From Streptomyces sp. NRRL B-24484 (GTDB lineage Bacteria; Actinomycetota; Actinomycetes; Streptomycetales; Streptomycetaceae), in contig NZ_JOAI01000016.1 in NCBI RefSeq assembly GCF_000717715.1, positions 1 through 64,000 on the forward strand: DNA of 64,000 nucleotides, in the 5' to 3' direction. Shown piece by piece: positions 1 to 64,000 of this stretch. The first letter of the stretch is position 1. Every line of letters starts with the position of its first letter. Below the pieces are notes generated by a model, which had not been told where the DNA came from, did not search any database, and saw only the letters and a list, made by a program, of their open reading frames with translations. A program made the translations under genes and the position numbers.

Positions 1-1
1 C

Positions 2-76
2 TCATCGTCCGACAACATCAACTCGGCCTTCGGCCGCCCCGTCCGCGCCACAAGCTCAGTCTACATTTATGAATGA
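2..76 (+). CDS. C-terminal end of a possible CDS entering the window
   Basis: Reading frame 2 is open from the window edge to a TGA at 74-76. Its first 16 codons nearly all end in G or C, which is the coding signature of this genome; the other two frames do not show this. The visible tail reads SSDNINSAFGRPVRATSS and then ends YIYE. Codon bias is lost in the last eight codons. No family can be assigned from 24 residues, and chance openness remains possible. Confidence 0.3.
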   Translation, partial: SSSDNINSAFGRPVRATSSVYIYE

Positions 77-592
77 AATTCCAGACTCAGGACACTAGGT
101 GCCTCGTGCCGATGGCGTGTCAGTGGGTGCGGGAAGTGGGGGTCGATGCCTGACAACACCGCTGACAACAAAGGCGACGCGCACGGGCCAACGGCGAGAA
201 TCGTCCTGGCGGTGTGGACCGCCTGCTCCAGGACGGGCCAAGGCGCTGCCAGGAGGCGTGGTCGGGGCCATGGGCCGCAGGTTCACCCGGGGTCCCGACA
301 CTGCTCCACGGGGCGGAGCCGCATGCCTCCGGCCCTCGGACGTCTGCAGGTGACGTCGGGCGCGTGCGACCGGGACGGCGTTGGTGGGGAGGCCGCGCGT
401 GATGGGCGTCGGGTCCGGCGCCTCTGTGGCGTCGGCCGCATGACGATGCAGGGGCCGTAGCGGTTCGCCCGGGTGGTGCTTCCATTGGTCTCGGAGACGG
501 CGCCCTGTCCGCGGTACGCCTGTGCAACTGCGCCGGTGCCGCTGTTCTGTGCGCCTGTCACACTCACTCGATGCTGGGTTCGCCCGTCCCTG
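77..592. other. Intergenic region without a supported gene
   Basis: About 515 bases with several overlapping open frames on both strands. None combines a ribosome binding site, a steady G/C third-position bias and a recognisable protein. The region separates the partial frame at the left edge from the minus-strand membrane protein. No promoter or terminator is clear enough to call. Confidence 0.5.
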
Positions 593-1282
593 TCAGGAGA
601 GCTCCGGGTCCGTGTGGGCCGGGGTGCGGTCGGCGGCCTTGAGGCAGGCGATGATCCGCTCGTGGGTGTCGCCGACCCGGTCGACGACCCGGATGCGGAT
701 GTAGACCTCGTCGACCGTGCGCATGGCCTTCTCGGTGAACCATCCCAGGAATTTCATCCCCTGGGCCGGGAGCGCGCTGCCCGCCGTGATGACCGTGAGC
801 ATGAAGTCCTTCCGCATCTCCAGGCCCTCGGCGGCGATCGAGTCGACCGCTTGCAGGGCGGTGCCCCAGGTGCCGGACGCGCGGGGTGGTGCGTCGGGCG
901 CGGCGGGCAGGAACGTGACCAGGTAGCTGATCTCCGAGAGGACGGCGACGTCCGGGCCGGCGTTCGTCAGGCTGCACGCCCAGACCCGCTGGCCGAAGGG
1001 GGCCATGCCGTCCACGGCCCGCCCGGAGTGCACGAGTACGGGCTTGACGGTCCTGGCGTACTGGGCGCGTGCCAGTGACGCCCCCACCGCGGCCAGGGCC
1101 GCGGTGGTCGCGCTCTGGATGTCCAGGAGCCTCAGCTTCCACGGCCAGGCGTCCTGGAGCGTCGCCGAGAGGTTGTCGCGGACGACGCTGTAGGCCAACA
1201 GCGCCAACGCCACTGCGGCCGACGCGTTCAGCAGTCTGGACAGCAGCATGTTCCGGCGAACGACGCGCTGCTTGCTCTCCAT
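593..1282 (-). CDS. Hypothetical membrane protein, 229 aa
   Basis: The start is the ATG at 1282, preceded by a G-rich stretch that can serve as ribosome binding site. The N-terminus is basic and is followed by two hydrophobic segments, around residues 12-33 and 52-70, the second with many alanines. The remaining 150 residues are soluble-looking and mixed alpha/beta in character, with no catalytic motif. The layout suggests an inner-membrane anchored protein with a cytoplasmic or extracytoplasmic domain. I do not recognise the family. It lies tail-to-tail with nothing known and upstream of a minus-strand MFS gene without an obvious operon link (170 bp gap). Confidence 0.6.
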   Translation of the reverse strand: MESKQRVVRRNMLLSRLLNASAAVALALLAYSVVRDNLSATLQDAWPWKLRLLDIQSATTAALAAVGASLARAQYARTVKPVLVHSGRAVDGMAPFGQRVWACSLTNAGPDVAVLSEISYLVTFLPAAPDAPPRASGTWGTALQAVDSIAAEGLEMRKDFMLTVITAGSALPAQGMKFLGWFTEKAMRTVDEVYIRIRVVDRVGDTHERIIACLKAADRTPAHTDPELS

Positions 1283-1452
1283 CCGGTTCCCCCCAGTCCC
1301 GGCCGTCGGCCCGCACCCGACCCGACGGCATCCACGATTCTAGGTGCCCGCCACGCGGCCCATGAGAAACCAACTCGGCTACGAGAGCCTGCGCTTGGGG
1401 CGATCGAGGGCCAGTGGTGCGGAGTGGCGTCGATGGGCCCGAGGGTTCCCCC

Positions 1453-2703
1453 TCAGGTGCCGGGGACCCGCCGCAGCTCGCGGATGGGGCGGCTGAGCAG
1501 CAGGGCCGCGACGACCAGCAGGGCGGCCGCTCCCACCGTGGCGAGCACGGCGTTCGGGCCGAAGGACGCGGCTGCCGGGCCCGCGAGCGCGCTCCCGACC
1601 GGGAGCATGCAGACCGAGCCCGCAACCTCGTAGGCGTGGATGCGGTTGAGTACCTGCCCGGGGACCTGGGTCTGCACGCTGGTCGCCCACATGACGCCCC
1701 AGAAGGTGGCGCCGGTGCCGACCAGCACCTGGGCCGCGGCGAGCGCCGGGACGTGCCAGCCGAGGACGATCCCGAACGGGTACAGCGGGACGGCCAGCAG
1801 CGCCACCGCGCCGGCCGCGAGCGGTCGGGGCGGCTTGAGCCGGATCCCGAGCAGCCCTCCGCACACCGTCCCGACGGCGAAGGCGCAGCTGAGCAGCCCG
1901 AACAGGGTCGCCCCGTAGGCGGGGACGAGTACGCCGGCGGCGACGGGCAGTAGCGGTCCGGTCGAGGCGACGGTGTAGAACATCCAGACCACGATGGTGC
2001 CCCACAGCCACGTCCGGGACCGGAATTCGCGCCAGCCGGTCACCAGGTTCCGCCAGAGGCTGTCGTCCTGCTCCGGGGTGGTCGCGGGGGCGAGCCTCAG
2101 GGCGGAGAGGCCGCAGGCGCTGACGCCGTAGGTGGCCGCGGCGATGACCATCACCCAGCCGGTGGCGGCGGCGCCCGCCAGCAGGCCGGCGAGGGCCGGG
2201 CCGAGCAGCGCGGTGAGCGCCTCGGAGGTGCGCAGCACGCCGTTGGCGCCCTGCACGTCACGGGCGACCAGGGGGACGGTGCTCGCGGCGCCGGGCTGGA
2301 ACATCGCCGCGGCGGCGCCGGCCACCGCCATGAGCGCGTACAACTGCCAGAGCCGGTCGATGCCCTGGAAGAACAGGACGGCCATCAGGGACCGGGTGAC
2401 CAGGTTGGTGAGATCGGCACCGATCATCATCCGGCGGGCGGTGAACCGGTCGGAGAGCACGCCGCCGAAGAGGACCAGGCCGGCGAAGGGTGCCGTCAGG
2501 CACGCCAGTGCGAGGCCGACGCTGCCGAGCCCGTGGCCGGAGCCGATCAGTCCTGCGGAGACCGCGACCGGGAGCATGGTGTGGCCGAGGAGCCCGGCGG
2601 TGCGCGCGGTGAAGTAGTAGCGGAAGTTGCGGGACCAGATCGCCGGCCCGGCGGCCGCGGGGGGGCCGTAGAGCGGGGGCTGCTGCAGGCCGGAGTGCGT
2701 CAC
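1453..2703 (-). CDS. MFS transporter, drug-exporter type
   Basis: A 416-aa protein with about twelve hydrophobic segments. It carries a loop of the major facilitator type, GGVLSDRFTARRMMIGADL, at about residues 80-100, the usual cytoplasmic signature between helices 2 and 3 (G-x-L-x-D-R-x-x-R-R). Such proteins use the proton gradient to export small molecules. The start is a GTG at 2703. The gene is divergent from the 5-aminolevulinate synthase operon that begins at 3053, so it could export that cluster's product or an intermediate. The operon has its own second MFS gene at 10779, so the role here is inferred. Substrate is unknown. Confidence 0.85.
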   Translation of the reverse strand: MTHSGLQQPPLYGPPAAAGPAIWSRNFRYYFTARTAGLLGHTMLPVAVSAGLIGSGHGLGSVGLALACLTAPFAGLVLFGGVLSDRFTARRMMIGADLTNLVTRSLMAVLFFQGIDRLWQLYALMAVAGAAAAMFQPGAASTVPLVARDVQGANGVLRTSEALTALLGPALAGLLAGAAATGWVMVIAAATYGVSACGLSALRLAPATTPEQDDSLWRNLVTGWREFRSRTWLWGTIVVWMFYTVASTGPLLPVAAGVLVPAYGATLFGLLSCAFAVGTVCGGLLGIRLKPPRPLAAGAVALLAVPLYPFGIVLGWHVPALAAAQVLVGTGATFWGVMWATSVQTQVPGQVLNRIHAYEVAGSVCMLPVGSALAGPAAASFGPNAVLATVGAAALLVVAALLLSRPIRELRRVPGT

Positions 2704-3052
2704 GTGGATTCATTGTGCCGCCACGGGCCCCGAATCGAGTCGCGACGCGAGCGCCGGTCGGCAGTGGACGGAAGCCGACCGCAACTGCTCCGGGCCGGGC
2801 CGAATCCGAGGGGCGTGCGGGCCCGTTCCTGCAGGCGGGTTCCGAGGACCGCCCGACCCTGGTCGAGGCCGACTTCGGCATCCCGCTGGCAGGGGCTCGC
2901 CAGGCGAGGTCATGCCAGGTGAATCGCTAGGTCGGGGTGTTGGCGGTGGAGCAGGATGGGTGTCGGAAAGAGGGGGCCGGACGGCTTCCGGGGGCCGTCG
3001 TCACACACACCGTCGAATCGCCTTGCGGCCCGGCACGTTCCAGAGGAGTGTC
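2704..3052. other. Divergent intergenic region before the ALAS operon
   Basis: 349 bases separate the minus-strand MFS gene from the plus-strand biosynthetic operon, so both promoters should lie here. I see the AGAGGAG ribosome binding site just before 3053. I found no convincing -35/-10 pair, and no GGGAACG-type 11-bp repeats like those near the SARP gene. Confidence 0.4.
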
Positions 3053-4261
3053 ATGTCTATTTCAACTTTTGCCGTGCGGCAGGACGCCGTGCTCGACGTC
3101 TTCGAGCAGCGGATCGAGGAGCTCAAGGAGAGCCGGCTGTACCGGGAGTTCTTCCCGGTGGGCCACCTGGCGAACGACCGGGGGCACACCCGGCACGGCG
3201 ACCGCACGGTGCAGGTCTGGTGCAGCAACGACTACCTGGGGATGAGCCAGCACCCCGAGGTCATCGCCGCGCAGGTCGACGCGACCCTGAAGCACGGCAC
3301 CGGCACCGGCGGTTCGCGCAACATCGCAGGCACCAGCACCGCGCACGTCGAGCTGGAGCGCCGACTGGCGGGCTGGCACCGCAAGGAGCGCGCACTGATC
3401 TTCTCCAGCGGCTACGTCGCCAACTTCGAGACGCTGAGCACCCTGATCGCGGCGCTCGACGACGTGGTGGTGTTCTCCGACTCGCTGAACCACCGCTCGC
3501 TGATCGAGGGCATCGTCCGCTCGGGCGCCCGCAAGCACGTCTTCGCCCACAACGACCTGGCCGACCTGGAGTCGAAGCTCGCGCTGTACGACGCAGACCG
3601 CCCCAAGCTGATCGTCTTCGAGTCGGTGTACTCGATGGACGGCGACACCTCCCCGGCGAGCGCGATCTTCGACCTCGCGGAGAAGTACAACGCGCTGACC
3701 TTCCTGGACGAGACGCACTCCATCGGCGTGCGCGGCGCCACCGGCGCCGGCCTCTGCGAGGAGCTCGACGACCACCGCGCCACCTTCGTGCAGGGCGTGT
3801 TCGGCAAGGCGATCGGCACCGTCGGCGGGTACGTGGCGGGCCCCGACACGGTGCTCGACTACGTGCGCTCGCACGCTCCCGGCTTCATCTTCACCACCTC
3901 GCTGCCGCAGGCCGCCATGGAGGCCACCCTCAAGAGCCTCTCGATCGTCCAGCAGGGCGAGGGGATGCGCGCCGAGCTGTACCGCAAGGTCGCCCTGATG
4001 AAGGCCGAACTGCGCGCCAGGAACATCGACTTCCTCGACGCGGACAGCCACCTGGTGCCGGTCATGGTGCCCGGCGGCGAGCGGGTGCGACGGGTCTCCG
4101 AGCTGCTGCGCGAGCACTACGACATCTACGTCCAGCCGATCAACTTCCCGTCGGTCGCCCGTGGCGGCGAGCGCTTCCGGGTCACGGTCGCGCCGTTCCG
4201 CACCCCCGAGCAGATCGCGTACTTCGCCGAGGCCATGCAGCGCTGCCTCGAACTGGCCTGA
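3053..4261 (+). CDS. hemA: 5-aminolevulinate synthase (ALAS type)
   Basis: A PLP-dependent alpha-oxoamine synthase of 402 aa that should condense glycine with succinyl-CoA to 5-aminolevulinate. The ATG at 3053 follows AGAGGAG; an in-frame upstream start at 2912 has no such signal. ALAS-specific stretches are visible: GTGTGGSRNIAGTS, FLDETHSIGVRG, the PLP lysine in VFGKAIGTVGGY (K252), IFTTSLPQA and YVQPINFPSVARG. Actinobacteria normally make haem from glutamyl-tRNA, so an ALAS here marks specialised metabolism, as in C5N-unit (manumycin-type) pathways. It heads a seven-gene operon. The symbol reflects the ALAS-type hemA and does not imply a haem role. A related alpha-oxoamine synthase with another acyl-CoA is the main alternative. 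Confidence 0.88.
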   Translation: MSISTFAVRQDAVLDVFEQRIEELKESRLYREFFPVGHLANDRGHTRHGDRTVQVWCSNDYLGMSQHPEVIAAQVDATLKHGTGTGGSRNIAGTSTAHVELERRLAGWHRKERALIFSSGYVANFETLSTLIAALDDVVVFSDSLNHRSLIEGIVRSGARKHVFAHNDLADLESKLALYDADRPKLIVFESVYSMDGDTSPASAIFDLAEKYNALTFLDETHSIGVRGATGAGLCEELDDHRATFVQGVFGKAIGTVGGYVAGPDTVLDYVRSHAPGFIFTTSLPQAAMEATLKSLSIVQQGEGMRAELYRKVALMKAELRARNIDFLDADSHLVPVMVPGGERVRRVSELLREHYDIYVQPINFPSVARGGERFRVTVAPFRTPEQIAYFAEAMQRCLELA

Positions 4262-4299
4262 CGGCCGGACGAACACAACAGAGAAAGAGGAGAAGGACA

Positions 4300-5175
4300 G
4301 TGCAGGTCAAGCAGATCACGCCGTTCATCGGTGTGGAGATCAGCGGTGTCGGCTACGAGGACCTGGAGCGTCCCGAGGTCTGGCAGGAGGTCGTCGACGG
4401 CGTCCAGCTGCACGAGCTGGTGGTGGTGCGGGGCATCGAGCTGACGCCGCAGCAGCAGATCGAGCTCGCGGGCCGGCTCGGCCGTCCGGTGCCGTTCGTC
4501 ATCAGCAAGTACCGCCACCCGGAGTTCGAGGAGATCATGATCTCCTCGAACGAGCTCAAGGACGGCAAGCCGATCGGCGTCGCCCGGGTGGGCAACTTCT
4601 GGCACCAGGACTCCTCGTTCACGGCCGCGCCGCCGCCGTACACGATGCTGCACGGCCTCAACGTGCCGTCGACCAGCGGGCACACCAAGTTCGCCAACGC
4701 GGCGGACGTCTACGACCGGCTGCCCGAGGAGTGGAAGGCCCGGCTGGCGGACCGGATCGGCGTGCACACGGTGGCCAAGCGGCTGCGGATCCGCCCCGAG
4801 CACGTGGGCCTGTCGGTCGCGGAGTTCAAGGCGGTGATCGACATCGAGCACCCCCCGGTCGAGCACCCGCTGATCTGCAAGGACGAGTTCACCGGGCGCG
4901 AGTACGTCTACGGCTCCCGCGAGTACATGGACTCGGTGGTGGGCTTCGACCTCAACGAGAGCGAGGAGTTCTTCGCGCTGCTCGACGGTCTGATCCACGA
5001 CGAGGAGCACGTCTACACCCACGTGTGGACGACCAACGACCTGGTGATCTGGAAGACCCGCACGGCGTACCACGTCGCCACCGAGGTCGAGCCCGGCGTC
5101 GGCCGGACGGTGTACCGGGTCAGCATCGAGACGGCGGACGCCGAGGTCGGGCCGGTCGAAGAGAAGGTGCAGTGA
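4300..5175 (+). CDS. TauD/TfdA-type Fe(II)/2-oxoglutarate dioxygenase
   Basis: A 291-aa non-haem iron oxygenase expected to hydroxylate or desaturate a small acid using 2-oxoglutarate and oxygen. The GTG start at 4300 follows AGGAGAAGG. The iron triad fits H102 and D104 in FWHQDSSF plus H258 in TRTAYHVAT, and the 2-oxoglutarate arginine fits R273 in TVYRVSI. Length matches TauD proteins (about 280-300 aa). It sits 38 bp after the ALAS gene, and its last bases overlap the next gene by four (GTGA), so translational coupling is likely. The substrate is unknown; an aminolevulinate-derived or acyl intermediate of this operon is an inference. Confidence 0.87.
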   Translation: MQVKQITPFIGVEISGVGYEDLERPEVWQEVVDGVQLHELVVVRGIELTPQQQIELAGRLGRPVPFVISKYRHPEFEEIMISSNELKDGKPIGVARVGNFWHQDSSFTAAPPPYTMLHGLNVPSTSGHTKFANAADVYDRLPEEWKARLADRIGVHTVAKRLRIRPEHVGLSVAEFKAVIDIEHPPVEHPLICKDEFTGREYVYGSREYMDSVVGFDLNESEEFFALLDGLIHDEEHVYTHVWTTNDLVIWKTRTAYHVATEVEPGVGRTVYRVSIETADAEVGPVEEKVQ

Positions 5176-6140
5176 GCGGCGTCCTGGACTTCGCCGTGGG
5201 CTTCCCCCGGGGGCGGGCCGACGTGCACGCGATGCACGCCGCCTCCGGGGTGCCCCTGGCCGACATCCTCGCCATCACCCACGCCGAGGGGTTCCCGGTG
5301 CTCGGGGACGGCGAGACCGCCTGGGAGCTGGCCGCGCAGGCCGCGGCCGAGCTGCTGGAGCGCACCCCCGTGGCGCGGGAGGAGATCCGGTACGTCATCT
5401 ACGCCGGCTCCGGCCAGTGGGACCGCCCGTTCTGGTCGCCGGCCGCGAAGGTCGCGCACCACCTGGGGATCGGCCGGGCGCACTGCTTCGAGGTGGCCAA
5501 CTTCTGCAACGCCGGCATGGCCGCGCTGAAGGTCGCCACCGACCGGCTGGACTCGGCGCCCGCGGAGACCGGCGGGTACGCCCTGGTCCTGGTCGGCGAC
5601 CGGCTCAGCCGGATGGTGGACTACACCGACCCCGCCTCCAAGGCGCTGTTCAACTTCGGCGACGCGGCGGCCGCGATGCTGGTCGCCCGCGGGCACGCGC
5701 CCTTCCGGCTGCTGCACACCGCGATGCGCACCGACCCGAGCTGGTCGGACTACTACGCCGGCGAGCTGCGCGACGGGAAGGTGGCGATCCGCCGCGCCGC
5801 GCACCGCACGGGCCTGGCCGCCGCGTACGTGGAGAACTTCACGGCGCTGATCGACGAGACCCTGGACGCGATCGGCGCGAAGCCCGGGGACGTCGACCAC
5901 CTGCTCATCAACCAGGGCGACCGGGACATGCACCGGCGGCTGCTGGCGGAGCTCGGACTCCCGGCGGAGAAGAGCGTCTTCAACTACCACCGGCTCGGCC
6001 ACATGGGCGGAGCCGACACCCTGATCGCCCTCGACGGGCTGCGCGCCCAGCAACGGCTGCGCGGCGGCGAACTGATCCTGCTGGCCACCAGCGCCATGGG
6101 CTTCAGCTGGGGCATCACTGCTTTGGAGTATCACCGATGA
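5172..6140 (+). CDS. KAS III (FabH-like) thiolase-fold enzyme with altered active site
   Basis: A 322-aa protein of FabH size and fold. The cysteine is kept as C112 in EVANFCNAGMAA, the same number as in E. coli FabH, and the C-terminal glycine loop is kept as AMGFSWG. The other two catalytic positions are exchanged. The FabH motif HQAN appears as NQGD (N247 for the histidine), and the FabH motif GNTSAA appears as GHMGGA (H277 for the asparagine). This points to acyl transfer or a different condensation rather than ordinary malonyl-ACP decarboxylation. The GTG start overlaps the dioxygenase stop and the stop overlaps the ATP-grasp start. No acyl carrier protein gene is visible nearby. Confidence 0.85.
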   Translation: MSGVLDFAVGFPRGRADVHAMHAASGVPLADILAITHAEGFPVLGDGETAWELAAQAAAELLERTPVAREEIRYVIYAGSGQWDRPFWSPAAKVAHHLGIGRAHCFEVANFCNAGMAALKVATDRLDSAPAETGGYALVLVGDRLSRMVDYTDPASKALFNFGDAAAAMLVARGHAPFRLLHTAMRTDPSWSDYYAGELRDGKVAIRRAAHRTGLAAAYVENFTALIDETLDAIGAKPGDVDHLLINQGDRDMHRRLLAELGLPAEKSVFNYHRLGHMGGADTLIALDGLRAQQRLRGGELILLATSAMGFSWGITALEYHR

Positions 6141-7345
6141 AGATTCTGATCATGAATCAGGTGCCGTACCGGAAGATCCAGTACCACCTGGGCATCGACC
6201 ACGAGAAGCACGACGTCACGTACGTCTGCGGGCCGATCGGCAACACGCAGCTGCCCGAGGGCCTGCGCTGCGAGCGGCTGCTGATCGACCCGGCCCTGGA
6301 CCTCACCGAGCAGGTCGTCGCCCGCACCTCGCGGGAGGACGGCTACGAGCAGGTGCTGGCGCTGTCCGAGTCCGGCATCCTCGGAGCGCACCGCATCCGC
6401 GAGCACCTCGGGGTGCCCGGCCCCTCGCTGGAGCAGCTGGAGAACGTCCGCGACAAGGTGGCGATGAAGCGGGCCCTGCTGGAGTCCGGGGTGCGCCACC
6501 CGCGCTTCGTCGCCGCGCCGCCGGTCTGCGGCCCGCTGCCGTGGACCGGGAAGACCGTGGTCAAGCCCCGGCAGGGCGCCTCCAGCGAGGGCGTGACCGT
6601 CCACGACACGGCCCGCGAGGCGGTCGAGCACTACCGCACCCTCGCCGAGCCGGGCGACCACCAGCTGGAGGAGTACATCGAGGGCGAGCTGTTCCACGCG
6701 GACGCCCTGGTGACCGCCGGCCGGCTCTCCGACCTGGTGGTGAGCCGGTACGCCGGCAAGCCGGTGGACTTCGCGGCCGGCGAGCCGATCGGCTCCGGCC
6801 AACTGCCCCACGAGGAGCGGCACCACCGCTTCGCCGCGCAGGTGGTGACCGCGCTCGGCATCGAGGAGGGCTGCCTGCACCTGGAGTTCTTCGAGACCGC
6901 CGAGGGCGAGCTGGTCTTCCTGGAGGTGGCCAACCGGCTGGGCGGCGGCGGCATCGTCGACTCTCACCTGCGGCACACCGGCGTGCACCTGCCCTCGCAC
7001 GAGATCGCGATCCGGCTGGGCTTCGAACGGCCGGAGCCGCAGCGGCCGAGCGGCCGCTACCACGGCTTCCTGATCTTCCCCGGGCACCACCTGGAGCCCG
7101 GTGCCCGGGTGGCCGTCGACATCCCGGACGAGCTGCGCGAGCACCCCTGCGTGGACCGGCTGCACCTGCTGGAGCAGGACGGCGACGCCGCACCGGCGAC
7201 CGGCTCGGTCAGCTACCAGGAGTGGGAGGTGCCGCTGTTCGTCGAGGCCTCGCACCAGGACCCGGCCGTGCTGCGGGAGTTCCTGGAGCGCTGCCTGCGC
7301 GAGATCACCGTCGAGCAGTGCGTCCTGGCGGGAGCCACCGCATGA
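6137..7345 (+). CDS. ATP-grasp carboxylate-amine/thiol ligase family protein
   Basis: A 402-aa ATP-grasp enzyme. The N-terminal Rossmann-like part begins MKILIMNQVPYRK. The central ATP-binding part has TVVKPRQGASSEGV, followed by QLEEYIEGELFHADALV. The metal and ATP site is FFETAEGELVFLEVANRLGG, with the usual E...E-x-N-R pattern. Such enzymes form an acyl-phosphate and join it to an amine, often making dipeptides or amides in antibiotic pathways. The ATG start overlaps the KAS III stop by four bases, and its stop overlaps the next start in the same way. It is a candidate for amide formation in this PKS/NRPS-free operon. Substrates are unknown. Confidence 0.85.
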   Translation: MKILIMNQVPYRKIQYHLGIDHEKHDVTYVCGPIGNTQLPEGLRCERLLIDPALDLTEQVVARTSREDGYEQVLALSESGILGAHRIREHLGVPGPSLEQLENVRDKVAMKRALLESGVRHPRFVAAPPVCGPLPWTGKTVVKPRQGASSEGVTVHDTAREAVEHYRTLAEPGDHQLEEYIEGELFHADALVTAGRLSDLVVSRYAGKPVDFAAGEPIGSGQLPHEERHHRFAAQVVTALGIEEGCLHLEFFETAEGELVFLEVANRLGGGGIVDSHLRHTGVHLPSHEIAIRLGFERPEPQRPSGRYHGFLIFPGHHLEPGARVAVDIPDELREHPCVDRLHLLEQDGDAAPATGSVSYQEWEVPLFVEASHQDPAVLREFLERCLREITVEQCVLAGATA

Positions 7346-9360
7346 ACACCGCACGTACGCAGAACACGGACGGTGCGGAGAACGCCACCGTCGCGGAGAA
7401 CGCGGACCGTACGGAGAACGCCACCCCCACGAAGCAGGCGACCCGGTTCCACCCGACCGACCTGGTGCTGGCCGTTCGGCACGTCGAGCGACAGCTCGCC
7501 GAGCGGCCCGACTCGGCGGCGGCCCGGCTGATCGGCCCGGCCGGCCTGGCCGCGCTGTGGGACTCGGCGGAGCTCGCCGAGGGCCTGGACGAGCTGTTCG
7601 ACGGTCTCGCCCAGTACCCGTGGCACCACCTGGTCGACTCCGACGAGGTGCTGGAGTACGCGCCCGTCGGCACGGTGGTCCTCGACGACCTGCGGCCCGG
7701 CAACACGCTGCGCGGCCTGCTGCTCGCCTGGGCGGCCGGCAACGAGGTGGTGATCCGCACCGTGCGCGAGCCGTTCTGGGCCGCGCTCGTCGCGGAGGTG
7801 CGGGCGGCCGGCGTGCCGCTGCCGCCCGCCCGGACGGCGCCCCGCGGTGCGGCCGTGGACGGTCACCCGGTCACCGTGCCCGACCTGCTCGTCCCGGTCG
7901 ACCTGGCCGACGGGACCGTCACCACCGCCGCCGAGCGCCCCGGTGTGCCCGCGCTGCGGGTGCGGGTGGGCGCCGACCGCGGCCCGGACGCCGCCGCCCG
8001 GCCGGCCGCCGGCGCGCTGCGCCTGGACTGCCGCTCCGCCTGGGTGGGCGAGCTGTACCGGCAGGACTACCTGATGGGCACCCGCCTGGCCGACGCCCGC
8101 AGCGCGGACGCGGCGCAGGAGGACGAGCGGCTCGCCGCCAAGCTGCGCTACCTGGTCGAACAGGCCCGCCGCGCACCGTACTACCGCGACCTGCCGCCGA
8201 TCGCCGAGCGGGCCGACCTGGCGAAGCTGCCGGTGCTGGAGAAGGCCGACCTGGAGCGGAACTCGCTGCCGGCCTCCCGGGGCCTGAGCAGCGGCGCCCG
8301 GCCGAGCGGCGAGGTGCTGCGCAGCGGCGCCACCACCGGCGCACCGCGCTACATCGTCTACTCGCGCGGCGACTGGAACAACATGATGCGCGAGGCGGTG
8401 CCGCTGTTCTACGCGCTGGGGCTGCGGCCCGGCGACCGGGTGATCAACTCGCTGTTCGGCGGCGGCCTGTACGGAGGTCTGATCACCAGTGCGATGGAGC
8501 TGTCCCGGATGCCGGTGGAGGCGTACAGCACCGCGCAGATGATCACCCCGGACGACGTGCTGATGCTCACCCGCAGCTTCGACGCCAATGTGGTCCTCGG
8601 CCAGCCGGCCCTGCTGCTGCCGGTGCTGCGCGAGTCCAAGGCGCGCCACCCCGGGCTGCGGATCGAGAAGGTGGTCTACGGCGGTACGCCGATGCAGGAG
8701 TCCGACAAGCGCTGGCTGCGCGAGGAGCTCGGCACCGAGGTGATCGCCAGTGTGCTGGCGGCCAACGACGGCGCCCAACTCGGCTACCAGTGCGGTGAAC
8801 TGGGCGGCACCCTGCACCACCTGTGCGAGGACTACAACCTGATCGAGGTGGTCGACGAGCAGGGCCGCCCCGTCCCGGACGGCACCGCGGGCGAGCTGCT
8901 GGTGACCAGCATGCAGAAGTTCGAGGGCCCGCTGATCCGCTACCGGATCGGCGACCTCGGCCGCATCGTCCGGCACACCTGCGGCTGCGGCGTCACCGGC
9001 CGGGTGCTGGAGTACCTGGGCCGCTCGGACGGCCAGATCAAGGTCAAGGGCCGCACCGTGCTGTACGGCGAGATCATGGCCGAGCTGGCCCGCTTCGAGG
9101 TCTCCCAGCTCCAGGTCGAGATCAACTCCTCGGACGCCCGGGAGACCGTGACCGTCCGCACCGAGTCGCCCGCCCCGCTCGACCCGCAGGCGGTGCACGC
9201 GCACCTGGCCGACCGCTTCGAGGTGCTGAGCGACCACCACTCCTTCGACGCCTCGCTGAACCCCTTCGAGCTGGTCGTGGAGTGCCACGCCGAGGGCGAG
9301 CTGGCCCGCAACGCCGTCAGCGGCAAGATCAAGACCGTCATCGACCGGCGCCTCACCTGA
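7342..9360 (+). CDS. Fusion: truncated LuxC-like N-part with PaaK/LuxE-like adenylating domain
   Basis: A 672-aa protein. Residues 1-35 are a low-complexity segment with repeated ENA units. Residues about 60-150 resemble the cofactor half of LuxC-type acyl-CoA reductases (YAPVGTVVLDDLRPGN, then AWAAGNEVVIRT), but the reductase catalytic cysteine region is absent. From about residue 245 a phenylacetate-CoA-ligase-like domain follows: LRSGATTGAPRYIVYSRGDW as the ATP loop, VYGGTPM, ANDGAQLGYQCGE, YRIGDLGR and LGRSDGQIKVKGR. The C-terminal part should adenylate a carboxylate and possibly transfer it to CoA or a protein thiol, as LuxE does. The start overlaps the ATP-grasp stop. The LuxC assignment is weak; the PaaK part is firm. 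Confidence 0.8.
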   Translation: MNTARTQNTDGAENATVAENADRTENATPTKQATRFHPTDLVLAVRHVERQLAERPDSAAARLIGPAGLAALWDSAELAEGLDELFDGLAQYPWHHLVDSDEVLEYAPVGTVVLDDLRPGNTLRGLLLAWAAGNEVVIRTVREPFWAALVAEVRAAGVPLPPARTAPRGAAVDGHPVTVPDLLVPVDLADGTVTTAAERPGVPALRVRVGADRGPDAAARPAAGALRLDCRSAWVGELYRQDYLMGTRLADARSADAAQEDERLAAKLRYLVEQARRAPYYRDLPPIAERADLAKLPVLEKADLERNSLPASRGLSSGARPSGEVLRSGATTGAPRYIVYSRGDWNNMMREAVPLFYALGLRPGDRVINSLFGGGLYGGLITSAMELSRMPVEAYSTAQMITPDDVLMLTRSFDANVVLGQPALLLPVLRESKARHPGLRIEKVVYGGTPMQESDKRWLREELGTEVIASVLAANDGAQLGYQCGELGGTLHHLCEDYNLIEVVDEQGRPVPDGTAGELLVTSMQKFEGPLIRYRIGDLGRIVRHTCGCGVTGRVLEYLGRSDGQIKVKGRTVLYGEIMAELARFEVSQLQVEINSSDARETVTVRTESPAPLDPQAVHAHLADRFEVLSDHHSFDASLNPFELVVECHAEGELARNAVSGKIKTVIDRRLT

Positions 9361-9428
9361 ACGACCGTCGGACACCACGACCTCCGGCGCCGGACCCGCG
9401 CACCGGCCGGACGCAGAACGGAAGACCC

Positions 9429-10775
9429 ATGACTGATCGGATGACCCGGCGCTACAACCGGGAACTCGCCCGGCCGGGCAGCCCGCTGGCGGCCGTCGAC
9501 CTGAACTCCGGCACCGACCCGGCGCTCGCCGCCCTCGGCTACCGCTACCTGGACCGGCCGGTGTTCTTCGGCGAGCAGGAGATCCGCCGCTTCGAGGCGG
9601 ACCTGCTCGGCACCGTCGACCTGCTCACCTCGCTGCCCGAGCGGCTCTTCGACGGCGACACGGCCCGGGTGTGCGAGGCCCTCGGGCTGAGCCCCGCCAA
9701 GGCCGCACTGGTCGGCGACCTCCAGAAGACGAAGCCGCCGCGCTTCGGCCGGATCGACGCCTACCACGACGGCGAGTCGCTGCGGATCCTGGAGTTCAAC
9801 GCCTCCAGCCAGACCGGCGGCCAGGAGTGGGTCGGCGCGGTGGCCGACGCCCTGCTGCAGCAGGACGCCTTCCGGGAGTTCGCCGGCGCCCACGGTCTGC
9901 ACCACGTCGACACCACGGCGGAACTCGCCCGTTCGCTGCGGGCGGCCGCCTCCGCCGTCACCTCCGGGCGGGACCCGGTGGTCGCGCTGGTCGAGGGGCC
10001 CGGCGGGATGGCGAGCTACGGCCACGCCTGGCGCCCCCTGCAGCGGATCCTCCGGGGCCACGGCCTGGAGTGCCGGCTCGGCGAGATCGGCGACCTCACC
10101 GTCGACCGCGGCCGGGTCCGCTTCGACGGGACACCGGTCGACCTGGTGTACCGGGTCTTCGACCTCGACCAGGTCGTCGACCACCCCGAGGGCCGGGCGC
10201 TGACCGAGCGGCTGCGCGACGCCCACCGGGACGGCCGGGTGGTGCTGTGGAGCCCCCTGGAGACCGACCTGCACGCCAACAAGCGGTGGATGGCGTACCT
10301 CTCCGACCCGAGCCTGCGCGGCCACCTCTCCGCCGAGGAGCGGGCGACGGTCGACCGGGTGCTGCCCTGGACGAGGATGCTGACCGCCGGCCGCGGCGCC
10401 GACCGCTCGACGGTCGAGGAGTGCCGCGAGCGCCGCGCCGACCTGATCCTCAAGCTCAACGAGGGCTTCGCGGGCTCCGGCATCACCTGCGGCTGGCTGG
10501 TCGACGACCGGCAGTGGGAGCGGGCGCTGCGACAGGCCGCCGAGGTCGGCGCGGTCGTCCAGCAGCGCGTCGTGCCGCGCCGCGAGCCGGTCCACGACCC
10601 GGCGACCGGCCGCACCGAGGACTGGGACTCCTGCCTCGGCCTGTACTGGATGCCCGGCGGGTTCGCCGGCGGCGGCAGCCGCCTGGTGCCCTCCGGCGAA
10701 CCGTTCACCCTGGAGGCGGCGCGCAAGAAGCTGGCCGGCGTCTTCCTGTACCCCGACGCGACCGAGGAGAACTGA
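9429..10775 (+). CDS. Glutathionylspermidine-synthetase-type (circularly permuted) ATP-grasp protein
   Basis: A 448-aa protein starting at the ATG at 9429, 68 bp after the adenylating enzyme. Characteristic stretches are RILEFNASSQTGGQEWVGA near residue 120, ALVEGPGG, LVYRVFDLDQ, and late nucleotide-binding strands LILKLNEGFAGSGITCGW and VVQQRVVPRREPV. This order is typical of circularly permuted ATP-grasp proteins related to glutathionylspermidine synthetase, which form amide bonds between a carboxylate and an amine. The family link is from memory of these motifs, not a search. It is the second ATP-grasp ligase of the operon, so the product probably contains at least two such bonds. MFS starts 3 bp later. 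Confidence 0.72.
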   Translation: MTDRMTRRYNRELARPGSPLAAVDLNSGTDPALAALGYRYLDRPVFFGEQEIRRFEADLLGTVDLLTSLPERLFDGDTARVCEALGLSPAKAALVGDLQKTKPPRFGRIDAYHDGESLRILEFNASSQTGGQEWVGAVADALLQQDAFREFAGAHGLHHVDTTAELARSLRAAASAVTSGRDPVVALVEGPGGMASYGHAWRPLQRILRGHGLECRLGEIGDLTVDRGRVRFDGTPVDLVYRVFDLDQVVDHPEGRALTERLRDAHRDGRVVLWSPLETDLHANKRWMAYLSDPSLRGHLSAEERATVDRVLPWTRMLTAGRGADRSTVEECRERRADLILKLNEGFAGSGITCGWLVDDRQWERALRQAAEVGAVVQQRVVPRREPVHDPATGRTEDWDSCLGLYWMPGGFAGGGSRLVPSGEPFTLEAARKKLAGVFLYPDATEEN

Positions 10776-10778
10776 CGC

Positions 10779-12044
10779 ATGGCCACCACCGTCCTGCCCC
10801 CGCCCGCGGCCACCGCCGCGCGCACCGGCCCGGGCCGCGACTTCCGGTACCTGCTGTCCGCCTACTCGCTGCAGACCCTCGGCGAGGGCGTGCTGCTCGC
10901 CACCCTGCCGCTGCTGGCCAGCCGGATCACCAGCGACCCCCGGCTGGTGTCCGGGGTGGTCCTCGCCGAGGGCCTGCCGTGGCTGCTGCTCGCGCTGCCC
11001 GGCGGGGTGATCGTCGACCGGTTCGACCGGCGCCGGCTGATGATCGGCACCCAGGCCGTCCAGGCCGTCCTGCTGCTGGCCGTCGCCGTCCTCGCCACCT
11101 TCGACCTCACCCGGATCTGGATGCTCTACCTGCTCGCCTTCGGGCTCAGCACCGGGGACGTCCTGTTCATCGGCGCCAACCGGGCGGTCATCCCCACCGT
11201 GGTGCCCAGCGCCGCGCTGGAGACCGCCAACGGGCGGAGCGTCACCGCCGAGACCCTCGGCCGGCAGTTCGTCGGGCCGCCGCTCGGCTCCGCGCTGTTC
11301 GCCCTCCTGCTGCCGCTGCCGTTCTGGGTGGACGCCCTGACCTACCTCGGCTCGCTGCTGCTGATCTCCCGGATCCGCGGCACCGGTGAGGGGTTCCGGC
11401 CCGGGCGCACGGCCGCGCCGCTCGACGCGCGCGGCATGCTCGCCGAGGCCACCGAGGGGCTGAAGCTGCTGTTCCGCAACCCCGTGCTGCGCACCATCGT
11501 GGTGCTCGCCGCCGCCAGCAACTTCTGCGTCACCATGGCCCAGTCGGTGCTGGTGCTGTTCGCCGAGCAGACCCTGCACGTCAGCCGGGGCGGCTACGGC
11601 CTGCTCGTCGCGGCGATGGCCGTCGGCGGTGTGCTCGGGGCGCTCGCCAGCAGCCGGGTCGTCGAGCGGTGCGGCGCCCGCGCGGTGGCCGTCACGGTGT
11701 CCACCGCCGGGGCCGCCAGCCTGCTCGTCATCGGCCTGATCGGCCGTCAGGCGGCAGTCGTGGCCGCGCTGTTCTGCGTCTGGTCGGCGGGCCTGTCGCT
11801 GTGGAACGTGATGGCCCAGTCGGTCAGCCAGCGGCTCGTCCCCGACGAGCTGCGCGGCCGGGTCTCCACCGGCACCCGCATGGTCTGCTTCGGTGCGATC
11901 CCGCTCGGCGCAGTGGCCGGCGGCCTGGTCGCCGCCTCGTACGGGCTGCGCGCCCCCTGGCTGGTCGGCGGCGCGCTCAACCTGCTGATCGTGCTGGCCT
12001 TCGTCCCCGCGATGCGGCACTGGCCGACCCGGGGGCGGGCATGA
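10779..12044 (+). CDS. MFS exporter, enterobactin-exporter-like
   Basis: A 421-aa protein with about twelve hydrophobic segments and the loop PGGVIVDRFDRRRLMIGTQ around residues 68-86, the A-type MFS signature. A second related loop, SQRLVPDELRGRVSTGTRM, lies near residue 350. The overall pattern matches the EntS/MFS_3 type of proton-driven exporters. It begins 3 bp after the ATP-grasp gene and is the last gene of the operon, so it most likely exports the product and may give self-protection. It converges on the LuxR-type regulator with 48 bp between stops. Confidence 0.85.
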   Translation: MATTVLPPPAATAARTGPGRDFRYLLSAYSLQTLGEGVLLATLPLLASRITSDPRLVSGVVLAEGLPWLLLALPGGVIVDRFDRRRLMIGTQAVQAVLLLAVAVLATFDLTRIWMLYLLAFGLSTGDVLFIGANRAVIPTVVPSAALETANGRSVTAETLGRQFVGPPLGSALFALLLPLPFWVDALTYLGSLLLISRIRGTGEGFRPGRTAAPLDARGMLAEATEGLKLLFRNPVLRTIVVLAAASNFCVTMAQSVLVLFAEQTLHVSRGGYGLLVAAMAVGGVLGALASSRVVERCGARAVAVTVSTAGAASLLVIGLIGRQAAVVAALFCVWSAGLSLWNVMAQSVSQRLVPDELRGRVSTGTRMVCFGAIPLGAVAGGLVAASYGLRAPWLVGGALNLLIVLAFVPAMRHWPTRGRA

Positions 12045-12092
12045 GGCAGATCCTCGGGCTGGCCGGCCGCCGCGTCCGGGTGCTGGCCGGGC

Positions 12093-13070
12093 TCAGGCCA
12101 GCCAGCCGAGCGAGGCGGCCCGCACCCCGGCCTGGAAGCGGCCCGCGGCCTGCAGCCGCTCCATGAGCGAGGCCACGATCCGGCTGATCGACCGGGCCGA
12201 GATGCCCAGCTGGCGGGCGATCACCTCGTCCTTCTTGCCGGCCGCCATCAGCCGCAGCACGGCCCGCTCCAGGTCGCTCGGGCCGGCGACCGGGTCGGGC
12301 TCGGCCGCCCCGAAGTCCCCGGCCTGCTCCCAGTGCCGCTCGAACAGCGTCACCAGCACCTGCAGCACCGCCTGGTCGCTGATCACCACCGCGTCCGCAC
12401 CCGCCGGGCCCGGCTCCAGCGGCAGCACCGCGGTCTTCCCGTCGTACACCAGCAGGCAGGCCGGCAGCAGCGACATGCTCTTCACCTGCGCGCCGGCCGT
12501 GGAGATCGTCCGGGCGTAGCTGACGGTGGCCCGGTGGCCGGAGCCGACCTGCTGGAACAGCGTGCGGATGACCACCCCGCGCTCCAGCAGCGCCAGCCCC
12601 AGCGGGATCTCCGGCAGCAGCGGCCGGTCGCTGCCGACCGGCACCATCGCGTCCACCGAGGAGCGGCAGGAGCGGCCCAGCTCGTCCAGGACGGCCCGCA
12701 GCCGGGCCTCGCCCTCCACCCGCTCCAGGCCGCCGGACCCGGCGCGGCGGCTGCGCGCGTCCAGGTACTCGGCGGTCAGCGCCGTCAGCGTGGCCCGGGT
12801 GCCGGCCACCGCGGCGCGCTGCGCGAGGAGTTCCTGCTCGGCCTCGGCCAGCAGCAGGTCGGACGCCGTCTCCGGGCTGACCGCCACCCAGCCGTCGTTC
12901 GGCGCGGGGCTGAGCAGCCGCAGCGAGGTGAGCGCCCGGTCGGCGTGGTCCAGTTCGGCGGGGGTGAGGCCGAGCAGGGCGGTGAGCTCGGCGGCGGTGG
13001 CCGCCGGGTGGGCGACGCGGGTGCGGTACACGGTGACGGTCGTCTCGTCCAGGTTTGCGAAGTCGAGCAT
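12093..13070 (-). CDS. LuxR-type transcriptional regulator with TrmB-like N-terminus
   Basis: A 325-aa regulator. The N-terminal ~70 residues look like a winged-helix module (AATAAELTALLGLTPAELD) of the type seen in TrmB-like regulators. The C-terminal ~65 residues are a LuxR helix-turn-helix (DLERAVLRLMAAGKKDEVIARQLGISARSISR; shown in parts: LERAVLRLMAAG, then QLGISARSISRIV). No receiver or P-loop domain is present. The ATG follows GGAGGAGA at a good distance. The gene diverges from the SARP gene, and its promoter holds three phased GGGAACG-like repeats, so the SARP probably controls it. It is a candidate pathway activator for the ALAS operon. Confidence 0.85.
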   Translation of the reverse strand: MLDFANLDETTVTVYRTRVAHPAATAAELTALLGLTPAELDHADRALTSLRLLSPAPNDGWVAVSPETASDLLLAEAEQELLAQRAAVAGTRATLTALTAEYLDARSRRAGSGGLERVEGEARLRAVLDELGRSCRSSVDAMVPVGSDRPLLPEIPLGLALLERGVVIRTLFQQVGSGHRATVSYARTISTAGAQVKSMSLLPACLLVYDGKTAVLPLEPGPAGADAVVISDQAVLQVLVTLFERHWEQAGDFGAAEPDPVAGPSDLERAVLRLMAAGKKDEVIARQLGISARSISRIVASLMERLQAAGRFQAGVRAASLGWLA

Positions 13071-13112
13071 GGTCGGGTCTCCTCCCCAACGTCTCCGGCG
13101 TTGTCATGGAGC

Positions 13113-13159
13113 AGCATCCGGGTCGCCGTTACCCCTCCGGTCCCCATCCGTTCCCGTCC
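13113..13159 (-). promoter_or_regulatory. Predicted SARP operator and promoter of the luxR-like gene
   Basis: On the minus strand three heptamers lie at exact 11-bp intervals: GGGAACG (13155-13149), GGGACCG (13144-13138) and GGTAACG (13133-13127). Eight bases later comes GATGCT (13118-13113), which fits NANNNT as a -10. Heptamers phased at 11 bp and ending 8 bp from the -10 are the known layout of SARP binding sites. The ATG is at 13070. The same layout recurs at two other promoters nearby. Confidence 0.7.
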
Positions 13160-13229
13160 GACCTACCCGGGTTATGATCTGCCGCCAGGTCGATGACCTG
13201 CGGGTTTCGGACGACGGGGTGGTTGGCAC

Positions 13230-16200
13230 ATGCGGGAGGGTCCCCAGCGGCGCCGGATCGGCTTCAAGATCCTCGGATCGCTCGAGTGCTGGGAGGGCGA
13301 GGAGCGGATCCGCCTCGGCGGGCCCCTGCAGGAGCGGGTCCTGGCGACCCTGCTGCTGGAGGCCGGCCGGCTCGTCCCGGTCGCCCGCCTCGTGGAGGCC
13401 GCCTGGGAGGACGAACCGCCCGGCACTGCGCCCCACCAGGTCCGCAAGATCATCGCCGACCTGCGCAGACGCCTGCCGGCGGGCGTCGAGCTGATCCTCA
13501 CCGACGGCCCCGGCTACCGGATCGCCCTGGAACCCGACCAGCTCGACCTCGGCCTGTTCGGAGTCCGCCTCGACCGCGCCCGGGAGGCGGTGGCGGCGGG
13601 GCTGCGCGCCAACGCCGTCGACCAGTTGCGGGCCGCCCTCGACCTGTGGCGCGGCCCCGTCCTCTCCGGGCTCGCCACCCCCGTGCTGCAGGCCGCCGCC
13701 ACCGCCCTGGAGGAGCGCCGCCTCGCCGCCACCGAACAACTCCTCGACCTGCGGCTGGAACTCGGCGAGGCCGCCGAACTCGTCGGCGACCTGCGCGAGG
13801 CGGCGCGGCAGCACCCGCTGCGGGAGACCCTGCGCGGCCGCCTGATCCTCGCCCTGTACCGCTCCGGACGGCAGGCCGAGGCGATCGAGGAGTACGGCCG
13901 GGTCCGCGAACTGCTCGCCGAGGAACTCGGCATCGACCCCGGCCCCGAACTCGCCGCCCTGCACCAGGCCATCCTGCGCGGCAGCCCCGAACTCGCCGCC
14001 CCGCCCCGGCCGGCCGCCGAGGAACCGCCGCAGCGCGGCCCGCACGCGCTCGGCCCCGCGCCCAGCGCCATCCCCTACGACCTGGCCGACTTCACCGGCC
14101 GCGAGGACGAACTGGAGCGGCTGCTCGAACTCGCCGCCGCACCCGGCGACCGGGGCACCCGGATCATCGCCATCGACGGCATGGGCGGCAGCGGCAAGAC
14201 CGCCCTCGCCATCCACGCCGCGCACCGCCTCGCCGGGCAGTACCCCGACGGCCGGCTCCACATCGACCTGCACGGCTTCACCCCGCAGCAGCCGCCGCTC
14301 GCCCCCGCCGAGGCCGTCGACGTGCTGCTGCGCATCCTCGGTCTGCCCGGCGACCAGATCCCCGACGACCTGCCCAGCCGGGTCGCCCTCTGGCGGGTCG
14401 TGACCGCCGGCCGCCGCCTGCTGATCGTGCTCGACAACGCCTCCGACGCCGAGCAGGTCCGTGCCCTGCTGCCGGCCTCCGCCGACTGCCTGGTGCTGGT
14501 CACCAGCCGGGTCCGGCTGGTCGACCTGGACGGCGTCGAGTCGATGTCGCTCGGCCTGATGTCGGTCGCGGACTCCACCGCCCTGGTGGAGCGCACCCTC
14601 GACGGCGGGCGCGCCGCCGCCGACCCCGCCGCCACCGCGGAGCTCGTCCGGCTGTGCGGCCGCCTCCCGCTGGCGCTGCGGATCAGCACCGCCCGGCTGC
14701 GCAAGCGCCCGCTGTGGACGGTCCGCCACCTCGTCGACCGGCTCGCCGACGAGACCCGCACCCTGACCGAACTCAGCGCGGGCGAGCGCAGCGTCGCCGC
14801 CAGCCTCCGGCTGTCCTACCTGAGCATGGAACCCGAGTGCCGCACCGCGCTGCGGCTGCTCGGCCAGCACCCCGGCACCGACGTGGACGTCCACTCCGCC
14901 GCGGCCCTGCTCGGCGTCGGCTCCGCCGAGGCCGAGGACCTGCTGGAGCAACTGCTCGACGCCCACCTGCTGGAGCAGCAGGAGTTCGGCCGGTACTCCT
15001 TCCACGACCTGGTGCGCAGCTTCGCCCACGGCCTGCGCGGCGCCGACACGGCCGAGCCCGACGCGGCCTCGCTCACCCGGCTGCTCGACTACTACGTGCT
15101 CGCCGTGGAGGCCGCCTGCGAACGGCTCTTCCCCGGCCGCCTCAGCTACGGCGTCGACCTGCCCGCCGTGGCCGTCGACCTGCCGCCGCTGCCCGACACC
15201 GACAGCGCGCTCGGCTGGTTCCGCGGCGAGCACCGCTCCCTGCTCGCCGCCGTCCGCCTCGCCGCCCGCTCCGGACGGCACTGGCACGCCGCCTACCTGC
15301 CGCGGGGACTGACCTCCTACCTCCGGCTGCAGGGCTGCCCGGACGAGAACCAGGAGGTCGGACGGATCGCCGTCGACTCCGCGCGCGCCGCCGGGGACCT
15401 GCAGCTGCTGCGCCTCGGTCTCACCAACCTCGCCGTCGCGCTGTGGCCGCTCGGCCGGATCCAGGAAGGCGTGGCCTGCCTCAACGAGGCCCGCGAACTC
15501 GCCGTCCGGCTCGGCGACCGGGCGGCCGAGGCCGCCTGCCTGAGCCGCCTCGGCATCTTCCACAACAGCCTCGGCGAGTACACCGAGGGCCTGGACCTGC
15601 TGCACCGGGCGCTGCCGCTGCACCGGGCCTCGGCCAGCCCCCGCGAGGAGGCGGCCACCCTGGTCAGCATCAGCTCCGCCAGCGTCCAGCTCGGTCGCTA
15701 CGCGGAGGCCGCCGAGGCCGCCCGCGGCGGGGTCGACCTGCACCGCGGTCTCGGCGAGCCGGACAACGGCGCACTCGGGCTGATCAACCTGGCCGCCGCC
15801 CAACTCGGCCTCGGCGAGGTCGACTCCGCCATGGCGGCCTTCGGCGAGGCGTACGAGATCCAGCTGCGCCTCGGCCAGTCCGCCAACACCGGCCTGGTCC
15901 TGGCCCGTCTCGCCGAGGCGCACCACCGGCTGGGCCGGCTCGACGAGGCCCGCGAGAACGGGCTGCGCGCCCTCGACCTGATCTGGAGCAGCGGCCTCAC
16001 CACCTGGAAGGCCACCGCCGAGAACATCCTCGGCCGCATCCAGTACGACCTGGACGAACACCTGCTCGCCCAGGAGCGGCACGGGCACGCCCTGCGCCTC
16101 GCCGAGCAGATCGGCTCCCGGATCGAGGCGGCCTACGCCCTCGACGGGCTGGCCCTGACCGCGCTCGCCCTCGGCGACCCGGACGGCGCCCGGGAACACC

Positions 16201-16277
16201 GCCGGCGGGCGGACGGACTCTTCGACCGGATGGGCGTCCCCGAGCAGTACCACCGGCCGGCGGCGCTCCGCCGCTGA
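13230..16277 (+). CDS. AfsR-like SARP regulator with NB-ARC and TPR domains
   Basis: A 1015-aa protein. Order: an OmpR-type winged helix at about residues 8-95 (SLECWEGEERIRLGGPLQER), a bacterial transcriptional activation domain to about 250 (ELGIDPGPELAALHQAIL), an NB-ARC ATPase with P-loop GMGGSGKTALA near 316, and TPR-like repeats from about 700 to the end. SARPs of this size bind phased direct repeats and recruit RNA polymerase to pathway promoters. A TATGAT at 13173-13178 may be its -10. The phased repeats between it and the divergent luxR-like gene suggest control of that gene and possibly of itself. A small secreted-peptide gene ends 23 bp beyond its stop on the other strand. Confidence 0.92.
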   Translation: MREGPQRRRIGFKILGSLECWEGEERIRLGGPLQERVLATLLLEAGRLVPVARLVEAAWEDEPPGTAPHQVRKIIADLRRRLPAGVELILTDGPGYRIALEPDQLDLGLFGVRLDRAREAVAAGLRANAVDQLRAALDLWRGPVLSGLATPVLQAAATALEERRLAATEQLLDLRLELGEAAELVGDLREAARQHPLRETLRGRLILALYRSGRQAEAIEEYGRVRELLAEELGIDPGPELAALHQAILRGSPELAAPPRPAAEEPPQRGPHALGPAPSAIPYDLADFTGREDELERLLELAAAPGDRGTRIIAIDGMGGSGKTALAIHAAHRLAGQYPDGRLHIDLHGFTPQQPPLAPAEAVDVLLRILGLPGDQIPDDLPSRVALWRVVTAGRRLLIVLDNASDAEQVRALLPASADCLVLVTSRVRLVDLDGVESMSLGLMSVADSTALVERTLDGGRAAADPAATAELVRLCGRLPLALRISTARLRKRPLWTVRHLVDRLADETRTLTELSAGERSVAASLRLSYLSMEPECRTALRLLGQHPGTDVDVHSAAALLGVGSAEAEDLLEQLLDAHLLEQQEFGRYSFHDLVRSFAHGLRGADTAEPDAASLTRLLDYYVLAVEAACERLFPGRLSYGVDLPAVAVDLPPLPDTDSALGWFRGEHRSLLAAVRLAARSGRHWHAAYLPRGLTSYLRLQGCPDENQEVGRIAVDSARAAGDLQLLRLGLTNLAVALWPLGRIQEGVACLNEARELAVRLGDRAAEAACLSRLGIFHNSLGEYTEGLDLLHRALPLHRASASPREEAATLVSISSASVQLGRYAEAAEAARGGVDLHRGLGEPDNGALGLINLAAAQLGLGEVDSAMAAFGEAYEIQLRLGQSANTGLVLARLAEAHHRLGRLDEARENGLRALDLIWSSGLTTWKATAENILGRIQYDLDEHLLAQERHGHALRLAEQIGSRIEAAYALDGLALTALALGDPDGAREHRRRADGLFDRMGVPEQYHRPAALRR

Positions 16278-16300
16278 CCGGCCCCGGCATCCGCCGGGGG

Positions 16301-16471
16301 TCAGTGCGAGCCGATGACGTTCCCGGTCGGGTTGTCGCTCGCCAGGGTGACCCGGGCCGCCTCCCCGCGGCCCCGGCCGGCGTCGACCGCCCCGTGCGCG
16401 GCGCCCGACAGGCCCAGCGCCAGCGCGGCGAGGACACCGGCCGAGATCAGGCCGACCAGCTTGCTCTTCAT
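16301..16471 (-). CDS. Small secreted peptide, 56 aa, convergent to the SARP gene
   Basis: ATG at 16471 preceded by GGGGGAA, TGA at 16301. The N-terminus MKSKLVGLISAGVLAALAL is a clear signal-peptide core, followed by GLSGAAHGA as a likely cleavage region, and the short tail ends DNPTGNVIGSH. No known family is recognised. Coding is supported by the start signal, the signal-peptide pattern and a promoter upstream with three phased SARP-like repeats. Its stop faces the stop of the AfsR-like gene, 23 bp away. A role as a secreted signal or envelope peptide under that SARP is inference. Confidence 0.7.
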   Translation of the reverse strand: MKSKLVGLISAGVLAALALGLSGAAHGAVDAGRGRGEAARVTLASDNPTGNVIGSH

Positions 16472-16516
16472 CGTTCCCCCAGCAATTCGTTGTGGTGCCT
16501 TGTTCCGACACCCCGA

Positions 16517-16559
16517 ATGCTCGCGACGGCCGTTCCCGCTCCGTTCCCGTTGCGATACC
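16517..16559 (-). promoter_or_regulatory. Predicted SARP operator and promoter of the 56-aa peptide gene
   Basis: On the minus strand: GGTATCG (16559-16553), GGGAACG (16548-16542) and GGGAACG (16537-16531), each 11 bp apart. Eight bases later is GAGCAT (16522-16517) as a NANNNT -10. Spacing to the start codon (nearest repeat to ATG, about 60 bp) is almost the same as at the luxR-like promoter. Confidence 0.7.
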
Positions 16560-16600
16560 CCCGCCCTGGTACCGCGGGAGCGGGCCCGACCGGCCGGGGA

Positions 16601-17083
16601 TCACTCCCGGGTGCCGCCGCCCGTCGGTGTGTCGTCCGCGGCGGCGTCCCGGCCGCACGCCCAGTGGTACGAGGCGAGCAGCAACTGCCTTGCGACCTCA
16701 GCCTCCTGCTCGTCCCGGGGCCCGTAGACCAGCACCGAGCCGGCCGGTGCGCTGGGTGTGCCCCAGCCGCTGCCGACCACCTCGGCGGCCAGTCCGGGCG
16801 GCAGCATCAGGTGCAGGCTCCCGTCGTAGGGCGGGTGCAGGTGGCCGAACTCGGTGACCGCCAGGAACGCCTGCGCCGGGCCGTGCGCCAGCGTCGGGGA
16901 CACGTGTCCGCCCACGCTGCCGGCCACGCAGTCGAAGGACGGCCCGGGGCGCACCCCGGGCAGCGCACCGAGCAACTGCTCCAGGGCCGCCCGCAACGGG
17001 GCCGGGCCGCACTGGGTGATCTGCTCCACGGGCGGTTCGACGGAGACGAGCGGGCGCGGACCGGTGCGCACGGGCAGAGGCAT
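16601..17083 (-). CDS. DUF5519 / luciferase-family-like protein, 160 aa
   Basis: The ATG at 17083 follows AGGAGAG. The protein carries the pattern FGHLHPPYDGSLHLMLPPG, then AAEVVGSGWG and VLVYGPRDEQEAEVA, which I recall as the family annotated DUF5519 or luciferase domain. Its members are about this length and have no firmly known activity. A helical C-terminus with a single cysteine follows. The gene has its own promoter with three phased GGGAACG-type repeats, so it probably belongs to the regulon of the nearby SARP together with the 56-aa peptide. The name luciferase should not be read as light emission. Confidence 0.7.
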   Translation of the reverse strand: MPLPVRTGPRPLVSVEPPVEQITQCGPAPLRAALEQLLGALPGVRPGPSFDCVAGSVGGHVSPTLAHGPAQAFLAVTEFGHLHPPYDGSLHLMLPPGLAAEVVGSGWGTPSAPAGSVLVYGPRDEQEAEVARQLLLASYHWACGRDAAADDTPTGGGTRE

Positions 17084-17117
17084 GGGGGCTCTCCTGTTCG
17101 ATCAGGGCTTTCCCCGC

Positions 17118-17160
17118 AGCCTCCCGCCGGCCGTTCCCGTCCCGTTCCCGATCCGCTCCG
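17118..17160 (-). promoter_or_regulatory. Predicted SARP operator and promoter of the DUF5519-like gene
   Basis: On the minus strand: a degenerate CGGAGCG (17160-17154), GGGAACG (17149-17143) and GGGAACG (17138-17132), all at 11-bp spacing. Eight bases on is GAGGCT (17123-17118), again NANNNT. It is the third copy of the same arrangement within 4 kb. Confidence 0.7.
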
Positions 17161-17192
17161 GGGGCGCCTGCCGCAGACTATCTGACTTGGCG

Positions 17193-17663
17193 TCACCCGC
17201 AGTGGCTGGCCAGGGTGCTCTTCTCGGCGACCTTGCTGTTGTGGGGGTCGTCGACCCGGCCGTAGACCATGATGCAGCGGTTGGCGGTGCCGGTGATCTT
17301 GGCGGGGCCGGCGTACCAGGCGAAGGTGCCGTCGTTGCTGTCGGACTTGTCGTAGTCGCAGAATTCGCCGGCCTTGGTGCCGGCCACGCAGCGCCAGATG
17401 AACACGGACTGGTACTTGGTGACCCCCGAGCCGAAGTGGGTGTCGACGGCGGCCGCGCAGTTCGTGCCGCCGTTGGCGCTGCTGTAGTAGAGGTACAGCT
17501 CGCCGTACTTGGTGCCGGTGCCGTTGTCGGTCTTGAGGTCGTAGCTGTCGACCAGGTTGCCGCTGCAGCCGTAGGTCGAGGCGGCGCTCGCCTGCGGTGC
17601 GAGGGTGATGCCGCCGACGAGCACGAGGCCTGCGGCGGCCAGTGCGGAGAGTGTCGTACGCAT
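17193..17663 (-). CDS. Secreted SpaA-like (spore-associated protein A-type) protein
   Basis: A 156-aa exported protein. The start is the ATG at 17663, with signal peptide MRTTLSALAAAGLVLVGG and cleavage likely after QASA. The mature part has eight cysteines and stretches such as YLYYSSANGGTNCAA and FAWYAGPAKITGTANRCI. The pattern (tyrosine-rich strand, NC, then YAGP and a late cysteine) resembles Streptomyces spore-associated protein A, a small secreted protein of unclear function. The resemblance is from memory. It lies downstream of the terminator that ends the I36-CHAP gene and is probably monocistronic. Confidence 0.65.
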   Translation of the reverse strand: MRTTLSALAAAGLVLVGGITLAPQASAASTYGCSGNLVDSYDLKTDNGTGTKYGELYLYYSSANGGTNCAAAVDTHFGSGVTKYQSVFIWRCVAGTKAGEFCDYDKSDSNDGTFAWYAGPAKITGTANRCIMVYGRVDDPHNSKVAEKSTLASHCG

Positions 17664-17770
17664 GTGGGTGCTCCCTGGGTCGGTGCGCGCGGATTGTCCG
17701 GGCCCGTACCTTCTACCGGTCCGGTGTAGCGCGCCCGTAGCCCGCCGTGTGCCCGACCTCGGACCGGCGG

Positions 17771-17836
17771 CACGGCGAAGCCCCGTCGGGCAGGGGCGAC
17801 CTGGGAGGGTCATCTGCCCGACGGGGCTTCGCCGTG
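17771..17836 (-). terminator. Rho-independent-type terminator hairpin
   Basis: A perfect 23-bp inverted repeat (arms 17771-17793 and 17814-17836) with a 20-nt loop. It lies about 105 bp downstream of the minus-strand I36-CHAP gene and upstream of the SpaA-like gene. There is no long T tract, which is usual for actinobacterial terminators. Confidence 0.8.
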
Positions 17837-17941
17837 TGTCGCTGCGGCTCCGGCGCACGTCGTCACACCGCCGTCACCTGCACGCTCGCGAGGTCACCCC
17901 GGCTGCGAGGTGGTCCCGGGCGCGGGTGTGCCGGGGGCTGC

Positions 17942-18772
17942 TCAGAAGTGGAGCATGTGCTGGAAGGAGTTCTCCGCGCTGCTCACGCGGAGGTGGCTGC
18001 GGGTGCCGTAGGCGAGGCGGTTGTTCCAGTTGTACTCCTCGACGTCGAAGGAGCCGTCGGAGTAGACCGCGTTGACGTAGGCGACGTGGCCGTACTCCCC
18101 GTGGGTGTCGTTGACGGCGATGGCGCCGACGGTGGGCGTGGTGTTGACGGTGACGCCGACGCGGCGCGCGGCGTCGTCCCAGGTGGCGGCGTTGCCCCAG
18201 GTGGTGCCGCCCCAGGAGTTGCTGAAGTTCGGGACGCCGAGACGGCTGGCGATGCGGTACGCCGCGAAGGCGGTGCAGTTGTCGGCGGCGAAGCCGCGGG
18301 TGCCGTGGTCGAAGTCGTTGGTGGGGCTCTGGTTGCTGCCGCCGCCGCCGGTGCTGCCGAGGAACTGGTGGGAGGCCTCGTTGTTCTTCAGCGTGGAGTT
18401 GAGGTTGCCCTTGGCGCCGGGGGCGAAGTCCTGGCTGGCGCCGGCGTAGCCGCTGTTGAAGTAGACGCGGACGGTCTTGTCGGAGCGGTTCCACACCGAT
18501 GCGGCGTTGTTCTTGACGCAGACGCCCTGGCCGTTGCCGGCGCTCTTGAACTCGTAGCAGGACGGCTGGGTGGCGCCGTAGTCGCTGATGGAGCCGGTGA
18601 AGTCGGAGACCGAACCGGCCTGGTCGCTGTTGTAGTAGAGGCAGAACTCGCCGGTGTCGCAGGATCCGTCGCGGGACGCGGCGAAGGCGGGCGCGGAGGT
18701 GGCGCCGATGAGCGGAACGGCCATGGCCAGTGCGGTGCCGGCGATGGTGAGCGTGGTGCGTATGTTCCTCAT
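17942..18772 (-). CDS. Secreted fusion of peptidase-inhibitor I36-like domain and CHAP amidase
   Basis: A 276-aa exported protein (ATG 18772, signal peptide ending at about APAFA). Residues about 36-140 are an I36-like domain (EFCLYYNSDQAG, VCVKNNAASVWN, VYFNSGYAG, LKNNEASHQFLG). Residues about 160-276 form a CHAP domain: the cysteine in AADNCTAFAAYRIASRLG, the histidine in HGEYGHVAYV, and a following EEYNW. CHAP enzymes cut peptidoglycan cross-links or stem peptides. The I36 part is homologous to the whole mature protein at 20264, so the gene looks like a domain fusion of that family. It is followed by a strong terminator. Confidence 0.85.
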   Translation of the reverse strand: MRNIRTTLTIAGTALAMAVPLIGATSAPAFAASRDGSCDTGEFCLYYNSDQAGSVSDFTGSISDYGATQPSCYEFKSAGNGQGVCVKNNAASVWNRSDKTVRVYFNSGYAGASQDFAPGAKGNLNSTLKNNEASHQFLGSTGGGGSNQSPTNDFDHGTRGFAADNCTAFAAYRIASRLGVPNFSNSWGGTTWGNAATWDDAARRVGVTVNTTPTVGAIAVNDTHGEYGHVAYVNAVYSDGSFDVEEYNWNNRLAYGTRSHLRVSSAENSFQHMLHF

Positions 18773-18839
18773 GGTCTTCTCTCTCGGTGAGGTGTCGTCA
18801 GCGGGTGCTTCGGTCGTGCTCGGGAGGTGCCGTGCGCGG

Positions 18840-19730
18840 TCAGTGGGTGCGCTGGTACTCCTCCCAGGTCTGGATGGGGATGCGGGGGCCGTCGTCGGCG
18901 GCGTGGTTGGCCAGGCCGTTGAGGCCGAGGTAGTAGTCACCGGTCTGGTTCTGGGCCTGGGTGGACAGATCGGTGTCGCTGATCGCCGCAGCGTGGATGT
19001 GCCACGGCCAGTTGCCCTGGTTGGGGTTGCGGACCCAGGCGGCGAACCCGACCTGGCGCAGTGCCTTGGCGACGGCGGTGCGGGTGCTGCTGGACATGCC
19101 GTCGACGCTGATGTCCACGACGCCACCGCCGTCGTGGGTGCCGGCGGAGGTGGGGTCGCCGCCGGGGTTGTAGGAGCCCTGGGACAGGGTGAGGTGGGAG
19201 CCCAGGATGCGCTCGGCCTCGGTGAGCATGTTCTGGGTGCGGGTGTCGACGGTGTATCCGTCGCGCTGCAGCTTCGCGCCGGGGCCGATCTTGTCGGTGA
19301 CGGTGAACCGGCCCTGCCCGAGTGCGGCGAGGGAGGAGGCGCCGGGCAGTCCGTTGGCGTCCAGGCCGGTGTAGCCGAGGGAGCGCTGGAAGGCGGCGTA
19401 GGCGGTGATGGTGGTGGTGCCGAAGTACCCGTCCACCCAGCGGGCGTCGAGGAGGTTACGGGCCTGCAGGGCCCGCTCGACGGCCAGGACCGAGTCCTTG
19501 GCCCCCGGGGTCAGCGTGCTGTCGGCGCGCCGGGGGTCGATCTGGGCGGCCTTGACGGTGGCTTCCATGTCCACCACGGGCAGTGCGGCGGCGGTGGCGG
19601 CCGATGCCTCGGTCCGGGGCGGAGGGGTTGCCGCGTGGGCCTGTGCGGCGCTCGCCACCAGGCCGCTCAGGACGGCGACGGCCGCGAGCAGCCGGGTGGC
19701 GGTGCTCCGGGTCTTGATGACGGATGCCAT
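18840..19730 (-). CDS. Secreted peptidoglycan-binding protein with M15-like peptidase domain
   Basis: A 296-aa protein starting at the ATG at 19730 with a signal peptide (cleavage near AQAHAA). Residues about 75-145 match a peptidoglycan-binding type 1 domain (VERALQARNLL, WVDGYFGTTTITAYAAFQRS, GLPGASSLAALG). The C-terminal half has AGTHDGGGVVDISVDGM and NWPWHIHAA, which resemble the zinc-site sequences of M15-type peptidases (S/T-x-H-x-x-G-x-x-x-D and H-x-H). It probably trims or binds cell-wall peptides outside the cell. It lies 67 bp upstream of the I36-CHAP gene on the same strand and may be co-transcribed with it. Confidence 0.75.
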   Translation of the reverse strand: MASVIKTRSTATRLLAAVAVLSGLVASAAQAHAATPPPRTEASAATAAALPVVDMEATVKAAQIDPRRADSTLTPGAKDSVLAVERALQARNLLDARWVDGYFGTTTITAYAAFQRSLGYTGLDANGLPGASSLAALGQGRFTVTDKIGPGAKLQRDGYTVDTRTQNMLTEAERILGSHLTLSQGSYNPGGDPTSAGTHDGGGVVDISVDGMSSSTRTAVAKALRQVGFAAWVRNPNQGNWPWHIHAAAISDTDLSTQAQNQTGDYYLGLNGLANHAADDGPRIPIQTWEEYQRTH

Positions 19731-20263
19731 GTGGTGGTTCCTTTCGGTTCGGTGGAGGATCCGGCCCGACCCCGTCCCGCTGTCTGTCGGGCACCGGGCG
19801 GGTGAGGGCTCCGACGGACGGCTCCCGACCGGCGCGGCGCCGAGCGGCACCGCCGGTCGCTGCGGCCGTCGACGGGGCAGCGGCCGTGGTCGCACGGCAC
19901 GTGAGGGTTCGAAGAGGGATCGGTCCGCTCTGAACGGGCCACGGGTGCAAGGGGATTGCGTCGCCGGGCCCGCGTCGGGGCTCGTTTCGTCCAAGACGCT
20001 AGGAGGTGCCGATAGCGCGCCCGTATCGCGTCCGGAGTCGCCCGGGCAGCGAGGTCATGCCTCAATGGCCGTCCCTTGAGCGGGAGTTGGGGTCAGGACG
20101 GGCCGCGCCACCGGGCGGCTACGGCCGCGATACCGCCCTTCGCCAGCATGAATCCGCCACCGGCCGCCATGATCAACACGGCGGCCGGCATCACGCTGCG
20201 GGGACCGGACGGTCGCCCGCGGAGGGCGCCGGACGCTCCGGAGCCCTGTACGGAAGGAACACC
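19731..20263. other. Divergent intergenic region between two secreted-protein genes
   Basis: 533 bases between the minus-strand peptidoglycan-binding gene and the plus-strand I36 gene. A 32-codon hydrophobic frame on the minus strand (20093-20191) has no ribosome binding site and is not called. A GGAAGGAA ribosome binding site precedes 20264. No firm promoter motif was identified. Confidence 0.4.
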
Positions 20264-20680
20264 ATGGCGATCAGGAAGTTCATCTCGGCCGCGCTCGTGG
20301 CCGGCACCGTCGTGACGGCCGGACTTGCGTCCGCCGGGAGCGCCTCCGCCCTCACTGCCGACTGCCAGGGCGGCCAGGTCTGCCTCTACTACAACTCCAG
20401 CGCCCACGGTTACGGCGCGGTGTACATCGAGACCACCAGCATCGAGAACTACGCGGGCCTGACGTTCAAGGCCGGCAAGAACGGCAGCGCCGGCGCCGGC
20501 GTCGCGGTGAAGAACAACGCTGCCGCCGTGGACAACCACTGGTACGGCACGTTCAACGTCTTCTACAACAGCGGCTGGGACTGCAGCGTCGCCTGCCAGC
20601 CGATCCCGATGAACACTCACCGGGACCTCAACGCCCAGCTGAAGAACAACAACGCCTCGGGCGAGCTCGTCGGCCCGTGA
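20264..20680 (+). CDS. Secreted peptidase-inhibitor I36-like protein
   Basis: A 138-aa exported protein; the ATG at 20264 follows GGAAGGAA. The signal peptide begins MAIRKFISAALVAGTVV and ends near GSASA. The mature part has VCLYYNSSAHGYGAVY, VAVKNNAAAVDNHW, VFYNSGWDCSVAC and LNAQLKNNNASGE, the repeated YYNS/VKNNAA pattern of the I36 family. That family contains a Streptomyces metalloprotease inhibitor and many small surface proteins. It parallels the N-terminal domain of the CHAP fusion at 17942. Function as an inhibitor is only a family-based guess. Confidence 0.8.
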   Translation: MAIRKFISAALVAGTVVTAGLASAGSASALTADCQGGQVCLYYNSSAHGYGAVYIETTSIENYAGLTFKAGKNGSAGAGVAVKNNAAAVDNHWYGTFNVFYNSGWDCSVACQPIPMNTHRDLNAQLKNNNASGELVGP

Positions 20681-20801
20681 TCCGACGGCACCCGTCAGCA
20701 CCGAGCACCCCGCACCGGTCCCCGGCCGCCCCGCTGCGGCCGGGGGCCGGCGCACGGCCGCCCGTCCCCGCCGGCCGCGCCGTTCCGAAGGAGACCCGCC
20801 C

Positions 20802-21785
20802 GTGTCCAGCCGTTCCGCCCGCTCCGCCGTGACGCTCACCCTGCTGCCGCTGCTCCTGGCGGGCTGCGCGAGCGCGGCGGGTTCCCCCGACACGGACGCC
20901 GCACCGCCGAGCCCGAGGGCGAGCGTGCGGACCGCCGCGGCACCGCCCACGGTCGGCGCGACGCCGCAGCTGGACTCCGCCAACGCCGAACCGCTGCCGC
21001 TGGACCCCTACCTGCTCAACGCGGAGCAGCAGTCCGCGGTCGAGAGGGCGCAGCAGAAGCTCATCGTCCGCTGCATGGCCTCCTTCGGCCTGAGCTACGC
21101 CCCGCCGTCCGGCAGCGGAAGCCGGCGCGACAGCGACGCCCCGAAGACCCGGGTGGACTCCCGCTACGGTCACCAGAACGCGGCGCTGATGGCGAAGTGG
21201 GGCTACCACCCCGAGGGCGGAGTGCCGGCGGGGGCGGGCGCGAGGCCGAGCGGCCCGTCGGTGTCGCCCGAGATGGAGCTCGTCCTGCGGGGAACGGCGG
21301 ACGCGGCGGCTCGGGCCGGGTCGGGCGGGCGGACCGTCAACGGCCGGACGGTGTCCGCGCGCGGCTGCGTCGGCGAGGCGGTCGAGGAACTGACCGGGTC
21401 CCCGGACGGCGGGATCGGCGACACCGAGTTCGCGGACGACGCCAAGTTCACGACGCTGGAGCAGTCCCGGAACGACCCGCGGACGCAGGCGGTGTTCCGC
21501 CAGTGGTCGCAGTGCATGAAGGACGCGGGCTTCGACTACGCCGACCCGCTGGCGGCCCTGGGCGACCCGCAGTGGCGGAAGTCGCCGACTCCGACGCCGC
21601 AGGAGCTGAAGGTGGCCACCGCGGACGCCGGCTGCCGGCACGCGCACAACGTGGTCGGTGTCTGGTACGCCGTCGACGCCGGCTACCAGCAGCAGGTGAT
21701 CGCGGCCAATGCCGCCGCGATGGCCGAGGCGAAGGCGGCGGTGGAGACCCAGGTGAGGGCGGCGGCCCGGGTGGCGGCCGGCTGA
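20802..21785 (+). CDS. Putative lipoprotein, 327 aa
   Basis: The GTG at 20802 follows GAAGGAGA. The N-terminus SAVTLTLLPLLLAGCAS has a standard lipobox (LLAGC), so the mature protein is probably lipid-anchored on the outer face of the membrane. The mature region is rich in A, P and charged residues. It has helical stretches with cysteine-containing repeats such as LIVRCMASFGLSY, RQWSQCMKDAGFDYADP and ATADAGCRHAHNVV. The two CM-type segments look like an internal duplication. I recognise this as a common Streptomyces lipoprotein style but know no function. Confidence 0.7.
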   Translation: MSSRSARSAVTLTLLPLLLAGCASAAGSPDTDAAPPSPRASVRTAAAPPTVGATPQLDSANAEPLPLDPYLLNAEQQSAVERAQQKLIVRCMASFGLSYAPPSGSGSRRDSDAPKTRVDSRYGHQNAALMAKWGYHPEGGVPAGAGARPSGPSVSPEMELVLRGTADAAARAGSGGRTVNGRTVSARGCVGEAVEELTGSPDGGIGDTEFADDAKFTTLEQSRNDPRTQAVFRQWSQCMKDAGFDYADPLAALGDPQWRKSPTPTPQELKVATADAGCRHAHNVVGVWYAVDAGYQQQVIAANAAAMAEAKAAVETQVRAAARVAAG

Positions 21786-22313
21786 CCCGGCGGCCCGGGC
21801 CGGTCGGCCTGTGAGGTTTGCCACGGTGGCCGCCGCGGGAACGGCGGCCGGCGCCAGGGCGGCCGCCGGAGTCTACGCGCGTCTACTCCGGGTGGGGCGG
21901 ATCCGCCGCGAGGGCCTCGGCCGCGTGCACGGCCGGCGCCGCGAGCGGCCGGCGATCACTTCGTGTCCGCCCGGAGTCCGTCCGTGAAGTGAACGCGGGT
22001 GGTGTGTGGTGTCTGCGACGGTGCGCCGTGGCGCCTGTCGATCCGCCGCGCCTGAGGCGCGGAGCGGTGGAGCGGTCCCGCCCTGGACGTCATGTAGTGA
22101 ACGATTGACCCCGCCGGTAGGAGGGTCATCGTTCAAGTCGTGTCGACCGGAGCGGGGTGATGCCGACCCCGCTGAGCTCGGCTCCCGCCCGGTCGGGGGC
22201 GGCCCGAGCGCCTCCGGGCGGGCGGCGGGTCGGCCGGGGCGGCACGGTGTGCGACCTGCCCGCGGGATCGGTCGGGAGGGGGCCGGGCGCGGGGCCGCCC
22301 AAATGATCAACAA
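21786..22313. other. Intergenic region upstream of gap
   Basis: About 530 bases without a supported gene. Several open frames exist, but none has a start signal or steady codon bias. It should contain the gap promoter, yet no unambiguous -35/-10 pair was found. Confidence 0.4.
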
Positions 22314-22354
22314 CTTTCGAAAGCTAGCATGGAGGCACCCTCCTAGCTCGAAAG
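22314..22354 (+). promoter_or_regulatory. Palindromic leader element before gap
   Basis: The 10-bp palindrome CTTTCGAAAG (22314-22323) is followed by GCTAG...GGAGG and the matching CCTCC-TAGC. A second TCGAAAG lies at 22348-22354, just before the GTG start at 22363. The GGAGG that could serve as ribosome binding site lies within one arm. It may be an operator or a leader hairpin; this is inference. Confidence 0.4.
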
Positions 22355-22362
22355 ATGGACTT

Positions 22363-23808
22363 GTGACTGTCAACGACGACGTGTTCACGGACTGGATGAA
22401 CCGCGAGGAGATCGCGGAGTCGATGATCCCGATCATCGGCCGACTGCACCGGGAGAGGGACGTCACTGTCCTGCTGCACAGCCGCTCCCTGGTGAACAAG
22501 TCGGTTGTCAGCATCCTCAAGACGCACCGGTTCGCCCGCCAGATCGCCGGCGAGGAGCTCTCGGTCACCGAGACGATGCCGTTCCTCCAGGCCCTCACCA
22601 CGCTCGACCTGGGCCCCTCCCAGATCGACATCGGCATGCTCGCGGCCACCTACCGGGCCGACGACCGCGGCCTGTCGATCGCGGAGTTCACCGCCGAGGC
22701 GGTCGCCGGTGCCACGGGTGCCAACAAGATCGAGCGCTCCGGTTCGCGCGACGTGGTCCTCTACGGCTTCGGCCGCATCGGCCGCCTCGTTGCCCGCCTG
22801 CTGATCGAGAAGGCCGGCTCCGGCCACGGCCTGCGGCTGCGCGCCATCGTCGTGCGCCAGGGCGGCGACCAGGACATCGTGAAGCGCGCCTCGCTGCTGC
22901 GCCGCGACTCCATCCACGGCCAGTTCCAGGGCACCATCACCGTTGACGAGGCGAACAGCACCATCGTCGCCAACGGCAACGAGATCAAGGTGATCTACGC
23001 CAACGACCCGTCGGAGATCGACTACACGGCGTACGGCATCGACGACGCCATCCTGATCGACAACACCGGCAAGTGGCGTGACCGCGAGGGCCTGTCGAAG
23101 CACCTCCGCCCCGGCATCGACAAGGTCGTGCTGACCGCGCCGGGCAAGGGCGACGTCCCGAACATCGTGCACGGCGTCAACCACGACACGATCAAGCCGG
23201 AGGAGCGGGTCCTCTCCTGCGCCTCCTGCACCACCAACGCGATCGTCCCGCCGCTCAAGGCGATGGAGGACGAGTACGGCGTGCTCCGCGGCCACGTGGA
23301 GACCGTCCACTCCTTCACCAACGACCAGAACCTGCTGGACAACTACCACAAGGCCGACCGCCGCGGCCGCTCCGCGCCGCTCAACATGGTCATCACCGAG
23401 ACCGGTGCCGCCTCGGCCGTCGCCAAGGCCCTGCCGGACCTCAAGGCGAAGATCACCGGCAGCTCGATCCGCGTCCCGGTGCCGGACGTCTCGATCGCGA
23501 TCCTCAACCTGCAGCTCGCCCGCGAGACCACCCGCGAGGACGTCCTCGAGTACCTCCGCGAGGTCTCGCTGACCTCGCCGCTGAAGCGTCAGATCGACTT
23601 CACCACCGCTCCCGACGCGGTCTCCAACGACTTCATCGGCTCGCGTCACGCCTCGATCGTCGACGCCGGCGCCACCAAGGTCGAGGGCGACAACGCGATC
23701 CTCTACCTGTGGTACGACAACGAGTTCGGCTACTCGTGCCAGGTCATCCGGGTCGTCCAGCACGTCTCGGGCGTCGAGTACCCGACCTACCCGGCTCCGG
23801 CGGTCTGA
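22363..23808 (+). CDS. gap: Glyceraldehyde-3-phosphate dehydrogenase, N-extended actinobacterial type
   Basis: A 481-aa GAPDH that oxidises glyceraldehyde-3-phosphate to 1,3-bisphosphoglycerate with NAD(P) and phosphate in glycolysis. The first ~125 residues are an extension seen in the long Streptomyces form. Then follow the nucleotide-binding loop VVLYGFGRIGRLVARLL, the catalytic cysteine C289 in LSCASCTTNAIVPP, the partner histidine in VETVHSFTNDQNLLD, and the C-terminal LWYDNEFGYSCQV. The GTG at 22363 is the start that fits the family N-terminus; the in-frame upstream region lacks coding character. A strong terminator follows at 23846. Confidence 0.95.
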   Translation: MTVNDDVFTDWMNREEIAESMIPIIGRLHRERDVTVLLHSRSLVNKSVVSILKTHRFARQIAGEELSVTETMPFLQALTTLDLGPSQIDIGMLAATYRADDRGLSIAEFTAEAVAGATGANKIERSGSRDVVLYGFGRIGRLVARLLIEKAGSGHGLRLRAIVVRQGGDQDIVKRASLLRRDSIHGQFQGTITVDEANSTIVANGNEIKVIYANDPSEIDYTAYGIDDAILIDNTGKWRDREGLSKHLRPGIDKVVLTAPGKGDVPNIVHGVNHDTIKPEERVLSCASCTTNAIVPPLKAMEDEYGVLRGHVETVHSFTNDQNLLDNYHKADRRGRSAPLNMVITETGAASAVAKALPDLKAKITGSSIRVPVPDVSIAILNLQLARETTREDVLEYLREVSLTSPLKRQIDFTTAPDAVSNDFIGSRHASIVDAGATKVEGDNAILYLWYDNEFGYSCQVIRVVQHVSGVEYPTYPAPAV

Positions 23809-23845
23809 TCCGCGACGGACGCTCCGACCGTCATGACGACGGTCA

Positions 23846-23883
23846 CCGGAAGGGCCGGAGGCTGCTGCCTCCGGCCCTTCCGG
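23846..23883 (+). terminator. Terminator after gap
   Basis: A perfect 17-bp inverted repeat (arms 23846-23862 and 23867-23883) with the tetraloop TGCT, 37 bp after the gap stop codon. It is very stable. Confidence 0.88.
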
Positions 23884-24227
23884 CGTCTTCGCGCATCCCG
23901 GAACGGCCTCCTCGACGGGCCGTCGCGCGCCCCGGCGCCGGGCGCCGGACCGGGCCCCGGGCGGCTCCGTCCGACCTTGTCGCGAACTTAACGGGCGCAT
24001 AAGGCTGTTCCGGCCGCGGAGGGGCCCCGGTGCGGCAGTGGACAGGCGCCGGAGGCCCTGACCTGCGGCGATGGTGGGGGAGCGGGCGCGGAGGGCCAAC
24101 GGGCGGACGGCGGGCGGGCGTTGACCGGGCGGAGCGGGGACGGCTATTGATGGTGGCCAGTCAGTCGGAGCTGTGCGCGGACCTGCCGGCACGACGAGAG
24201 ACACCCCCCATCCCTCCAGGAGGACGC
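23884..24227. other. Intergenic region upstream of the RlpA-like gene
   Basis: About 340 bases. A c-di-AMP (ydaO-type) riboswitch was looked for because such leaders often precede cell-wall lytic genes in actinobacteria. The conserved paired blocks were not recognisable. The only clear signal is the GGAGGACGC ribosome binding site before the GTG at 24228. Confidence 0.4.
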
Positions 24228-25154
24228 GTGCACTCCGCTCCCAAACGGATCCGTCGACGGTGGATCGCCGGCCTGGTCGGTGCGTTGATGCTCACGGTGG
24301 TCGGCATCGGATCGGCGCTGGCCTCGATACCGGTCGGCCAGTCCAGGACCGGGAAGATGACCTGGTACGACGACGCCGGTTACGGGGCCTGCGGGACGGC
24401 GATCAACGCGGCCGCCGAGGACCTGGTCGCCGTCTCCACCTCCTGGTGGACCTCGGCGAACCCGAACAACGACGACCTCTGCAAGGGCATCTCCGTCCAG
24501 GTCAGCTACAACGGTCGGACGATCACCGTCCCGGTCAAGGACAAGTGCCCGTCCTGCAGCGCCGAGCACATCGACCTCAGCAAGACCGCCTTCCAGAAGC
24601 TCGCCGACCTGGACGTCGGCGTGGTCTCCGGGATCACCTGGAAGTTCGTCGGGGCCGGCGGCGGCACGGGCGGAAGCACCGGCGGCGGCACGGGCGGTGG
24701 CGGCGGTACGACCGCCCTGCCCGCCCCCGCCGGGCTGCGCACCACCGCCACCACCGCGAGCAGCGTCGCCCTCGCCTGGACGGCCGTCCCGGGCGCCTCC
24801 TCGTACGCCGTCTACCGCGGCGGCACGAAGGTCGGCACCGCCTCCGGTGCCTCGTACAAGGACACCGGCCTCACCGCTGCCACGGGGTACCGGTACACGG
24901 TCGCCGCGGTGGACTCCGCGGGGAAGGCGGGCACCCAGTCCGCTGCCGTCACCGCGACCACCACCACCGCCGCCACCGGCGGCGGGGGCGGCGGCACCGC
25001 CTGCCCGGCCGCCTGGAGCGCGGCGAAGTCCTACGTGCCCGGCGACAGCGTCGCCTACGCGGGCCACCGGTACGGCGCCACCTACTACTCGACCGGCGCG
25101 GTGCCGAACGACCCCGGCTCCTGGGCGGTCTGGCGCGACAACGGCACCTGCTGA
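24228..25154 (+). CDS. Secreted RlpA/expansin-like protein with FN3 and chitin-binding modules
   Basis: A 308-aa exported protein. After a basic N-terminus and one hydrophobic segment (about residues 11-28) comes a double-psi beta-barrel domain (TGKMTWYDDAGYGACG, ITVPVKDKCPSCSAEHIDLS, AFQKLADLDVGVVSGITW), the RlpA/expansin-like fold that loosens cell-wall polymers. Glycine-rich linkers then join a fibronectin type III domain (APAGLRTTATTASSVALAW) and a C-terminal carbohydrate-binding module of the CBM5/12 style (AWSAAKSYVPGDSVAYAGH). This suggests binding and disruption of chitin or similar polymers outside the cell. The GTG at 24228 is preceded by GGAGGACGC. Confidence 0.85.
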   Translation: MHSAPKRIRRRWIAGLVGALMLTVVGIGSALASIPVGQSRTGKMTWYDDAGYGACGTAINAAAEDLVAVSTSWWTSANPNNDDLCKGISVQVSYNGRTITVPVKDKCPSCSAEHIDLSKTAFQKLADLDVGVVSGITWKFVGAGGGTGGSTGGGTGGGGGTTALPAPAGLRTTATTASSVALAWTAVPGASSYAVYRGGTKVGTASGASYKDTGLTAATGYRYTVAAVDSAGKAGTQSAAVTATTTTAATGGGGGGTACPAAWSAAKSYVPGDSVAYAGHRYGATYYSTGAVPNDPGSWAVWRDNGTC

Positions 25155-25164
25155 CGGGGTGCGT

Positions 25165-25218
25165 CGCCGCGGGGCCTCCGCCGTCCTCCTTCCCCCGGGC
25201 GGCAGAGGCCCCGCGGCG
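25165..25218 (+). terminator. Terminator after the RlpA-like gene
   Basis: A 14-bp perfect inverted repeat (25165-25178 and 25205-25218). Further partial pairing (CCGCC against GGGCGG) occurs inside. It is 10 bp after the stop codon. Confidence 0.7.
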
Positions 25219-25320
25219 GGTGTGCCGGACGCCGCCGGCACGCGCGGGGCCCGTCGGCAGCTGCCGGACGGGCCCGTGGAATGCGGTGCGGTGCTGTACT
25301 GCGCTGGGCGGCGTGCGGCC

Positions 25321-25743
25321 TCAGCGGTCCTTGCGGGCGGCGGCCTGCTGGGCCTGCTTCGCCTCCTTGGCCTGCTTCTCCTTGATCCGCACGGTCTCGC
25401 GGCGGACCTCGGCCTGGATGGTGCGCTCCTTCTGCAGCCACTCCGGGTTCTCGTCCCGGAGGGCCTCGATCTGCTCGGTGGTGAGCGCCTCGCTGACGCC
25501 GCCGCGGGCGAGGCCGGAGACGGAGACGCCGAGCCGGGCCGCGACCACCTGGCGGGGGTGCGGGCCGTTGCGGCGCAGCTCCTCCAGCCACGCGGGGGGC
25601 TCGGTCTGCAGCGCGTTCAGCTCGTCACGGGAGACCACGCCCTCCCGGAACTCGTCGGGGGTGGCCTCGAGGTAGACGCCCAGCTTCTTCGCCGCCGTGG
25701 CGGGCTTCATCGTCTGGGTCGTCCGGGGCTTGCGCGATGTCAT
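25321..25743 (-). CDS. DUF5997-like small basic protein, 140 aa
   Basis: Begins at the ATG at 25743 (an in-frame ATG at codon 12 is an alternative). The protein is highly charged. It starts with TMKPATAAKKLGVYLEATPD, has central stretches PAWLEELRRNGPHPRQVVAA and LGVSVSGLARGG, and ends in a lysine/glutamine-rich helix (KEKQAKEAKQAQQAAA). I recall this as the actinobacterial DUF5997 family; its function is unknown. The middle part has a helix-turn-helix-like rhythm, so nucleic-acid binding is possible. It is divergent from the LysR-effector-domain gene with 58 bp between starts, a pairing that suggests a shared control region. Confidence 0.7.
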   Translation of the reverse strand: MTSRKPRTTQTMKPATAAKKLGVYLEATPDEFREGVVSRDELNALQTEPPAWLEELRRNGPHPRQVVAARLGVSVSGLARGGVSEALTTEQIEALRDENPEWLQKERTIQAEVRRETVRIKEKQAKEAKQAQQAAARKDR

Positions 25744-25801
25744 GGAGACAAGGGTAAGCGAGCGGAGGCCCGCCCCGATCACGGTGGGTAGCCTGGGCTC
25801 C

Positions 25802-26617
25802 GTGACTGAGATGCAGGCGACCCCCTCCTCCTTCCGGCTGGCGTACGTTCCGGGCGTGACCCCCACCAAGTGGGTGCGTGTCTGGGGGGAGAGGCTGCCC
25901 GACGTTCCGCTCGTGCTGGTGGCCGTCCCCGCGGAGGGCGGCACCGAGGCCCTGGTGTCCGGTGCCGCGGACGCCGGGCTGGTCCGGCTGCCGGTCGACC
26001 GGACGGTGCTGAGCGCGATCCCGCTCTACGCCGAGACCACGGTGGTGGTGATCCCCAAGGACCACTGGCTGGCCGCGGCCGACGAGGTCGCGGTGGCGGA
26101 CCTGGCCGAGGAGATCGTGCTGCACCCGCTGGACGACACCCTCGGCTGGGAGAACCTGCCGGGCCTGCCCGCCTTCGAGCGGCCGGCGACCACCGCCGAC
26201 GCGATCGAGCTGGTCGCGGCCGGCATCGGCGTGCTGGCGGTGCCGCAGTCGCTGGCGCGGCTCCACCACCGCCGCGACCTCACCTACCGGACGCTCGCGG
26301 ACGTGCCGCAGTCGCAGGTGGTGCTCTCCTGGCGCGAGGACCGGACCACCGACCTGGTCGAGGAGTTCATCGGCATCGTCCGCGGGCGGACGGTGAACAG
26401 CTCGCGCGGCCGCGGCGCCCAGCCCCAGGAGAAGCCCGCCGCGCAGCAGAAGTCGGCCGCGCAGCAGAAGGCCGGTGCGAAGCAGAAGCCGGGGCAGCAG
26501 AAGACCCCGCAGCAGAAGCCGAAGCGGCCCGCGGCGGCCGGCGGCCGTGCGCGGGGCGGTGCCGGGGCCTCCGGCGGCTCGGGCGGCGCACGGCGCGGGA
26601 AGCCCCGCGGCCGCTGA
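25802..26617 (+). CDS. LysR substrate-binding-domain protein lacking the DNA-binding domain
   Basis: A 271-aa protein from the GTG at 25802. Residues 8-205 form a periplasmic-binding-like effector domain as in LysR regulators: FRLAYVPGVTPTKWVRVWG, ADAGLVRLPVDR, YAETTVVVIPKDHWLA and AAGIGVLAVPQSLARLHH. There is no helix-turn-helix, so it is a stand-alone effector domain. The C-terminal 65 residues are low complexity, with repeated QQK units and then a G/R-rich basic end, which could bind nucleic acid. It is divergent from the DUF5997-like gene. Such stand-alone domains are common next to DUF5997 in actinobacteria as far as I recall; the role is unknown. Confidence 0.8.
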   Translation: MTEMQATPSSFRLAYVPGVTPTKWVRVWGERLPDVPLVLVAVPAEGGTEALVSGAADAGLVRLPVDRTVLSAIPLYAETTVVVIPKDHWLAAADEVAVADLAEEIVLHPLDDTLGWENLPGLPAFERPATTADAIELVAAGIGVLAVPQSLARLHHRRDLTYRTLADVPQSQVVLSWREDRTTDLVEEFIGIVRGRTVNSSRGRGAQPQEKPAAQQKSAAQQKAGAKQKPGQQKTPQQKPKRPAAAGGRARGGAGASGGSGGARRGKPRGR

Positions 26618-26996
26618 CGGTACGGGCCGGCCGCCCGGTGGTGCGGGGTGGGGGAACGGGCGCCTCCCGGTCGGGTGTCGGGGTGCGGGTGTGACGGGTG
26701 ACGGGTGCGGGTGGTGGGGCCCGCGGCCCGCCGGGCGTGGGGGAGACCGGCGGGCGGGCGGCCGGCAGGGGTGGTGCCGGTCGCTGAGGACAATGCCGTG
26801 GCGGCAAAGGGCGGGTCAAGGTGTTCGCCGGGGAAATCTGAAAGTTTCTGCAAGACATTTCTTCCTGAATCGGGTCAGAGGCCGTTCTGGCTCGATTCAG
26901 AAATCCGACGGCAGGTCAGGACGGTTGCGCCGTGCGTCCGGACCGCTGCGGTGAGGGTTTACAGAGGGGGTGCCGCTCGGTAATCTCCTGATGCTT
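26618..26996. other. Intergenic region upstream of the amylase
   Basis: A less GC-rich patch lies around 26818-26910. It contains CTGCAAG at 26848-26854, the inverted form of the CTTGCAG found at 26997. No small gene is supported. The amylase promoter is probably within this patch or just after it. Confidence 0.4.
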
Positions 26997-27016
26997 CTTG
27001 CAGTGAATTGCGCAAG
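26997..27016 (+). promoter_or_regulatory. CTTGCAG-type amylase operator
   Basis: CTTGCAG starts at 26997 and the inverted GCGCAAG ends at 27016, giving CTTGC...GCAAG dyad symmetry; a further CTGCAAG lies 140 bp upstream. CTTGCAG repeats are known control elements of Streptomyces amylase and chitinase promoters, bound by LacI-type repressors such as Reg1/MalR. Regulation here by such a repressor is inferred. Confidence 0.55.
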
Positions 27017-27274
27017 GAGCGGCGGCCACGGTGGAGCGGCCGCCCACCGCGGCGTCCCGCCCGGGGAGCCGGCGCATCCGCCGGCTCGGGGAGCCGCACG
27101 CAGACGCCCGGCCGCCGGCCCCCTGCCCGCGCCGCCGTCCACCCCGCACCACCCACCCACCTGTTCCTGCCGCTCCGGCAGCCCCGTGCCTCCGTCCCCC
27201 ACGCTGCTCCCGTGTCCCCGGGTGCGGTGGAGCCGGGTTCCCCCCTGCCTGCGGCACTACCCGAGGGGTTCACT

Positions 27275-30200
27275 GTGACATCGCGATCACGCCACCGGCG
27301 GCGGCCCACGGCCGTCGCCCTGACCGCGGCGGCCGGTCTCGCGGCCACCCTGCTGTCCACGGCGCCACTGGGCGGCGCGGCGAACGCGGCCACCACCGAG
27401 GCCACGGCCTCCAACACGGCGACCGTCTTCTACTACACCAAGACCCGCAACTGGTCGACGTACAACCTGCACTGGGCCCCGGACGGCGGCAGCTGGACGA
27501 CCGTGCCGGGCGTCGCCATGGAGGCGGCCTGCACCGACTGGGTGAAGAAGACCGTCGACCTGGGCTCGGCCACCGGCCTGCAGGCCACCTTCAACAACGG
27601 CTCCGGCACCTGGGACAACAACGGCGGCCGCAACTACGCCCTGGGCACCGGCTCGATCACCGTCAAGGACGGCGTGATCGCCCACAGCGACCCGTGCGCG
27701 GGCGGCGGCACCGGCCCCTCGCCCAGCCCGTCCCCCACCGGCACCACCTCGACGGTCTACTACTCGACCGCGGTGGTCGGCTGGAGCACCGTCAACCTGC
27801 ACTACGCACCGGCCGGCGGCTCCTGGACGACCGTGCCCGGCATCGGGATGGACGCGGCCTGCACCGGCTGGTTCAAGAAGACGGTCTCGCTGGGCTCCGC
27901 CTCGACGATGGCCGCGACCTTCAACAACGGCAACGGCACCTGGGACAACAACAACGGCGCCAACTACGTCGTCCCGTCCGGCACGGTGACGGTGCAGAAC
28001 GGCAAGGTGACGGCGAACGCGGCCGACCCGTGCGCCGCCGTGGTGCCGGACACCACCGCGCCGACCGTGCCGTCCAAGGTCGCGGCCACCGCCACCAACA
28101 CCTCGATCGTCCTCACCTGGGACCCGTCCACCGACGACAAGGCGGTGACGGGCTACCAGGTCACCCGCACCGGTGGCACCCAGGGCACCGTCGTGGTGAA
28201 CACCGGCTCCACGGTGTACTCGGACACCGGCCTCGACGCCAACACCGTCTACACCTACACCGTCAAGGCGCAGGACGCGGCCGGGAACGTCTCCGCGGTC
28301 TCCGCGGCGGCCGTGGCCACCACCGGCACGGCCCCGCCGCAGCCCGCCAACGGCGAGATGGTCGGCACCGACCCGCGCAAGGACCCGATCTACTTCGTCC
28401 TCACCGCGCGCTTCAACGACGGCGACAGCAGCAACAACCGCGGCGGCAGCCAGGACGTGAAGTCCGGCAACGCGGCCAACAACGACCCGATGTTCCGCGG
28501 CGACTTCAAGGGCCTCGTCCAGAAGCTCGACTACGTCAAGGGCCTCGGCTTCTCGGCGATCTGGATCACGCCGGTCGTCCTCAACCGCTCCGACTACGAC
28601 TACCACGGCTATCACGGCTGGGACTTCTACAAGGTCGACCCGCGGCTGGAGTCCGCCGGCGCCTCGTACCAGGACCTGATCAACGCCGCGCACGCCAAGG
28701 GCATCAAGATCTACCAGGACGTGGTCTACAACCACAGCTCCCGGTGGGGCGCCAAGGGCCTGTTCGTGCCGGCCGTCTACGGCGTCCGGGACTCCCAGTG
28801 GTCCTGGTACTACGACGAGAAGCAGACCGGCTTCGAGTACGACGGCCTGACGATCGACCCGAAGACCGGCAAGTCCTGGTACAACGGCGACCTGTGGTCG
28901 ACCGAGAAGCCGGCCGGCTCCACCTGCGTCGGCTGGGGCACGCCCACCGGCAACAAGAGCGCCGAGGGCTACACCGTCTACAACTGCCAGTGGCCCTCGC
29001 CGACTTCGGGGATGTTCCCGTCGAAGTACTACCACCAGTGCTGGATCGGCAACTGGGAGGGCGAGGACTCGCGCTCCTGCTGGCTGCACGAGGACCTCGC
29101 GGACTTCAACACCGAGAGCCCCGAGGTGCAGAACTACCTGATCGGCGCCTACAACAAGTACATCGACATGGGCGTGGACGGATTCCGGGTCGACACCGCC
29201 GTGCACGTCCCGCGGGTGACCTGGAACCGCCGCTTCCTGCCCGCGATCCAGCAGCGGATCACCCAGGACTGGGGCCCGGCCAAGGCGCAGAACTTCTTCG
29301 TCTTCGGCGAGGTCGGCGCGTTCGTCAACGACAAGTGGAACCGCGGTTCGGTTAACCACTCCGCCCAGTTCTTCACCTGGAAGGAGCGCAAGGACTACAC
29401 CGCCGACGACGTGCAGGCCGCCCTCGACCAGTACAACTACGAGGAGCAGCTCGGCACCGGCAACCAGCCCACCTCCACCAACGCCTTCCTCAGCGGCAAC
29501 GCGTACCACACCCCGGACCACTCGCAGTTCTCCGGCATGAACGTCATCGACATGCGGATGCACATGAACTTCGGGGACGCCCACAACGCCTACTACAACG
29601 GCAAGGACTCGGACGACAGTTACAACGACGCCACCTACAACGTGGTGTACGTCGACAGCCACGACTTCGGCCCGAACAAGTCCAGCACCCGGTACGCGGG
29701 CGGTACCGACGCCTGGGCCGAGAACATGGCCCTGATGTGGACCTTCCGCGGCATCCCGACGCTGTACTACGGCTCGGAGATCGAGTTCCAGTCCGGCAAG
29801 CAGATCGACTGCGGCCCGTCCTGCCCGCTCGCCACCACCGGCCGCGCCTACTACGGCGACAAGATCGCCGGCACGGTCACCGCGAGCGACTACTCGGTGG
29901 TCTCCGGCGCCACCGGTGCCGTCGCCACCACCCTGCAGCAGCCGCTGGTCAAGCAGCTGCAGCGGCTCAACCAGATCCGCCGGGCGATCCCCGCCCTGCA
30001 GATGGGCCAGTACTCCACCGACGGCATCAGCGGCGGCGGCATGAACTTCAAGCGCCGCTACACCGACACCGCCACCGGCGTGGACAGCTTCGCCCTGGTC
30101 GCCGTCACCGACGGCGCCACCTACAGCGGGATCCCCAACGGCACCTACAAGGACGCTGTCACCGGTGACGTCAAGACCGTCACCAACGGCACCCTGGCGG

Positions 30201-30304
30201 TCGCCGCCCCCGGCAAGGGCAACCTGCGGGTCTACGTGCTCGACCTGGGCGGCAAGAACGCCGCACCCGGCAAGATCGGCACCGACGGCCCGTACCTGAA
30301 GTAG
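27275..30304 (+). CDS. Secreted modular GH13 alpha-amylase with two starch-binding modules
   Basis: A 1009-aa exported glycoside hydrolase that should cut alpha-1,4-glucans. The GTG start gives a basic N-terminus and signal peptide ending near ANAA. Two CBM25-like repeats follow, at about residues 48-140 and 155-250, each with YY..., WTTVPG and TFNNG...TWDNN. Then comes a fibronectin type III domain (about 262-350) and a GH13 catalytic part. Catalytic residues fit D640 (GVDGFRVDTAVH), E679 (FVFGEVGAF) and D797 (VYVDSHDFG), with the conserved DVVYNHSS before them. The upstream CTTGCAG element and the downstream lacI-family gene fit glucan-regulated expression. Confidence 0.92.
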   Translation: MTSRSRHRRRPTAVALTAAAGLAATLLSTAPLGGAANAATTEATASNTATVFYYTKTRNWSTYNLHWAPDGGSWTTVPGVAMEAACTDWVKKTVDLGSATGLQATFNNGSGTWDNNGGRNYALGTGSITVKDGVIAHSDPCAGGGTGPSPSPSPTGTTSTVYYSTAVVGWSTVNLHYAPAGGSWTTVPGIGMDAACTGWFKKTVSLGSASTMAATFNNGNGTWDNNNGANYVVPSGTVTVQNGKVTANAADPCAAVVPDTTAPTVPSKVAATATNTSIVLTWDPSTDDKAVTGYQVTRTGGTQGTVVVNTGSTVYSDTGLDANTVYTYTVKAQDAAGNVSAVSAAAVATTGTAPPQPANGEMVGTDPRKDPIYFVLTARFNDGDSSNNRGGSQDVKSGNAANNDPMFRGDFKGLVQKLDYVKGLGFSAIWITPVVLNRSDYDYHGYHGWDFYKVDPRLESAGASYQDLINAAHAKGIKIYQDVVYNHSSRWGAKGLFVPAVYGVRDSQWSWYYDEKQTGFEYDGLTIDPKTGKSWYNGDLWSTEKPAGSTCVGWGTPTGNKSAEGYTVYNCQWPSPTSGMFPSKYYHQCWIGNWEGEDSRSCWLHEDLADFNTESPEVQNYLIGAYNKYIDMGVDGFRVDTAVHVPRVTWNRRFLPAIQQRITQDWGPAKAQNFFVFGEVGAFVNDKWNRGSVNHSAQFFTWKERKDYTADDVQAALDQYNYEEQLGTGNQPTSTNAFLSGNAYHTPDHSQFSGMNVIDMRMHMNFGDAHNAYYNGKDSDDSYNDATYNVVYVDSHDFGPNKSSTRYAGGTDAWAENMALMWTFRGIPTLYYGSEIEFQSGKQIDCGPSCPLATTGRAYYGDKIAGTVTASDYSVVSGATGAVATTLQQPLVKQLQRLNQIRRAIPALQMGQYSTDGISGGGMNFKRRYTDTATGVDSFALVAVTDGATYSGIPNGTYKDAVTGDVKTVTNGTLAVAAPGKGNLRVYVLDLGGKNAAPGKIGTDGPYLK

Positions 30305-30315
30305 CGGTCCCGGGT

Positions 30316-30349
30316 GCCCGGCGGGCGGGGCTCTCCCCGTCCGCCGGGC
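30316..30349 (+). terminator. Terminator after the amylase
   Basis: A 15-bp stem (30316-30330 with 30335-30349, one G-U pair) and loop CTCT, 11 bp after the amylase stop. The lacI-type gene starts 68 bp further on and so is probably transcribed mostly on its own. Confidence 0.8.
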
Positions 30350-30417
30350 AGCTGCGGGGGCACGACCGGACGGCCGGGCACGGGCGGACACGGGGGAGAG
30401 AGGGAGAGGGCAGCACC

Positions 30418-31533
30418 ATGCCCGGAGGGAGAACCGGCGGCGGACGGGGCAAACCGACCGCCGGGGACGTGGCGGCCGCGGCCGGATACTCCCGCACCGC
30501 GGTCTCCTTCGCGTTCAACAGCCCGGACCAGCTGTCCCGGGCGACCCGCGAGCGCATCCTCGCCGTCGCCGAGGAGCTCGGCTACCGGCCCAGCCCGCTC
30601 GCCCGGATGCTGCGCGCAGGCCAGACCCGCGCCCTCGGCGTGCTGCTGCCGCAGGGCCTCGCCGCGATCCTGCGCAACCCCTACTACACCGAATTCCTGC
30701 GCGGCGTCGGCGAGGTGTGCGACCGGGAGGGGTACACCCTGCTGCTCACCCCGCCGCTGCGGGACTCCATGCTCGACGCGATCCCGTACGCCGCCGTCGA
30801 CGGCTTCGTGGTCTGCGGACTGGAGACCGACCGCGGCGAGGTCGCCGAACTCGCCCGCCACCAGACCCCGGTGGTACTGGTCGACGGCGACCCGCAGTCC
30901 GACGCACCCGGGGTGGACGTCGACGACCGGCGCGGTACCCGGGAGGCCGTCCGCCACCTGGTCGGGCTCGGCCACCGCCGGATCGCCGTGCTCTCCTTCG
31001 ACCCCGGGCCGGACGCCGCCGTCCGCGGCTACCGCGGCCCGCTCGCCCGCCGCCTCGCAGGCCTCGTCGACGGGCTCGCCGAGGCGGGGCGCGGCATGGC
31101 GGACGTCGACCTCGCCGAGGTGCCGATCAGCCGCGCGGAGGGCGGACGCACCGTACGGCGGTGGATGGCCGGGCCCGAGCCGCCGACGGCGATCCTGGCG
31201 CTCTCCGACATCCTGGCCTTCGGCGCCCTGGAGGCGCTGCGCGACCTCGGGGTGGACGTGCCCGGCGAGGTGTCGGTGGTGGGCTTCGACGACCTCGCGG
31301 AGGCCGCCCGGACGAGGCCCGCCCTCACCACCGTCCGGCAGGACGCCGAGGCCAAGGGCCGGACGGCCGCCGGGGCGCTGATCGCGGCGATCCGCGGCGA
31401 GCAGCAGCCGGTGCGCCGGCTGCTGCCCACCCGGCTGGTCGTCCGGGCCTCGACCGCGCCGCCCCCGCCGCCCGGACGGCGGGCCGAGGTGGCGACGCGG
31501 AACCGTGGTGACGGCCCGTCGGGCACGCCGTAG
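30418..31533 (+). CDS. LacI-family transcriptional regulator
   Basis: A 371-aa regulator. The N-terminal helix-turn-helix (TAGDVAAAAGYSRTAVSFAF) and hinge (LGYRPSPLARMLRAGQ) are typical of LacI proteins. A periplasmic-binding-type effector domain follows, with YYTEFLRGVGEVCDREGYTL, HLVGLGHRRIAVLSF and VSVVGFDDLAEAARTRPALT. The ATG follows GAGAGGGAGAGG. Such proteins repress sugar genes until an oligosaccharide binds. Its position directly downstream of the amylase and the CTTGCAG element upstream of that gene make the amylase a candidate target, though the recognition helix differs from Reg1/MalR sequences I recall. Confidence 0.9.
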   Translation: MPGGRTGGGRGKPTAGDVAAAAGYSRTAVSFAFNSPDQLSRATRERILAVAEELGYRPSPLARMLRAGQTRALGVLLPQGLAAILRNPYYTEFLRGVGEVCDREGYTLLLTPPLRDSMLDAIPYAAVDGFVVCGLETDRGEVAELARHQTPVVLVDGDPQSDAPGVDVDDRRGTREAVRHLVGLGHRRIAVLSFDPGPDAAVRGYRGPLARRLAGLVDGLAEAGRGMADVDLAEVPISRAEGGRTVRRWMAGPEPPTAILALSDILAFGALEALRDLGVDVPGEVSVVGFDDLAEAARTRPALTTVRQDAEAKGRTAAGALIAAIRGEQQPVRRLLPTRLVVRASTAPPPPPGRRAEVATRNRGDGPSGTP

Positions 31534-31576
31534 GAACCGTTTCGAACGGAACTCGGGTGAGGGGCGCGTGGGGGGT

Positions 31577-31615
31577 GCCCCCAGCGCCCCTGGGGTCTCC
31601 GGTGCCCCTGGGGGC
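31577..31615. terminator. Possible bidirectional terminator
   Basis: GCCCCCAG (31577-31584) pairs with CTGGGGGC (31608-31615) around a loop that itself contains the palindrome CCCCTGGGG. It lies between the convergent lacI-type gene and the secreted-protein gene ending at 31626. Repeats in this stretch allow alternative pairings. Confidence 0.5.
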
Positions 31616-31625
31616 GTGCCCGGTC

Positions 31626-32324
31626 CTAGTCGTTGCCGGGCCAGCCGTCGAGCATGCGGTGCACCGTCACGCCGGGGCGTTCGGCCAGGCTGCGGTTCGA
31701 GGGGGCGGCCGGGGCGGCGGGCTGGGCGGCGACGGCGGCCTGCAGGATGTCGGTGATCTCGGCGACCTTCGCGTCGACGGTGGCCTTCAGCTGCGCCGGG
31801 TCCTGGGTCCGCGCGGCCGAGCGCACGGCCTTCTCGACCGCGGCCAGTCTGCGCAGCGTGTCCTGGCCGAGCCGGACGGGCTGCGGGGTGTTGATGACGA
31901 ACTGGTAGGCGCCGGCCACGGCCTGGCAGCCGCCGCAGTGCACGGTGGTCGCCTTGCTGTTGTTGTCGGCGTCGACGTGCACGTCACTGCCGCCCGTGGT
32001 GACGATCTGGAAGGAGAGCGCGACGGCGCGGCAGTGCTGTCCCTCGCTGCAGTACCGGGCCGTGGCGACCGCCCGGTTGTCGACGTCGAGCCCGCTCGTC
32101 CGGCCGAACTGGCGGATCTCGAAGGCGACGTCGGTGTTGTGGGTCCGCACCGGGCTGGCCACGGCGACGGCGTGGGTCCGCTCGTAGCGGACCTGGCTGG
32201 CGTCCGCGGTGGCGGCGGCCGGTCCGACCAGCAGGACGGCGGCGGCCACCGCGGGTACGAGCGGGCCCGAGCGGAGGAGGCGGCCGAGCCGGCGGGTCGG
32301 GGTGGTGCGGTGCGATCGGTTCAC
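31626..32324 (-). CDS. Secreted hypothetical protein associated with an M50-like membrane protein
   Basis: A 232-aa protein from a GTG at 32324 that follows GGAG. It has a basic N-terminus and a signal peptide ending near TADA. The mature part has paired cysteines (ARYCSEGQHCRAVALSFQIV and VHCGGCQAVAGAYQFV), then a helical segment with KATVDAKVAEITDILQ. I do not recognise a named family. It starts 19 bp after the stop of the PqqD/M50-like gene and is clearly in the same operon. That context suggests a secreted partner or product-handling protein of a peptide pathway. Confidence 0.75.
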   Translation of the reverse strand: MNRSHRTTPTRRLGRLLRSGPLVPAVAAAVLLVGPAAATADASQVRYERTHAVAVASPVRTHNTDVAFEIRQFGRTSGLDVDNRAVATARYCSEGQHCRAVALSFQIVTTGGSDVHVDADNNSKATTVHCGGCQAVAGAYQFVINTPQPVRLGQDTLRRLAAVEKAVRSAARTQDPAQLKATVDAKVAEITDILQAAVAAQPAAPAAPSNRSLAERPGVTVHRMLDGWPGND

Positions 32325-32343
32325 GAGGTGCTCCAGGCGGGGT

Positions 32344-34344
32344 TCAGGAAGTGGCTTGGGTGGTCGGGGCGGACGTGGGTGGAGCGGCGGTCACCGGTGC
32401 TTCACCGGACGCCTGCCCACCGGTCGGCGTGCCGGTCGGAGTGCCGGACGGTGCGGTGGCGGTGCCGCCCCCGGCCGGGACCGTCGAGGTCGGCGAGGGG
32501 GCCGCGGTGGCCGCCGCGGCCGGACTGCCCGGTGCGGGCGCCGGCGCGGTGGCGGCGGAGGTGGTCCGGCCGGCCCGAGTCCGGGCGGGCGCCGGACTCG
32601 GCCGGCCGCGTTGCGGGGCGGCTGCCGTGGTGCCGTCCGTCGGCGACGGTGCGGCGGCGGCGGAGGGCGGACGAGCGAGGGCCGCGGACGGGGTGACGGA
32701 CAGTTCGGTCCGGTCCGCCGGGGCCGGTGCCCGGGCGGGCGGCGGCCGCGGGGCGAGCGGTACCGGTGCGGCCCGGTGGCCCCAGGCGAGGGCCAGGGCC
32801 GCGCCGGTGCAGGCCGCCGCGGTCAGCAGGAGTGCCGCCCGGCCGCGCGGGGTGCGGTGCGCCCGGGTGAGCGCCCGTCCGGCCCGGCGGGCGAGCCGCA
32901 CCACCAGGTAGACCAGGCCCGCCGTCGGCAGCAGCAGCATGACCAGGCCGATCACACCGAGGGCCGCGGCGGCGGGCGCCCCCGCGGCGAAGGCGTCGGC
33001 CGTGTCGGCGAGCCGGCCGGTGAAGGAGTCCACCGCCGTCCGCAGCAGCCGCGGCGCGTTCCAGAGCACGTAGACGACCTCGGCCACCAGCAGCGGGACC
33101 ATGGCGAGCACCCAGGCCGTCACGATCGCGCGGGAGGAACGCTTCAGTCCGGCGACCTCCGGAGGCACGGGCCGCCAGGGCAGCATGCTGCGCAGGATCG
33201 GCCGGACCTTGCCGAACAGGTCGGGGACGCCGGCGAGGTCGGCGAGGATGTAGTAGCCGTCCAGCCGCAGCACGGGCAGCAGTTGCTCGACGATCTCGAA
33301 GTGGGCGACGTACACGGCGGCCAGCAGGAAGTCCCTACCGGTCGCGAAGTACGCGGCGAACAGCACGGCGACGAACACCGCGTTGAAGTAGACGCCGCCG
33401 AGGTCGGTGCGCAGCCGGTCGGGCCGGCGCAGCCGGTACACGTCGGTGACGTCGGTGTACATCGCCGGCCACACCAGGTAGATGCCGCAGCCGATGCAGC
33501 CGGGCCGTCCGCCGCCGTAGCGGCAGCCGGAGGCGTGGCCGAACTCGTGGAAGACCGTCGACAGCACGGTGAGCGCGAGGACGGCCAGCAGCAGGGCGGG
33601 CTCCTGCACGGTGTGCAGCACGGGGGTCATCGCGCCGTGCACCGCGAACAGCCAGACGTCGGCGGCGGCGGTGAACAGCAGGACGACCGCCACGGCGGCC
33701 GGCCGGTGCAGCCAGGACAGCGCGGCGGCGACGGTGTTGACCGAGGGCGGCCGCAGCAGGACCCTGTGGGCGCGCAGCGCGAGCAGCAGGTCGGTGACCG
33801 GGACGGGTGCGTCCGCCTCGGTTCCGTCCGGCGGGGCGAGCAGTCCCAGCGGGCGCAGCTTGTGGTCGAGCAGGTGGGTGATGTGTTCGGGGCCGAGCTC
33901 CAGGCCGGAGCGGGCCGCGACCAGGTGGGCGATCTCGCGTCGGGTGCGGGTGCCGTCCATGGCCTCGGCCACCAGGTAGAGCAGGCGGCTGAGCTGGACC
34001 ATCTGTCCGTCGGCCCGGCGGACGAGGTAGCGGGGGGCGGTGAAGCCGGAGTCGCGGTACTCGCCCTGCAGGGTGAGTCCGGCGGCGGGCCGCGGGACGT
34101 CCTCGGCGGTGCCGTGCGGATCCTCCGGGGAGTGGTGCGGGGCGTCCGGGCCGTGGTGCGGGCCGGGGTCGGTCCGCAGCGCGGTGCCGGCCTGGCCGGG
34201 GTCGGTCGGTGGGTCGGTGGGAGGCTCGGTGCCGGGCCGCGCCCAGGCGTCGGGAACGGCCGGCCGGCGGGTGTCGCCGACGGTCGCCGGGCGTTCCGCG
34301 GCCGTGGGGGTCCGGCTGCCGATGCCGTGTCCGCTCTCGGTCAC
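32344..34344 (-). CDS. PqqD-like plus M50-type zinc metallopeptidase membrane protein
   Basis: A 666-aa protein. A proline-rich start is followed, about residues 90-180, by a PqqD/RRE-like segment (YLVRRADGQMVQLSRLLYLV, THLLDHKLRPLGLL) as used to hold RiPP leader peptides. A polytopic part then holds the zinc motif HEFGH (in STVFHEFGHASGCRYGG) and the later metal-ligand stretch LLPVLRLDGYYILADL, as in site-2-type peptidases. The C-terminus is a long Ala/Pro/Thr-rich tail. I chose GTG 34344 because GGAAGG precedes it; the longer frame to 34428 runs through a perfect inverted repeat. A 69-aa peptide gene lies upstream, so precursor cleavage or export is a reasonable role. Confidence 0.8.
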   Translation of the reverse strand: MTESGHGIGSRTPTAAERPATVGDTRRPAVPDAWARPGTEPPTDPPTDPGQAGTALRTDPGPHHGPDAPHHSPEDPHGTAEDVPRPAAGLTLQGEYRDSGFTAPRYLVRRADGQMVQLSRLLYLVAEAMDGTRTRREIAHLVAARSGLELGPEHITHLLDHKLRPLGLLAPPDGTEADAPVPVTDLLLALRAHRVLLRPPSVNTVAAALSWLHRPAAVAVVLLFTAAADVWLFAVHGAMTPVLHTVQEPALLLAVLALTVLSTVFHEFGHASGCRYGGGRPGCIGCGIYLVWPAMYTDVTDVYRLRRPDRLRTDLGGVYFNAVFVAVLFAAYFATGRDFLLAAVYVAHFEIVEQLLPVLRLDGYYILADLAGVPDLFGKVRPILRSMLPWRPVPPEVAGLKRSSRAIVTAWVLAMVPLLVAEVVYVLWNAPRLLRTAVDSFTGRLADTADAFAAGAPAAAALGVIGLVMLLLPTAGLVYLVVRLARRAGRALTRAHRTPRGRAALLLTAAACTGAALALAWGHRAAPVPLAPRPPPARAPAPADRTELSVTPSAALARPPSAAAAPSPTDGTTAAAPQRGRPSPAPARTRAGRTTSAATAPAPAPGSPAAAATAAPSPTSTVPAGGGTATAPSGTPTGTPTGGQASGEAPVTAAPPTSAPTTQATS

Positions 34345-34374
34345 GTCACCTTCCGGGCTGGCAGTCGTTGGAAG

Positions 34375-34427
34375 TGCGGAAAGTGTTTCCGGCGGCGATT
34401 CCGGCGCCACCGGAAACACTTTCCGCA
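34375..34427 (-). terminator. Strong hairpin between the 69-aa peptide gene and the M50-like gene
   Basis: A perfect 18-bp inverted repeat (34375-34392 and 34410-34427) with a 17-nt loop. It lies 130 bp after the peptide gene and 30 bp before the GTG of the M50-like gene. It may partly stop transcription so that the peptide is made in excess of the membrane protein, or stabilise the peptide mRNA; both are inferences. Confidence 0.7.
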
Positions 34428-34558
34428 TGATTTCCGTGAACGGGTCAGAAATGCCGGTCGGGGGCCCGGCCGCGTGCCGGCTGCCCTGCCGGCCGCCCTC
34501 CGTTCACAGCACCCGGGCCGTCCTCACGGGCGGCCGGGCGTCAGCGGCGGAACATCCG

Positions 34559-34768
34559 TCACTGGTGGATGGAGATGTACTGGTTCGCCTCCGAGCCCGC
34601 CAGGGAGTCCCAGGAGTGGTCGTTGTAGGAGACCGAGTTGTTCTCCGCGTAGACGACGGCGTGCTTGGTGACCGTGGTCTTGTGGAGGTTGAAGCTGAAG
34701 CGGCTCAGCGCCTCGCGCTTCGGCAGCAGCTCGGCGGTCTCGGTCTCCAGGACGGACATGTCGATCAT
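34559..34768 (-). CDS. Candidate RiPP precursor or signal peptide, 69 aa
   Basis: ATG at 34768 with GGAG 14 bp upstream; a second in-frame ATG at codon 4 is an alternative. There is no signal peptide. The N-terminal half is leader-like and charged (MSVLETETAELLPKREALSR). The C-terminal half is rich in S, N, T, A, V and H (VVYAENNSVSYNDH, then WDSLAGSEANQYISIHQ). That split, a good promoter at 34851-34880, and the PqqD/M50-like gene directly downstream all fit a ribosomally made peptide precursor. I have a vague memory of similar LLPxREAL peptides in other actinobacteria, but no named product. No tailoring enzyme other than the M50-like protein is adjacent. Confidence 0.65.
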   Translation of the reverse strand: MIDMSVLETETAELLPKREALSRFSFNLHKTTVTKHAVVYAENNSVSYNDHSWDSLAGSEANQYISIHQ

Positions 34769-34797
34769 GAGGATCCATTTCTCCGTACGGTTGCGCT

Positions 34798-34824
34798 CGG
34801 GGCGGCCGCGGCTCGGCCGCCCCG
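34798..34824 (-). promoter_or_regulatory. Leader hairpin of the 69-aa peptide gene
   Basis: A perfect 11-bp inverted repeat (34798-34808 and 34814-34824) with loop CGGCT, located in the predicted 5' leader 30 bp before the ATG. It could be an mRNA stabiliser or attenuator. Confidence 0.5.
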
Positions 34825-34850
34825 GTCGGACGGGTGTCCGACGGAGCTGG

Positions 34851-34880
34851 ACACTACGGCGGCGCCGCGACGCAGAGCAA
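34851..34880 (-). promoter_or_regulatory. Predicted promoter of the 69-aa peptide gene
   Basis: On the minus strand TTGCTC (34880-34875), 18 bp, TAGTGT (34856-34851). This is close to the Streptomyces vegetative consensus TTGACN-N18-TAGRRT. The predicted transcript start is about 75 bp before the ATG. Confidence 0.55.
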
Positions 34881-35136
34881 GGAACCGGATACGTCGGGTG
34901 ATCGATTTCGCGTGAATAGTGCCTGCATTCGCACGGCAATGCCGGACGGTCCGGAGGTCGAAAATCCCGTCGAATTCGGCGGGGTTCCGGGATTCTTCGT
35001 ATCCGAGGTTCTCGGCGGCGCGCGGGGGGTCGGCGACTTCACTCGATCGGCTCAGCTCACCGGCGTGTTCCCGAACGGCCCGTCAGGCCCGGTGCGGGGC
35101 CGGGGGCGCGTCCGGCGGGGCCGGCCCGGCGCCGGG

Positions 35137-35228
35137 CCGCGGCGCACCCGGCTCGGGCGGGCCTGACGAGGCGCGAACCGCGGCGCACCCGGCTCGGGCG
35201 GGCCTGACGAGGCGCGAACCGCGGCGCC
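35137..35228. repeat. Tandem direct repeat, 41-bp unit, two full copies and a partial
   Basis: Two identical 41-bp units (35137-35177 and 35178-35218) are followed by the first ten bases of a third. The unit is GC-rich and contains CCTGACGAGG. It lies in the 583-bp intergenic region between the 69-aa peptide gene and the second SARP gene, which otherwise shows no gene. It may be a local duplication without function or a repeated binding site. Confidence 0.85.
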
Positions 35229-35351
35229 GGTTGTCCGCGTCCTGTCGACGGGGCGCCCGGGATTCCAGTCGATCGACGGGGGTGCCCGCCGGAGGCCGGG
35301 GCTAGCCTGACCCCGGGGGTGGGGCGGATCAGCAGCAAAGGGCACGAATCC

Positions 35352-38300
35352 ATGGACGATCTCAGGCTCTCCGTCCTGGGGCCGATGCAGGTGCGGCGGG
35401 GGGCGGCGGCGCTCAGGACGGGCGGCCCGCAGCAGCAGGCGATGCTGGCGGTGCTCCTGCTGCGGCGCGGACTCGCGGTCGGTACGGGCGAGTTGGCGCA
35501 GGCGATCTGGGGCGACGAGCCGCCCGGCACGGCCACCGGCATCATCCGGACGTACGCCTGGCGGTGGCGGCGCGTCCTGGAGGACGGCGATGGCCCGCCG
35601 GTGCTGGCCACCGGCGGCGACGGCTACCGGCTCGACCTGCCGACCTCCGCGGTGGACGTATTCCGCGCAGAGGAGGCGGCGGCCTGTGCGGAGCGGGCGA
35701 GCACCGACGGCGAGACCGCCCAGGCCCGTGATCTGCTCGACGGGGCCCTGGAGTTCTGGCGGGGCGAACCGCTCGCCGGGATCCCGGGACCGTTCGCCGA
35801 ACGGTGGCGGCGGCTGCTCGCCGACCGCCGGCTGGCGCTGCTGGAGGAGCGGATCGCCCTGGACCTCGCGCTCGGCGGCCACCGGCGCTGCGTCCCGGAG
35901 TTGACCGAGCTCGCCGCGGCGCACCCGCTGCGCGAGCGCGTCCACCTGCTGCTGATGCGGGCGCTGGCACAGGCCGGCCGCACCGCCGACGCGCTGGCCG
36001 CCTTCCGTACCGTACGCCGCACCCTGGTCGGTGAGTTGGGAATCGGGCCGGGTGCCGAGCTGGAGGCCGAGCACCGCCGGATCCTGGCCGGCGAGGGCTC
36101 CGTCGAGGCGCCGGCGCAGCCGGTGGTCCCGGCCCCGGTCCCGGCGCCGACGTCGGCCGCCGCACCGGCGGTGGCGCCACCGGCCGCGCCGCTGCCCGGG
36201 CGGGCGCCGCGGACCGCCCCGGTGCTGCCCGTGCCGGGGCAACTGCCGCCGGACACCGCGGACTTCGTGGGGCGGGAGACGCTGGTGATGGGGCTCGGGG
36301 AGGCCCTGGTCTCGCCGGTGAACGGGACGCCCGCGATCGTGTCCGTGGCCGGCATGGGCGGGGTCGGCAAGACCACGCTGGCGCTCCACGTCGCCCACCA
36401 GGTCCGCCGGTTCTTCCCGGACGGGCAGCTCTACGCGGACCTGCGGGGGGAGGGCCCGGCCGGCGGCCGCCCGGCGGCCGTGCTGGGCAACTTCCTGACG
36501 GCGCTCGGCATCGCGCCGGAGGCGGTGCCGGACGGGACGGAGGACAGGTCCGCGCTCTTCCGTTCCCTGGTGGCCGACCGCAGGCTGCTCCTGGTGCTGG
36601 AGAACGCGGACGAGGCGGCCTCCGTCCGTCCGCTGCTGCCCGGCACCCCGGGCTCCGCCGTCCTGCTCACCAGCCGTACGGGGGCGGCGAGTTCGCTCGC
36701 CACCCTGCACGCCGACCTGGAGCTGTTCACGCCGGAGGAGGCGCTCGGCCTGCTCGGCCGGGTGATCGGTCCGGAGCGGCTGGCGGCCGAGCGGCCCGCC
36801 GCGATCGGACTCGTCTCCGCCTGCGGCCACCTGCCGCTGGCGGTGCGCATCGTGGCGGCCCGGCTCGCCGCCCGTCCGGCGTGGACGGTCGCCAGCATGA
36901 ACGACCGGCTGGCGGTGGAGGTCCGCCGGATCGACGAACTGCGGATCGGCGACCTCGCGGTGGAGGCCGCGTTCGCGCTCGGCTACCGGCAGCTCTCGGC
37001 GGAGCAGGCCCGGGCGTTCCGGCTGGTCGCCGCCGTGCCGGGTGCGGACATCGGGCTGAACGCCGCGGCGGCGGCGCTCGCGGTCGGCCCGGACGACGCC
37101 GAGGACCTGCTGGAGTCCCTGGTGGACGTGCGGATGGTGGAGTCGCCGCGGATCGGCCGCTACCGCTACCACGACCTGCTGCGGTCCTTCGCGCAGCGGA
37201 CCTCGCGGCGCACCGACCCCGGTGAGGCCGCCGCCGCCCGGCACCGGCTGCTCGGCTTCCTGGCCGCGACCGGCCACGAGGCCTTCCGGCAGGGCTGCCC
37301 GGGGGACGAGATCGACCGGGTGTTCGCCCGTCCGTCGGCCGCCGGCCTGTCCTTCGCGGACCGGGTCGAGGCGCAGTCCTGGGTGTCGGCGGAGTCCGGG
37401 ACGGCCGTCGCGCTGGCGCACCGGATCGGCGCCGAGCCGCCGGACGGCGAGGGCGCCGACCCGGACCACCGGGAACGGCTGAACGGCGCGGTCGACCTGC
37501 TGGTCATGCTGAGCCCGTTCGAACTCGGTCCGCACCGCGGCCCACTGGTGGCGGCGGTGGACGCGCTCGCCGAGGCGGCCGTCCGGCGGGGCGACGCCCG
37601 CGTCGAGGGCCGGGCGCGCTTCCTGCGCGGCAACATCGCGCTCGACCTGCACCGGCTCTCCGAGGCGCGCCGCCAGACCCGGCTTGCCGCGGCCGCGAGC
37701 CGCGCGGCCGGGGACACCGCGATCCTGCGGCAGGTGCTCAACGACGGCGGGCTGGTCGCCCAGTACCTCGCGGACTACGACGAGGCCGACGCGCTCTACG
37801 GCGAGGCGGTCGAACTCGCCCGCCGCCTCGGGCACCGGGCCGGCGAGGTGGTCACCCGGGTCAACGTGGCACTGGCCCGGGTGTACGGCGGCCGGGCCGA
37901 GGAGGGGGCGGCGGTCTGCCGGGCGGTCCTCGCCGACCTGGCCCGTGGGCTGCCCGGGGGCCCGGCGGAGGAGGGCCCCGGCCGGGCCTACGCGATGTAC
38001 GTGCTGGGCCTGGCCCTGCACACGAGGGGGGACCACCCGGAGGCGGCCGAGTGGTTCGGCCGCAGCATGGCGCTGGCCGCCGGCCTCGGTCTGGAGGTGC
38101 GGGCGGCGCAGTCCCGCTACCGGCTGGCCGACAGCCTGCGGGCGGCGGGCCGGCTGCGGCAGGCCGTCGGGCACGCCGAGGCCGCCCTCGCCGCCTGCGA
38201 GGTCCTGGGCGCCGAACGCGACCAGGCGCACGCGCTGCTGGTGCTGGGCCGGGCCCTGGCCGAACTCGGCGAGGACGGCCGGGCCCGGTCCTGCCTGCTG

Positions 38301-38393
38301 CGGGCCCAGGCGCTCTTCGCCGGTCTCGGCCTGCCGGTCGACGCGCACCACGCGGACCTGGTGGCCGACCTGGTGTCGGCCCGGACGGTCTGA
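35352..38393 (+). CDS. AfsR-like SARP regulator with NB-ARC and TPR domains (second copy)
   Basis: A 1013-aa protein with the same order as the regulator at 13230: winged helix (LRLSVLGPMQVRRGAAALR), activation domain (RRTLVGELGIGPGAELEAEH), an A/P-rich linker, NB-ARC with P-loop GMGGVGKTTLA near residue 334, and TPR repeats over the last 350 residues (YDEADALYGEAVELARRLG). I chose ATG 35352, which gives the usual SARP N-terminus; an in-frame start at 35319 would add 11 residues. It lies between peptide genes on both sides, and a convergent small secreted-peptide gene follows a shared terminator. Sequence differs clearly from the first SARP, so it is not a recent duplicate. Confidence 0.9.
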   Translation: MDDLRLSVLGPMQVRRGAAALRTGGPQQQAMLAVLLLRRGLAVGTGELAQAIWGDEPPGTATGIIRTYAWRWRRVLEDGDGPPVLATGGDGYRLDLPTSAVDVFRAEEAAACAERASTDGETAQARDLLDGALEFWRGEPLAGIPGPFAERWRRLLADRRLALLEERIALDLALGGHRRCVPELTELAAAHPLRERVHLLLMRALAQAGRTADALAAFRTVRRTLVGELGIGPGAELEAEHRRILAGEGSVEAPAQPVVPAPVPAPTSAAAPAVAPPAAPLPGRAPRTAPVLPVPGQLPPDTADFVGRETLVMGLGEALVSPVNGTPAIVSVAGMGGVGKTTLALHVAHQVRRFFPDGQLYADLRGEGPAGGRPAAVLGNFLTALGIAPEAVPDGTEDRSALFRSLVADRRLLLVLENADEAASVRPLLPGTPGSAVLLTSRTGAASSLATLHADLELFTPEEALGLLGRVIGPERLAAERPAAIGLVSACGHLPLAVRIVAARLAARPAWTVASMNDRLAVEVRRIDELRIGDLAVEAAFALGYRQLSAEQARAFRLVAAVPGADIGLNAAAAALAVGPDDAEDLLESLVDVRMVESPRIGRYRYHDLLRSFAQRTSRRTDPGEAAAARHRLLGFLAATGHEAFRQGCPGDEIDRVFARPSAAGLSFADRVEAQSWVSAESGTAVALAHRIGAEPPDGEGADPDHRERLNGAVDLLVMLSPFELGPHRGPLVAAVDALAEAAVRRGDARVEGRARFLRGNIALDLHRLSEARRQTRLAAAASRAAGDTAILRQVLNDGGLVAQYLADYDEADALYGEAVELARRLGHRAGEVVTRVNVALARVYGGRAEEGAAVCRAVLADLARGLPGGPAEEGPGRAYAMYVLGLALHTRGDHPEAAEWFGRSMALAAGLGLEVRAAQSRYRLADSLRAAGRLRQAVGHAEAALAACEVLGAERDQAHALLVLGRALAELGEDGRARSCLLRAQALFAGLGLPVDAHHADLVADLVSARTV

Positions 38394-38404
38394 GGGCCCG
38401 TCGC

Positions 38405-38443
38405 ACGGCGCGTCCCGGGTGCCCGGTACCCGGGACGCGCCGT
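38405..38443. terminator. Bidirectional terminator
   Basis: A perfect 16-bp inverted repeat (38405-38420 and 38428-38443), loop GCCCGGT. It lies between the convergent SARP gene and the small secreted-peptide gene. Confidence 0.85.
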
Positions 38444-38453
38444 CGGCGGACGG

Positions 38454-38714
38454 TCAGGAGACGGTCGGCGGCCGGTGGTAGTCGGCGCCGGTGCTGTTCC
38501 ACGAGGCGATGTGGATCTCCCGGGACGGGACGCCCGCGGTGTGCGCCGGCGATCCGGTGGAGCCGTCGCCGGCCGAGGCGCCGGTGTTGTTCCACGACTC
38601 GATCGGGATGTCCGCGGCCGAGGTGCCCGCGGCGCCGAGCAGCAGCGCGCAGGCCGCCGCACCGGTGAGCAGCGCCCGCCGCAGGGTCCGCCGCATTTCC
38701 GTCGCCTTCTTCAT
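38454..38714 (-). CDS. Small secreted peptide, 86 aa, with internally repeated WN-TGA motif
   Basis: ATG at 38714; a second ATG at codon 7 (38696) has the better upstream AAGG and is equally possible. The signal peptide core is RRALLTGAAACALLLGAAG with cleavage near TSA-AD. The mature part holds two related blocks, IPIESWNNTGAS and IHIASWNSTGAD, separated by a Gly/Ser/Thr-rich spacer, and ends YHRPPTVS. No known family is recognised. It converges on the second SARP gene with a shared terminator. The duplication of a short motif in a secreted peptide would fit a processed signal with two copies; this is inference. Confidence 0.68.
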   Translation of the reverse strand: MKKATEMRRTLRRALLTGAAACALLLGAAGTSAADIPIESWNNTGASAGDGSTGSPAHTAGVPSREIHIASWNSTGADYHRPPTVS

Positions 38715-38800
38715 CTCCGGTCCGCCTTTCTGTCGGCCGCCGGTCGGGCGCGCGTCGCACCGGCGTCAGAATTCCGGGTGCAAGCGCCTTCTCCGGGCGG

Positions 38801-38846
38801 CGTTTATCGGGTTGTACATCGGTTGTAGATGTGCGCGGGATAGCGT
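38801..38846 (+). promoter_or_regulatory. Phased 11-bp repeats with -10, divergent peptide promoter region
   Basis: Three 11-bp units run from 38801: CGTTTATCGGG, TTGTACATCGG (38812) and TTGTAGATGTG (38823). The last two share TTGTA and ATnnG. TAGCGT (38841-38846) follows as a plus-strand -10. The 11-bp phasing resembles SARP sites, but the heptamer differs from GGGAACG. The region drives the peptide genes at 39001 (+) and 38714 (-). Confidence 0.45.
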
Positions 38847-39000
38847 TCCTGTGTGCCGTCGACCACGGCACGGAAGACCGCCGGAATGCCTTCCGGCGGG
38901 TGCTTTCCGGAGCCGCTCGGGGAATCCCGGGCCGGCTCCGACCGGGGTGTCCGGCGTACCGGCCGGACCCCCGTCCCGCACTCGGTACTCAGGAGTTGTC

Positions 39001-39162
39001 ATGCGTCGTATCCCGGTTGGCACGGCCTGCGCCGGCCTCGTCCTCGCCCTGCTGGCCGTCCTCGGGTGGGCCGCGTCGCCGGTCGCCGGCGGCGCGGTCA
39101 CCGCGGACGGCGCGGTGGTGTCGACCGACGCGGCGACCGGGGACTTCCCGGCCTGCTGCTGA
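39001..39162 (+). CDS. Small secreted peptide, 53 aa, ending in a Cys-Cys pair
   Basis: ATG at 39001 with an excellent AGGAG 7 bp upstream. The signal-peptide core is VGTACAGLVLALLAVLGWAA, with cleavage near SPVAGGA. The short mature tail is acidic and ends TGDFPACC, then TGA. Its stop directly abuts the stop of the XRE-TPR regulator on the other strand (39162/39163). No family is recognised. The combination of a tiny exported peptide and a convergent TPR regulator recalls RRNPP-type peptide sensing in Firmicutes, so it is a candidate pheromone; function is inferred. Confidence 0.7.
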   Translation: MRRIPVGTACAGLVLALLAVLGWAASPVAGGAVTADGAVVSTDAATGDFPACC

Positions 39163-40503
39163 TCAGCGGCGGCGGGCCGGTCCGGGGCGGTGGGGCAGCA
39201 GGCTGCCCCGCCGCCCCAGGCAGCGCATGCCCTGCTGGTAGGCGTGCACGGCCCGTTCGCTCTCGCCGGCTCTGTCGAGGATCTCGGCGAGCTCGGCCCA
39301 GGCGAAGGCGGCCTGCCGGTCCGCGCCGGACGCCTCCAGCATCAGCGCACCCCGCTCGCAGGACTCCCGCGCGCCGGCCTCGTCGCCCTGCTCCTGCAGG
39401 GCCGCGGCGAGGACGAGCAGCGTCCGGGCGGTCTCCAGCCGGTGGCCGGGACCGAGCAGTTCCAGGGCTCTGCGGGCGTGCTCGGCCGCGGCCGCCGGGT
39501 CGCCGGCGAGCAGTTCGGCGCGGGCCATCGCGGTCTCGCAGTACGCCAGGTCGATGCTGCTGCCCTCGCGGACGAGCGTGTCGGCGCTGCGGCGCAGCAG
39601 GTCCCTGGCGGCCTCGACGTCGGGTTCGTCGCGCTGCAGCAGCACGGTGGCGTAGGCGTTGCGGAGCCGGGCGACGGCCCGCTCGTTCTCGCCCTCGGCG
39701 TAGATCGCCAGCGCCCGCTGCACCAGCATCAGGGCGTTCTCCGAGTCGCCGCTGCGGTGGGCCGCCAGGCTGGCGTTCCAGTAGACCGCGCCGAGCGCCT
39801 TCGGGTCCTCCACCTGCCGGGCCTGCTCCAGGCCGAGCGAGGCGAGGTAGGAGGCGCGGTGCAGGTCGCCGCGTTCGGAGTGCAGTCCGACCAGCGTGGA
39901 GAGCAGCTCCATGCCGGTGACGGTGGGCAGCAGGCCGAGCCGCTGCACCTCGTTGAGGGTGGTCTCGGCGAGGTCGACGGCGTGTGCGAGGTCGCCGAGT
40001 TCGCGGTAGCAGCGGCAGAGCGCCACGACCACGGTGAGCCGGCCGGCGCCCTGCCGGGCGGGCCGGCCGCCGGCGTGCAGCCGCTCGTAGCGCACCACGG
40101 CCTCCTCCAGCCGCCCGCACAGCTCCAGTGCCTGGGCGGTGCCGAGTTCGGCCTGGGCCGCGATGTCGTCCTGGCCGGCGTCCGAGGCCTCGGCGGAGAC
40201 CTTCTCGTAGGCGCGCAGGGCGCCCTCGCTGTCGCCGTTGCGCAGCATGATCTCCGCGTAGCGGAGTTCGACCTCGATGTCCTCGGTGCGGGCGCGCGGC
40301 ATCAGGCCGAGCAGCGCCTTCGGGTCGCAGCCGAGCCGTTCGGCGAGCTGCTCGACCACCTTGGTCGTCGGAACCCGCTTGCCCGCCTCCAGCAGCGAGA
40401 CGTAGCTGGGCGACAGGTCGTCCCCGGCCAGGTCGGCCTGGGAGAGCTTCGCGGCCCGCCGGAGCTGTCGGATCCGGTTGCCGAGCTCTTGGTTGTCCGC
40501 CAC
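39163..40503 (-). CDS. XRE helix-turn-helix regulator with TPR domain
   Basis: A 446-aa protein from a GTG at 40503 that follows AAGGAGGGG. Residues about 7-68 form an XRE helix-turn-helix (GNRIRQLRRAAKLSQADLAG, SYVSLLEAGKRVPTTKVVEQ). The rest is a series of TPR helix pairs (GDLAHAVDLAETTLNEVQRL, GDSENALMLVQRALAIYAEG, GDPAAAAEHARRALELLG). This architecture is shared with peptide-sensing RRNPP regulators and with several Streptomyces antibiotic regulators. An 11-bp inverted repeat overlaps its ribosome binding site. It lies beside the GTP cyclohydrolase-type cluster and the 53-aa peptide gene and may link both. Confidence 0.85.
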   Translation of the reverse strand: MADNQELGNRIRQLRRAAKLSQADLAGDDLSPSYVSLLEAGKRVPTTKVVEQLAERLGCDPKALLGLMPRARTEDIEVELRYAEIMLRNGDSEGALRAYEKVSAEASDAGQDDIAAQAELGTAQALELCGRLEEAVVRYERLHAGGRPARQGAGRLTVVVALCRCYRELGDLAHAVDLAETTLNEVQRLGLLPTVTGMELLSTLVGLHSERGDLHRASYLASLGLEQARQVEDPKALGAVYWNASLAAHRSGDSENALMLVQRALAIYAEGENERAVARLRNAYATVLLQRDEPDVEAARDLLRRSADTLVREGSSIDLAYCETAMARAELLAGDPAAAAEHARRALELLGPGHRLETARTLLVLAAALQEQGDEAGARESCERGALMLEASGADRQAAFAWAELAEILDRAGESERAVHAYQQGMRCLGRRGSLLPHRPGPARRR

Positions 40504-40510
40504 GGCGCAC

Positions 40511-40563
40511 CCCTCCTTGACTCGATCGCGAGACTATCAGTCGCGGAGCGCTGTCAAGGAGGG
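40511..40563. promoter_or_regulatory. Inverted repeat over the promoter and RBS of the XRE-TPR gene
   Basis: CCCTCCTTGAC (40511-40521) and GTCAAGGAGGG (40553-40563) are perfect 11-bp inverted arms separated by 31 bp. On the minus strand the left arm holds the AAGGAGG ribosome binding site and the right arm reads CCCTCCTTGAC, with a TTGAC -35-like core. The decamer CTTGACTCGA (40516-40525) recurs at 43529. Autoregulation by the XRE protein is plausible but untested. Confidence 0.5.
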
Positions 40564-40610
40564 TTCCGATCATTCCGGCCGGGCGGACGGGGCCGCGGGG
40601 CGCCATCGGC

Positions 40611-41645
40611 TCAGCCCTGCCGGCGGGCGTGCACCCGCAGGTAGACGCAGCGCCCGGAGCGGTACAGCCCGGCCGAGTCGCGGCCGACCCGGTCGGCGAA
40701 GAAGCGCGCGTAGCTGTCGCGGCGCGCCCCGTCGAGGGTCGGGAGCAGCCGTGCGGCCTCCGCGGGCAGCCGCTCCAGCGAGCGCAGCACTCCGGCGGTG
40801 ACGTCCTCGACCGCCTCGACGCGCAGCCCGGCCGCGGTGGCGGCGCGGGCCGGGCCGTGCACGTCCGCGGCGGGCCACTCGTCGGCGAGCAGCAGGTGTC
40901 CGCCGGGCCGGAGCACCCGGGCGGCCTCGGCGAGGAAGCGCCCGGGGTCGGGGAAGCAGTGCACCGACTCCACCGAGACCACGGCGTCGAAGGAGGCGTC
41001 GGGGAAGGGCAGCCGGTCGGCCTCGCCGTACCGGAAGGAGAGCCCGGGGGCGGCGTGGTCGCGGCGGCAGTGCGCCACGTTCCGCGGCGAGGCGTCGAGG
41101 CCGGTGACGGTGCGCGGGCGGCGGGTGCGGGCGAGCCGGGCGGTGCCGCCGCCCCGTCCGCAGCCGACGTCCAGCACCGCGGCGCCCTCCAGCGGGGCGG
41201 GCGCGGCGGTCAGGTCGTACAGCGCGCCGCCGTGCCGCCCGGTGCCGGGCAGCTCCGGGTCGGCGCACCGGTCGGGCCCGTCGGGGCCGGCGGTGCAGTG
41301 GCCCATGTTGAGGAAGGTGAACCACGGGTCGGGGTGGAGCAGCGCGATGAGGTCGTACTTCGCGCGGTACAGCGCCGCGGTGCCGGCCGGCGCCCCGCCC
41401 TCGGCGGCCGGCCCGCCGAGGGCGGCGGCCAGGGCCCGGGCGGCGTCCCGGCAGTCCCGCGGTGCGGGCGCCGGGCGGTCGGGGAGCCGGGCGGCGAGGT
41501 GGTCGGCGACCCGCCGCCAGCGGTCGGGGCCGTCGGCGGGCAGCCAGGTGAGTCCGTCCAGCAGGTGCAGGGCCTGTTCGGGGTCGAGCGGGGCGAGCAG
41601 GGCCGGGTCGAGCGGCGCCGGCGGGCCCGGGACGGCCGGGGTCAC
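40611..41645 (-). CDS. SAM-dependent methyltransferase
   Basis: A 344-aa protein. The GTG at 41645 overlaps the dioxygenase stop by four bases. After a ~150-residue N-terminal part of unknown role (with WFTFLNMGHCTAG), a class I methyltransferase domain follows: VLDVGCGRGGGTARLA as SAM motif I, VTGLDASPRNVAHCR, YGEADRLPFPDASFDAVVSV and VLRPGGHLLLADEW. The substrate is likely a pathway intermediate. NMG-x-C...D before the domain resembles sugar or geranyl-type O/N-methyltransferases in antibiotic clusters, but no specific assignment is possible. Confidence 0.85.
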   Translation of the reverse strand: MTPAVPGPPAPLDPALLAPLDPEQALHLLDGLTWLPADGPDRWRRVADHLAARLPDRPAPAPRDCRDAARALAAALGGPAAEGGAPAGTAALYRAKYDLIALLHPDPWFTFLNMGHCTAGPDGPDRCADPELPGTGRHGGALYDLTAAPAPLEGAAVLDVGCGRGGGTARLARTRRPRTVTGLDASPRNVAHCRRDHAAPGLSFRYGEADRLPFPDASFDAVVSVESVHCFPDPGRFLAEAARVLRPGGHLLLADEWPAADVHGPARAATAAGLRVEAVEDVTAGVLRSLERLPAEAARLLPTLDGARRDSYARFFADRVGRDSAGLYRSGRCVYLRVHARRQG

Positions 41646-42454
41646 CGCGGCGGCTCGGCGAGCCGGTTGAGGCCGGCCCGGTCCTCGCCGCTGACGAGGG
41701 TGCAGGCGTGGCCGGGGAAGTGCGGGCGGACCTTGACCGCGGGCACGGTCATCCGGACGGCCAGGGCGAGCCGTTCGCCGCCCGAGGTGTTGACGCCGGA
41801 GGCGTGCAGGGCCCGGTCGGTGAAGACGGCGCACTGGCCGGGCCGCAGCGGCAGCGAGACGGCACGGCTCTCGTCCACGTGCTCCGGCGGGACGAGCAGG
41901 GTGGCCCGGCGGCCCGGGCCGGAGGGCCGGGCGGGCAGCACGGCCCGGGTGCCGGGGACGAAGCGCAGGCAGCCGCTGTCCTCGGTGACGTCGCTGATGG
42001 CGATCCAGAAGGTGAAGTGCAGCGGCGGCTCCAGCCCGTATTCCTCGCCGGGGGCGTAGACGCCGCCCCAGTCCTGGTGCCACTGGAACTCGGGGCCGCC
42101 GGAGGCCTTGGCGATGAAGGTCGACCGCCACACCAGCAGGTCCTCGCCGTACAGCGCGCGGGCCGCGGCCAGCAGCGCGGGGTGGGTGATCAGGCGGTGC
42201 ACGGCGGGGGAGTCCAGGTGGCGGCTCTCCATGTACGGCACCGGGCTCTCGCCGTTGCCGCGGCCGGCCACCAGGCCGGCGAGCCGTCCCTCGACCAGTT
42301 CGGCGGCGGGCGCCGGGGCGCGGCCGGGGGTGTCGAGCACGGCGGCGAGTTCGGGGCGCAGCGCCTCCATCTCCGCCACGGACATCAGGGTGAGCGGGCC
42401 GAGGAAGCCCTGTTCGCGGTAACTGTCGCGCTGCTGCCGGGTGAGGTCGGTCAC
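41642..42454 (-). CDS. Phytanoyl-CoA dioxygenase (PhyH)-type Fe(II)/2-oxoglutarate oxygenase
   Basis: A 270-aa PhyH-family oxygenase. Iron ligands fit H126 and D128 in FQWHQDWGG and H217 in DRALHASGVN. The N-terminal FLGPLTLMSVAEMEALRPEL and the central FWIAISDVTEDSGCLRFVPG are typical of the family. The start is a GTG at 42454, 10 bp after the NDK-like gene, and its stop overlaps the methyltransferase start. It should hydroxylate or otherwise oxidise a small pathway intermediate. Confidence 0.87.
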   Translation of the reverse strand: MTDLTRQQRDSYREQGFLGPLTLMSVAEMEALRPELAAVLDTPGRAPAPAAELVEGRLAGLVAGRGNGESPVPYMESRHLDSPAVHRLITHPALLAAARALYGEDLLVWRSTFIAKASGGPEFQWHQDWGGVYAPGEEYGLEPPLHFTFWIAISDVTEDSGCLRFVPGTRAVLPARPSGPGRRATLLVPPEHVDESRAVSLPLRPGQCAVFTDRALHASGVNTSGGERLALAVRMTVPAVKVRPHFPGHACTLVSGEDRAGLNRLAEPPR

Positions 42455-42464
42455 GGGTCGGCTC

Positions 42465-43385
42465 CTAGGTCGTCGGGGCGGGTGCGGGTGCGGGAACGGC
42501 GGCGGTGCGGGGCGGTGCGGCCGCGGGCGGCGGGTAGTGGCGCGAGGTGCCGAGGACGAGGTGCTCCCACGGGTCGAGCACGACGCCGAGGTCGGCGAGG
42601 GCGGCGGTCTCGACCTCGGGGACGGGGCCCGTGGGGGTGCTGCCCGGCGGGGGCGGGGCGAGGATGCCGTCGATCCCGTGGCCGGGCGGCAGCAGGCCGG
42701 CGAGCAGGGCGCCGCCCGCCGGTCCGGCGAGTCCGGCGGTGCCGTGCTGCCCGTACCACCGGTCGGCGCGCTCGCGCAGCTCGGGCGGCAGGCCGGGCCG
42801 GACGGCGGTCAGCACCCGGGCGCGCACGCCGCCGAGCACCTCGTCGTGGCCGCGGTCCTCCCGGGGCCGGCCGCGTTCGGCCGCGCGGACGGCGGCGTGC
42901 AGGGCCGCCGGCCCGGTCTCCGGGAGTCCGGGGCCGGCCTCCACGAAGAGCGCGGCCTCGCGGGCGGTGTCCCCGGCGTCGTCCGAGGAGTGGACGACGT
43001 TGAGCACGGTGTTGACGGAGCCCAGGTCCTTGCGGATGGAGCCGGGCGCCGACCAGGCCGGGTCGCCGCGGCCCTTGAGCTCGGCGAGCCGCCGGTGGAC
43101 GCCCTCGGCCGGGCGGCCGGGGCCCTCCTGGACGGCGAGGGCGAGCAGCGGGCCCAGGTCGAAGAGCTCCTCGACCGTGCGGCGCAGCCGGGCGTCGCGG
43201 GCGACCGGTTCGTTGCGCCGGTGGAACGGGTCGAGCCCCGGTGGTGCGGCGGGCCACAGCCGGTGGGCGGCGACGGTGAACCCCGCCGCCAGCACCCGGG
43301 CCACGACCCGCCCGGCCAGATGGCGGCGCACGGCGTCGGGAGTGATGACCAGGAGTGCGGTGCGCCGGTAGTCGAATTCGGCCAA
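42465..43385 (-). CDS. Nucleoside-diphosphate-kinase-like protein with altered active site
   Basis: A 306-aa protein from a likely TTG at 43385 (GGAAGGA precedes it; the longer frame to 43490 lacks a signal). The first 145 residues follow the NDK fold: RRTALLVITPDAVRRHLAGR, LFDLGPLLALAVQEG, GSIRKDLGSVN and NVVHSSDDAGDTAREAALF. The phosphate-accepting histidine is kept (H132). The invariant lysine of the KPDAV motif is replaced by T15. The rest (about 160 residues) is an unknown C-terminal extension. NDKs move phosphate between nucleotides; here the protein may instead phosphorylate or bind a nucleotide-like intermediate made from GTP by the divergent operon. Confidence 0.78.
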   Translation of the reverse strand: MAEFDYRRTALLVITPDAVRRHLAGRVVARVLAAGFTVAAHRLWPAAPPGLDPFHRRNEPVARDARLRRTVEELFDLGPLLALAVQEGPGRPAEGVHRRLAELKGRGDPAWSAPGSIRKDLGSVNTVLNVVHSSDDAGDTAREAALFVEAGPGLPETGPAALHAAVRAAERGRPREDRGHDEVLGGVRARVLTAVRPGLPPELRERADRWYGQHGTAGLAGPAGGALLAGLLPPGHGIDGILAPPPPGSTPTGPVPEVETAALADLGVVLDPWEHLVLGTSRHYPPPAAAPPRTAAVPAPAPAPTT

Positions 43386-43658
43386 GGCCGGCCGTCCTTC
43401 CGTGTCGGACCGCGGTCGGGCCGCGGGCCTGGAACTGTTCCGTCTGTGCTGTCGCGCATTTATGACACCTCTGGTCATGCCATCTGTCAAATGCCCTCGA
43501 CGGGACGTCGCCAGAAATGTGACTACCTACTTGACTCGACTGTCACAAACCTGCGAGTGTGCTCGGCGTACAGGGGGAGTGCCGTGCCGCGGGCCGTGCA
43601 CGGACTTCCCGGAACCCCGGACCGGCCGGTCCGGACACGGCGAAGGAACGGTGACCGC
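43386..43658. promoter_or_regulatory. Divergent promoter region of the GTP-cyclohydrolase-type cluster
   Basis: 273 bases with locally lower GC. ATGAC-N6-GTCAT dyads occur near 43461-43477. CTTGACTCGA (43529-43538), with a TTGACT -35-like core, is identical to a decamer in the inverted repeat before the XRE-TPR gene. No clear -10 was placed. The region serves both the minus-strand NDK-like operon and the plus-strand operon. Confidence 0.45.
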
Positions 43659-44537
43659 ATGGATCCCGCGCAGCAGGCGCCCGCGCCGAACGGGATGACC
43701 GTCCTCGGTGCGGCCGCGGGCACCGGCAAGACCGGCATCGGCATCGGCATCCTGCGCACCCTGCACACCAGGGGGGTGCCCTGCGAGCCGTTCAAGGCCA
43801 CCGCAGTGGTCGCACCCGACGACCCGGCCTACGCGGCGGCCGCCCCCTGGCGGCGCGGCGTCCTGCACAACTGCGCCGCGGCCGGGCTCCCCGTCCGGTG
43901 GTGGAACAACCCGGTGCTGGTCGACCTCCCGTACCCGGGCGCCCCCGAGGGCGACCTGTGGGTGCGCGGCAGGCTGGTCGGCACCGCACCGGTGGCCGGC
44001 GAGGACAGCCTCGACGCCGCCGCCCTGCCCGCCGCCCTGCGCCGCCACTGCGAGGAGGCCGTGCTGCAGGGCTACGAGAAGGTCCGCGCGGGCGGCCGCT
44101 GGCTGCTCGTCGAGGGCGCCGCCGGCGCGGGCGAGCTGGAGCCCGCCGACGACCTCGCCAACCAGGTGCTGCCCGCCCGGGCGGGCCTGCCGGTGGTCCT
44201 GGTGACCAACCCGCGGCGCTCCGGCCACCTGGCCGCCCTGGCCGGGCTCACCGCCCTGCTCGTCCCCGAACTCCGCGCCCTGCTGCACGGGTTCGTCCTC
44301 AACCAGATCGGCGGCACCGCACGGGTGGCGCCGACTGCCCGCCGGCTCACCGCCGCCACCGGCCTCCCGATGCTCGCCGCGATCGCCGACTCGCCGCTGC
44401 CGGCCGGCTACGACGGCTCCACCGACATGCTCCGGACGCTCTACGACCGGCGCGCCCGCTACGTCGAGGAGTCCGGCCTGCTGGACCGCATCCCCGTCCC
44501 GGCCGCACCCCAGTCCCTCCGAGGAGTTGCCCCATGA
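43659..44537 (+). CDS. BioD/CobQ-type P-loop ATP-dependent enzyme
   Basis: A 292-aa protein starting at the ATG at 43659. It carries the deviant P-loop GAAAGTGKTGIGIGIL and the DTBS/CobQ stretches PFKATAVVAPDDPAY, RWLLVEGAAGAGE, LANQVLPARAGLPVVLVTN and HGFVLNQIGG. Dethiobiotin synthetase and cobyric-acid-synthase N-domains use this fold to make carbamates or phosphorylate carboxylates. Length and lack of a glutaminase domain favour a BioD-like ligase or an acid-activating role. It heads the plus-strand operon; its stop overlaps the cupin start. No biotin genes are nearby. Confidence 0.75.
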   Translation: MDPAQQAPAPNGMTVLGAAAGTGKTGIGIGILRTLHTRGVPCEPFKATAVVAPDDPAYAAAAPWRRGVLHNCAAAGLPVRWWNNPVLVDLPYPGAPEGDLWVRGRLVGTAPVAGEDSLDAAALPAALRRHCEEAVLQGYEKVRAGGRWLLVEGAAGAGELEPADDLANQVLPARAGLPVVLVTNPRRSGHLAALAGLTALLVPELRALLHGFVLNQIGGTARVAPTARRLTAATGLPMLAAIADSPLPAGYDGSTDMLRTLYDRRARYVEESGLLDRIPVPAAPQSLRGVAP

Positions 44538-44998
44538 ACCAGGTCTTCCGCCCCGACGAACACATCCTCAACGTCCTCGACGGCGCCCGCCGGACGATGT
44601 ACGACGACGCCGGGGTGCGCCTCGCCGACATCACCGGCGTGGCCGGCGCCGGCGCGGTGCTGCCCGGCGGCCTGCCGATCGGCGTCGACCGGATCACCAT
44701 GCAGCCCGGCACCGCCTTCCCGCTGCACGTCCACGAGGGCGCCCACCTGCTGTACGTGCTGAACGGCCGCGGCGCCCTGCACATCGACGGCCGGGACTAC
44801 GTGCTGCGCACCGGCGACTCCATCTACGTCCCCGCCGAGTACCCGCACGGCGTCCAGGGCCCGATCGACGACAACCCGCTGGACTTCCTCGCCTTCGGCG
44901 TGCCGCACCACCCGATCGACTCGCACACCCGGATGGTGCTCGTCCGCGACGACGAACTCCTCGCCGGCGGGGCGCTGGAGGAGGCGGCCGCCCGATGA
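44534..44998 (+). CDS. Cupin-domain protein
   Basis: A 154-aa single-domain cupin. Motif 1 is PLHVHEGAHLLYVLNGRG and motif 2 is GDSIYVPAEYPHG, so the two histidines of HVH, the following acidic or glycine position and the last histidine can bind a metal. Start and stop both overlap neighbours by four bases. It may act as an isomerase, epimerase or dioxygenase on a pathway intermediate; the exact activity cannot be told. Confidence 0.82.
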   Translation: MNQVFRPDEHILNVLDGARRTMYDDAGVRLADITGVAGAGAVLPGGLPIGVDRITMQPGTAFPLHVHEGAHLLYVLNGRGALHIDGRDYVLRTGDSIYVPAEYPHGVQGPIDDNPLDFLAFGVPHHPIDSHTRMVLVRDDELLAGGALEEAAAR

Positions 44999-46251
44999 CC
45001 GCCACCGCACCCCGCCCGGACGGCCCCGCCCACCTGCCGCTGCGCTGGGCCGGCGGCGAAACCCCTTTCGTCCTCTGGCACTTCGACTTCGACGGGGAGC
45101 GCTGGGCGGCCGTCCACACCGGCGACCTGCACGACGGCACCCCGGTGCCGCTGCGCATCGAGTCCGCCTGCCTCTTCGGCCACGTGCTGCGCTCCGCCCA
45201 GTGCGACTGCGGCTACCAGCTGGACGAGGCCATGCACACCTTCGCCCGGCAGGGCCGCGGCCTGCTGCTCTACGGCATCGACCAGGACGCGCGCGGCCTC
45301 GGCATCGCCGCGCACTTCGCCATCTACGCCCTGCGCCAGCAGGAGGGCCTGGACACCGAGGCCGTCTACCGCCGCCTCGACGCCCCGGTCGACGCCCGCT
45401 CCTACGAGCCGGTCGCCGCGATCCTGCGCCACCTCGGCGTCGACTCCGTGCAGCTGCTCAGCAACAACCGCCGCCGCGAGACCTTCCTGCAGGAGGCCGG
45501 CTTCACCGTCGAGCGGGCCCCGCTGGAGGCCCCGCTGGACGTCCACAACATGAGCACGCTGATGCTGGAGAAGGAGGACCTCGACTACGCCTGGTCCTTC
45601 GAGACCCACGCCGACCGGCTCCGGCCGCTGCAGGAGTCCGTCCTCGGCAGCCCCGAGCGCTCCCGCGCGCACGCCGTCGTCCCCGGCGGCGGCGCCGCGG
45701 CCGGACCGCTCGCCGCCGCCGAGGACGACGGCGAGTGGCGGCTAGCCGAGGCGCTCGCCTCCGCGATGCCCGCCGAACTGCCCGCCGGGCCGCTGGTGGT
45801 GTACCTCACCGACCTGCCGCGCACCGACGAGCTCGCCGTCTACGCCGGCCTCGGCGCCGCCGTCGTGGTGGTGCCCTTCGCCGAGCTGCCCGAGCCGCTG
45901 CGCCGGGCGGCGTCCGCCGCCGGCGTCCGGCTGGTCGACTGGGAGCGCGGCAACGCCTACCCCGTTCCGCGCCCGCAGTGGCGGCCGGTCGCCGAGTCCG
46001 ACGGCCTCACCGCCTACGTGCGCGAGGACCGGATCAGGCTGGTGCCGACCGGGCCGTCCGACGGCGCCGCGGCCGCCCTCGACGACGCCGAACTGCGCTG
46101 CCGCAGCACCCCGGAGCGGTACCACGAGGTCCGCCGGCACGGCCGCTGGATCGAGCTGCGTCCCGCCGCCGACCTGCTCGCCGACCCGGGGCGGGCCGCC
46201 GCCGACCTGCTCGCCGACCCGGCCGCCCGGCCGGCCGCCGCACCCCGATGA
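44995..46251 (+). CDS. GTP cyclohydrolase II with long C-terminal extension
   Basis: A 418-aa protein. Residues 1-190 are GTP cyclohydrolase II (RibA type): the zinc cysteines C59, C70 and C72 in CLFGHVLRSAQCDCGYQL, the GTP-binding stretches GRGLLLYGIDQDARGLG and VQLLSNNRRRETFLQEAG. The reaction opens the imidazole ring of GTP to give a diaminopyrimidine ribotide, formate and pyrophosphate. Residues ~200-418 are an extra domain I do not recognise. No other riboflavin genes are present, so this copy probably feeds a specialised pathway, as in toxoflavin-type pathways. It overlaps both neighbours by four bases. Confidence 0.88.
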   Translation: MTATAPRPDGPAHLPLRWAGGETPFVLWHFDFDGERWAAVHTGDLHDGTPVPLRIESACLFGHVLRSAQCDCGYQLDEAMHTFARQGRGLLLYGIDQDARGLGIAAHFAIYALRQQEGLDTEAVYRRLDAPVDARSYEPVAAILRHLGVDSVQLLSNNRRRETFLQEAGFTVERAPLEAPLDVHNMSTLMLEKEDLDYAWSFETHADRLRPLQESVLGSPERSRAHAVVPGGGAAAGPLAAAEDDGEWRLAEALASAMPAELPAGPLVVYLTDLPRTDELAVYAGLGAAVVVVPFAELPEPLRRAASAAGVRLVDWERGNAYPVPRPQWRPVAESDGLTAYVREDRIRLVPTGPSDGAAAALDDAELRCRSTPERYHEVRRHGRWIELRPAADLLADPGRAAADLLADPAARPAAAPR

Positions 46252-46967
46252 CCGCCGTGACGACCTCCGTGACGACCTCCGTGACGGGTGCCGTGGCGGG
46301 TGCCGGGACGACCCGGGCCGTCTCCCGCGCCGAGGGCCTCGCCCTCGGCGAGGGCGCCGGCCTGCTGGTCGACACCTGCCAGGCCGCGCCCGCGTCCATG
46401 CGCCGGTTCGCCACCATGAACCCCTTCCACCGCGACCGCCGCTGGCGGATCCCGGTGCCCGGCACCGCGCAGACCTCCCAGTCGCTGGAGAACGTCTGGC
46501 AGGCGCTCAAACTCGTCGACGGCCGCACCGACCTGAGCCTGCTCGCCCGGCCCGCCGAGAAGCGGCCGCCGGACGAGCGGCGCGGCCCCGGCTTCGACTA
46601 CGCGGCCTCCACGGTCAGCTTCGCCGGACGTCCCACCGACCTGGTCACCGCCCGCTACCTGGTCTACCTGCCCGCCTACCTGTACGTCCTGGACCGGCTG
46701 GTGCCCGACACCGTCGTCGCCGAGATCACCGGCGCCCTCGCAGCCGGCCGCGACGCCGTCTTCTACGACTGGGACGACAACCACGACATCGAGGACCCGC
46801 GCACCTCGTACAGCCACTCGGCGATCCTCGCCGCCTGGTTCGGCGGGCGGATCGAGGAGCTCGCGCACCGGCGGGCGGCCTGGCTCGCCGACCGCCCGGG
46901 GTGCGCCGCCCCCAGCGGCCCGCCGCCGCTGCCCCTGACCCGCTACCGGCGGATCCACCGCCGCTGA
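46248..46967 (+). CDS. YbiA-like/DUF6939-type protein
   Basis: A 239-aa protein overlapping the GTP cyclohydrolase stop. After a Thr/Val-rich start it has MRRFATMNPFHRDRRWRIPV, TSQSLENVWQALKLVDGRTD, YLVYLPAYLYVLDRLVPD and YDWDDNHDIEDPRTSYSHSA. The S-x-E-x-x-W-Q-x-x-K pattern resembles the YbiA/NADAR fold, whose members cleave the N-glycosidic bond of the unstable riboflavin-type pyrimidine intermediates. I recall it as DUF6939, which often sits with GTP cyclohydrolase II. The pairing in this operon supports a shared step after ring opening of GTP; both the name and the role come from memory and context. Confidence 0.65.
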   Translation: MTAVTTSVTTSVTGAVAGAGTTRAVSRAEGLALGEGAGLLVDTCQAAPASMRRFATMNPFHRDRRWRIPVPGTAQTSQSLENVWQALKLVDGRTDLSLLARPAEKRPPDERRGPGFDYAASTVSFAGRPTDLVTARYLVYLPAYLYVLDRLVPDTVVAEITGALAAGRDAVFYDWDDNHDIEDPRTSYSHSAILAAWFGGRIEELAHRRAAWLADRPGCAAPSGPPPLPLTRYRRIHRR

Positions 46968-46980
46968 AAGGCCGTCAGTC

Positions 46981-48363
46981 ATGCATCTTCCCCGAGGAAT
47001 CGCCGGCCCGCTCTACTGGCAGGAACAGCGCCTGCGCGGCCGCGGCTCCGTCCGCGAGCGCCTGGAGTGGCTCCGCGCCAACCAGGAGCGCACCCCGGCC
47101 GAGATCGCCGAGCTGCAGTTCGACAAGCTCCGCGCCACCGTCCGGCACGCCTACCGGACCGTCCCGTACTACCGGCGGATCATGGACGAGCGCGGCCTGC
47201 GGGACCTGGAGTCCCCGGCCGACCTGCGCAAGCTCCCGGTGCTCAGCCGCGACGTGCTGCTCCGCGAGCAGGACGCCCTGCTCTCCTCGGAGGCCGACCG
47301 GGCCACCCTGCAGACCAACTTCTCGTCCGGCTCCACCGGCCGCCGCGCCCAGTTCCAGCAGGACGCGGACTTCCGGCTGTGGATGCGCGCCCACCAGCTG
47401 CGCACCTACGAGTGGTGCAGCGGCTGGCAGTTGGGCGACCCGTTCGTCCTGCTGTGGGGCTCGGAGATCTACTGGTCGTTCAAGCAGCTCACCGACCGGG
47501 CCGAGAACCTGCTCACCAACCGGCGGGAGTTCAACACCTTCCGGCTGTCCCCGCAGCTGATCGAGTCGGTGCTCGACCGGCTCGTCCGCTTCCGGCCCGC
47601 CCTGGTCAGCACCTACTCCAACGCCATGCACCTGATCGCCAAGGAGGCCGAGCGCCGCCAGGTCCGGATCCCGGGCCTGCGCGCCGTCCAGGGCACCTCC
47701 GAACCGCTGCCGCCCGCCCTGCGGGAGACCATCGGCCGGGTGCTCGGCTGCGACGTCTACGACAAGTACGGGATGCGGGAGACCAACATCGTGTCGCACG
47801 AACAGCCCGGCGGCGGGCCGATGCTGATCCAGTCCGAGAACGTCTTCGTCGAGTTCCTCGACGAGAACGGCGACCCCTGCGAGGACGGGCAGACCGGCCG
47901 GCTCGTCCTCACCACCCTCAACAACCGCTCCATGCCGCTGATCCGCTACGAGACCAGCGACCTCGCGGCGCCGCTGCCGCACACCTCCGCGCTGCCCTAC
48001 CCGTGCATGACCCCGGTCGCCGGGCGCCTGCAGGACCTCATCGTGACGCCGTCCGGCGACCACATCGACGCCTACCTGTTCTCCTACTTGTTCATGCGCT
48101 TCCCCGAGGTGCACTGGTTCCAGGTGGTGCAGAGCGAGCCGGACCGCCTGCAGATCAAGGTCTACACGCCGGACGGCCTGCGCAAGGGCACCGCCACCGA
48201 ACTCACCGAGCGGATCCGCCACCACACCGGGTACCCGTTCACCGTCGAGTTCGACAGCCTGACCCGCATGCCGGAGTCCTCCACCGGCAAGTTCCGCCTG
48301 TGCGTCTCCGAACTCGGCGCCGCGAGCACGGACGGGGGTGCCCGTGCGACCGCCACGGCCTGA
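46981..48363 (+). CDS. PaaK/CoF-synthetase-like adenylate-forming enzyme
   Basis: A 460-aa protein related to phenylacetate-CoA ligase. Visible motifs are TVPYYRRIMDERGL, the P-loop FSSGSTGRRAQFQQDADF, YDKYGMRETNIVSHEQ, IRYETSDLA, AGRLQDLIVTPSGD and the C-terminal ESSTGKFRL lysine. It should activate a carboxylic acid as an acyl-adenylate and pass it to CoA, a carrier or an amine. It lies 13 bp after the YbiA-like gene and its 3' end overlaps the ProRS-like gene by 26 bp. Together with that gene it could form an amide or ester. Confidence 0.85.
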   Translation: MHLPRGIAGPLYWQEQRLRGRGSVRERLEWLRANQERTPAEIAELQFDKLRATVRHAYRTVPYYRRIMDERGLRDLESPADLRKLPVLSRDVLLREQDALLSSEADRATLQTNFSSGSTGRRAQFQQDADFRLWMRAHQLRTYEWCSGWQLGDPFVLLWGSEIYWSFKQLTDRAENLLTNRREFNTFRLSPQLIESVLDRLVRFRPALVSTYSNAMHLIAKEAERRQVRIPGLRAVQGTSEPLPPALRETIGRVLGCDVYDKYGMRETNIVSHEQPGGGPMLIQSENVFVEFLDENGDPCEDGQTGRLVLTTLNNRSMPLIRYETSDLAAPLPHTSALPYPCMTPVAGRLQDLIVTPSGDHIDAYLFSYLFMRFPEVHWFQVVQSEPDRLQIKVYTPDGLRKGTATELTERIRHHTGYPFTVEFDSLTRMPESSTGKFRLCVSELGAASTDGGARATATA

Positions 48364-49912
48364 CACCGCCCCGCTGCTGCCGCACCACGGCGAGGTGCTG
48401 CCGGAACCGCCGCCCGTCCCGGAGCCCGCGCTGCCCTGGCACCCGCCGCACGACGGCACGCGGGTCCGGGCGCTCGTCGACACCCCGCTCCAGGACGGCG
48501 GCTTCGACCTCGGCCGGTTCGCCCGCTGGCTGCGCGAGGCCGACGTCCTCGACCAGGACCCGATCGAACTGCCCGGCGCCACCGTCACCCTGCCGCACGG
48601 CATGCGGCTGATCCGCCGCTTCGACGAGATCGCCATGCGCACCTACGAACGGCACGGCTACGAGCAGTACGACTACCCGATGCTCGTCCCCGACTCGGTG
48701 CTCGAACCCACCCGGCGGCTCATGTCGCTGGAGGGCTCCCTGCTGTACGCCGGGGACGACGGCGACTGGGCCGCCGACCGGCGCCGCATGGTGCTCACCC
48801 CGACCGGCGAGGGCGCCGTCTACACCCACTGGGCGCGGATCGTCCGCTCCCGCCACGACCTGCCGCTGCGCACCTACCGCCGGGCCCGCTACTTCCGTCC
48901 GGCCCGCTCCGGACGCAGCGTCTTCCGGGCGATCGAGGCCCCCGACATCTACGAGTTCCAGGCCTGCTTCGCCGACGCCGCGCAGGCCCGCGAGGGCCTC
49001 GTCGACGCCGTCGCGATGGCGGACCGGCTCTGCACCGACATGCACGTCCCGGTGCTGTGGACGCGGCGGCCGCCGTGGACGAACAACACCGCCGTCTCCG
49101 AGACCACCATCGGCGGGGACGTGCCGCTGCCGCACGGCGGCACCCTGCAGACCGGCTGCCTCTACGGCCAGGGCAGCCGCTTCTCCGAGCTGTACGACGT
49201 GGGCTTCCGCGAGGGCGCCGAACGCCGGCACACCCACCACGTCACCGGCGCGCTCACCCGCCGCCTGGTGCTGACCCACCTGATGCTCGGCATGGACTCC
49301 GAGGGCGGGCTGCTCGTCCACCCCGACCTCGCCCCCGTGCACGTGGCGCTCACCCTCACCACCGACGACGCCGAGCAGCAGGCCGAGGCCGGCCGGCTGG
49401 TCGACCTGCTCACCGCCCGCGGCCTGCGCTGCGAACTGCGGGCCGGCGAGGGCCGTACGGCCGCCGGCCGGCACCACCGCCGCTGGCGCCGCCAGGGCGT
49501 GCCGCTCCGGGTCTACCTGCAGCCGCGGCGGCGCCCCGGCGACCGGATCCGGGCCGTCGTGGTGCGCTGCGACACCCGCGAGGAGGCCGTGCTGCTGCCC
49601 GACGACCTCGGCTCGCTGGCCGCCCTGCTGCCCGCCGCCGTCGCCGAGGTCGGCGCCGGCTACCTGCGGCGGGCCCGCGGCTTCGCCCGCCGCCAGTGCC
49701 GGCCGGTCGACCGCGCCGACGCCGCCCGCGAGGTGCTCGCCGAGCGCGGCGTCGCCGTCGCCCCGCTCGCCGACACCCGGGAGAGCGTCCTGGAGGTCGC
49801 CGGCTGGGGACTCGGCGAGGTGCTCGGCTTCCGCGAGGCCTCCGAGGCCGCGCCCTGCGCCGCCACCGGGCGGCCCACCACCTCCGTCGCCTACATCTCG
49901 CCGCGGACGTGA
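48338..49912 (+). CDS. Prolyl-tRNA-synthetase-like protein (archaeal/eukaryal-type paralogue)
   Basis: A 524-aa class II synthetase-like protein; start GTG 48338 or the in-frame GTG at 48344. The core follows archaeal-type ProRS: motif 1 YERHGYEQYDYPMLVPDSVL, the T-x-E loop as LTPTGEGAVYTHWARI, RSRHDLPLRTYRRARYF, and motif 3 as GALTRRLVLTHLM with LLVHPDLAPVHVAL. The motif 2 acidic residue (R-x-E) is not seen (YFRPARSG). The anticodon-binding part appears divergent and arginine-rich. It may be a second resistant ProRS, or an enzyme that activates a proline-like acid for biosynthesis. A normal bacterial ProRS ends the operon, so a biosynthetic job is credible. Confidence 0.75.
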   Translation: MPVRPPRPDTAPLLPHHGEVLPEPPPVPEPALPWHPPHDGTRVRALVDTPLQDGGFDLGRFARWLREADVLDQDPIELPGATVTLPHGMRLIRRFDEIAMRTYERHGYEQYDYPMLVPDSVLEPTRRLMSLEGSLLYAGDDGDWAADRRRMVLTPTGEGAVYTHWARIVRSRHDLPLRTYRRARYFRPARSGRSVFRAIEAPDIYEFQACFADAAQAREGLVDAVAMADRLCTDMHVPVLWTRRPPWTNNTAVSETTIGGDVPLPHGGTLQTGCLYGQGSRFSELYDVGFREGAERRHTHHVTGALTRRLVLTHLMLGMDSEGGLLVHPDLAPVHVALTLTTDDAEQQAEAGRLVDLLTARGLRCELRAGEGRTAAGRHHRRWRRQGVPLRVYLQPRRRPGDRIRAVVVRCDTREEAVLLPDDLGSLAALLPAAVAEVGAGYLRRARGFARRQCRPVDRADAAREVLAERGVAVAPLADTRESVLEVAGWGLGEVLGFREASEAAPCAATGRPTTSVAYISPRT

Positions 49913-51573
49913 CCGCCCCGCCCCGGCCCGGCGGCCCGCCCCCGCTGCGGGTCGTCGTGGTCACCGGCGCCCCCGGCGCCGGCAAGACCGAGGTCGGCCG
50001 CCGGCTGGTCCGCCGCTACCGCGGCCCCGCCGCACTGATCGACACCGACACCGCCGCCGACGTCTACCCCTGGCGGGCCGACGAGCGCCAGTACGCGCTG
50101 ATCGACCGCAACCTGCGCGCCCTGCTCGCCTCCTACCGGGAGTGGGGCGCCGAGGTCGTCGTGGTCAGCGGCGTCATGCTGCCCGGCCGCACCCTCGACC
50201 GCTTCGCCGACCTGCTCGCCGACCCGGGCCTGGAGTGGGTCTTCTACGGCCTGCGGGCCGGGCCCGGGCAGCTCGCCGCCCGCATCCGCGGCGACCACAA
50301 GATGCAGGAGGCCGACGGCCGGCTCGCCTGGGGCCATCTCGACGCCGAGGTGCCGGACGTCCCCGGGGTTCGGCTGGTCGACACCGACCGGCTGACCCTG
50401 GACGGCGTGGTCGACACCATCGCCGCCCGGGAGGCCGCCGACCTGGCCCCCCGGGCGGTCGCACCCGCTGCGCCTGCTGCGCCTGCTGTGCCTGCGGCCC
50501 CCGCACCCGCTCGCCGGGTGACCGCCGCGGAGGCCGCCGCGGTCTGCCGGGCGGCCCTCGCCGGGGCGGGCTTCCCGGCCCGGACGGCCGCCGCGACCGC
50601 GGACGACCTGGTCGCCGCGGAACTCGACGGGCGGCCCTCGCACGGCCTGCTGCGGGTACCCGAGTACCTCGCGGAGGCGGCGGCCGGCCGGCTCGCCCCG
50701 GCAGCCCGGCCGCGGGTCCGCCGCACCGGTCCGACCGGCTCGCTGCTGCTCGGCGCCGACGCCCCCGGTGCCGAGGTCCGCCGCCGCCTGGTCGCCGAGC
50801 TCTCCCGCGCGGCGGACCTCGGCCCGGTCGTGGTCGGGCTGCGCGGCGCCGGACACCTCGGCCGGCTCGCCCCGCTCGGCCGGGAGGTCGCCGAGCGCGG
50901 GCTCGTCCTGCTCGGCTTCGTCAACTTCCGCGGCGCCGGCGCCCGGGTCGCCCCGGCCGGCGGCACCGCCGGGGTGTGGGCGACCAACCCCGTCCTGCTC
51001 GCCTGCCCGGCCCCGCCCGGTCCGCCGCTGGTGGTCGACATGAGCACCAGCGCCGCCGCCGAGGGCGCCGTCCGTTCGGCGCTGCTGGCCGGCCGGCCCG
51101 TCCCGCCGGACCTGCTGACCGGGCCGGACGGCAGGCCCGTCACCGACCCCGCCCTGCTCTACACCGAGCCGCCGCGGGCCGCGCTGCGCCCGCTCGGCGG
51201 GGCCGCCGAGCACAAGGGCCACGCGCTGGCCGCCCTGGTCGAGGTGCTGGCGGGGGCGGTCGCCGGGGCCGGCCACGCCGCGCGGCCCCGGGGCACCGGC
51301 AACGGCGGCCTGTTCGTGGCCTTCCCGGTGGACGCGCTGGGCCGCTCCGCGGCCGCCGTCGGCCGGGAGGCCGCCCGGCTGGAGGCGCACCTGCGGACCG
51401 TCCCGACCGCCCCAGGCCGTCCCGCCGCCCGGCTGCCCGGCCGTGCCCCGGCGGGGACCGCCGGGACGCCGGACGCCTTCACCGTGCCCGCCGGGCTCTG
51501 GGCGGAGCTCGCCGCCCTGGCGGCCCGCCCGCAGCACCGACCCGCCGACCCGACCCGGAGGACCCCCTCGTGA
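49909..51573 (+). CDS. Fusion of a P-loop kinase-like domain with an Ldh_2-family dehydrogenase
   Basis: A 554-aa protein. Residues 14-180 are a small P-loop kinase-like domain (VVVVTGAPGAGKTEVGRRL, LIDTDTAADVYPW, VFYGLRAGPGQLAARIRGD). An A/P-rich linker follows. From about residue 204 comes an NAD(P)-dependent Ldh_2 (malate/lactate, piperideine- or pyrroline-2-carboxylate reductase) domain: DGRPSHGLLRVPEYLAEA, VGLRGAGHLGRLAPLG, VWATNPVLLACP, EHKGHALAALVEVLAG and GTGNGGLFVAFPVDAL. Members reduce cyclic imino acids or 2-oxoacids. Next to two ProRS-type genes, formation of a proline-like unit is an attractive guess. GTG start and stop overlap both neighbours. Confidence 0.8.
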   Translation: MTAPPRPGGPPPLRVVVVTGAPGAGKTEVGRRLVRRYRGPAALIDTDTAADVYPWRADERQYALIDRNLRALLASYREWGAEVVVVSGVMLPGRTLDRFADLLADPGLEWVFYGLRAGPGQLAARIRGDHKMQEADGRLAWGHLDAEVPDVPGVRLVDTDRLTLDGVVDTIAAREAADLAPRAVAPAAPAAPAVPAAPAPARRVTAAEAAAVCRAALAGAGFPARTAAATADDLVAAELDGRPSHGLLRVPEYLAEAAAGRLAPAARPRVRRTGPTGSLLLGADAPGAEVRRRLVAELSRAADLGPVVVGLRGAGHLGRLAPLGREVAERGLVLLGFVNFRGAGARVAPAGGTAGVWATNPVLLACPAPPGPPLVVDMSTSAAAEGAVRSALLAGRPVPPDLLTGPDGRPVTDPALLYTEPPRAALRPLGGAAEHKGHALAALVEVLAGAVAGAGHAARPRGTGNGGLFVAFPVDALGRSAAAVGREAARLEAHLRTVPTAPGRPAARLPGRAPAGTAGTPDAFTVPAGLWAELAALAARPQHRPADPTRRTPS

Positions 51574-52367
51574 CCGCACCCGAGACCCGCCGCCACCCGC
51601 TGCTGGACGGCTGGCCGCCGCTCGCCCGCCGCACCGGCCCGGACGGGCCCTCGCTCGGCCTCTTCCTGCTCAGCGGCAGCAGCACGGTGGCCGAGCTCTG
51701 CGGCACCCTGCCGCTGGACTTCGCCGTGCTCGACCTGGAGGCCTCGCCGATGTCCAAGGGCGACCTGCTGCCGATGCTGCAGGCGCTGACCGGCTCCTCG
51801 TGCGCGCCGCTCGTCCGCGTCCCGTACCTGCACCGGCACCACATCGAGCACGCGCTGGACCTCGGCGCGGCCGGCGTCATGGTGCCCAAGGTCGACACCG
51901 TCGAGGAGGCGCGGGCCGCGGCCGACGCCTGCCGGTACCCGCCGTTCGGAACCCGCGGCGTCAACCCGGCGCGCGCCTCCGGCTGGTTCCACGACGTGCC
52001 CGGCTACCTGGCGGACGCGGCGAAGCGCACCACCTGCCTGGTGCAGATCGAGTCGCCGGAGGCGGTGGCGGCCGCCGAGGCCGTCGCGGCGGTGCCGGGC
52101 GTCGACGGCCTCTTCGTCGGCACCGGCGACCTGGCCTGCTCGCTCGGCCAGCCCGGCGTGGTGACGGGCCCGGCGATGGACCGGGCCCGGGCGGCCGTCC
52201 TCGCCGCGGCCCGCCGGCACGGCCGGCTCGCCGGGATCTTCGCCGGCGGGCCGGAGCAGGCCCGGCAGTACGCCGCCGAGGGCTTCGACCTGATCGCGGT
52301 CGGCAACGAGCTCGCGGTGCTGCGGGAGGCCCTGCGGCAAGGCCTCGACGGACTCCGCGGCGCCTGA
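51570..52367 (+). CDS. HpcH/HpaI aldolase-family protein lacking the usual histidine
   Basis: A 265-aa protein of the class II 2-oxo-acid aldolase family, which cleaves or forms C-C bonds with pyruvate-type enolates. Kept features: LDLEASPMSKGDLLPML (the D-x-E of HpaI), VRVPYLHRHHIEHALDLGA, GVMVPKVDTVEEA, metal ligands E in LVQIESPEAV and D in GTGDLACSLG, and RGVNPARASGW. In HpaI the D-x-E is followed by the general-base histidine; here it is alanine (DLEA). Activity may therefore differ. It overlaps the fusion gene by four bases and is followed by 209 bp and the intact ProRS gene. Confidence 0.8.
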   Translation: MTAPETRRHPLLDGWPPLARRTGPDGPSLGLFLLSGSSTVAELCGTLPLDFAVLDLEASPMSKGDLLPMLQALTGSSCAPLVRVPYLHRHHIEHALDLGAAGVMVPKVDTVEEARAAADACRYPPFGTRGVNPARASGWFHDVPGYLADAAKRTTCLVQIESPEAVAAAEAVAAVPGVDGLFVGTGDLACSLGQPGVVTGPAMDRARAAVLAAARRHGRLAGIFAGGPEQARQYAAEGFDLIAVGNELAVLREALRQGLDGLRGA

Positions 52368-52576
52368 CCGGACGGGTGCCTCCCGGCCGTCCGCGCCCAC
52401 CCCGGCTGCCGGATCCAGTAGCGTTCACCTCGGCCGCACCGGTGCCGCGGCAGCCGGCCGGCGGGCGTCCGGGCCCGGCCCCGCGCACCGCCGGGGCGGA
52501 CGACGGACGCCGGCCCGGGTGCCACGGCGCCTTCCACCGGACAGTTCTGACACCCAGACAGGAAAGACAGACAGAT

Positions 52577-54289
52577 ATGCGCTGGTCCCAGATGTACACC
52601 CCGACGCTGCGCGAGGACCCGGCCGACGCCGATGCGGCGAGCCACCGGCTGCTGGTCCGCGCCGGGTTCGTCCGCCAGCTGATGGCCGGCCACTACTCGC
52701 TGCTGCCGCTGGCCGTCCGGGTGCGGTCGAAGGTCGTCGGGATCGTGCGCGAGGAGATGGACCGGATCGGCTCGCAGGAGTGGCTGCTCCCGGCGATGCA
52801 CCCGGCGGAGATCTGGCAGAAGTCCGGCCGCTGGGAGGTCATGGGCGACGAGATGTTCCGCGTCAAGGACCGCAAGGGCGCCGACATCGCCCTCGGCATG
52901 ACCCACGAGGAGATCTTCACCACCCTCGCCGACGAGCTCGCCTCGTACCGGCAGCTGCCGCAGATGTGGTACCAGTTCCAGACCAAGTTCCGTGACGAGC
53001 CGCGGCCGAAGTCCGGCCTGCTGCGGGTGCGCGAGTTCACCATGAAGGACTCGTACAGCTTCGACCTCGACCAGGCCGGGCTGGACCGCTCCTTCGACCT
53101 GCACCACGAGGCGTACACCCGGATCTTCGCCCGCCTCGGCGTGCCCGCGATCCCGGTGCAGGCCTCCAGCGGTGCCATGGGCGGCTCCGCCTCGGTCGAG
53201 TTCATGTCGCCGACCGAGGCCGGCGAGGACCTGGTCGTGCACTGCCCCGCCTGCCGCTACGCCGCCAACATGGAGAAGGCCGCGGCCGCCCTGCCGGCCG
53301 TCGAGGACCCGGAGGGCCCCGCCGCCCCCGAGCCCTTCGACACCCCGGAGGCCCGCACCATCGAGGAGCTGGCCACCAAGCACGGCGTGCCCGCCGACCG
53401 CCAGATCAAGACCCTGGTCTACGTGCTGGACGGCGCCCTCACCCTGGTGCTGATGCGCGGCGACCACGCCCTGGTCGAGCAGAAGCTCCTGGACGCCACC
53501 GCGGCCCGCGCCGTGCGCCCGGCGACCCCCGAGGAGATCAAGGAGGCGCTCGGCGCCGCCCCGGGCAGCCTGGGCGCCGTCGGCGTCGAGGGCCCGGCGG
53601 TCTGGGTGGACGAGGCGCTGCGCGGCCGCCGCTCGATGACCACCGGCGCCAACCGGGACGGGGTCCACCTGAGCGGCGTCGACGTCGCCCGGGACATCAC
53701 CGCCACCGGCTGGGCGGACTTCCGCGAGATCTCGGCCGGTGAGCCCTGCGCGACCTGCGGCGAGCCGCTGCAGGTGGTGCGCACCGTCGAGGTCGGCCAC
53801 ATCTTCAAGCTCGGCTACAAGTACACCGACGCGCTGGACATCACCGTGCTCGGCCCGGACGGCGAGCGGGTCAAGCCGATCATGGGCAGCTACGGCATCG
53901 GCGTCGAGCGCGCGATCGCCGCGGTGGTCGAGGCGCACCACGACGAGAAGGGCATCGTCTGGCCGGTCCCGGTCGCCCCGTTCGAGGTCGTGATCGTGCC
54001 GATCGGCAAGGCGGACGAGGACACCACCAAGGTCGTCGAGGGCCTCTACGGGGACCTGCGCGAGGCCGGCGTGGACACCGTCCTGGACGACCGGGACGAG
54101 CGCCCGGGCGTGAAGTTCGCCGACTGCGAGCTGGTCGGCATCCCGTACCGGATCACCGTCGGCCCGCGCGGTCTGAAGGAGGGCCTGGTCGAGGTCGTCG
54201 ACCGGGCCTCCGGCGAGACCGTGCAGGTGCCGGTGGCGGACGCGGTCGGCCACGTGGCCGGCCTGGTCGCCGCCGCCCGCCGCGGCTGA
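52577..54289 (+). CDS. proS: Prolyl-tRNA synthetase, bacterial type with editing insertion
   Basis: A 570-aa enzyme that charges tRNA-Pro. All class II motifs are intact: motif 1 region MRWSQMYTPTLRED...GIVREEMDRIGSQEW (in parts), the T-x-E loop as MTHEEIFTTL, motif 2 as KFRDEPRPKSGLLRVREF, motif 3 as GSYGIGVERAIAAVVE. The ~180-residue INS editing insertion (about 225-400) marks the bacterial type. The ATG follows AGGAAAG, and a TAGCGT at 52419-52424 may be its own -10. Streptomyces usually keep proS near rimP/nusA/ispG. None is seen here, so this may be an extra copy giving resistance to the cluster's product, or simply the housekeeping gene. Confidence 0.92.
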   Translation: MRWSQMYTPTLREDPADADAASHRLLVRAGFVRQLMAGHYSLLPLAVRVRSKVVGIVREEMDRIGSQEWLLPAMHPAEIWQKSGRWEVMGDEMFRVKDRKGADIALGMTHEEIFTTLADELASYRQLPQMWYQFQTKFRDEPRPKSGLLRVREFTMKDSYSFDLDQAGLDRSFDLHHEAYTRIFARLGVPAIPVQASSGAMGGSASVEFMSPTEAGEDLVVHCPACRYAANMEKAAAALPAVEDPEGPAAPEPFDTPEARTIEELATKHGVPADRQIKTLVYVLDGALTLVLMRGDHALVEQKLLDATAARAVRPATPEEIKEALGAAPGSLGAVGVEGPAVWVDEALRGRRSMTTGANRDGVHLSGVDVARDITATGWADFREISAGEPCATCGEPLQVVRTVEVGHIFKLGYKYTDALDITVLGPDGERVKPIMGSYGIGVERAIAAVVEAHHDEKGIVWPVPVAPFEVVIVPIGKADEDTTKVVEGLYGDLREAGVDTVLDDRDERPGVKFADCELVGIPYRITVGPRGLKEGLVEVVDRASGETVQVPVADAVGHVAGLVAAARRG

Positions 54290-54307
54290 TCCGCCCGCAG
54301 CACGCAC

Positions 54308-54342
54308 ACCGCCCCCGGCACCTGCACGGTGCCGGGGGCGGT
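54308..54342. terminator. Bidirectional terminator between proS and the TfuA-like gene
   Basis: A perfect 15-bp inverted repeat (54308-54322 and 54328-54342), loop TGCAC, between convergent genes. It marks the border between two clusters. Confidence 0.88.
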
Positions 54343-54359
54343 CCCGTTGCCGGGTCGGG

Positions 54360-55514
54360 TCACTCGCGGCGGCCCGCGGGCAGCGGCACGCCGTCCGCCG
54401 GGCTGCCGCCCGCGGCACCGGCGGCGTCCGGGGCGCCGAGTGCGGCGGCCACCGGCCCGGCCAGGCCCTCCTGCTCCAGCCGGGCGAGCACCGGTCCGGC
54501 GAGCGAGGCGCGCAGCCGGCCGGTCAGCGCCTCCGCGGTGGCCTCGCGGACGGCGAGGCCGTCGCGCAGGGCCTCCGGCAGTGCGGTGCCGTCGAGCACC
54601 GTCCGGTGGTGCGCGGTCCGCTCCTCGGCGACGAGCAGGCCGAGCCGGGCGGACTCCTGGCCGGCGAGCACGTCGCAGAGCGCGGCCCGCAGCACGGCGG
54701 GCCGGTGCTCCGCGAGGTGCCGGTAGACCTCCGCGGGCCCGGCGCCGAGCCGCTCGTGCAGCTCGCGTTCGGCGCGCTGCTGCCGGACGACCGTGAGCAG
54801 CTTCTCCCAGTAGTAGGTGGGCTCCAGCGCGAAGTCGACGACCGGCGGCTCCAGCCCGCCGTCGAGCAGTCCGGCGACGTGCCGCAGCACGGCGAGCGCG
54901 TCCGCCCGCTTGGCGTCCGGCCGGTGTTCCCGGACGTACGCCCGCAGCGCCGCCGTCTCCTCCGCCGCGACGCCCAGGGCCTTCGCGTCGGCGTACAGCC
55001 GGCCCCAGGAACGGTCGGGGTAGAAGCGCCGCTTGGCGGCGTCCACCAGCAGGTCGTGGGTGGCGGCGGTGACCGCGCCCGCGGCGAGCGCGGCCGCCAG
55101 CCCGGCGCGGAGGTTGGCCATCGCCTCGGAGAGCGGCAGGTACCCGTCCTCGGCCGGGGCGTGCACGATGGTGACCTCGTCGTCGTCCTGGTACTCGCCG
55201 GAGGCGAAGCGCTCGTAGATGCCGCCGACGCCCTCCATGCCGAAGGGGGCGAGTTCGGCGGCGCGCAGCGCGCCCATGCTGGCGGCGCCGAAGACCCGCA
55301 CGCCGCGTTCCAGGGCGAACAGGATCTCCTTGTGCCAGACGGTCGGCACCTGCTCGAACAGGCCGTCCACCAGGACGATCGCCTCCGGCGGCTGCCGGTC
55401 GAGCACCAGCTCGGTGACGTCGCCGCAGCTGACCGGCGGGTGGTACTGCGCGTCGAGGACGGCGCGGGCCCGCTCCACGGGCAGGCTGGGGCCGAGGAAG
55501 ACGTGGACGGTCAC
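54360..55514 (-). CDS. TfuA-like protein (YcaO partner for thioamide formation)
   Basis: A 384-aa protein. The GTG at 55514 overlaps the YcaO stop by four bases. The N-terminal half carries the TfuA signature: VHVFLGPSLPVERARAVL, ALERGVRVFGAASMGALRAA, GMEGVGGIYERFASGEYQDD and DEVTIVHAPAEDGYLPLS. TfuA proteins work with YcaO enzymes in thioamide formation, as shown for methyl-coenzyme M reductase and thioviridamide-type peptides, probably by delivering sulfur. The C-terminal ~200 residues are helical and A/L-rich. It is the last gene of the minus-strand YcaO operon. Confidence 0.88.
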   Translation of the reverse strand: MTVHVFLGPSLPVERARAVLDAQYHPPVSCGDVTELVLDRQPPEAIVLVDGLFEQVPTVWHKEILFALERGVRVFGAASMGALRAAELAPFGMEGVGGIYERFASGEYQDDDEVTIVHAPAEDGYLPLSEAMANLRAGLAAALAAGAVTAATHDLLVDAAKRRFYPDRSWGRLYADAKALGVAAEETAALRAYVREHRPDAKRADALAVLRHVAGLLDGGLEPPVVDFALEPTYYWEKLLTVVRQQRAERELHERLGAGPAEVYRHLAEHRPAVLRAALCDVLAGQESARLGLLVAEERTAHHRTVLDGTALPEALRDGLAVREATAEALTGRLRASLAGPVLARLEQEGLAGPVAAALGAPDAAGAAGGSPADGVPLPAGRRE

Positions 55515-56809
55515 CGGGTGGCCTCCTGGGCTCCGAGCAGCCGCCGCCGGGCCCGGCGGCCCGGCGTGTAGCCGATGAACAGGGAGTAGAACTCGAGGTC
55601 GGGTACGACGACCTTGACGGTGGGGATGCCGATCTCCGGTTTGGTGAGGTCGACGGCGACGACGTTCTCGATGCCGGCCCCGGCGAGCCGGTCCAGCACG
55701 GCGCGCAGGTCCTCGTTGAGGGTGGGGTGGTCGATGCCGCGGCTCGTGTCGAAGGGCAGGGTGCCGGGGGCGGCGAAGAACACCTCGCGGGTGCGGGCGA
55801 GGGTCCGCTCGTCGTTCTGCGCCTTGTACATGGTGCGGAAGTTCTCGTCCCGGCTGGCCGCGATGACGGTGATCCGGCTCTGCGCCGCCTCGGTGAGCGC
55901 GCGGGAGAGGGCGACCGCGGGGGAGGTGTGGGTGCCGTAGCCCCAGCAGGCGCCGAAGGACCGCCAGGCGACCCGGTCGGCGCGTTCCACCACGCAGCAC
56001 TGGTAGGTGGGGATGCCGGTGTCGCAGGTGACGTCCCAGACGGCGACCTCGATGCCGCCCTCCTCGAAGGCGTCCAGCACCCCGCGGCAGACCGGGTCGG
56101 TGACCGAGTCGAGGTCGAGCTTGGTCCGTGCGATGTCGGCGGCCGTGCGGACGCCCTGCCACCACATGGTCAGCGCGTCGCGCTCGACGAGTTCGCAGAT
56201 GCCGTGGATGACGGCCTCGACCAGGTTGTTGCCGGAGGCCAGGCCGTTGGAGCTGACCCGGAAGGTGGTCGCCGCGTAGTCGATGCCCACCTTGTTCAGC
56301 CGGACGTTGTCGTACGGCAGCCAGAGCGGCGAGCCGGCGAGCAGGTCGAAGCCCTCCGTCCACAGCATCGGCAGGTCGGTGCGGAGTCCGGCGCGGGCCG
56401 GGGTCTCCCGGGAGCCCTCGCCGACGGTGTCGAGGCCGCCGCGCAGCGGCAGCCGCGAGACGTCCAGGACGGGCTGCCGGCGGGCGAGTTCGCGGTACGA
56501 CTCGTGGCGCAGCGCGCCCTCGAAGAACTCGGCGTGCCAGTACTCGATCGACTCCATCAGGGCGGACACCCGGGCGGCGTCGTGCGTCGCACCCTTGCCC
56601 TGGGAGACGGACAGCGAACGGGAGTTGGGCCGGATCGCGTTGTAGACCGGGATCCCCAGCCAGTCCAGGCCGGTCATGTTGGCCAGCCGGGTGATGCCCA
56701 GCCGGGCCATCCGTCCGCCGTAGTCGGCCAGGGTGTCGGCGGGGGCCCGGGAGCGGTGGGTGCCGTCTCGGTGGTCCTTGTCCCAGCGGGTCGTCAGGGC
56801 GTCCAGCAC
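55511..56809 (-). CDS. YcaO-domain ATP-dependent peptide-backbone-modifying enzyme
   Basis: A 432-aa YcaO protein that phosphorylates a peptide amide oxygen to allow azoline, thioamide or amidine formation. ATP and magnesium residues lie in VSALMESIEYWHAEFF, GNNLVEAVIHGICELVERDA and ALSRALTEAAQSRIT. The C-terminus ends LLGAQEATR without the PxPxP seen in azoline-forming YcaO enzymes. With TfuA next door and no dehydrogenase or separate E1-like protein, thioamidation is the best guess. The GTG at 56809 follows AAAGGCAGG and overlaps the CHAT gene end by 16 bp. A 47-aa peptide gene diverges upstream of this operon and is the likely substrate. Confidence 0.9.
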   Translation of the reverse strand: MLDALTTRWDKDHRDGTHRSRAPADTLADYGGRMARLGITRLANMTGLDWLGIPVYNAIRPNSRSLSVSQGKGATHDAARVSALMESIEYWHAEFFEGALRHESYRELARRQPVLDVSRLPLRGGLDTVGEGSRETPARAGLRTDLPMLWTEGFDLLAGSPLWLPYDNVRLNKVGIDYAATTFRVSSNGLASGNNLVEAVIHGICELVERDALTMWWQGVRTAADIARTKLDLDSVTDPVCRGVLDAFEEGGIEVAVWDVTCDTGIPTYQCCVVERADRVAWRSFGACWGYGTHTSPAVALSRALTEAAQSRITVIAASRDENFRTMYKAQNDERTLARTREVFFAAPGTLPFDTSRGIDHPTLNEDLRAVLDRLAGAGIENVVAVDLTKPEIGIPTVKVVVPDLEFYSLFIGYTPGRRARRRLLGAQEATR

Positions 56810-58527
56810 GGCCGGCCTGCCTTTCGTGGTGCGGTGCGGGTGGATCGGGCTTCGGTGAGCGGGAGTTGGTGGACGGAGAACTCGCCGTCGGCGACCAGCG
56901 CGACGGCGATCCGGCGCAGCCCGGGGGCGCCGTCCCGCGGCAGCGGCACGGTGACCTCCCGGGTGCCGGGGGCGAGTTCGGTGACCGGCAGGGCGGCTTC
57001 GGGCCGGCCGCCGATCGGCTGCCGGGCCGCGGTGCACCGGCCTCCGGTGGCGAGCGGCCGGGCGAGGTGCAGGGTGAGCGTCTCCGGGCCGAGCACGACG
57101 CGGGGCGGTTCGCCGCCGGGCGGCAGGGTGTGCGCGGAGCCGCAGCGCTCGCAGACGTACAGGGCGAGGGCGCCGGCGGGCAGGTCGCGCGGCACGACGC
57201 GCAGCCGCAGCAGCCGGTGGCCGCAGTGGTGGCGCAGCTCGGTGGGCTCCTCGGGGCTGTAGCCGACCGATCCGCTGAGGTAGTCGTGCACGTCCGGGCC
57301 GCGGTGGGCGAGCGTGGCGGCGAGGAACTCGCAGAGCGTCCGGTCGAGTTCGCCGTCCGGGGCGGGGTCCGGCCGGCCGGCGGCGGCCAGGCGGTCGGCG
57401 AGGGCGAGGTCGGCCTCCGGGCGGTCGCCCGCGGCCACGGCGCGGCGGACGATCCGGGACTGCACCAGTCGGCGGGCGGCGCGCGGCTCGTCCGGGAGCG
57501 GCACCGGTGCGGTCACGGCGGCGACGGCCGCGGCCGGGCGGGCGGCGCTGCGGGCCGGGGCCCGGGTGCCGGCCGCGGGTGCCGACGGGGTGCCGGGTCC
57601 GGCCTCGGCCGGGATACGGAGTTCCGGGTCGCCGACGCAGACGTACGAGGCGAGGCCCTCGCCGGCGAGCAGGTTGATCCGCAGCGCGACCTCGCCGAGC
57701 GGGGCGCCGGTGTCGAGCAGCCGCTCGACGGCGGCGCCCAGTTGCGGGGTGCCGTGGTTGATCCGGGTGGAGGCGACGAAGCCGGCCACGTGCGGGCCGT
57801 CCAGCAGCCGGCGGGCGAGCTGGAAGCGCGCGCCCAGCAGTCCGCCGGCGGGCTGCCACGCTGAGCAGGAGAGCAGCACCAGCAGCCGGGTGCGGACGGC
57901 GCCGGCGCCGTGGAAGGCGCGGAAGCCGGTCTTGTGCTCCAGCCGGCAGGGGCCGCCGGCCTGGCAGGGCAGGTACTGCTCGCCGGGGCGGCCCGGTGCG
58001 GGGCGGAGCGGGTCGGCCTGCAGGCAGAGCACGTGCCGGCCGACCCGGAAGTCCGCGCCGTTGCCGTGGCTGTGCAGGACGACGGCCTCGGCGCCCTCGG
58101 CGAGCCGGTCGACGAACGCGTCCGAGTCGGCGGAGCCGTACGAGTGCCGCGGGCCGGGGACGGCCTCGCTGCGGAAGTCGCAGTAGTGCAGGGTGCGGTG
58201 GGGGTGCCGGGGTCCGGCGCCGACGGCCCGGGCGGACCGGTCGAGCAGGCGGGCGGCGGCCGCGGGGTCGGGCGGCAGCGGCAGGACGCCGAGGCGGACG
58301 GCGTGGGCGCGCGCGGTCTCGGCGAGTTCGCCGGTCAGGCGCAGGTCGAGGCCGTCCTCGGGTGCCAGCACGAAGGCCGGTCCGCCGGCGGCGGCCGCGA
58401 CGGCTCCGAGCAGCTCCTGCCGGGTGGCGGTCGCTCGGAAGGGCCTGCCGAGCGCGGCCGCGTGCGCGCGGGCCGCGGCGGCGGCCCCGGCATGGCCGAG
58501 GACGGGACCCGCGGCGGCCGTCCCCAT
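56794..58527 (-). CDS. CHAT/caspase-like cysteine peptidase with zinc-ribbon-like segment
   Basis: A 577-aa protein. The start ATG 58527 has no clear ribosome binding site; an in-frame ATG at 58569 lies inside the promoter repeats, so 58527 is preferred. A His-Cys pair fits a CHAT peptidase: EAVVLHSHGNGADF (H152/H154) and LLVLLSCSAWQPAGG (C221), then FVASTRINHG. Further on, HHCGHRL and VCERCGSAH look like a zinc ribbon. It leads the operon with YcaO and TfuA, so cutting the leader of a modified peptide, or of another substrate, is a sensible role. Substrate and activity are inferred. Confidence 0.75.
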   Translation of the reverse strand: MGTAAAGPVLGHAGAAAAARAHAAALGRPFRATATRQELLGAVAAAAGGPAFVLAPEDGLDLRLTGELAETARAHAVRLGVLPLPPDPAAAARLLDRSARAVGAGPRHPHRTLHYCDFRSEAVPGPRHSYGSADSDAFVDRLAEGAEAVVLHSHGNGADFRVGRHVLCLQADPLRPAPGRPGEQYLPCQAGGPCRLEHKTGFRAFHGAGAVRTRLLVLLSCSAWQPAGGLLGARFQLARRLLDGPHVAGFVASTRINHGTPQLGAAVERLLDTGAPLGEVALRINLLAGEGLASYVCVGDPELRIPAEAGPGTPSAPAAGTRAPARSAARPAAAVAAVTAPVPLPDEPRAARRLVQSRIVRRAVAAGDRPEADLALADRLAAAGRPDPAPDGELDRTLCEFLAATLAHRGPDVHDYLSGSVGYSPEEPTELRHHCGHRLLRLRVVPRDLPAGALALYVCERCGSAHTLPPGGEPPRVVLGPETLTLHLARPLATGGRCTAARQPIGGRPEAALPVTELAPGTREVTVPLPRDGAPGLRRIAVALVADGEFSVHQLPLTEARSTRTAPRKAGRPCWTP

Positions 58528-58532
58528 TGATA

Positions 58533-58581
58533 TTGACACAGTCACAGTCAAATTGACTATCACAGTCATGTTGTTCTGTCA
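58533..58581. promoter_or_regulatory. Divergent promoter with triple CACAGTCA repeats
   Basis: CACAGTCA occurs at 58537-58544, 58543-58550 and 58561-58568 in an AT-rich patch. Candidate plus-strand elements are TTGACA (58533-58538), 18 bp, CTATCA. On the minus strand CTGACA (58581-58576), 17 bp, TAGTCA. The patch separates the CHAT-YcaO-TfuA operon from the 47-aa peptide gene and is probably an activator or repressor site. Confidence 0.55.
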
Positions 58582-58660
58582 GTATCGCTGTGGCGGTGTG
58601 CCCGACCGGGTGCGCCGAGACTGTCTTCCGGTGCTCCGGAGGGCTTGCGCAAGGAGAGTC

Positions 58661-58804
58661 ATGACGTCGGACGAGCAGGGAGCCGGGCCCGTCGAGGTTG
58701 CGGGCGAGTCGGTCGGAATCGATGAAGCCGCAGCTCAGGAGTGTTTCGAGCAGCTGGCAGCGGTGAAGGACTCCATCCTGGAGGGCGTCATCACGCCCTG
58801 GTAG
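58661..58804 (+). CDS. Candidate RiPP precursor peptide, 47 aa
   Basis: ATG at 58661 with AAGGAGAG 5 bp upstream, TAG at 58802. The peptide has no signal sequence. Its N-terminal part is acidic and leader-like (GPVEVAGESVGIDEAA). It continues ECFEQLAAVKDSILEG, then ends VITPW. It diverges from the CHAT-YcaO-TfuA operon, and its size and leader composition fit a YcaO substrate. Which backbone amide would be changed is not visible; the hydrophobic end after SILEG is the natural core candidate. No homologue is known to me. Confidence 0.75.
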   Translation: MTSDEQGAGPVEVAGESVGIDEAAAQECFEQLAAVKDSILEGVITPW

Positions 58805-58836
58805 GGCGGGCCGCGGCCATCATCGTGACTGGCTTT

Positions 58837-58865
58837 ATTGACTCCTGAGTGATGGTCATGGTTAT
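58837..58865 (+). promoter_or_regulatory. Predicted promoter of the 22-aa peptide operon
   Basis: TTGACT (58837-58842), 17 bp, GTTATG (58860-58865). The stretch ATTGACT...GTCATG...TGTTCT resembles the region at 58552-58577 before the 47-aa peptide, so both peptide genes may answer to one regulator. Predicted leader about 85 nt. Confidence 0.5.
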
Positions 58866-58956
58866 GTTCTCTCGCTGCCGCCGAGAAAGCGCGGCGGACG
58901 GGACGACCGAGAGGTGTCCCGGCCACCCCCTCACCCCTGGAGAGGAGGAAAACACC

Positions 58957-59025
58957 ATGGTTCGCAACCACAAGGTCGGCCTGCGTCCGCGTCTGGACAA
59001 GGTCAACGTCCGCGCCGGCAAGTAA
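58957..59025 (+). CDS. Tiny basic peptide, 22 aa, upstream of an M16 peptidase
   Basis: ATG at 58957 behind a strong GAGAGGAGG ribosome binding site, TAA at 59023 (rare stop here). The peptide starts MVRNHKVGLRPRL and ends KVNVRAGK; it has seven basic residues and no cysteine or signal sequence. The M16 peptidase gene starts 112 bp downstream. A 22-residue precursor with an M16 peptidase recalls PQQ (PqqA with PqqF), although no radical SAM gene is seen here. Coding rests on the start signal and position. An alternative is a short leader peptide controlling the operon. Confidence 0.6.
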   Translation: MVRNHKVGLRPRLDKVNVRAGK

Positions 59026-59137
59026 TGCCGTCGCCGGCCGGGGTGACCCGGGCGCACAGCCGCCCGGGCACCCCGGCCCGCACCGCCCCCGGCGGCGCCG
59101 CGGTGCGCGGCGCCCCCCGCCCACGACGGGATGCACC

Positions 59138-60358
59138 GTGATCGAAACCCCCTGGACCGGCGGCGTCCCCGTCCTGGTCGAGCACCAGCCGCACCTGCGC
59201 ACCACCAGCCTCGCCGTCGCCCTCGGCCACGGCGCCCGGCACGACCCGGCGGACGCCGCCGGCACCGCGCACCTCCTGGAACACCTGGTGATGTCCGTCC
59301 CGCTCGCCGACGGCGTCCCGCTGTGCGAGCACATCGAGCGCCTCGGCGGCACCTGCAACGCCGCGACCGGGCCCGACTCCCTGGTGATCCACGCCCAGGT
59401 GCTCGACCAGGACGCCGAGCGCGTCGCCGAACTGGTCTGCCGGGCCCTGCTCCGCCCCGAACTCACCGGGCCCGCACTCGACGCCGAACGCCGGGTCGTC
59501 CTCCAGGAACTGGCCGCCGCCGCGGCCGACCCCGCCGACACCGTCCAGGACGCCTTCCTGGCGCGGCTGTTCGAGGGTCACCCGCTCGCCTCGCCGGTCG
59601 GCGGCCGCCCCGGGACGGTCGAGCGGATCGGCACCGAGGACCTCCGCACCGCGCACCGCACCGCCCTCGCCACCGCGCCGCTCGCCGTCGCCGTGGTCGG
59701 CGGCCTGCCCGCCGACCGGATCGCCGCCGCGCTGGAGGCCGGCGGCCTGCGCGACCTGCCCGCCGTCGCCCCGACCGGCCCGGACGGACCCGACCGCCCC
59801 GGACCCGTCCGCCCGGGGCAGGCCGACGCCTGGCCCGAGGAGTTCTGCTGGCTGCTGGCCGGCGGCCGCGCCCCGCACGCCACCGACCCGCGGCGGCACG
59901 CCCACACCGTCCTCGCCCACCTGCTCGGCGCCAGCCCGGCCTCCCTGCTGTACGCGCGGCTGCGCAACGAGGACGGCCTCGCCTACTCCTTCCGCTCCTG
60001 GTCGCGCAGCTACCGCGACACCGGTGCCTGGCGGATGCTGGCCGGCGCCGAGCCGGAGAACGCCCCCAAGGTGCTCGACGCCTTCCGCGAGGTGCTCGCG
60101 CAGACCGCGGACGGCCGGGCCGGGCAGGAGGCCGTCGAGGCCGCCGTCCACCAGGCCGTGGTGGAGGCGGTGCTCACCGCCGAGTCCCCGCTGGACCGCG
60201 CCGTCACCCTCGCCGAGCGCCGCGCCCTCACCGGGACGGACCTCGACCCGGACGAGGAGATCGCCGCCCTGCGCGGAGTGACCGGGGCCCAGGTCGCCGC
60301 CGCCGCACGGGAGCTGGCCGAGGGCCTGGTCGTCGTCGTCCGCCCGGAGGCGGCGTGA
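59138..60358 (+). CDS. M16 (insulinase/pitrilysin-family) zinc peptidase
   Basis: A 406-aa M16 peptidase. The inverted zinc motif HLLEH is at residues 45-49 (GTAHLLEHLVM), and the distant glutamate fits E124 in ERRVVLQELAAA. The C-terminal half keeps the inactive-domain stretch LRNEDGLAYSFRSWSRSY and DTGAWRMLAGA, so the chain has both usual halves. M16 enzymes cut short peptides inside a closed chamber, and several mature bacterial RiPPs or PQQ. It follows the 22-aa peptide gene and overlaps the GNAT-like gene by four bases (GTGA). The ATG in the 59138 position is preceded by only a weak ribosome binding site. Confidence 0.9.
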   Translation: MIETPWTGGVPVLVEHQPHLRTTSLAVALGHGARHDPADAAGTAHLLEHLVMSVPLADGVPLCEHIERLGGTCNAATGPDSLVIHAQVLDQDAERVAELVCRALLRPELTGPALDAERRVVLQELAAAAADPADTVQDAFLARLFEGHPLASPVGGRPGTVERIGTEDLRTAHRTALATAPLAVAVVGGLPADRIAAALEAGGLRDLPAVAPTGPDGPDRPGPVRPGQADAWPEEFCWLLAGGRAPHATDPRRHAHTVLAHLLGASPASLLYARLRNEDGLAYSFRSWSRSYRDTGAWRMLAGAEPENAPKVLDAFREVLAQTADGRAGQEAVEAAVHQAVVEAVLTAESPLDRAVTLAERRALTGTDLDPDEEIAALRGVTGAQVAAAARELAEGLVVVVRPEAA

Positions 60359-61236
60359 ACACCGCCCCCGGCCAGGCCGCCGCCGACCGTGCCGCGGCCG
60401 GCCAGGACCTGTTCGCCGTCCGTCCCGGCTACCTGGCGGCCGCCGAGGACGCCGGCCTGCTGCACCGCCTCGACGGCCTGCCGGTGGTCGCCGGCCCGTA
60501 CACCGACCCGCTCACCGGCGAGGCGCAGTGCCTGGTCGAACACGCCGACCCGGCGCTGCTCGCCGACCCCGGCCGGCTGCTCGCCGAGCTGTTCGCACGT
60601 CACCCCGACTGCACCGCCGCCGTGCTGCGCACCCCCGCCGGCACCCCCGGCGACCCTCGGCTGCACCCGCTGATCAGCTACCTCCACCTCACCCCGGAGG
60701 CCGCCGCGGGGGCCGCCGCCCGGGCCGCGGCCCCCGCCGTCCGGATCACCGAGGACGACGGGGAGCACCGCGGCCTCGTCCGCGGCTGGCTGGCGACCGC
60801 GGTCTCCGGCGCCCAGGCCGACCTGGGCGCGGAGGTGGCCGAGGAGGCCGTCCGCGCGGCGGTCGAGGAGATCCTGCGGACGCCGGCCCGGCGGACCTGG
60901 CTCGTCTGGGCCGACGGCCACGACCGTCCGATCGGCCACGCCACCACCGTCACCGACGCCGAGGACGACGCCGCGGGCACCCCGTTCGTCGACCTGGTGG
61001 ACATCCTGATCGAGGAGCCCGCGCACGTCCCGGCCGCCCAGCCCGCGCTGGTGGCCGTCGCCGCCGCCGAGGCCGCCCGGCGCGGGCTGCCGCTCGTCGG
61101 CCACGTCTGCCACCACCGCACCGGACCCGGCCTGCCCCCCGACCCCGGCACCGCGGTGGTCGCCGCCCTGCGCCGCCACGGCTGGCAGGAGTCCTACGGC
61201 TACCGCCGCGCCGACCGCCCTCAGGGGCGCCCCTGA
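60355..61236 (+). CDS. GNAT-like acetyltransferase-fold protein
   Basis: A 293-aa protein from a GTG overlapping the M16 stop. The C-terminal part shows an N-acetyltransferase-like pattern: RRTWLVWADGHDRPIGHATT, FVDLVDILIEEPAHV (strand before the CoA site), ALVAVAAAEAARRGLPLVGH and VVAALRRHGWQESYGYRR. The classical Q/R-x-x-G-x-A loop is not clear, so activity is uncertain. The N-terminal ~120 residues look like a degenerate second copy of the fold. It could acetylate the matured peptide or be a binding protein. Confidence 0.65.
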   Translation: MNTAPGQAAADRAAAGQDLFAVRPGYLAAAEDAGLLHRLDGLPVVAGPYTDPLTGEAQCLVEHADPALLADPGRLLAELFARHPDCTAAVLRTPAGTPGDPRLHPLISYLHLTPEAAAGAAARAAAPAVRITEDDGEHRGLVRGWLATAVSGAQADLGAEVAEEAVRAAVEEILRTPARRTWLVWADGHDRPIGHATTVTDAEDDAAGTPFVDLVDILIEEPAHVPAAQPALVAVAAAEAARRGLPLVGHVCHHRTGPGLPPDPGTAVVAALRRHGWQESYGYRRADRPQGRP

Positions 61237-61289
61237 GGAGCTGCCCCGACCCGGGCACCCGTCCGTGCCGACCGCCCCTTGGAGACGTC

Positions 61290-62423
61290 ATGTCCGCCGA
61301 TCCGCAGTCCGACTTCCCGCTCACGCTGCCGTTGCTCCACGAGCTGCTCGGCACCGACCCCGAGGACGGGGTCCGGCCGCTGCTCGCCGCCTCGCGGCGG
61401 GTCCGCGGCGTGCTCGCCCCGCTCGTCCTCTCGCTCGCGGCGCGGGACGGCGTCCCGATGGGCACCGGCTCGCGCGGCGAACTCGACCGGATGCTCCGCC
61501 GCGCCGCGCACTACCGCGAACTCGCCGAGCACGTCGCGGGGGTGGAGGGGCTGCGGGTGATGAAGGGGCCGTCGCTGGCCCGGTACTACCCGGACGGGCT
61601 GCTCCGCCCGCCCGGCGACCTCGACCTGGTCGTCCCCGACGAGACGGCGCTCTGGCAGGCCGTCGCCCTGCTCGGCGGCCGGCAGGCCTTCGAGGGCGCC
61701 GTCTACACCGAACTCCGCCAGGACGGCGTCGACCACCGCTTCGTCGGCCTCTGGTGGCACGGCGAGGACCCGCTGCTGGACCACGAGGCCGAGGTGGAGG
61801 TGGCCACCTTCGCCTTCGCCGGCGAGTCCGGCATCGTCCCGGTGCGGGCCGCGCTGCCCGCCGACCGGGTGCACGCGGACCTGCTCGCGCTCGCCGAGGA
61901 GCGGTTCCAGCGCCCGTTCACCGTCCGGGACTCCGTCGACCTGGCGCTCGTCCTCAGTTCGCCGCTCGCGCCCGCGCCCGGCCCGCTCGCGGACGCCGCG
62001 GCCGCCCACTGCCTCGCCCCCGAACTGCTCGAACTCTGCGAGCTCACCGCCGGACGGCCCGGCCTCGGGGAGGCCGTCCCGGCCGCGCTGACCACCGCCC
62101 TGCGCGAGCCCGCCGCGGCCGAACTGCACCGCCGCGCCGCCCTGTCGGCACCCGCGGACCTCGCGGAGTCCGCCGGGGGAGCCGAGGAGCGGCTCGCCGC
62201 CGGCCGCACCATCCACGGCCTGCCGCTGACCGCGCTGCGCGACGGCGCCCCCCGCGCCGCCGTGCACCACCGCTTCGACGGCGGGCTGATCTCGCGGACC
62301 CCGGTCGCCGACTTCCTGATGGCCACCGGTGAACTCGTCGACCCGGCCTGCCACGCCCGGGCGCTCGACGAGCTCGACCGGCTCGACGCCTGGCCCGCCG
62401 CGGCCGGCACCGGGGGGCGGTGA
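61290..62423 (+). CDS. Nucleotidyltransferase-family protein
   Basis: A 377-aa protein; ATG 61290 follows TTGGAGA. It matches the large nucleotidyltransferase-like family often found in RiPP and polysaccharide clusters: LRVMKGPSLARYYPDGLL, RPPGDLDLVVPDETALWQAV (the G-D-L-D-L of the active site) and EVEVATFAFAGESGIVPVRA. The first part before it is helical. Such proteins may transfer a nucleotide to a protein or small molecule; the natural substrate is unknown. It stands 53 bp after the GNAT-like gene and 3 bp before the ABC ATPase. Confidence 0.75.
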   Translation: MSADPQSDFPLTLPLLHELLGTDPEDGVRPLLAASRRVRGVLAPLVLSLAARDGVPMGTGSRGELDRMLRRAAHYRELAEHVAGVEGLRVMKGPSLARYYPDGLLRPPGDLDLVVPDETALWQAVALLGGRQAFEGAVYTELRQDGVDHRFVGLWWHGEDPLLDHEAEVEVATFAFAGESGIVPVRAALPADRVHADLLALAEERFQRPFTVRDSVDLALVLSSPLAPAPGPLADAAAAHCLAPELLELCELTAGRPGLGEAVPAALTTALREPAAAELHRRAALSAPADLAESAGGAEERLAAGRTIHGLPLTALRDGAPRAAVHHRFDGGLISRTPVADFLMATGELVDPACHARALDELDRLDAWPAAAGTGGR

Positions 62424-62426
62424 ACC

Positions 62427-63368
62427 GTGGCCGTCGTGGAGACCGACCGGCTCGGCCGGACGTTCACGGCCCGGCGCGGACGCCGGGTCACCGCCCTCGA
62501 AGGCGTCACCCTCACCGTCGAACGCGGCCAGGTGCTCGGCCTGCTCGGGCCGAACGGCGCCGGCAAGACCACCCTCTCGCGGATCCTCACCACCCTGCTG
62601 CTGCCGACCTCCGGCACGGCCCGGGTGGCCGGCCACGACGTCGTCCGCCGGCCCCGCGAGGTGCGCCGCCGGATCGGCCTGGTGCTCGGCGGCGACCGCG
62701 GCCTCTACGGCAGGCTGACGGCACGTCAGAACCTGTCGTACTGGGCGGCCCTGCAGGGCCTGGACGCGCGCGCCGCCGAACGGCGCACCGGCGAACTCCT
62801 GGAACGCCTCGGGCTCGCCGCCCGCGCCGGCGACCGGGTGGAGACCTTCTCCCGCGGGATGGTGCAGCGGGTCCACCTCGCCCGGGCGCTGCTCGGCGAC
62901 CCCGAGGTGCTGATCATGGACGAGCCGACCAACGGCATGGACCCGCACTCGGCGGCCGGCTTCCGGACTCTCGTCCGCGAACTGCGGGACGCCGGCACGA
63001 CCGTCCTGCTCACCACACACGACATGCACGAGGCGCAGGCGCTCTGCTCCCACCTCGCGCTGATCGACCACGGCACGATCCTCCGGCAGGGCGCGGCCGA
63101 CACCCTGCTCGCCGAGGTCTCCGCCCGGCGCACCGTCACCGCCACCGGCGTCCCGCCGCACGCCGCCGAGGCCCTCGCGGGGCTGCCCGGCGCCGAGGTC
63201 GAGCGCGGGCCGGGCGGGTCGGTCACCGTCCGCCCGGACGGCGCCGAGGCGCTGACCCGGGTGCTCGCCGTGCTCGTGGAGGCCCGTGCCGAGGAGATCT
63301 CCGTCGCCGCACCCGGCCTCACCGAGGTCTACCGATCCGTCATCGAGGACCGGGAGTTCGTCGTTTGA
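62427..63368 (+). CDS. ABC transporter ATP-binding protein
   Basis: A 313-aa ATPase from a GTG at 62427. Motifs are complete: Walker A GLLGPNGAGKTTLSRIL, signature FSRGMVQRVHLARAL, Walker B EVLIMDEPTNGMDPHS and the switch histidine in LLTTHDMHEAQAL. The C-terminal ~80 residues are the DrrA-type extension. It pairs with the membrane gene that overlaps its stop, forming an exporter of the DrrAB kind, probably for the peptide product of this operon or for immunity. Confidence 0.92.
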   Translation: MAVVETDRLGRTFTARRGRRVTALEGVTLTVERGQVLGLLGPNGAGKTTLSRILTTLLLPTSGTARVAGHDVVRRPREVRRRIGLVLGGDRGLYGRLTARQNLSYWAALQGLDARAAERRTGELLERLGLAARAGDRVETFSRGMVQRVHLARALLGDPEVLIMDEPTNGMDPHSAAGFRTLVRELRDAGTTVLLTTHDMHEAQALCSHLALIDHGTILRQGAADTLLAEVSARRTVTATGVPPHAAEALAGLPGAEVERGPGGSVTVRPDGAEALTRVLAVLVEARAEEISVAAPGLTEVYRSVIEDREFVV

Positions 63369-64000
63369 TCGCCGCCGCCCGGATGCAGGCCGTCCTGATC
63401 CTCCGCTCGCCCGACCTGCTCGCCACGCTCGCCGTCATCCCGCTGTACTCCCTGGTGTTCTTCACCGCGCTCGTCCACCACCACCGGGAGTCGGCGGCCA
63501 CCACCGTCGCCCTGACCGCCTTCCTGATGAGCCTGTGGTCGCACGCCGTCTTCGTCGCGGCCGAGACCGTCGACACCGACCGCCGGGAGGGCACCCTGGA
63601 GCCCTCGCTGCTCACCCCCGGCCGCTACCTCGCGGCGCTGGCCGTCCGGGTCGGCACCACCACCGCGCTCGGACTGCCCGTGCTCGCCGAGGTGCTGCTG
63701 ATCGGCCGCTTCGGGTTCGGCCTGCCCGTCCGGATCGCCGAGCCGGGGCTCTGCCTCCTGGTGGCCGTGCTGACGGCGCTCGGAGTCGCCGCGACCGCCC
63801 TGCTGATCAGCGGGGTGATGATCCTCGTCCGCGGGGCCCGGGCCCTGCAGAACGCGCTCACCTACCCGTTCTACCTGCTGGCCGGGCTGATCGTGCCGAT
63901 CGGGGTGCTGCCGGGGCCGGTCCGGGCCGTCGCCCGCTGCTTCTTCCTCGCCCACGGCGCCCAGTTGCTGCGCGACGCCGCCGCCGGCACCGCGCAGGCC
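63365..64000 (+). CDS. ABC-2 type permease (partial, runs off window)
   Basis: The frame opens at a TTG (63365) overlapping the ATPase stop (TTGA). At least 212 residues are visible, with hydrophobic segments around LLATLAVIPLYSLVFFTAL, ALTAFLMSLWSHAVF, LLVAVLTALGVAATALLIS and YLLAGLIVPIGVLPG. This fits an ABC-2 membrane subunit that works with the preceding ATPase. The 3' end lies beyond the window. Confidence 0.85.
   Translation, partial: MIAAARMQAVLILRSPDLLATLAVIPLYSLVFFTALVHHHRESAATTVALTAFLMSLWSHAVFVAAETVDTDRREGTLEPSLLTPGRYLAALAVRVGTTTALGLPVLAEVLLIGRFGFGLPVRIAEPGLCLLVAVLTALGVAATALLISGVMILVRGARALQNALTYPFYLLAGLIVPIGVLPGPVRAVARCFFLAHGAQLLRDAAAGTAQA

Follow-up and report, generated by a model that had tools for sequence, protein, structure and literature searches.

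The window (the whole stretch of DNA analysed, bases 1-64000 of the contig, from a soil bacterium) holds three TPR regulators, each of which converges on a small gene of the opposite strand. SARP1 (13230..16277, + strand), a large SARP regulator of 1015 aa, faces across 23 bp the putative secreted-peptide gene pep56 (16301..16471, - strand; 56 aa), which was assigned from sequence and orthologues and the product of which carries the tail ...VTLASDNPTGNVIGSH. Analogously, SARP2 (35352..38393, + strand), a large SARP regulator of 1013 aa and an AfsR paralogue, is separated by 60 bp from pep86 (38454..38714, - strand; 86 aa), assigned from sequence and relatives, which encodes two core copies, IPIESWNNTGA (38577..38609, - strand) and IHIASWNSTGA (38484..38516, - strand). 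The third small gene, pep53 (39001..39162, + strand; 53 aa, ending ...TGDFPACC), assigned in the same manner, meets with 0 bp between the stop codons an XRE-TPR regulator of 446 aa (39163..40503, - strand). By Pfam, both SARPs comprise BTAD, NB-ARC and TPR domains, and the XRE-TPR protein an HTH and TPRs (TPR_12 at 58 bits plus HTH_31), with an RRNPP-like predicted fold. The strands, stop codons, lengths and gaps that a first-pass annotation of this DNA had given for the pairs are all exact, and among the TPR_12 matches scored in the genome only these three genes lie in the window, in agreement with its claim. Its assignment of signal peptides to all three small genes agrees with scores of 3.75, 3.85 and 4.36, obtained by a crude rule for n-region, h-region and cleavage site rather than by SignalP (threshold 3.0 in the own-genome control, 2.6-2.8 at the loci of SARP1 and SARP2 relatives).

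Both SARP-linked peptide genes are preceded by direct repeats spaced by 11 bp, in the manner of SARP sites, the repeats of which are spaced 11 or 22 bp according to the accessible part of PMC10936776. CGGGAAC-ggag-CGGGAAC lies upstream of pep56 (16532..16549, - strand), while GGTTGTA-catc-GGTTGTA (38810..38827, no strand assigned) falls within the 286-bp region common to pep86 and pep53. A SARP-type promoter had been noted previously at a single peptide gene; the repeats are indeed present, but at two. A near relative, L278, keeps the entire order of SARP2, its converging peptide gene, pep53 and the converging XRE-TPR gene, with the stops of the latter two again 0 bp apart and a gap of 81 bp between SARP2 and its peptide.

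Among relatives of the XRE-TPR regulator, 68 of 80 named loci and 18 of 30 loci from a genome search carry, next to the regulator gene, an ORF with a signal peptide and with -CC at or near its end. The far zones of the named loci, amounting to 571 kb, gave 2 stray matches; a stricter earlier -CC rule yielded 59/80 loci versus 0 in 572 kb of control. Inspection by eye, too, reveals no -CC peptide at nine of the 80 loci, of which one (L118) is cut by a contig end. Many of the loci counted are near relatives, and these counts thus do not represent independent events. In 88 records the peptide gene is divergent in 64, convergent in 15, upstream co-directional in 6 (two of which look spurious) and downstream co-directional in 3. 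Convergence, which had been presented as the shared arrangement, holds as a rule for the SARP pairs, whereas XRE-TPR peptide genes are mostly divergent and keep adjacency while orientation changes; as an essential feature it is ruled out for this family by the orientation counts and the tree. Since the window clade on the XRE-TPR tree holds four arrangements, adjacency outlives rearrangement. In a protein-database search, pep53 itself matched nothing but itself.

Upstream of 28 of 85 -CC peptide genes we found the palindrome TTGAC-N7-GTCAA, with 0-1 occurrences at other spacings. A looser GTCA form is present at 30 of the 85, compared with 0-4 at other spacings, means of 0.03-0.15 in shuffles and 1/3175 far windows. 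This element is a candidate operator of the XRE-TPR peptide genes in a part of the relatives: the region upstream of pep53 in the window is without TTGAC-N7-GTCAA, and no Streptosporangiaceae locus is among the 30 peptide genes with the palindrome. A common 7-mer upstream of the -CC peptides of the window clade does not rise above shuffles.

The paired cysteines raise the thought that the -CC peptides bind metal (copper) after secretion, with copper homeostasis under the control of the XRE-TPR protein. Vicinal cysteines bind soft metals, and in the Streptosporangiaceae/Thermomonosporaceae clade the regulator is followed by CopC-like (24/80 loci) and CopD-like (30/80) genes, as counted by blastp cluster and Pfam-checked in L119 only. 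Neither the window clade nor the Streptomyces/Kitasatospora loci contain, however, a member of these clusters, the receptor alignment contains no invariant Cys or His (only two columns have Cys in 14/17), and the SARP peptides are without a -CC motif, leaving a role in copper handling improbable.

Turning to the SARPs, 27 of 30 SARP2 loci in the genus and 9 of 11 outside it have a converging gene for a secreted peptide that contains a WN core. The number of core copies per precursor varies, with three in L073 and two in pep86 of the window, and the protein database holds three relatives of pep86, all named hypothetical. For SARP1, a convergent secreted peptide with a LASDN-like core occurs at 13 of 30 loci, each of which belongs to the 22 closest, and some SARP1 relatives have small ORFs without a signal peptide; a single database relative of pep56, unnamed, is 79% identical. 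The predicted cores are DFPACC, DWNSTGS, SWNNTGA and LASDNPTGNVIGSH. The peptide genes are in this way conserved beside orthologous regulators in three families, and the lack of conservation that the first-pass annotation had named as fatal to its proposal was not observed.

Perfect 7-base repeats at 11-bp spacing precede 5/13 peptide genes of the SARP1 group and 12/27 of the SARP2 group, with shuffle means of 0.38 and 0.67, respectively; three of the twelve (L193, L196 and L198) differ in sequence and may have arisen by chance. In the SARP2 group, the CGTTGATC repeats are close to the AfsR site, given as repeats of CGTT(T/C)ATCGNN in the available text of PMC10972967. As 11-bp-spaced direct repeats precede many SARP-linked peptide genes, the relation of SARP to peptide resembles that of AfsR to AfsS.

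Codon comparison between near relatives, not a clean test of selection, gave silent to changing ratios of 3:13 for pep56, 4:12 for pep86, 6:3 for pep53 and 51:8 for XRE-TPR. Amino-acid-changing codon changes consequently outnumber silent ones in pep56 and pep86; DFPACC of pep53 and the first core of pep86 are unchanged, and one change each is seen in the tail of pep56 and in the second core of pep86.

To what extent could such genes arise as chance ORFs in high-GC intergenic DNA? In the genome, a scan with the TPR_12 family alone yielded 122 matches from 150 of 398 candidates scored. Of the other TPR genes, 28 have 3' ends that can be placed (five stretches that had no frame assigned were excluded), and a convergent signal-peptide-like ORF (score at least 3.0, within 500 bp) is present at two of these (batches 0/15 and 2/13), both weak and with GTG starts. 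The remaining 26 have none, so it is not the case that each TPR regulator has a peptide. Nor is a -CC peptide found at the tandem XRE-TPR paralogues or at the other XRE-TPR of the genome, or an AfsS-like gene beside C36, the closest AfsR orthologue of the genome. The three-pair arrangement exceeds chance. The two weak ORFs aside, chance is contradicted by the far-zone and shuffle controls, and by cores that are common to regulators otherwise only about 33-66% identical; with the own-genome control, these rule it out as a general account, and we regard it as a most implausible origin of the three small genes.

Aggregated, the conserved pairing, control zones, conserved core motifs, SARP-type repeats and the operator candidate present in part of the relatives lend strong sequence-level support to the regulator-plus-exported-peptide system proposed earlier, with three peptide families; N-termini resembling signal peptides and an RRNPP-like predicted fold are likewise apparent from the sequence. 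The open literature that we searched contained no description of these regulator-peptide systems. We favor, with a probability of roughly 60%, that each pair is a two-gene unit for peptide signalling or self-sensing. The small gene would yield a propeptide exported by Sec, as its signal-peptide-like N-terminus suggests, and processing outside the cell would release a C-terminal core (...DFPACC; WN[NST]TG-like, once or twice; or LASDNP...). An oligopeptide permease would then probably bring the core back into the cell, where it would bind to the TPR domain of the adjacent regulator and alter the transcription activity of that regulator and presumably that of its target genes. The XRE-TPR pair may in this manner work like RRNPP quorum sensing. 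The SARP pairs may operate as AfsR-AfsS does, except that the AfsS-like product would be exported; here the SARP would bind the 11-bp direct repeats and switch on its own peptide gene in an autoregulatory loop. Arguing against this view are the generic nature of TPR folds, the XRE-TPR loci and tandem paralogues devoid of a -CC peptide, the missing palindrome upstream of pep53, the SARP1 relatives with small ORFs lacking a signal peptide, the excess of amino-acid-changing codon changes in pep56 and pep86, and the place of AfsS downstream of AfsR.

The peptides might instead be outputs and not ligands, each a small effector induced by the regulator (an AfsS-like regulator, a secreted antimicrobial or an unmodified RiPP-like product) and acting elsewhere, a less probable reading, yet one that merits attention. 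It accommodates the SARP-type repeats before the peptide genes, and AfsS is the established AfsR target, with an effect on pathway activators the route of which is given as unknown in the accessible text of PMC10972967. Moreover, AfsS ORFs were found at 10 of 30 AfsR loci, none with a signal-peptide score. On the other hand, the same logic would need to be invented anew for the unrelated XRE-TPR family, the short and sometimes repeated cores behind variable linkers resemble pheromone precursors, and no gene family other than that of the regulator was found at more than 30 of the 80 XRE-TPR loci (ORFs of at least 100 aa, heuristic gene calls).

Peptide sensing by these pairs would matter in several respects. 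The signals named for Streptomyces in the available part of PMC13220807 are gamma-butyrolactones, and the conserved pairing suggests that peptides, too, serve as signals in these bacteria, which are known rather for small-molecule signals. Defined regulator-peptide pairs with predicted cores make such signalling in antibiotic producers directly testable, and suggest what AfsR-like TPR domains may sense and what AfsS may derive from. More speculatively, Actinobacteria could possess a large unrecognised layer of peptide pheromones acting via XRE-TPR and STAND-type SARP receptors, with AfsR-AfsS a member the peptide of which is no longer exported, its export signal having been lost; in that case, the ligand code read by AfsR-like TPR domains would consist of AfsS-type repeats.

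Among known systems, the RRNPP group (Rap-Phr, PlcR-PapR, NprR-NprX, Rgg-SHP, AimR-AimP) is the closest to the XRE-TPR pair, sharing an HTH+TPR receptor, an adjacent Sec-type propeptide below 100 aa, a similar predicted TPR fold and, in part of the relatives, a candidate operator at the peptide gene. The pair displays all five features used in a published RRNPP search, as far as given in the accessible text of PMC10075063, the signal peptide by our crude rule and not SignalP: pep53, with 53 aa, is within the 10-100 aa of the propeptides, the receptor of 446 aa with TPRs is within 250-500 aa, and the two are direct neighbours with 0 bp between stops and conserved adjacency. SARP1 (1015 aa) and SARP2 (1013 aa) exceed this receptor size. 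The predicted XRE-TPR fold matches Rap-pheromone, NprR and AimR chains, and also unrelated TPR proteins, MalT and eukaryotic TPR proteins scoring as high or higher, as TPR folds are generic; PlcR is among the Foldseek matches, outside the 50 VIA rows listed. Different from RRNPP, the present systems are from Actinobacteria, their peptides end in or near -CC and their orientation varies. That large-scale survey searched Firmicutes and viruses, and small molecules are described as the typical actinobacterial signals in the same portion of the text (PMC10075063).

In the two SARP pairs we see what look like variants of AfsR-AfsS with export of the small product; the first-pass annotation did not mention AfsR-AfsS. 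Both SARPs have the SARP-NB-ARC-TPR architecture of AfsR and a small gene adjoining the 3' end, here behind 11-bp direct repeats as a candidate SARP site, and the TPR half of SARP2 shares 41-45% identity with AfsR proteins from other genera. Against the NCBIfam AfsR model, however, SARP1 and SARP2 reach 564 and 779 bits, below the equivalog cut-off of 1430, and whereas AfsS lies on the same strand, with no signal peptide scored where tested, the window genes are convergent and have one. The AfsS repeats DNHATG and DWHATG and the peptide motifs DWNSTG and LASDNPTG are similar, though too short for a homology score, and genes with an AfsS motif and a predicted exported product exist. FxSxx-COOH and HaaA, radical-SAM RiPP systems, also combine an NB-ARC-TPR protein with a short peptide; their NCBIfam TPR-protein models match both SARPs below cut-off, and Pfam detected no such radical-SAM maturase in 26 window ORFs, several of which are probably not genes. 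AfsS is placed downstream of AfsR and not described as its ligand in the consulted part of PMC10972967. NosP, a SARP that according to the same part responds to peptidyl ligands derived from the precursor of nosiheptide, differs in that its ligand derives from a RiPP precursor and not from an exported pheromone gene, and it provides a published precedent for a SARP that can respond to a peptide.

The first-pass annotation had proposed an actinobacterial system in which TPR regulators each oppose a convergent gene for an exported peptide. Indeed, all three pairs of the window hold at their coordinates: SARP1 (13230-16277, + strand; BTAD, NB-ARC and TPR by Pfam) faces pep56 (16301-16471, -) with 23 bp between stops, SARP2 (35352-38393, +; BTAD, NB-ARC and TPR by Pfam) faces pep86 (38454-38714, -) with 60 bp, and the XRE-TPR gene (39163-40503, -; HTH and TPR by Pfam) faces pep53 (39001-39162, +) with 0 bp. 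Both AfsR-like SARPs score below the cut-off of 1430 bits of the NCBIfam AfsR model (SARP1 564, SARP2 779 bits). The three peptides, with signal peptides called by a crude rule, match no Pfam family at E 0.001 and no NCBIfam family above cut-off (pep86 has one weak match, 16 bits vs 100). In the protein database, pep86 has three relatives, each annotated as hypothetical, pep56 has a single unnamed one, and pep53 matches nothing but itself. A convergent signal-peptide-like ORF lies within 500 bp of two of the 28 other TPR genes of the genome with placeable 3' ends (15 + 13; five stretches without assigned frame left out), in each case with a weak GTG start. In relatives, the peptide genes recur beside orthologous regulators, for XRE-TPR (68 of the 80 loci listed), SARP2 (27/30) and SARP1 (13/30), and the regulator/peptide gene pairs are real and conserved. 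The near relative L278 retains the order SARP2> <peptide pep53> <XRE-TPR, with pep53 identical at 50 of 53 residues and its stop again 0 bp from that of XRE-TPR.

The closest XRE-TPR homologues, from 100 genomes searched, adjoin signal-peptide ORFs with a CC end. The final rule for such -CC peptides (30-110 aa, a hydrophobic segment behind a basic stretch, CC in the last 20 residues, at most 600 bp from the regulator gene) underlies the 68 listed loci, from a named-genome scan with at least 80 (one labelled a Spirochaetaceae MAG, the others actinobacterial), and recovers 18 of 30 genome-search loci, the two sets sharing three genomes or more (L007/L153, L008/L132, L011/L159; zero tree distance). 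In 571 kb of far zones around the named loci there were 2 stray matches, vs 88 in 146 kb of near zones. Of the genome-search loci, the 12 that lack a -CC ORF comprise L003 plus the 11 weakest matches. Three further ORFs were added by eye, at 909 bp from the regulator gene (L091), at 435 bp with the start outside the search zone (L102) and with the start just beyond it (L112), and therefore about 71 of the 80 named loci listed carry a -CC peptide. The pairing is not universal: none lies beside tandem XRE-TPR paralogues or the genome's other XRE-TPR. More paralogues, several of them in tandem, occur at L280-L288, again with no -CC peptide.

Convergence, true of XRE-TPR and pep53 in the window, does not extend to the family, where the 88 -CC records split into 64 divergent and 15 convergent ones, with another 6 co-directional upstream (two of these look spurious) and 3 co-directional downstream. 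A 110-row tree built by a quick method shows 19 switches among the five orientation labels (counting 'none' as one). In the window clade (23 rows, SH-aLRT 100), 13 rows are convergent, 4 are downstream, 2 are divergent and 1 is upstream, with no peptide in the other 3. Its 20 peptides share the tail consensus [DEGN][IVFL]PxCC, and those outside it have hardly anything beyond CC in common. Two XRE-TPR alignment columns (residue 59 and residue 163 or 165) are Cys in 14/17 family members, possibly of relevance to the -CC peptides. At L119 (7359-9943) and similar loci of a Streptosporangiaceae/Thermomonosporaceae clade, the XRE-TPR gene is immediately followed by genes for CopC and CopD/CtaG, hinting at copper as a target there.

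For SARP2, the 27 convergent signal-peptide ORFs, among the 30 best loci from 70 genomes of the genus, have WN or YN in the tail; L181, L184 and L195 have no such ORF. The core WN[NSTA]TG is found in 19 (e.g. DWNSTGS, SWNTTGA, EWNNTGA), twice in pep86 of the window, and the remaining cores vary (WNSSTS, WNNTSS, WNTKV, YNGTG etc.). In the family's other genera (72 genomes), 9 of the 11 loci at 48-54% SARP2 identity have a WN/YN ORF (not L294 and L301), three of the nine with WN[NSTA]TG. Divergent from SARP2, a 69-aa frame (MIDMSVLETETAELLPKREAL...SEANQYISIHQ; 34559-34768, -) has a RiPP-precursor-like look; the longer TTG frame there gave no Pfam match.

The 13 SARP1-linked ORFs all fall within the 22 loci at 44% identity or more; the eight most distant of the 30 have no convergent signal-peptide ORF. 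Twelve contain [LV]A[SDE][DN][NRKS] (e.g. LASDNPAGNVIGSH, VVADDRPVSNTIGPF, VLAEDKGPT), the exception, L072, having a doubtful TTG start, and the L073 peptide has three copies of [AG]DNK[GD]PY. Elsewhere the neighbour differs: signal-peptide ORFs on the regulator's strand (L074, L075), convergent TDNP[SG]PN ORFs without signal peptide (L081, L082), no small ORF (L067), or, downstream at L076-L079, a 31-44 aa ORF ending G[RG]SGxGADIGPS, without signal peptide and preceded by a repeat like GGTATCG..ACGGGAAC.

Perfect seven-base direct repeats at 11-bp spacing precede 5/13 SARP1-type peptide genes (other spacings 0-3, shuffle mean 0.38) and 12/27 SARP2-type genes (0-6, 0.67). The former are GGGAAC-like; nine of the latter are GTTGATC-like or TACAACC, and three of other sequence (L193, L196, L198) may be chance. 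SARP repeats with 11 or 22 bp spacing are described in PMC10936776, and the repeats of the SARP2 group resemble the AfsR site given in PMC10972967, CGTT(T/C)ATCGNN. Considering these SARP-like repeats, each SARP probably activates its own peptide gene.

For XRE-TPR, the palindrome TTGAC-N7-GTCAA is a candidate operator, found in the 200-bp stretch ahead of the -CC peptide gene at 28/85 loci (other spacings 0 or 1) and absent upstream of pep53 in the window. A looser form ending GTCA occurs at 30/85 (other spacings 0-4; shuffle means 0.03-0.15; far windows 1/3175), these 30 including many close relatives and no Streptosporangiaceae locus. A link from SARP2 to the -CC peptides appears possible, because GGTTGTA-catc-GGTTGTA lies in the 286-bp region common to pep53 and pep86, members of one SARP-including protein cluster (grouped by blastp) lie near the XRE-TPR gene at 12 loci (seven in the window clade), and XRE-TPR loci L093, L100 and L109 have WNNT-bearing signal-peptide ORFs. 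Upstream of the XRE-TPR gene, on the same strand, lie methyltransferase and PhyH dioxygenase genes (40611-42451, -), possibly forming a small biosynthetic cluster with an AMP-binding protein gene (46981-48360).

At all 30 AfsR loci, each above the model cut-off, a same-strand ORF 3' of afsR has repeats such as D.HAT, D.HAS or DN.MP (afsS ORFs read on the plus strand only, starts approximate). DWHATG, twice at L300 of another genus, is near DWNSTG of the SARP2-linked peptides. AfsS-like products with and without predicted export would thus exist side by side, since signal-peptide ORFs follow afsS (with SDNHMP twice at L226, with DNHAYSPAP at L244) or AfsR genes (L306, L310 and L313, same strand, ending PD[TN]W[GS]N[AV]). 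L217 has, 3' of afsS, an exported-AfsS-like frame with three DSHAS repeats and no ATG/GTG/TTG start ahead of the hydrophobic segment. Published descriptions make AfsS a sigma-like protein of 63 aa in which a 12-residue repeat occurs three times (PMC2267785), its route of action being called unknown in PMC10972967.

The pairs most likely serve peptide signalling via the TPR regulators, with a probability of roughly 60%; the main rival holds that the peptides are output only. Searches of open PMC papers, some with other aims, turned up no account of a TPR regulator from Actinobacteria paired with an exported peptide of its own. Judged by the five RRNPP criteria in PMC10075063, SARP1 and SARP2 lie outside the receptor length limit, whereas XRE-TPR with pep53 agrees with all five.
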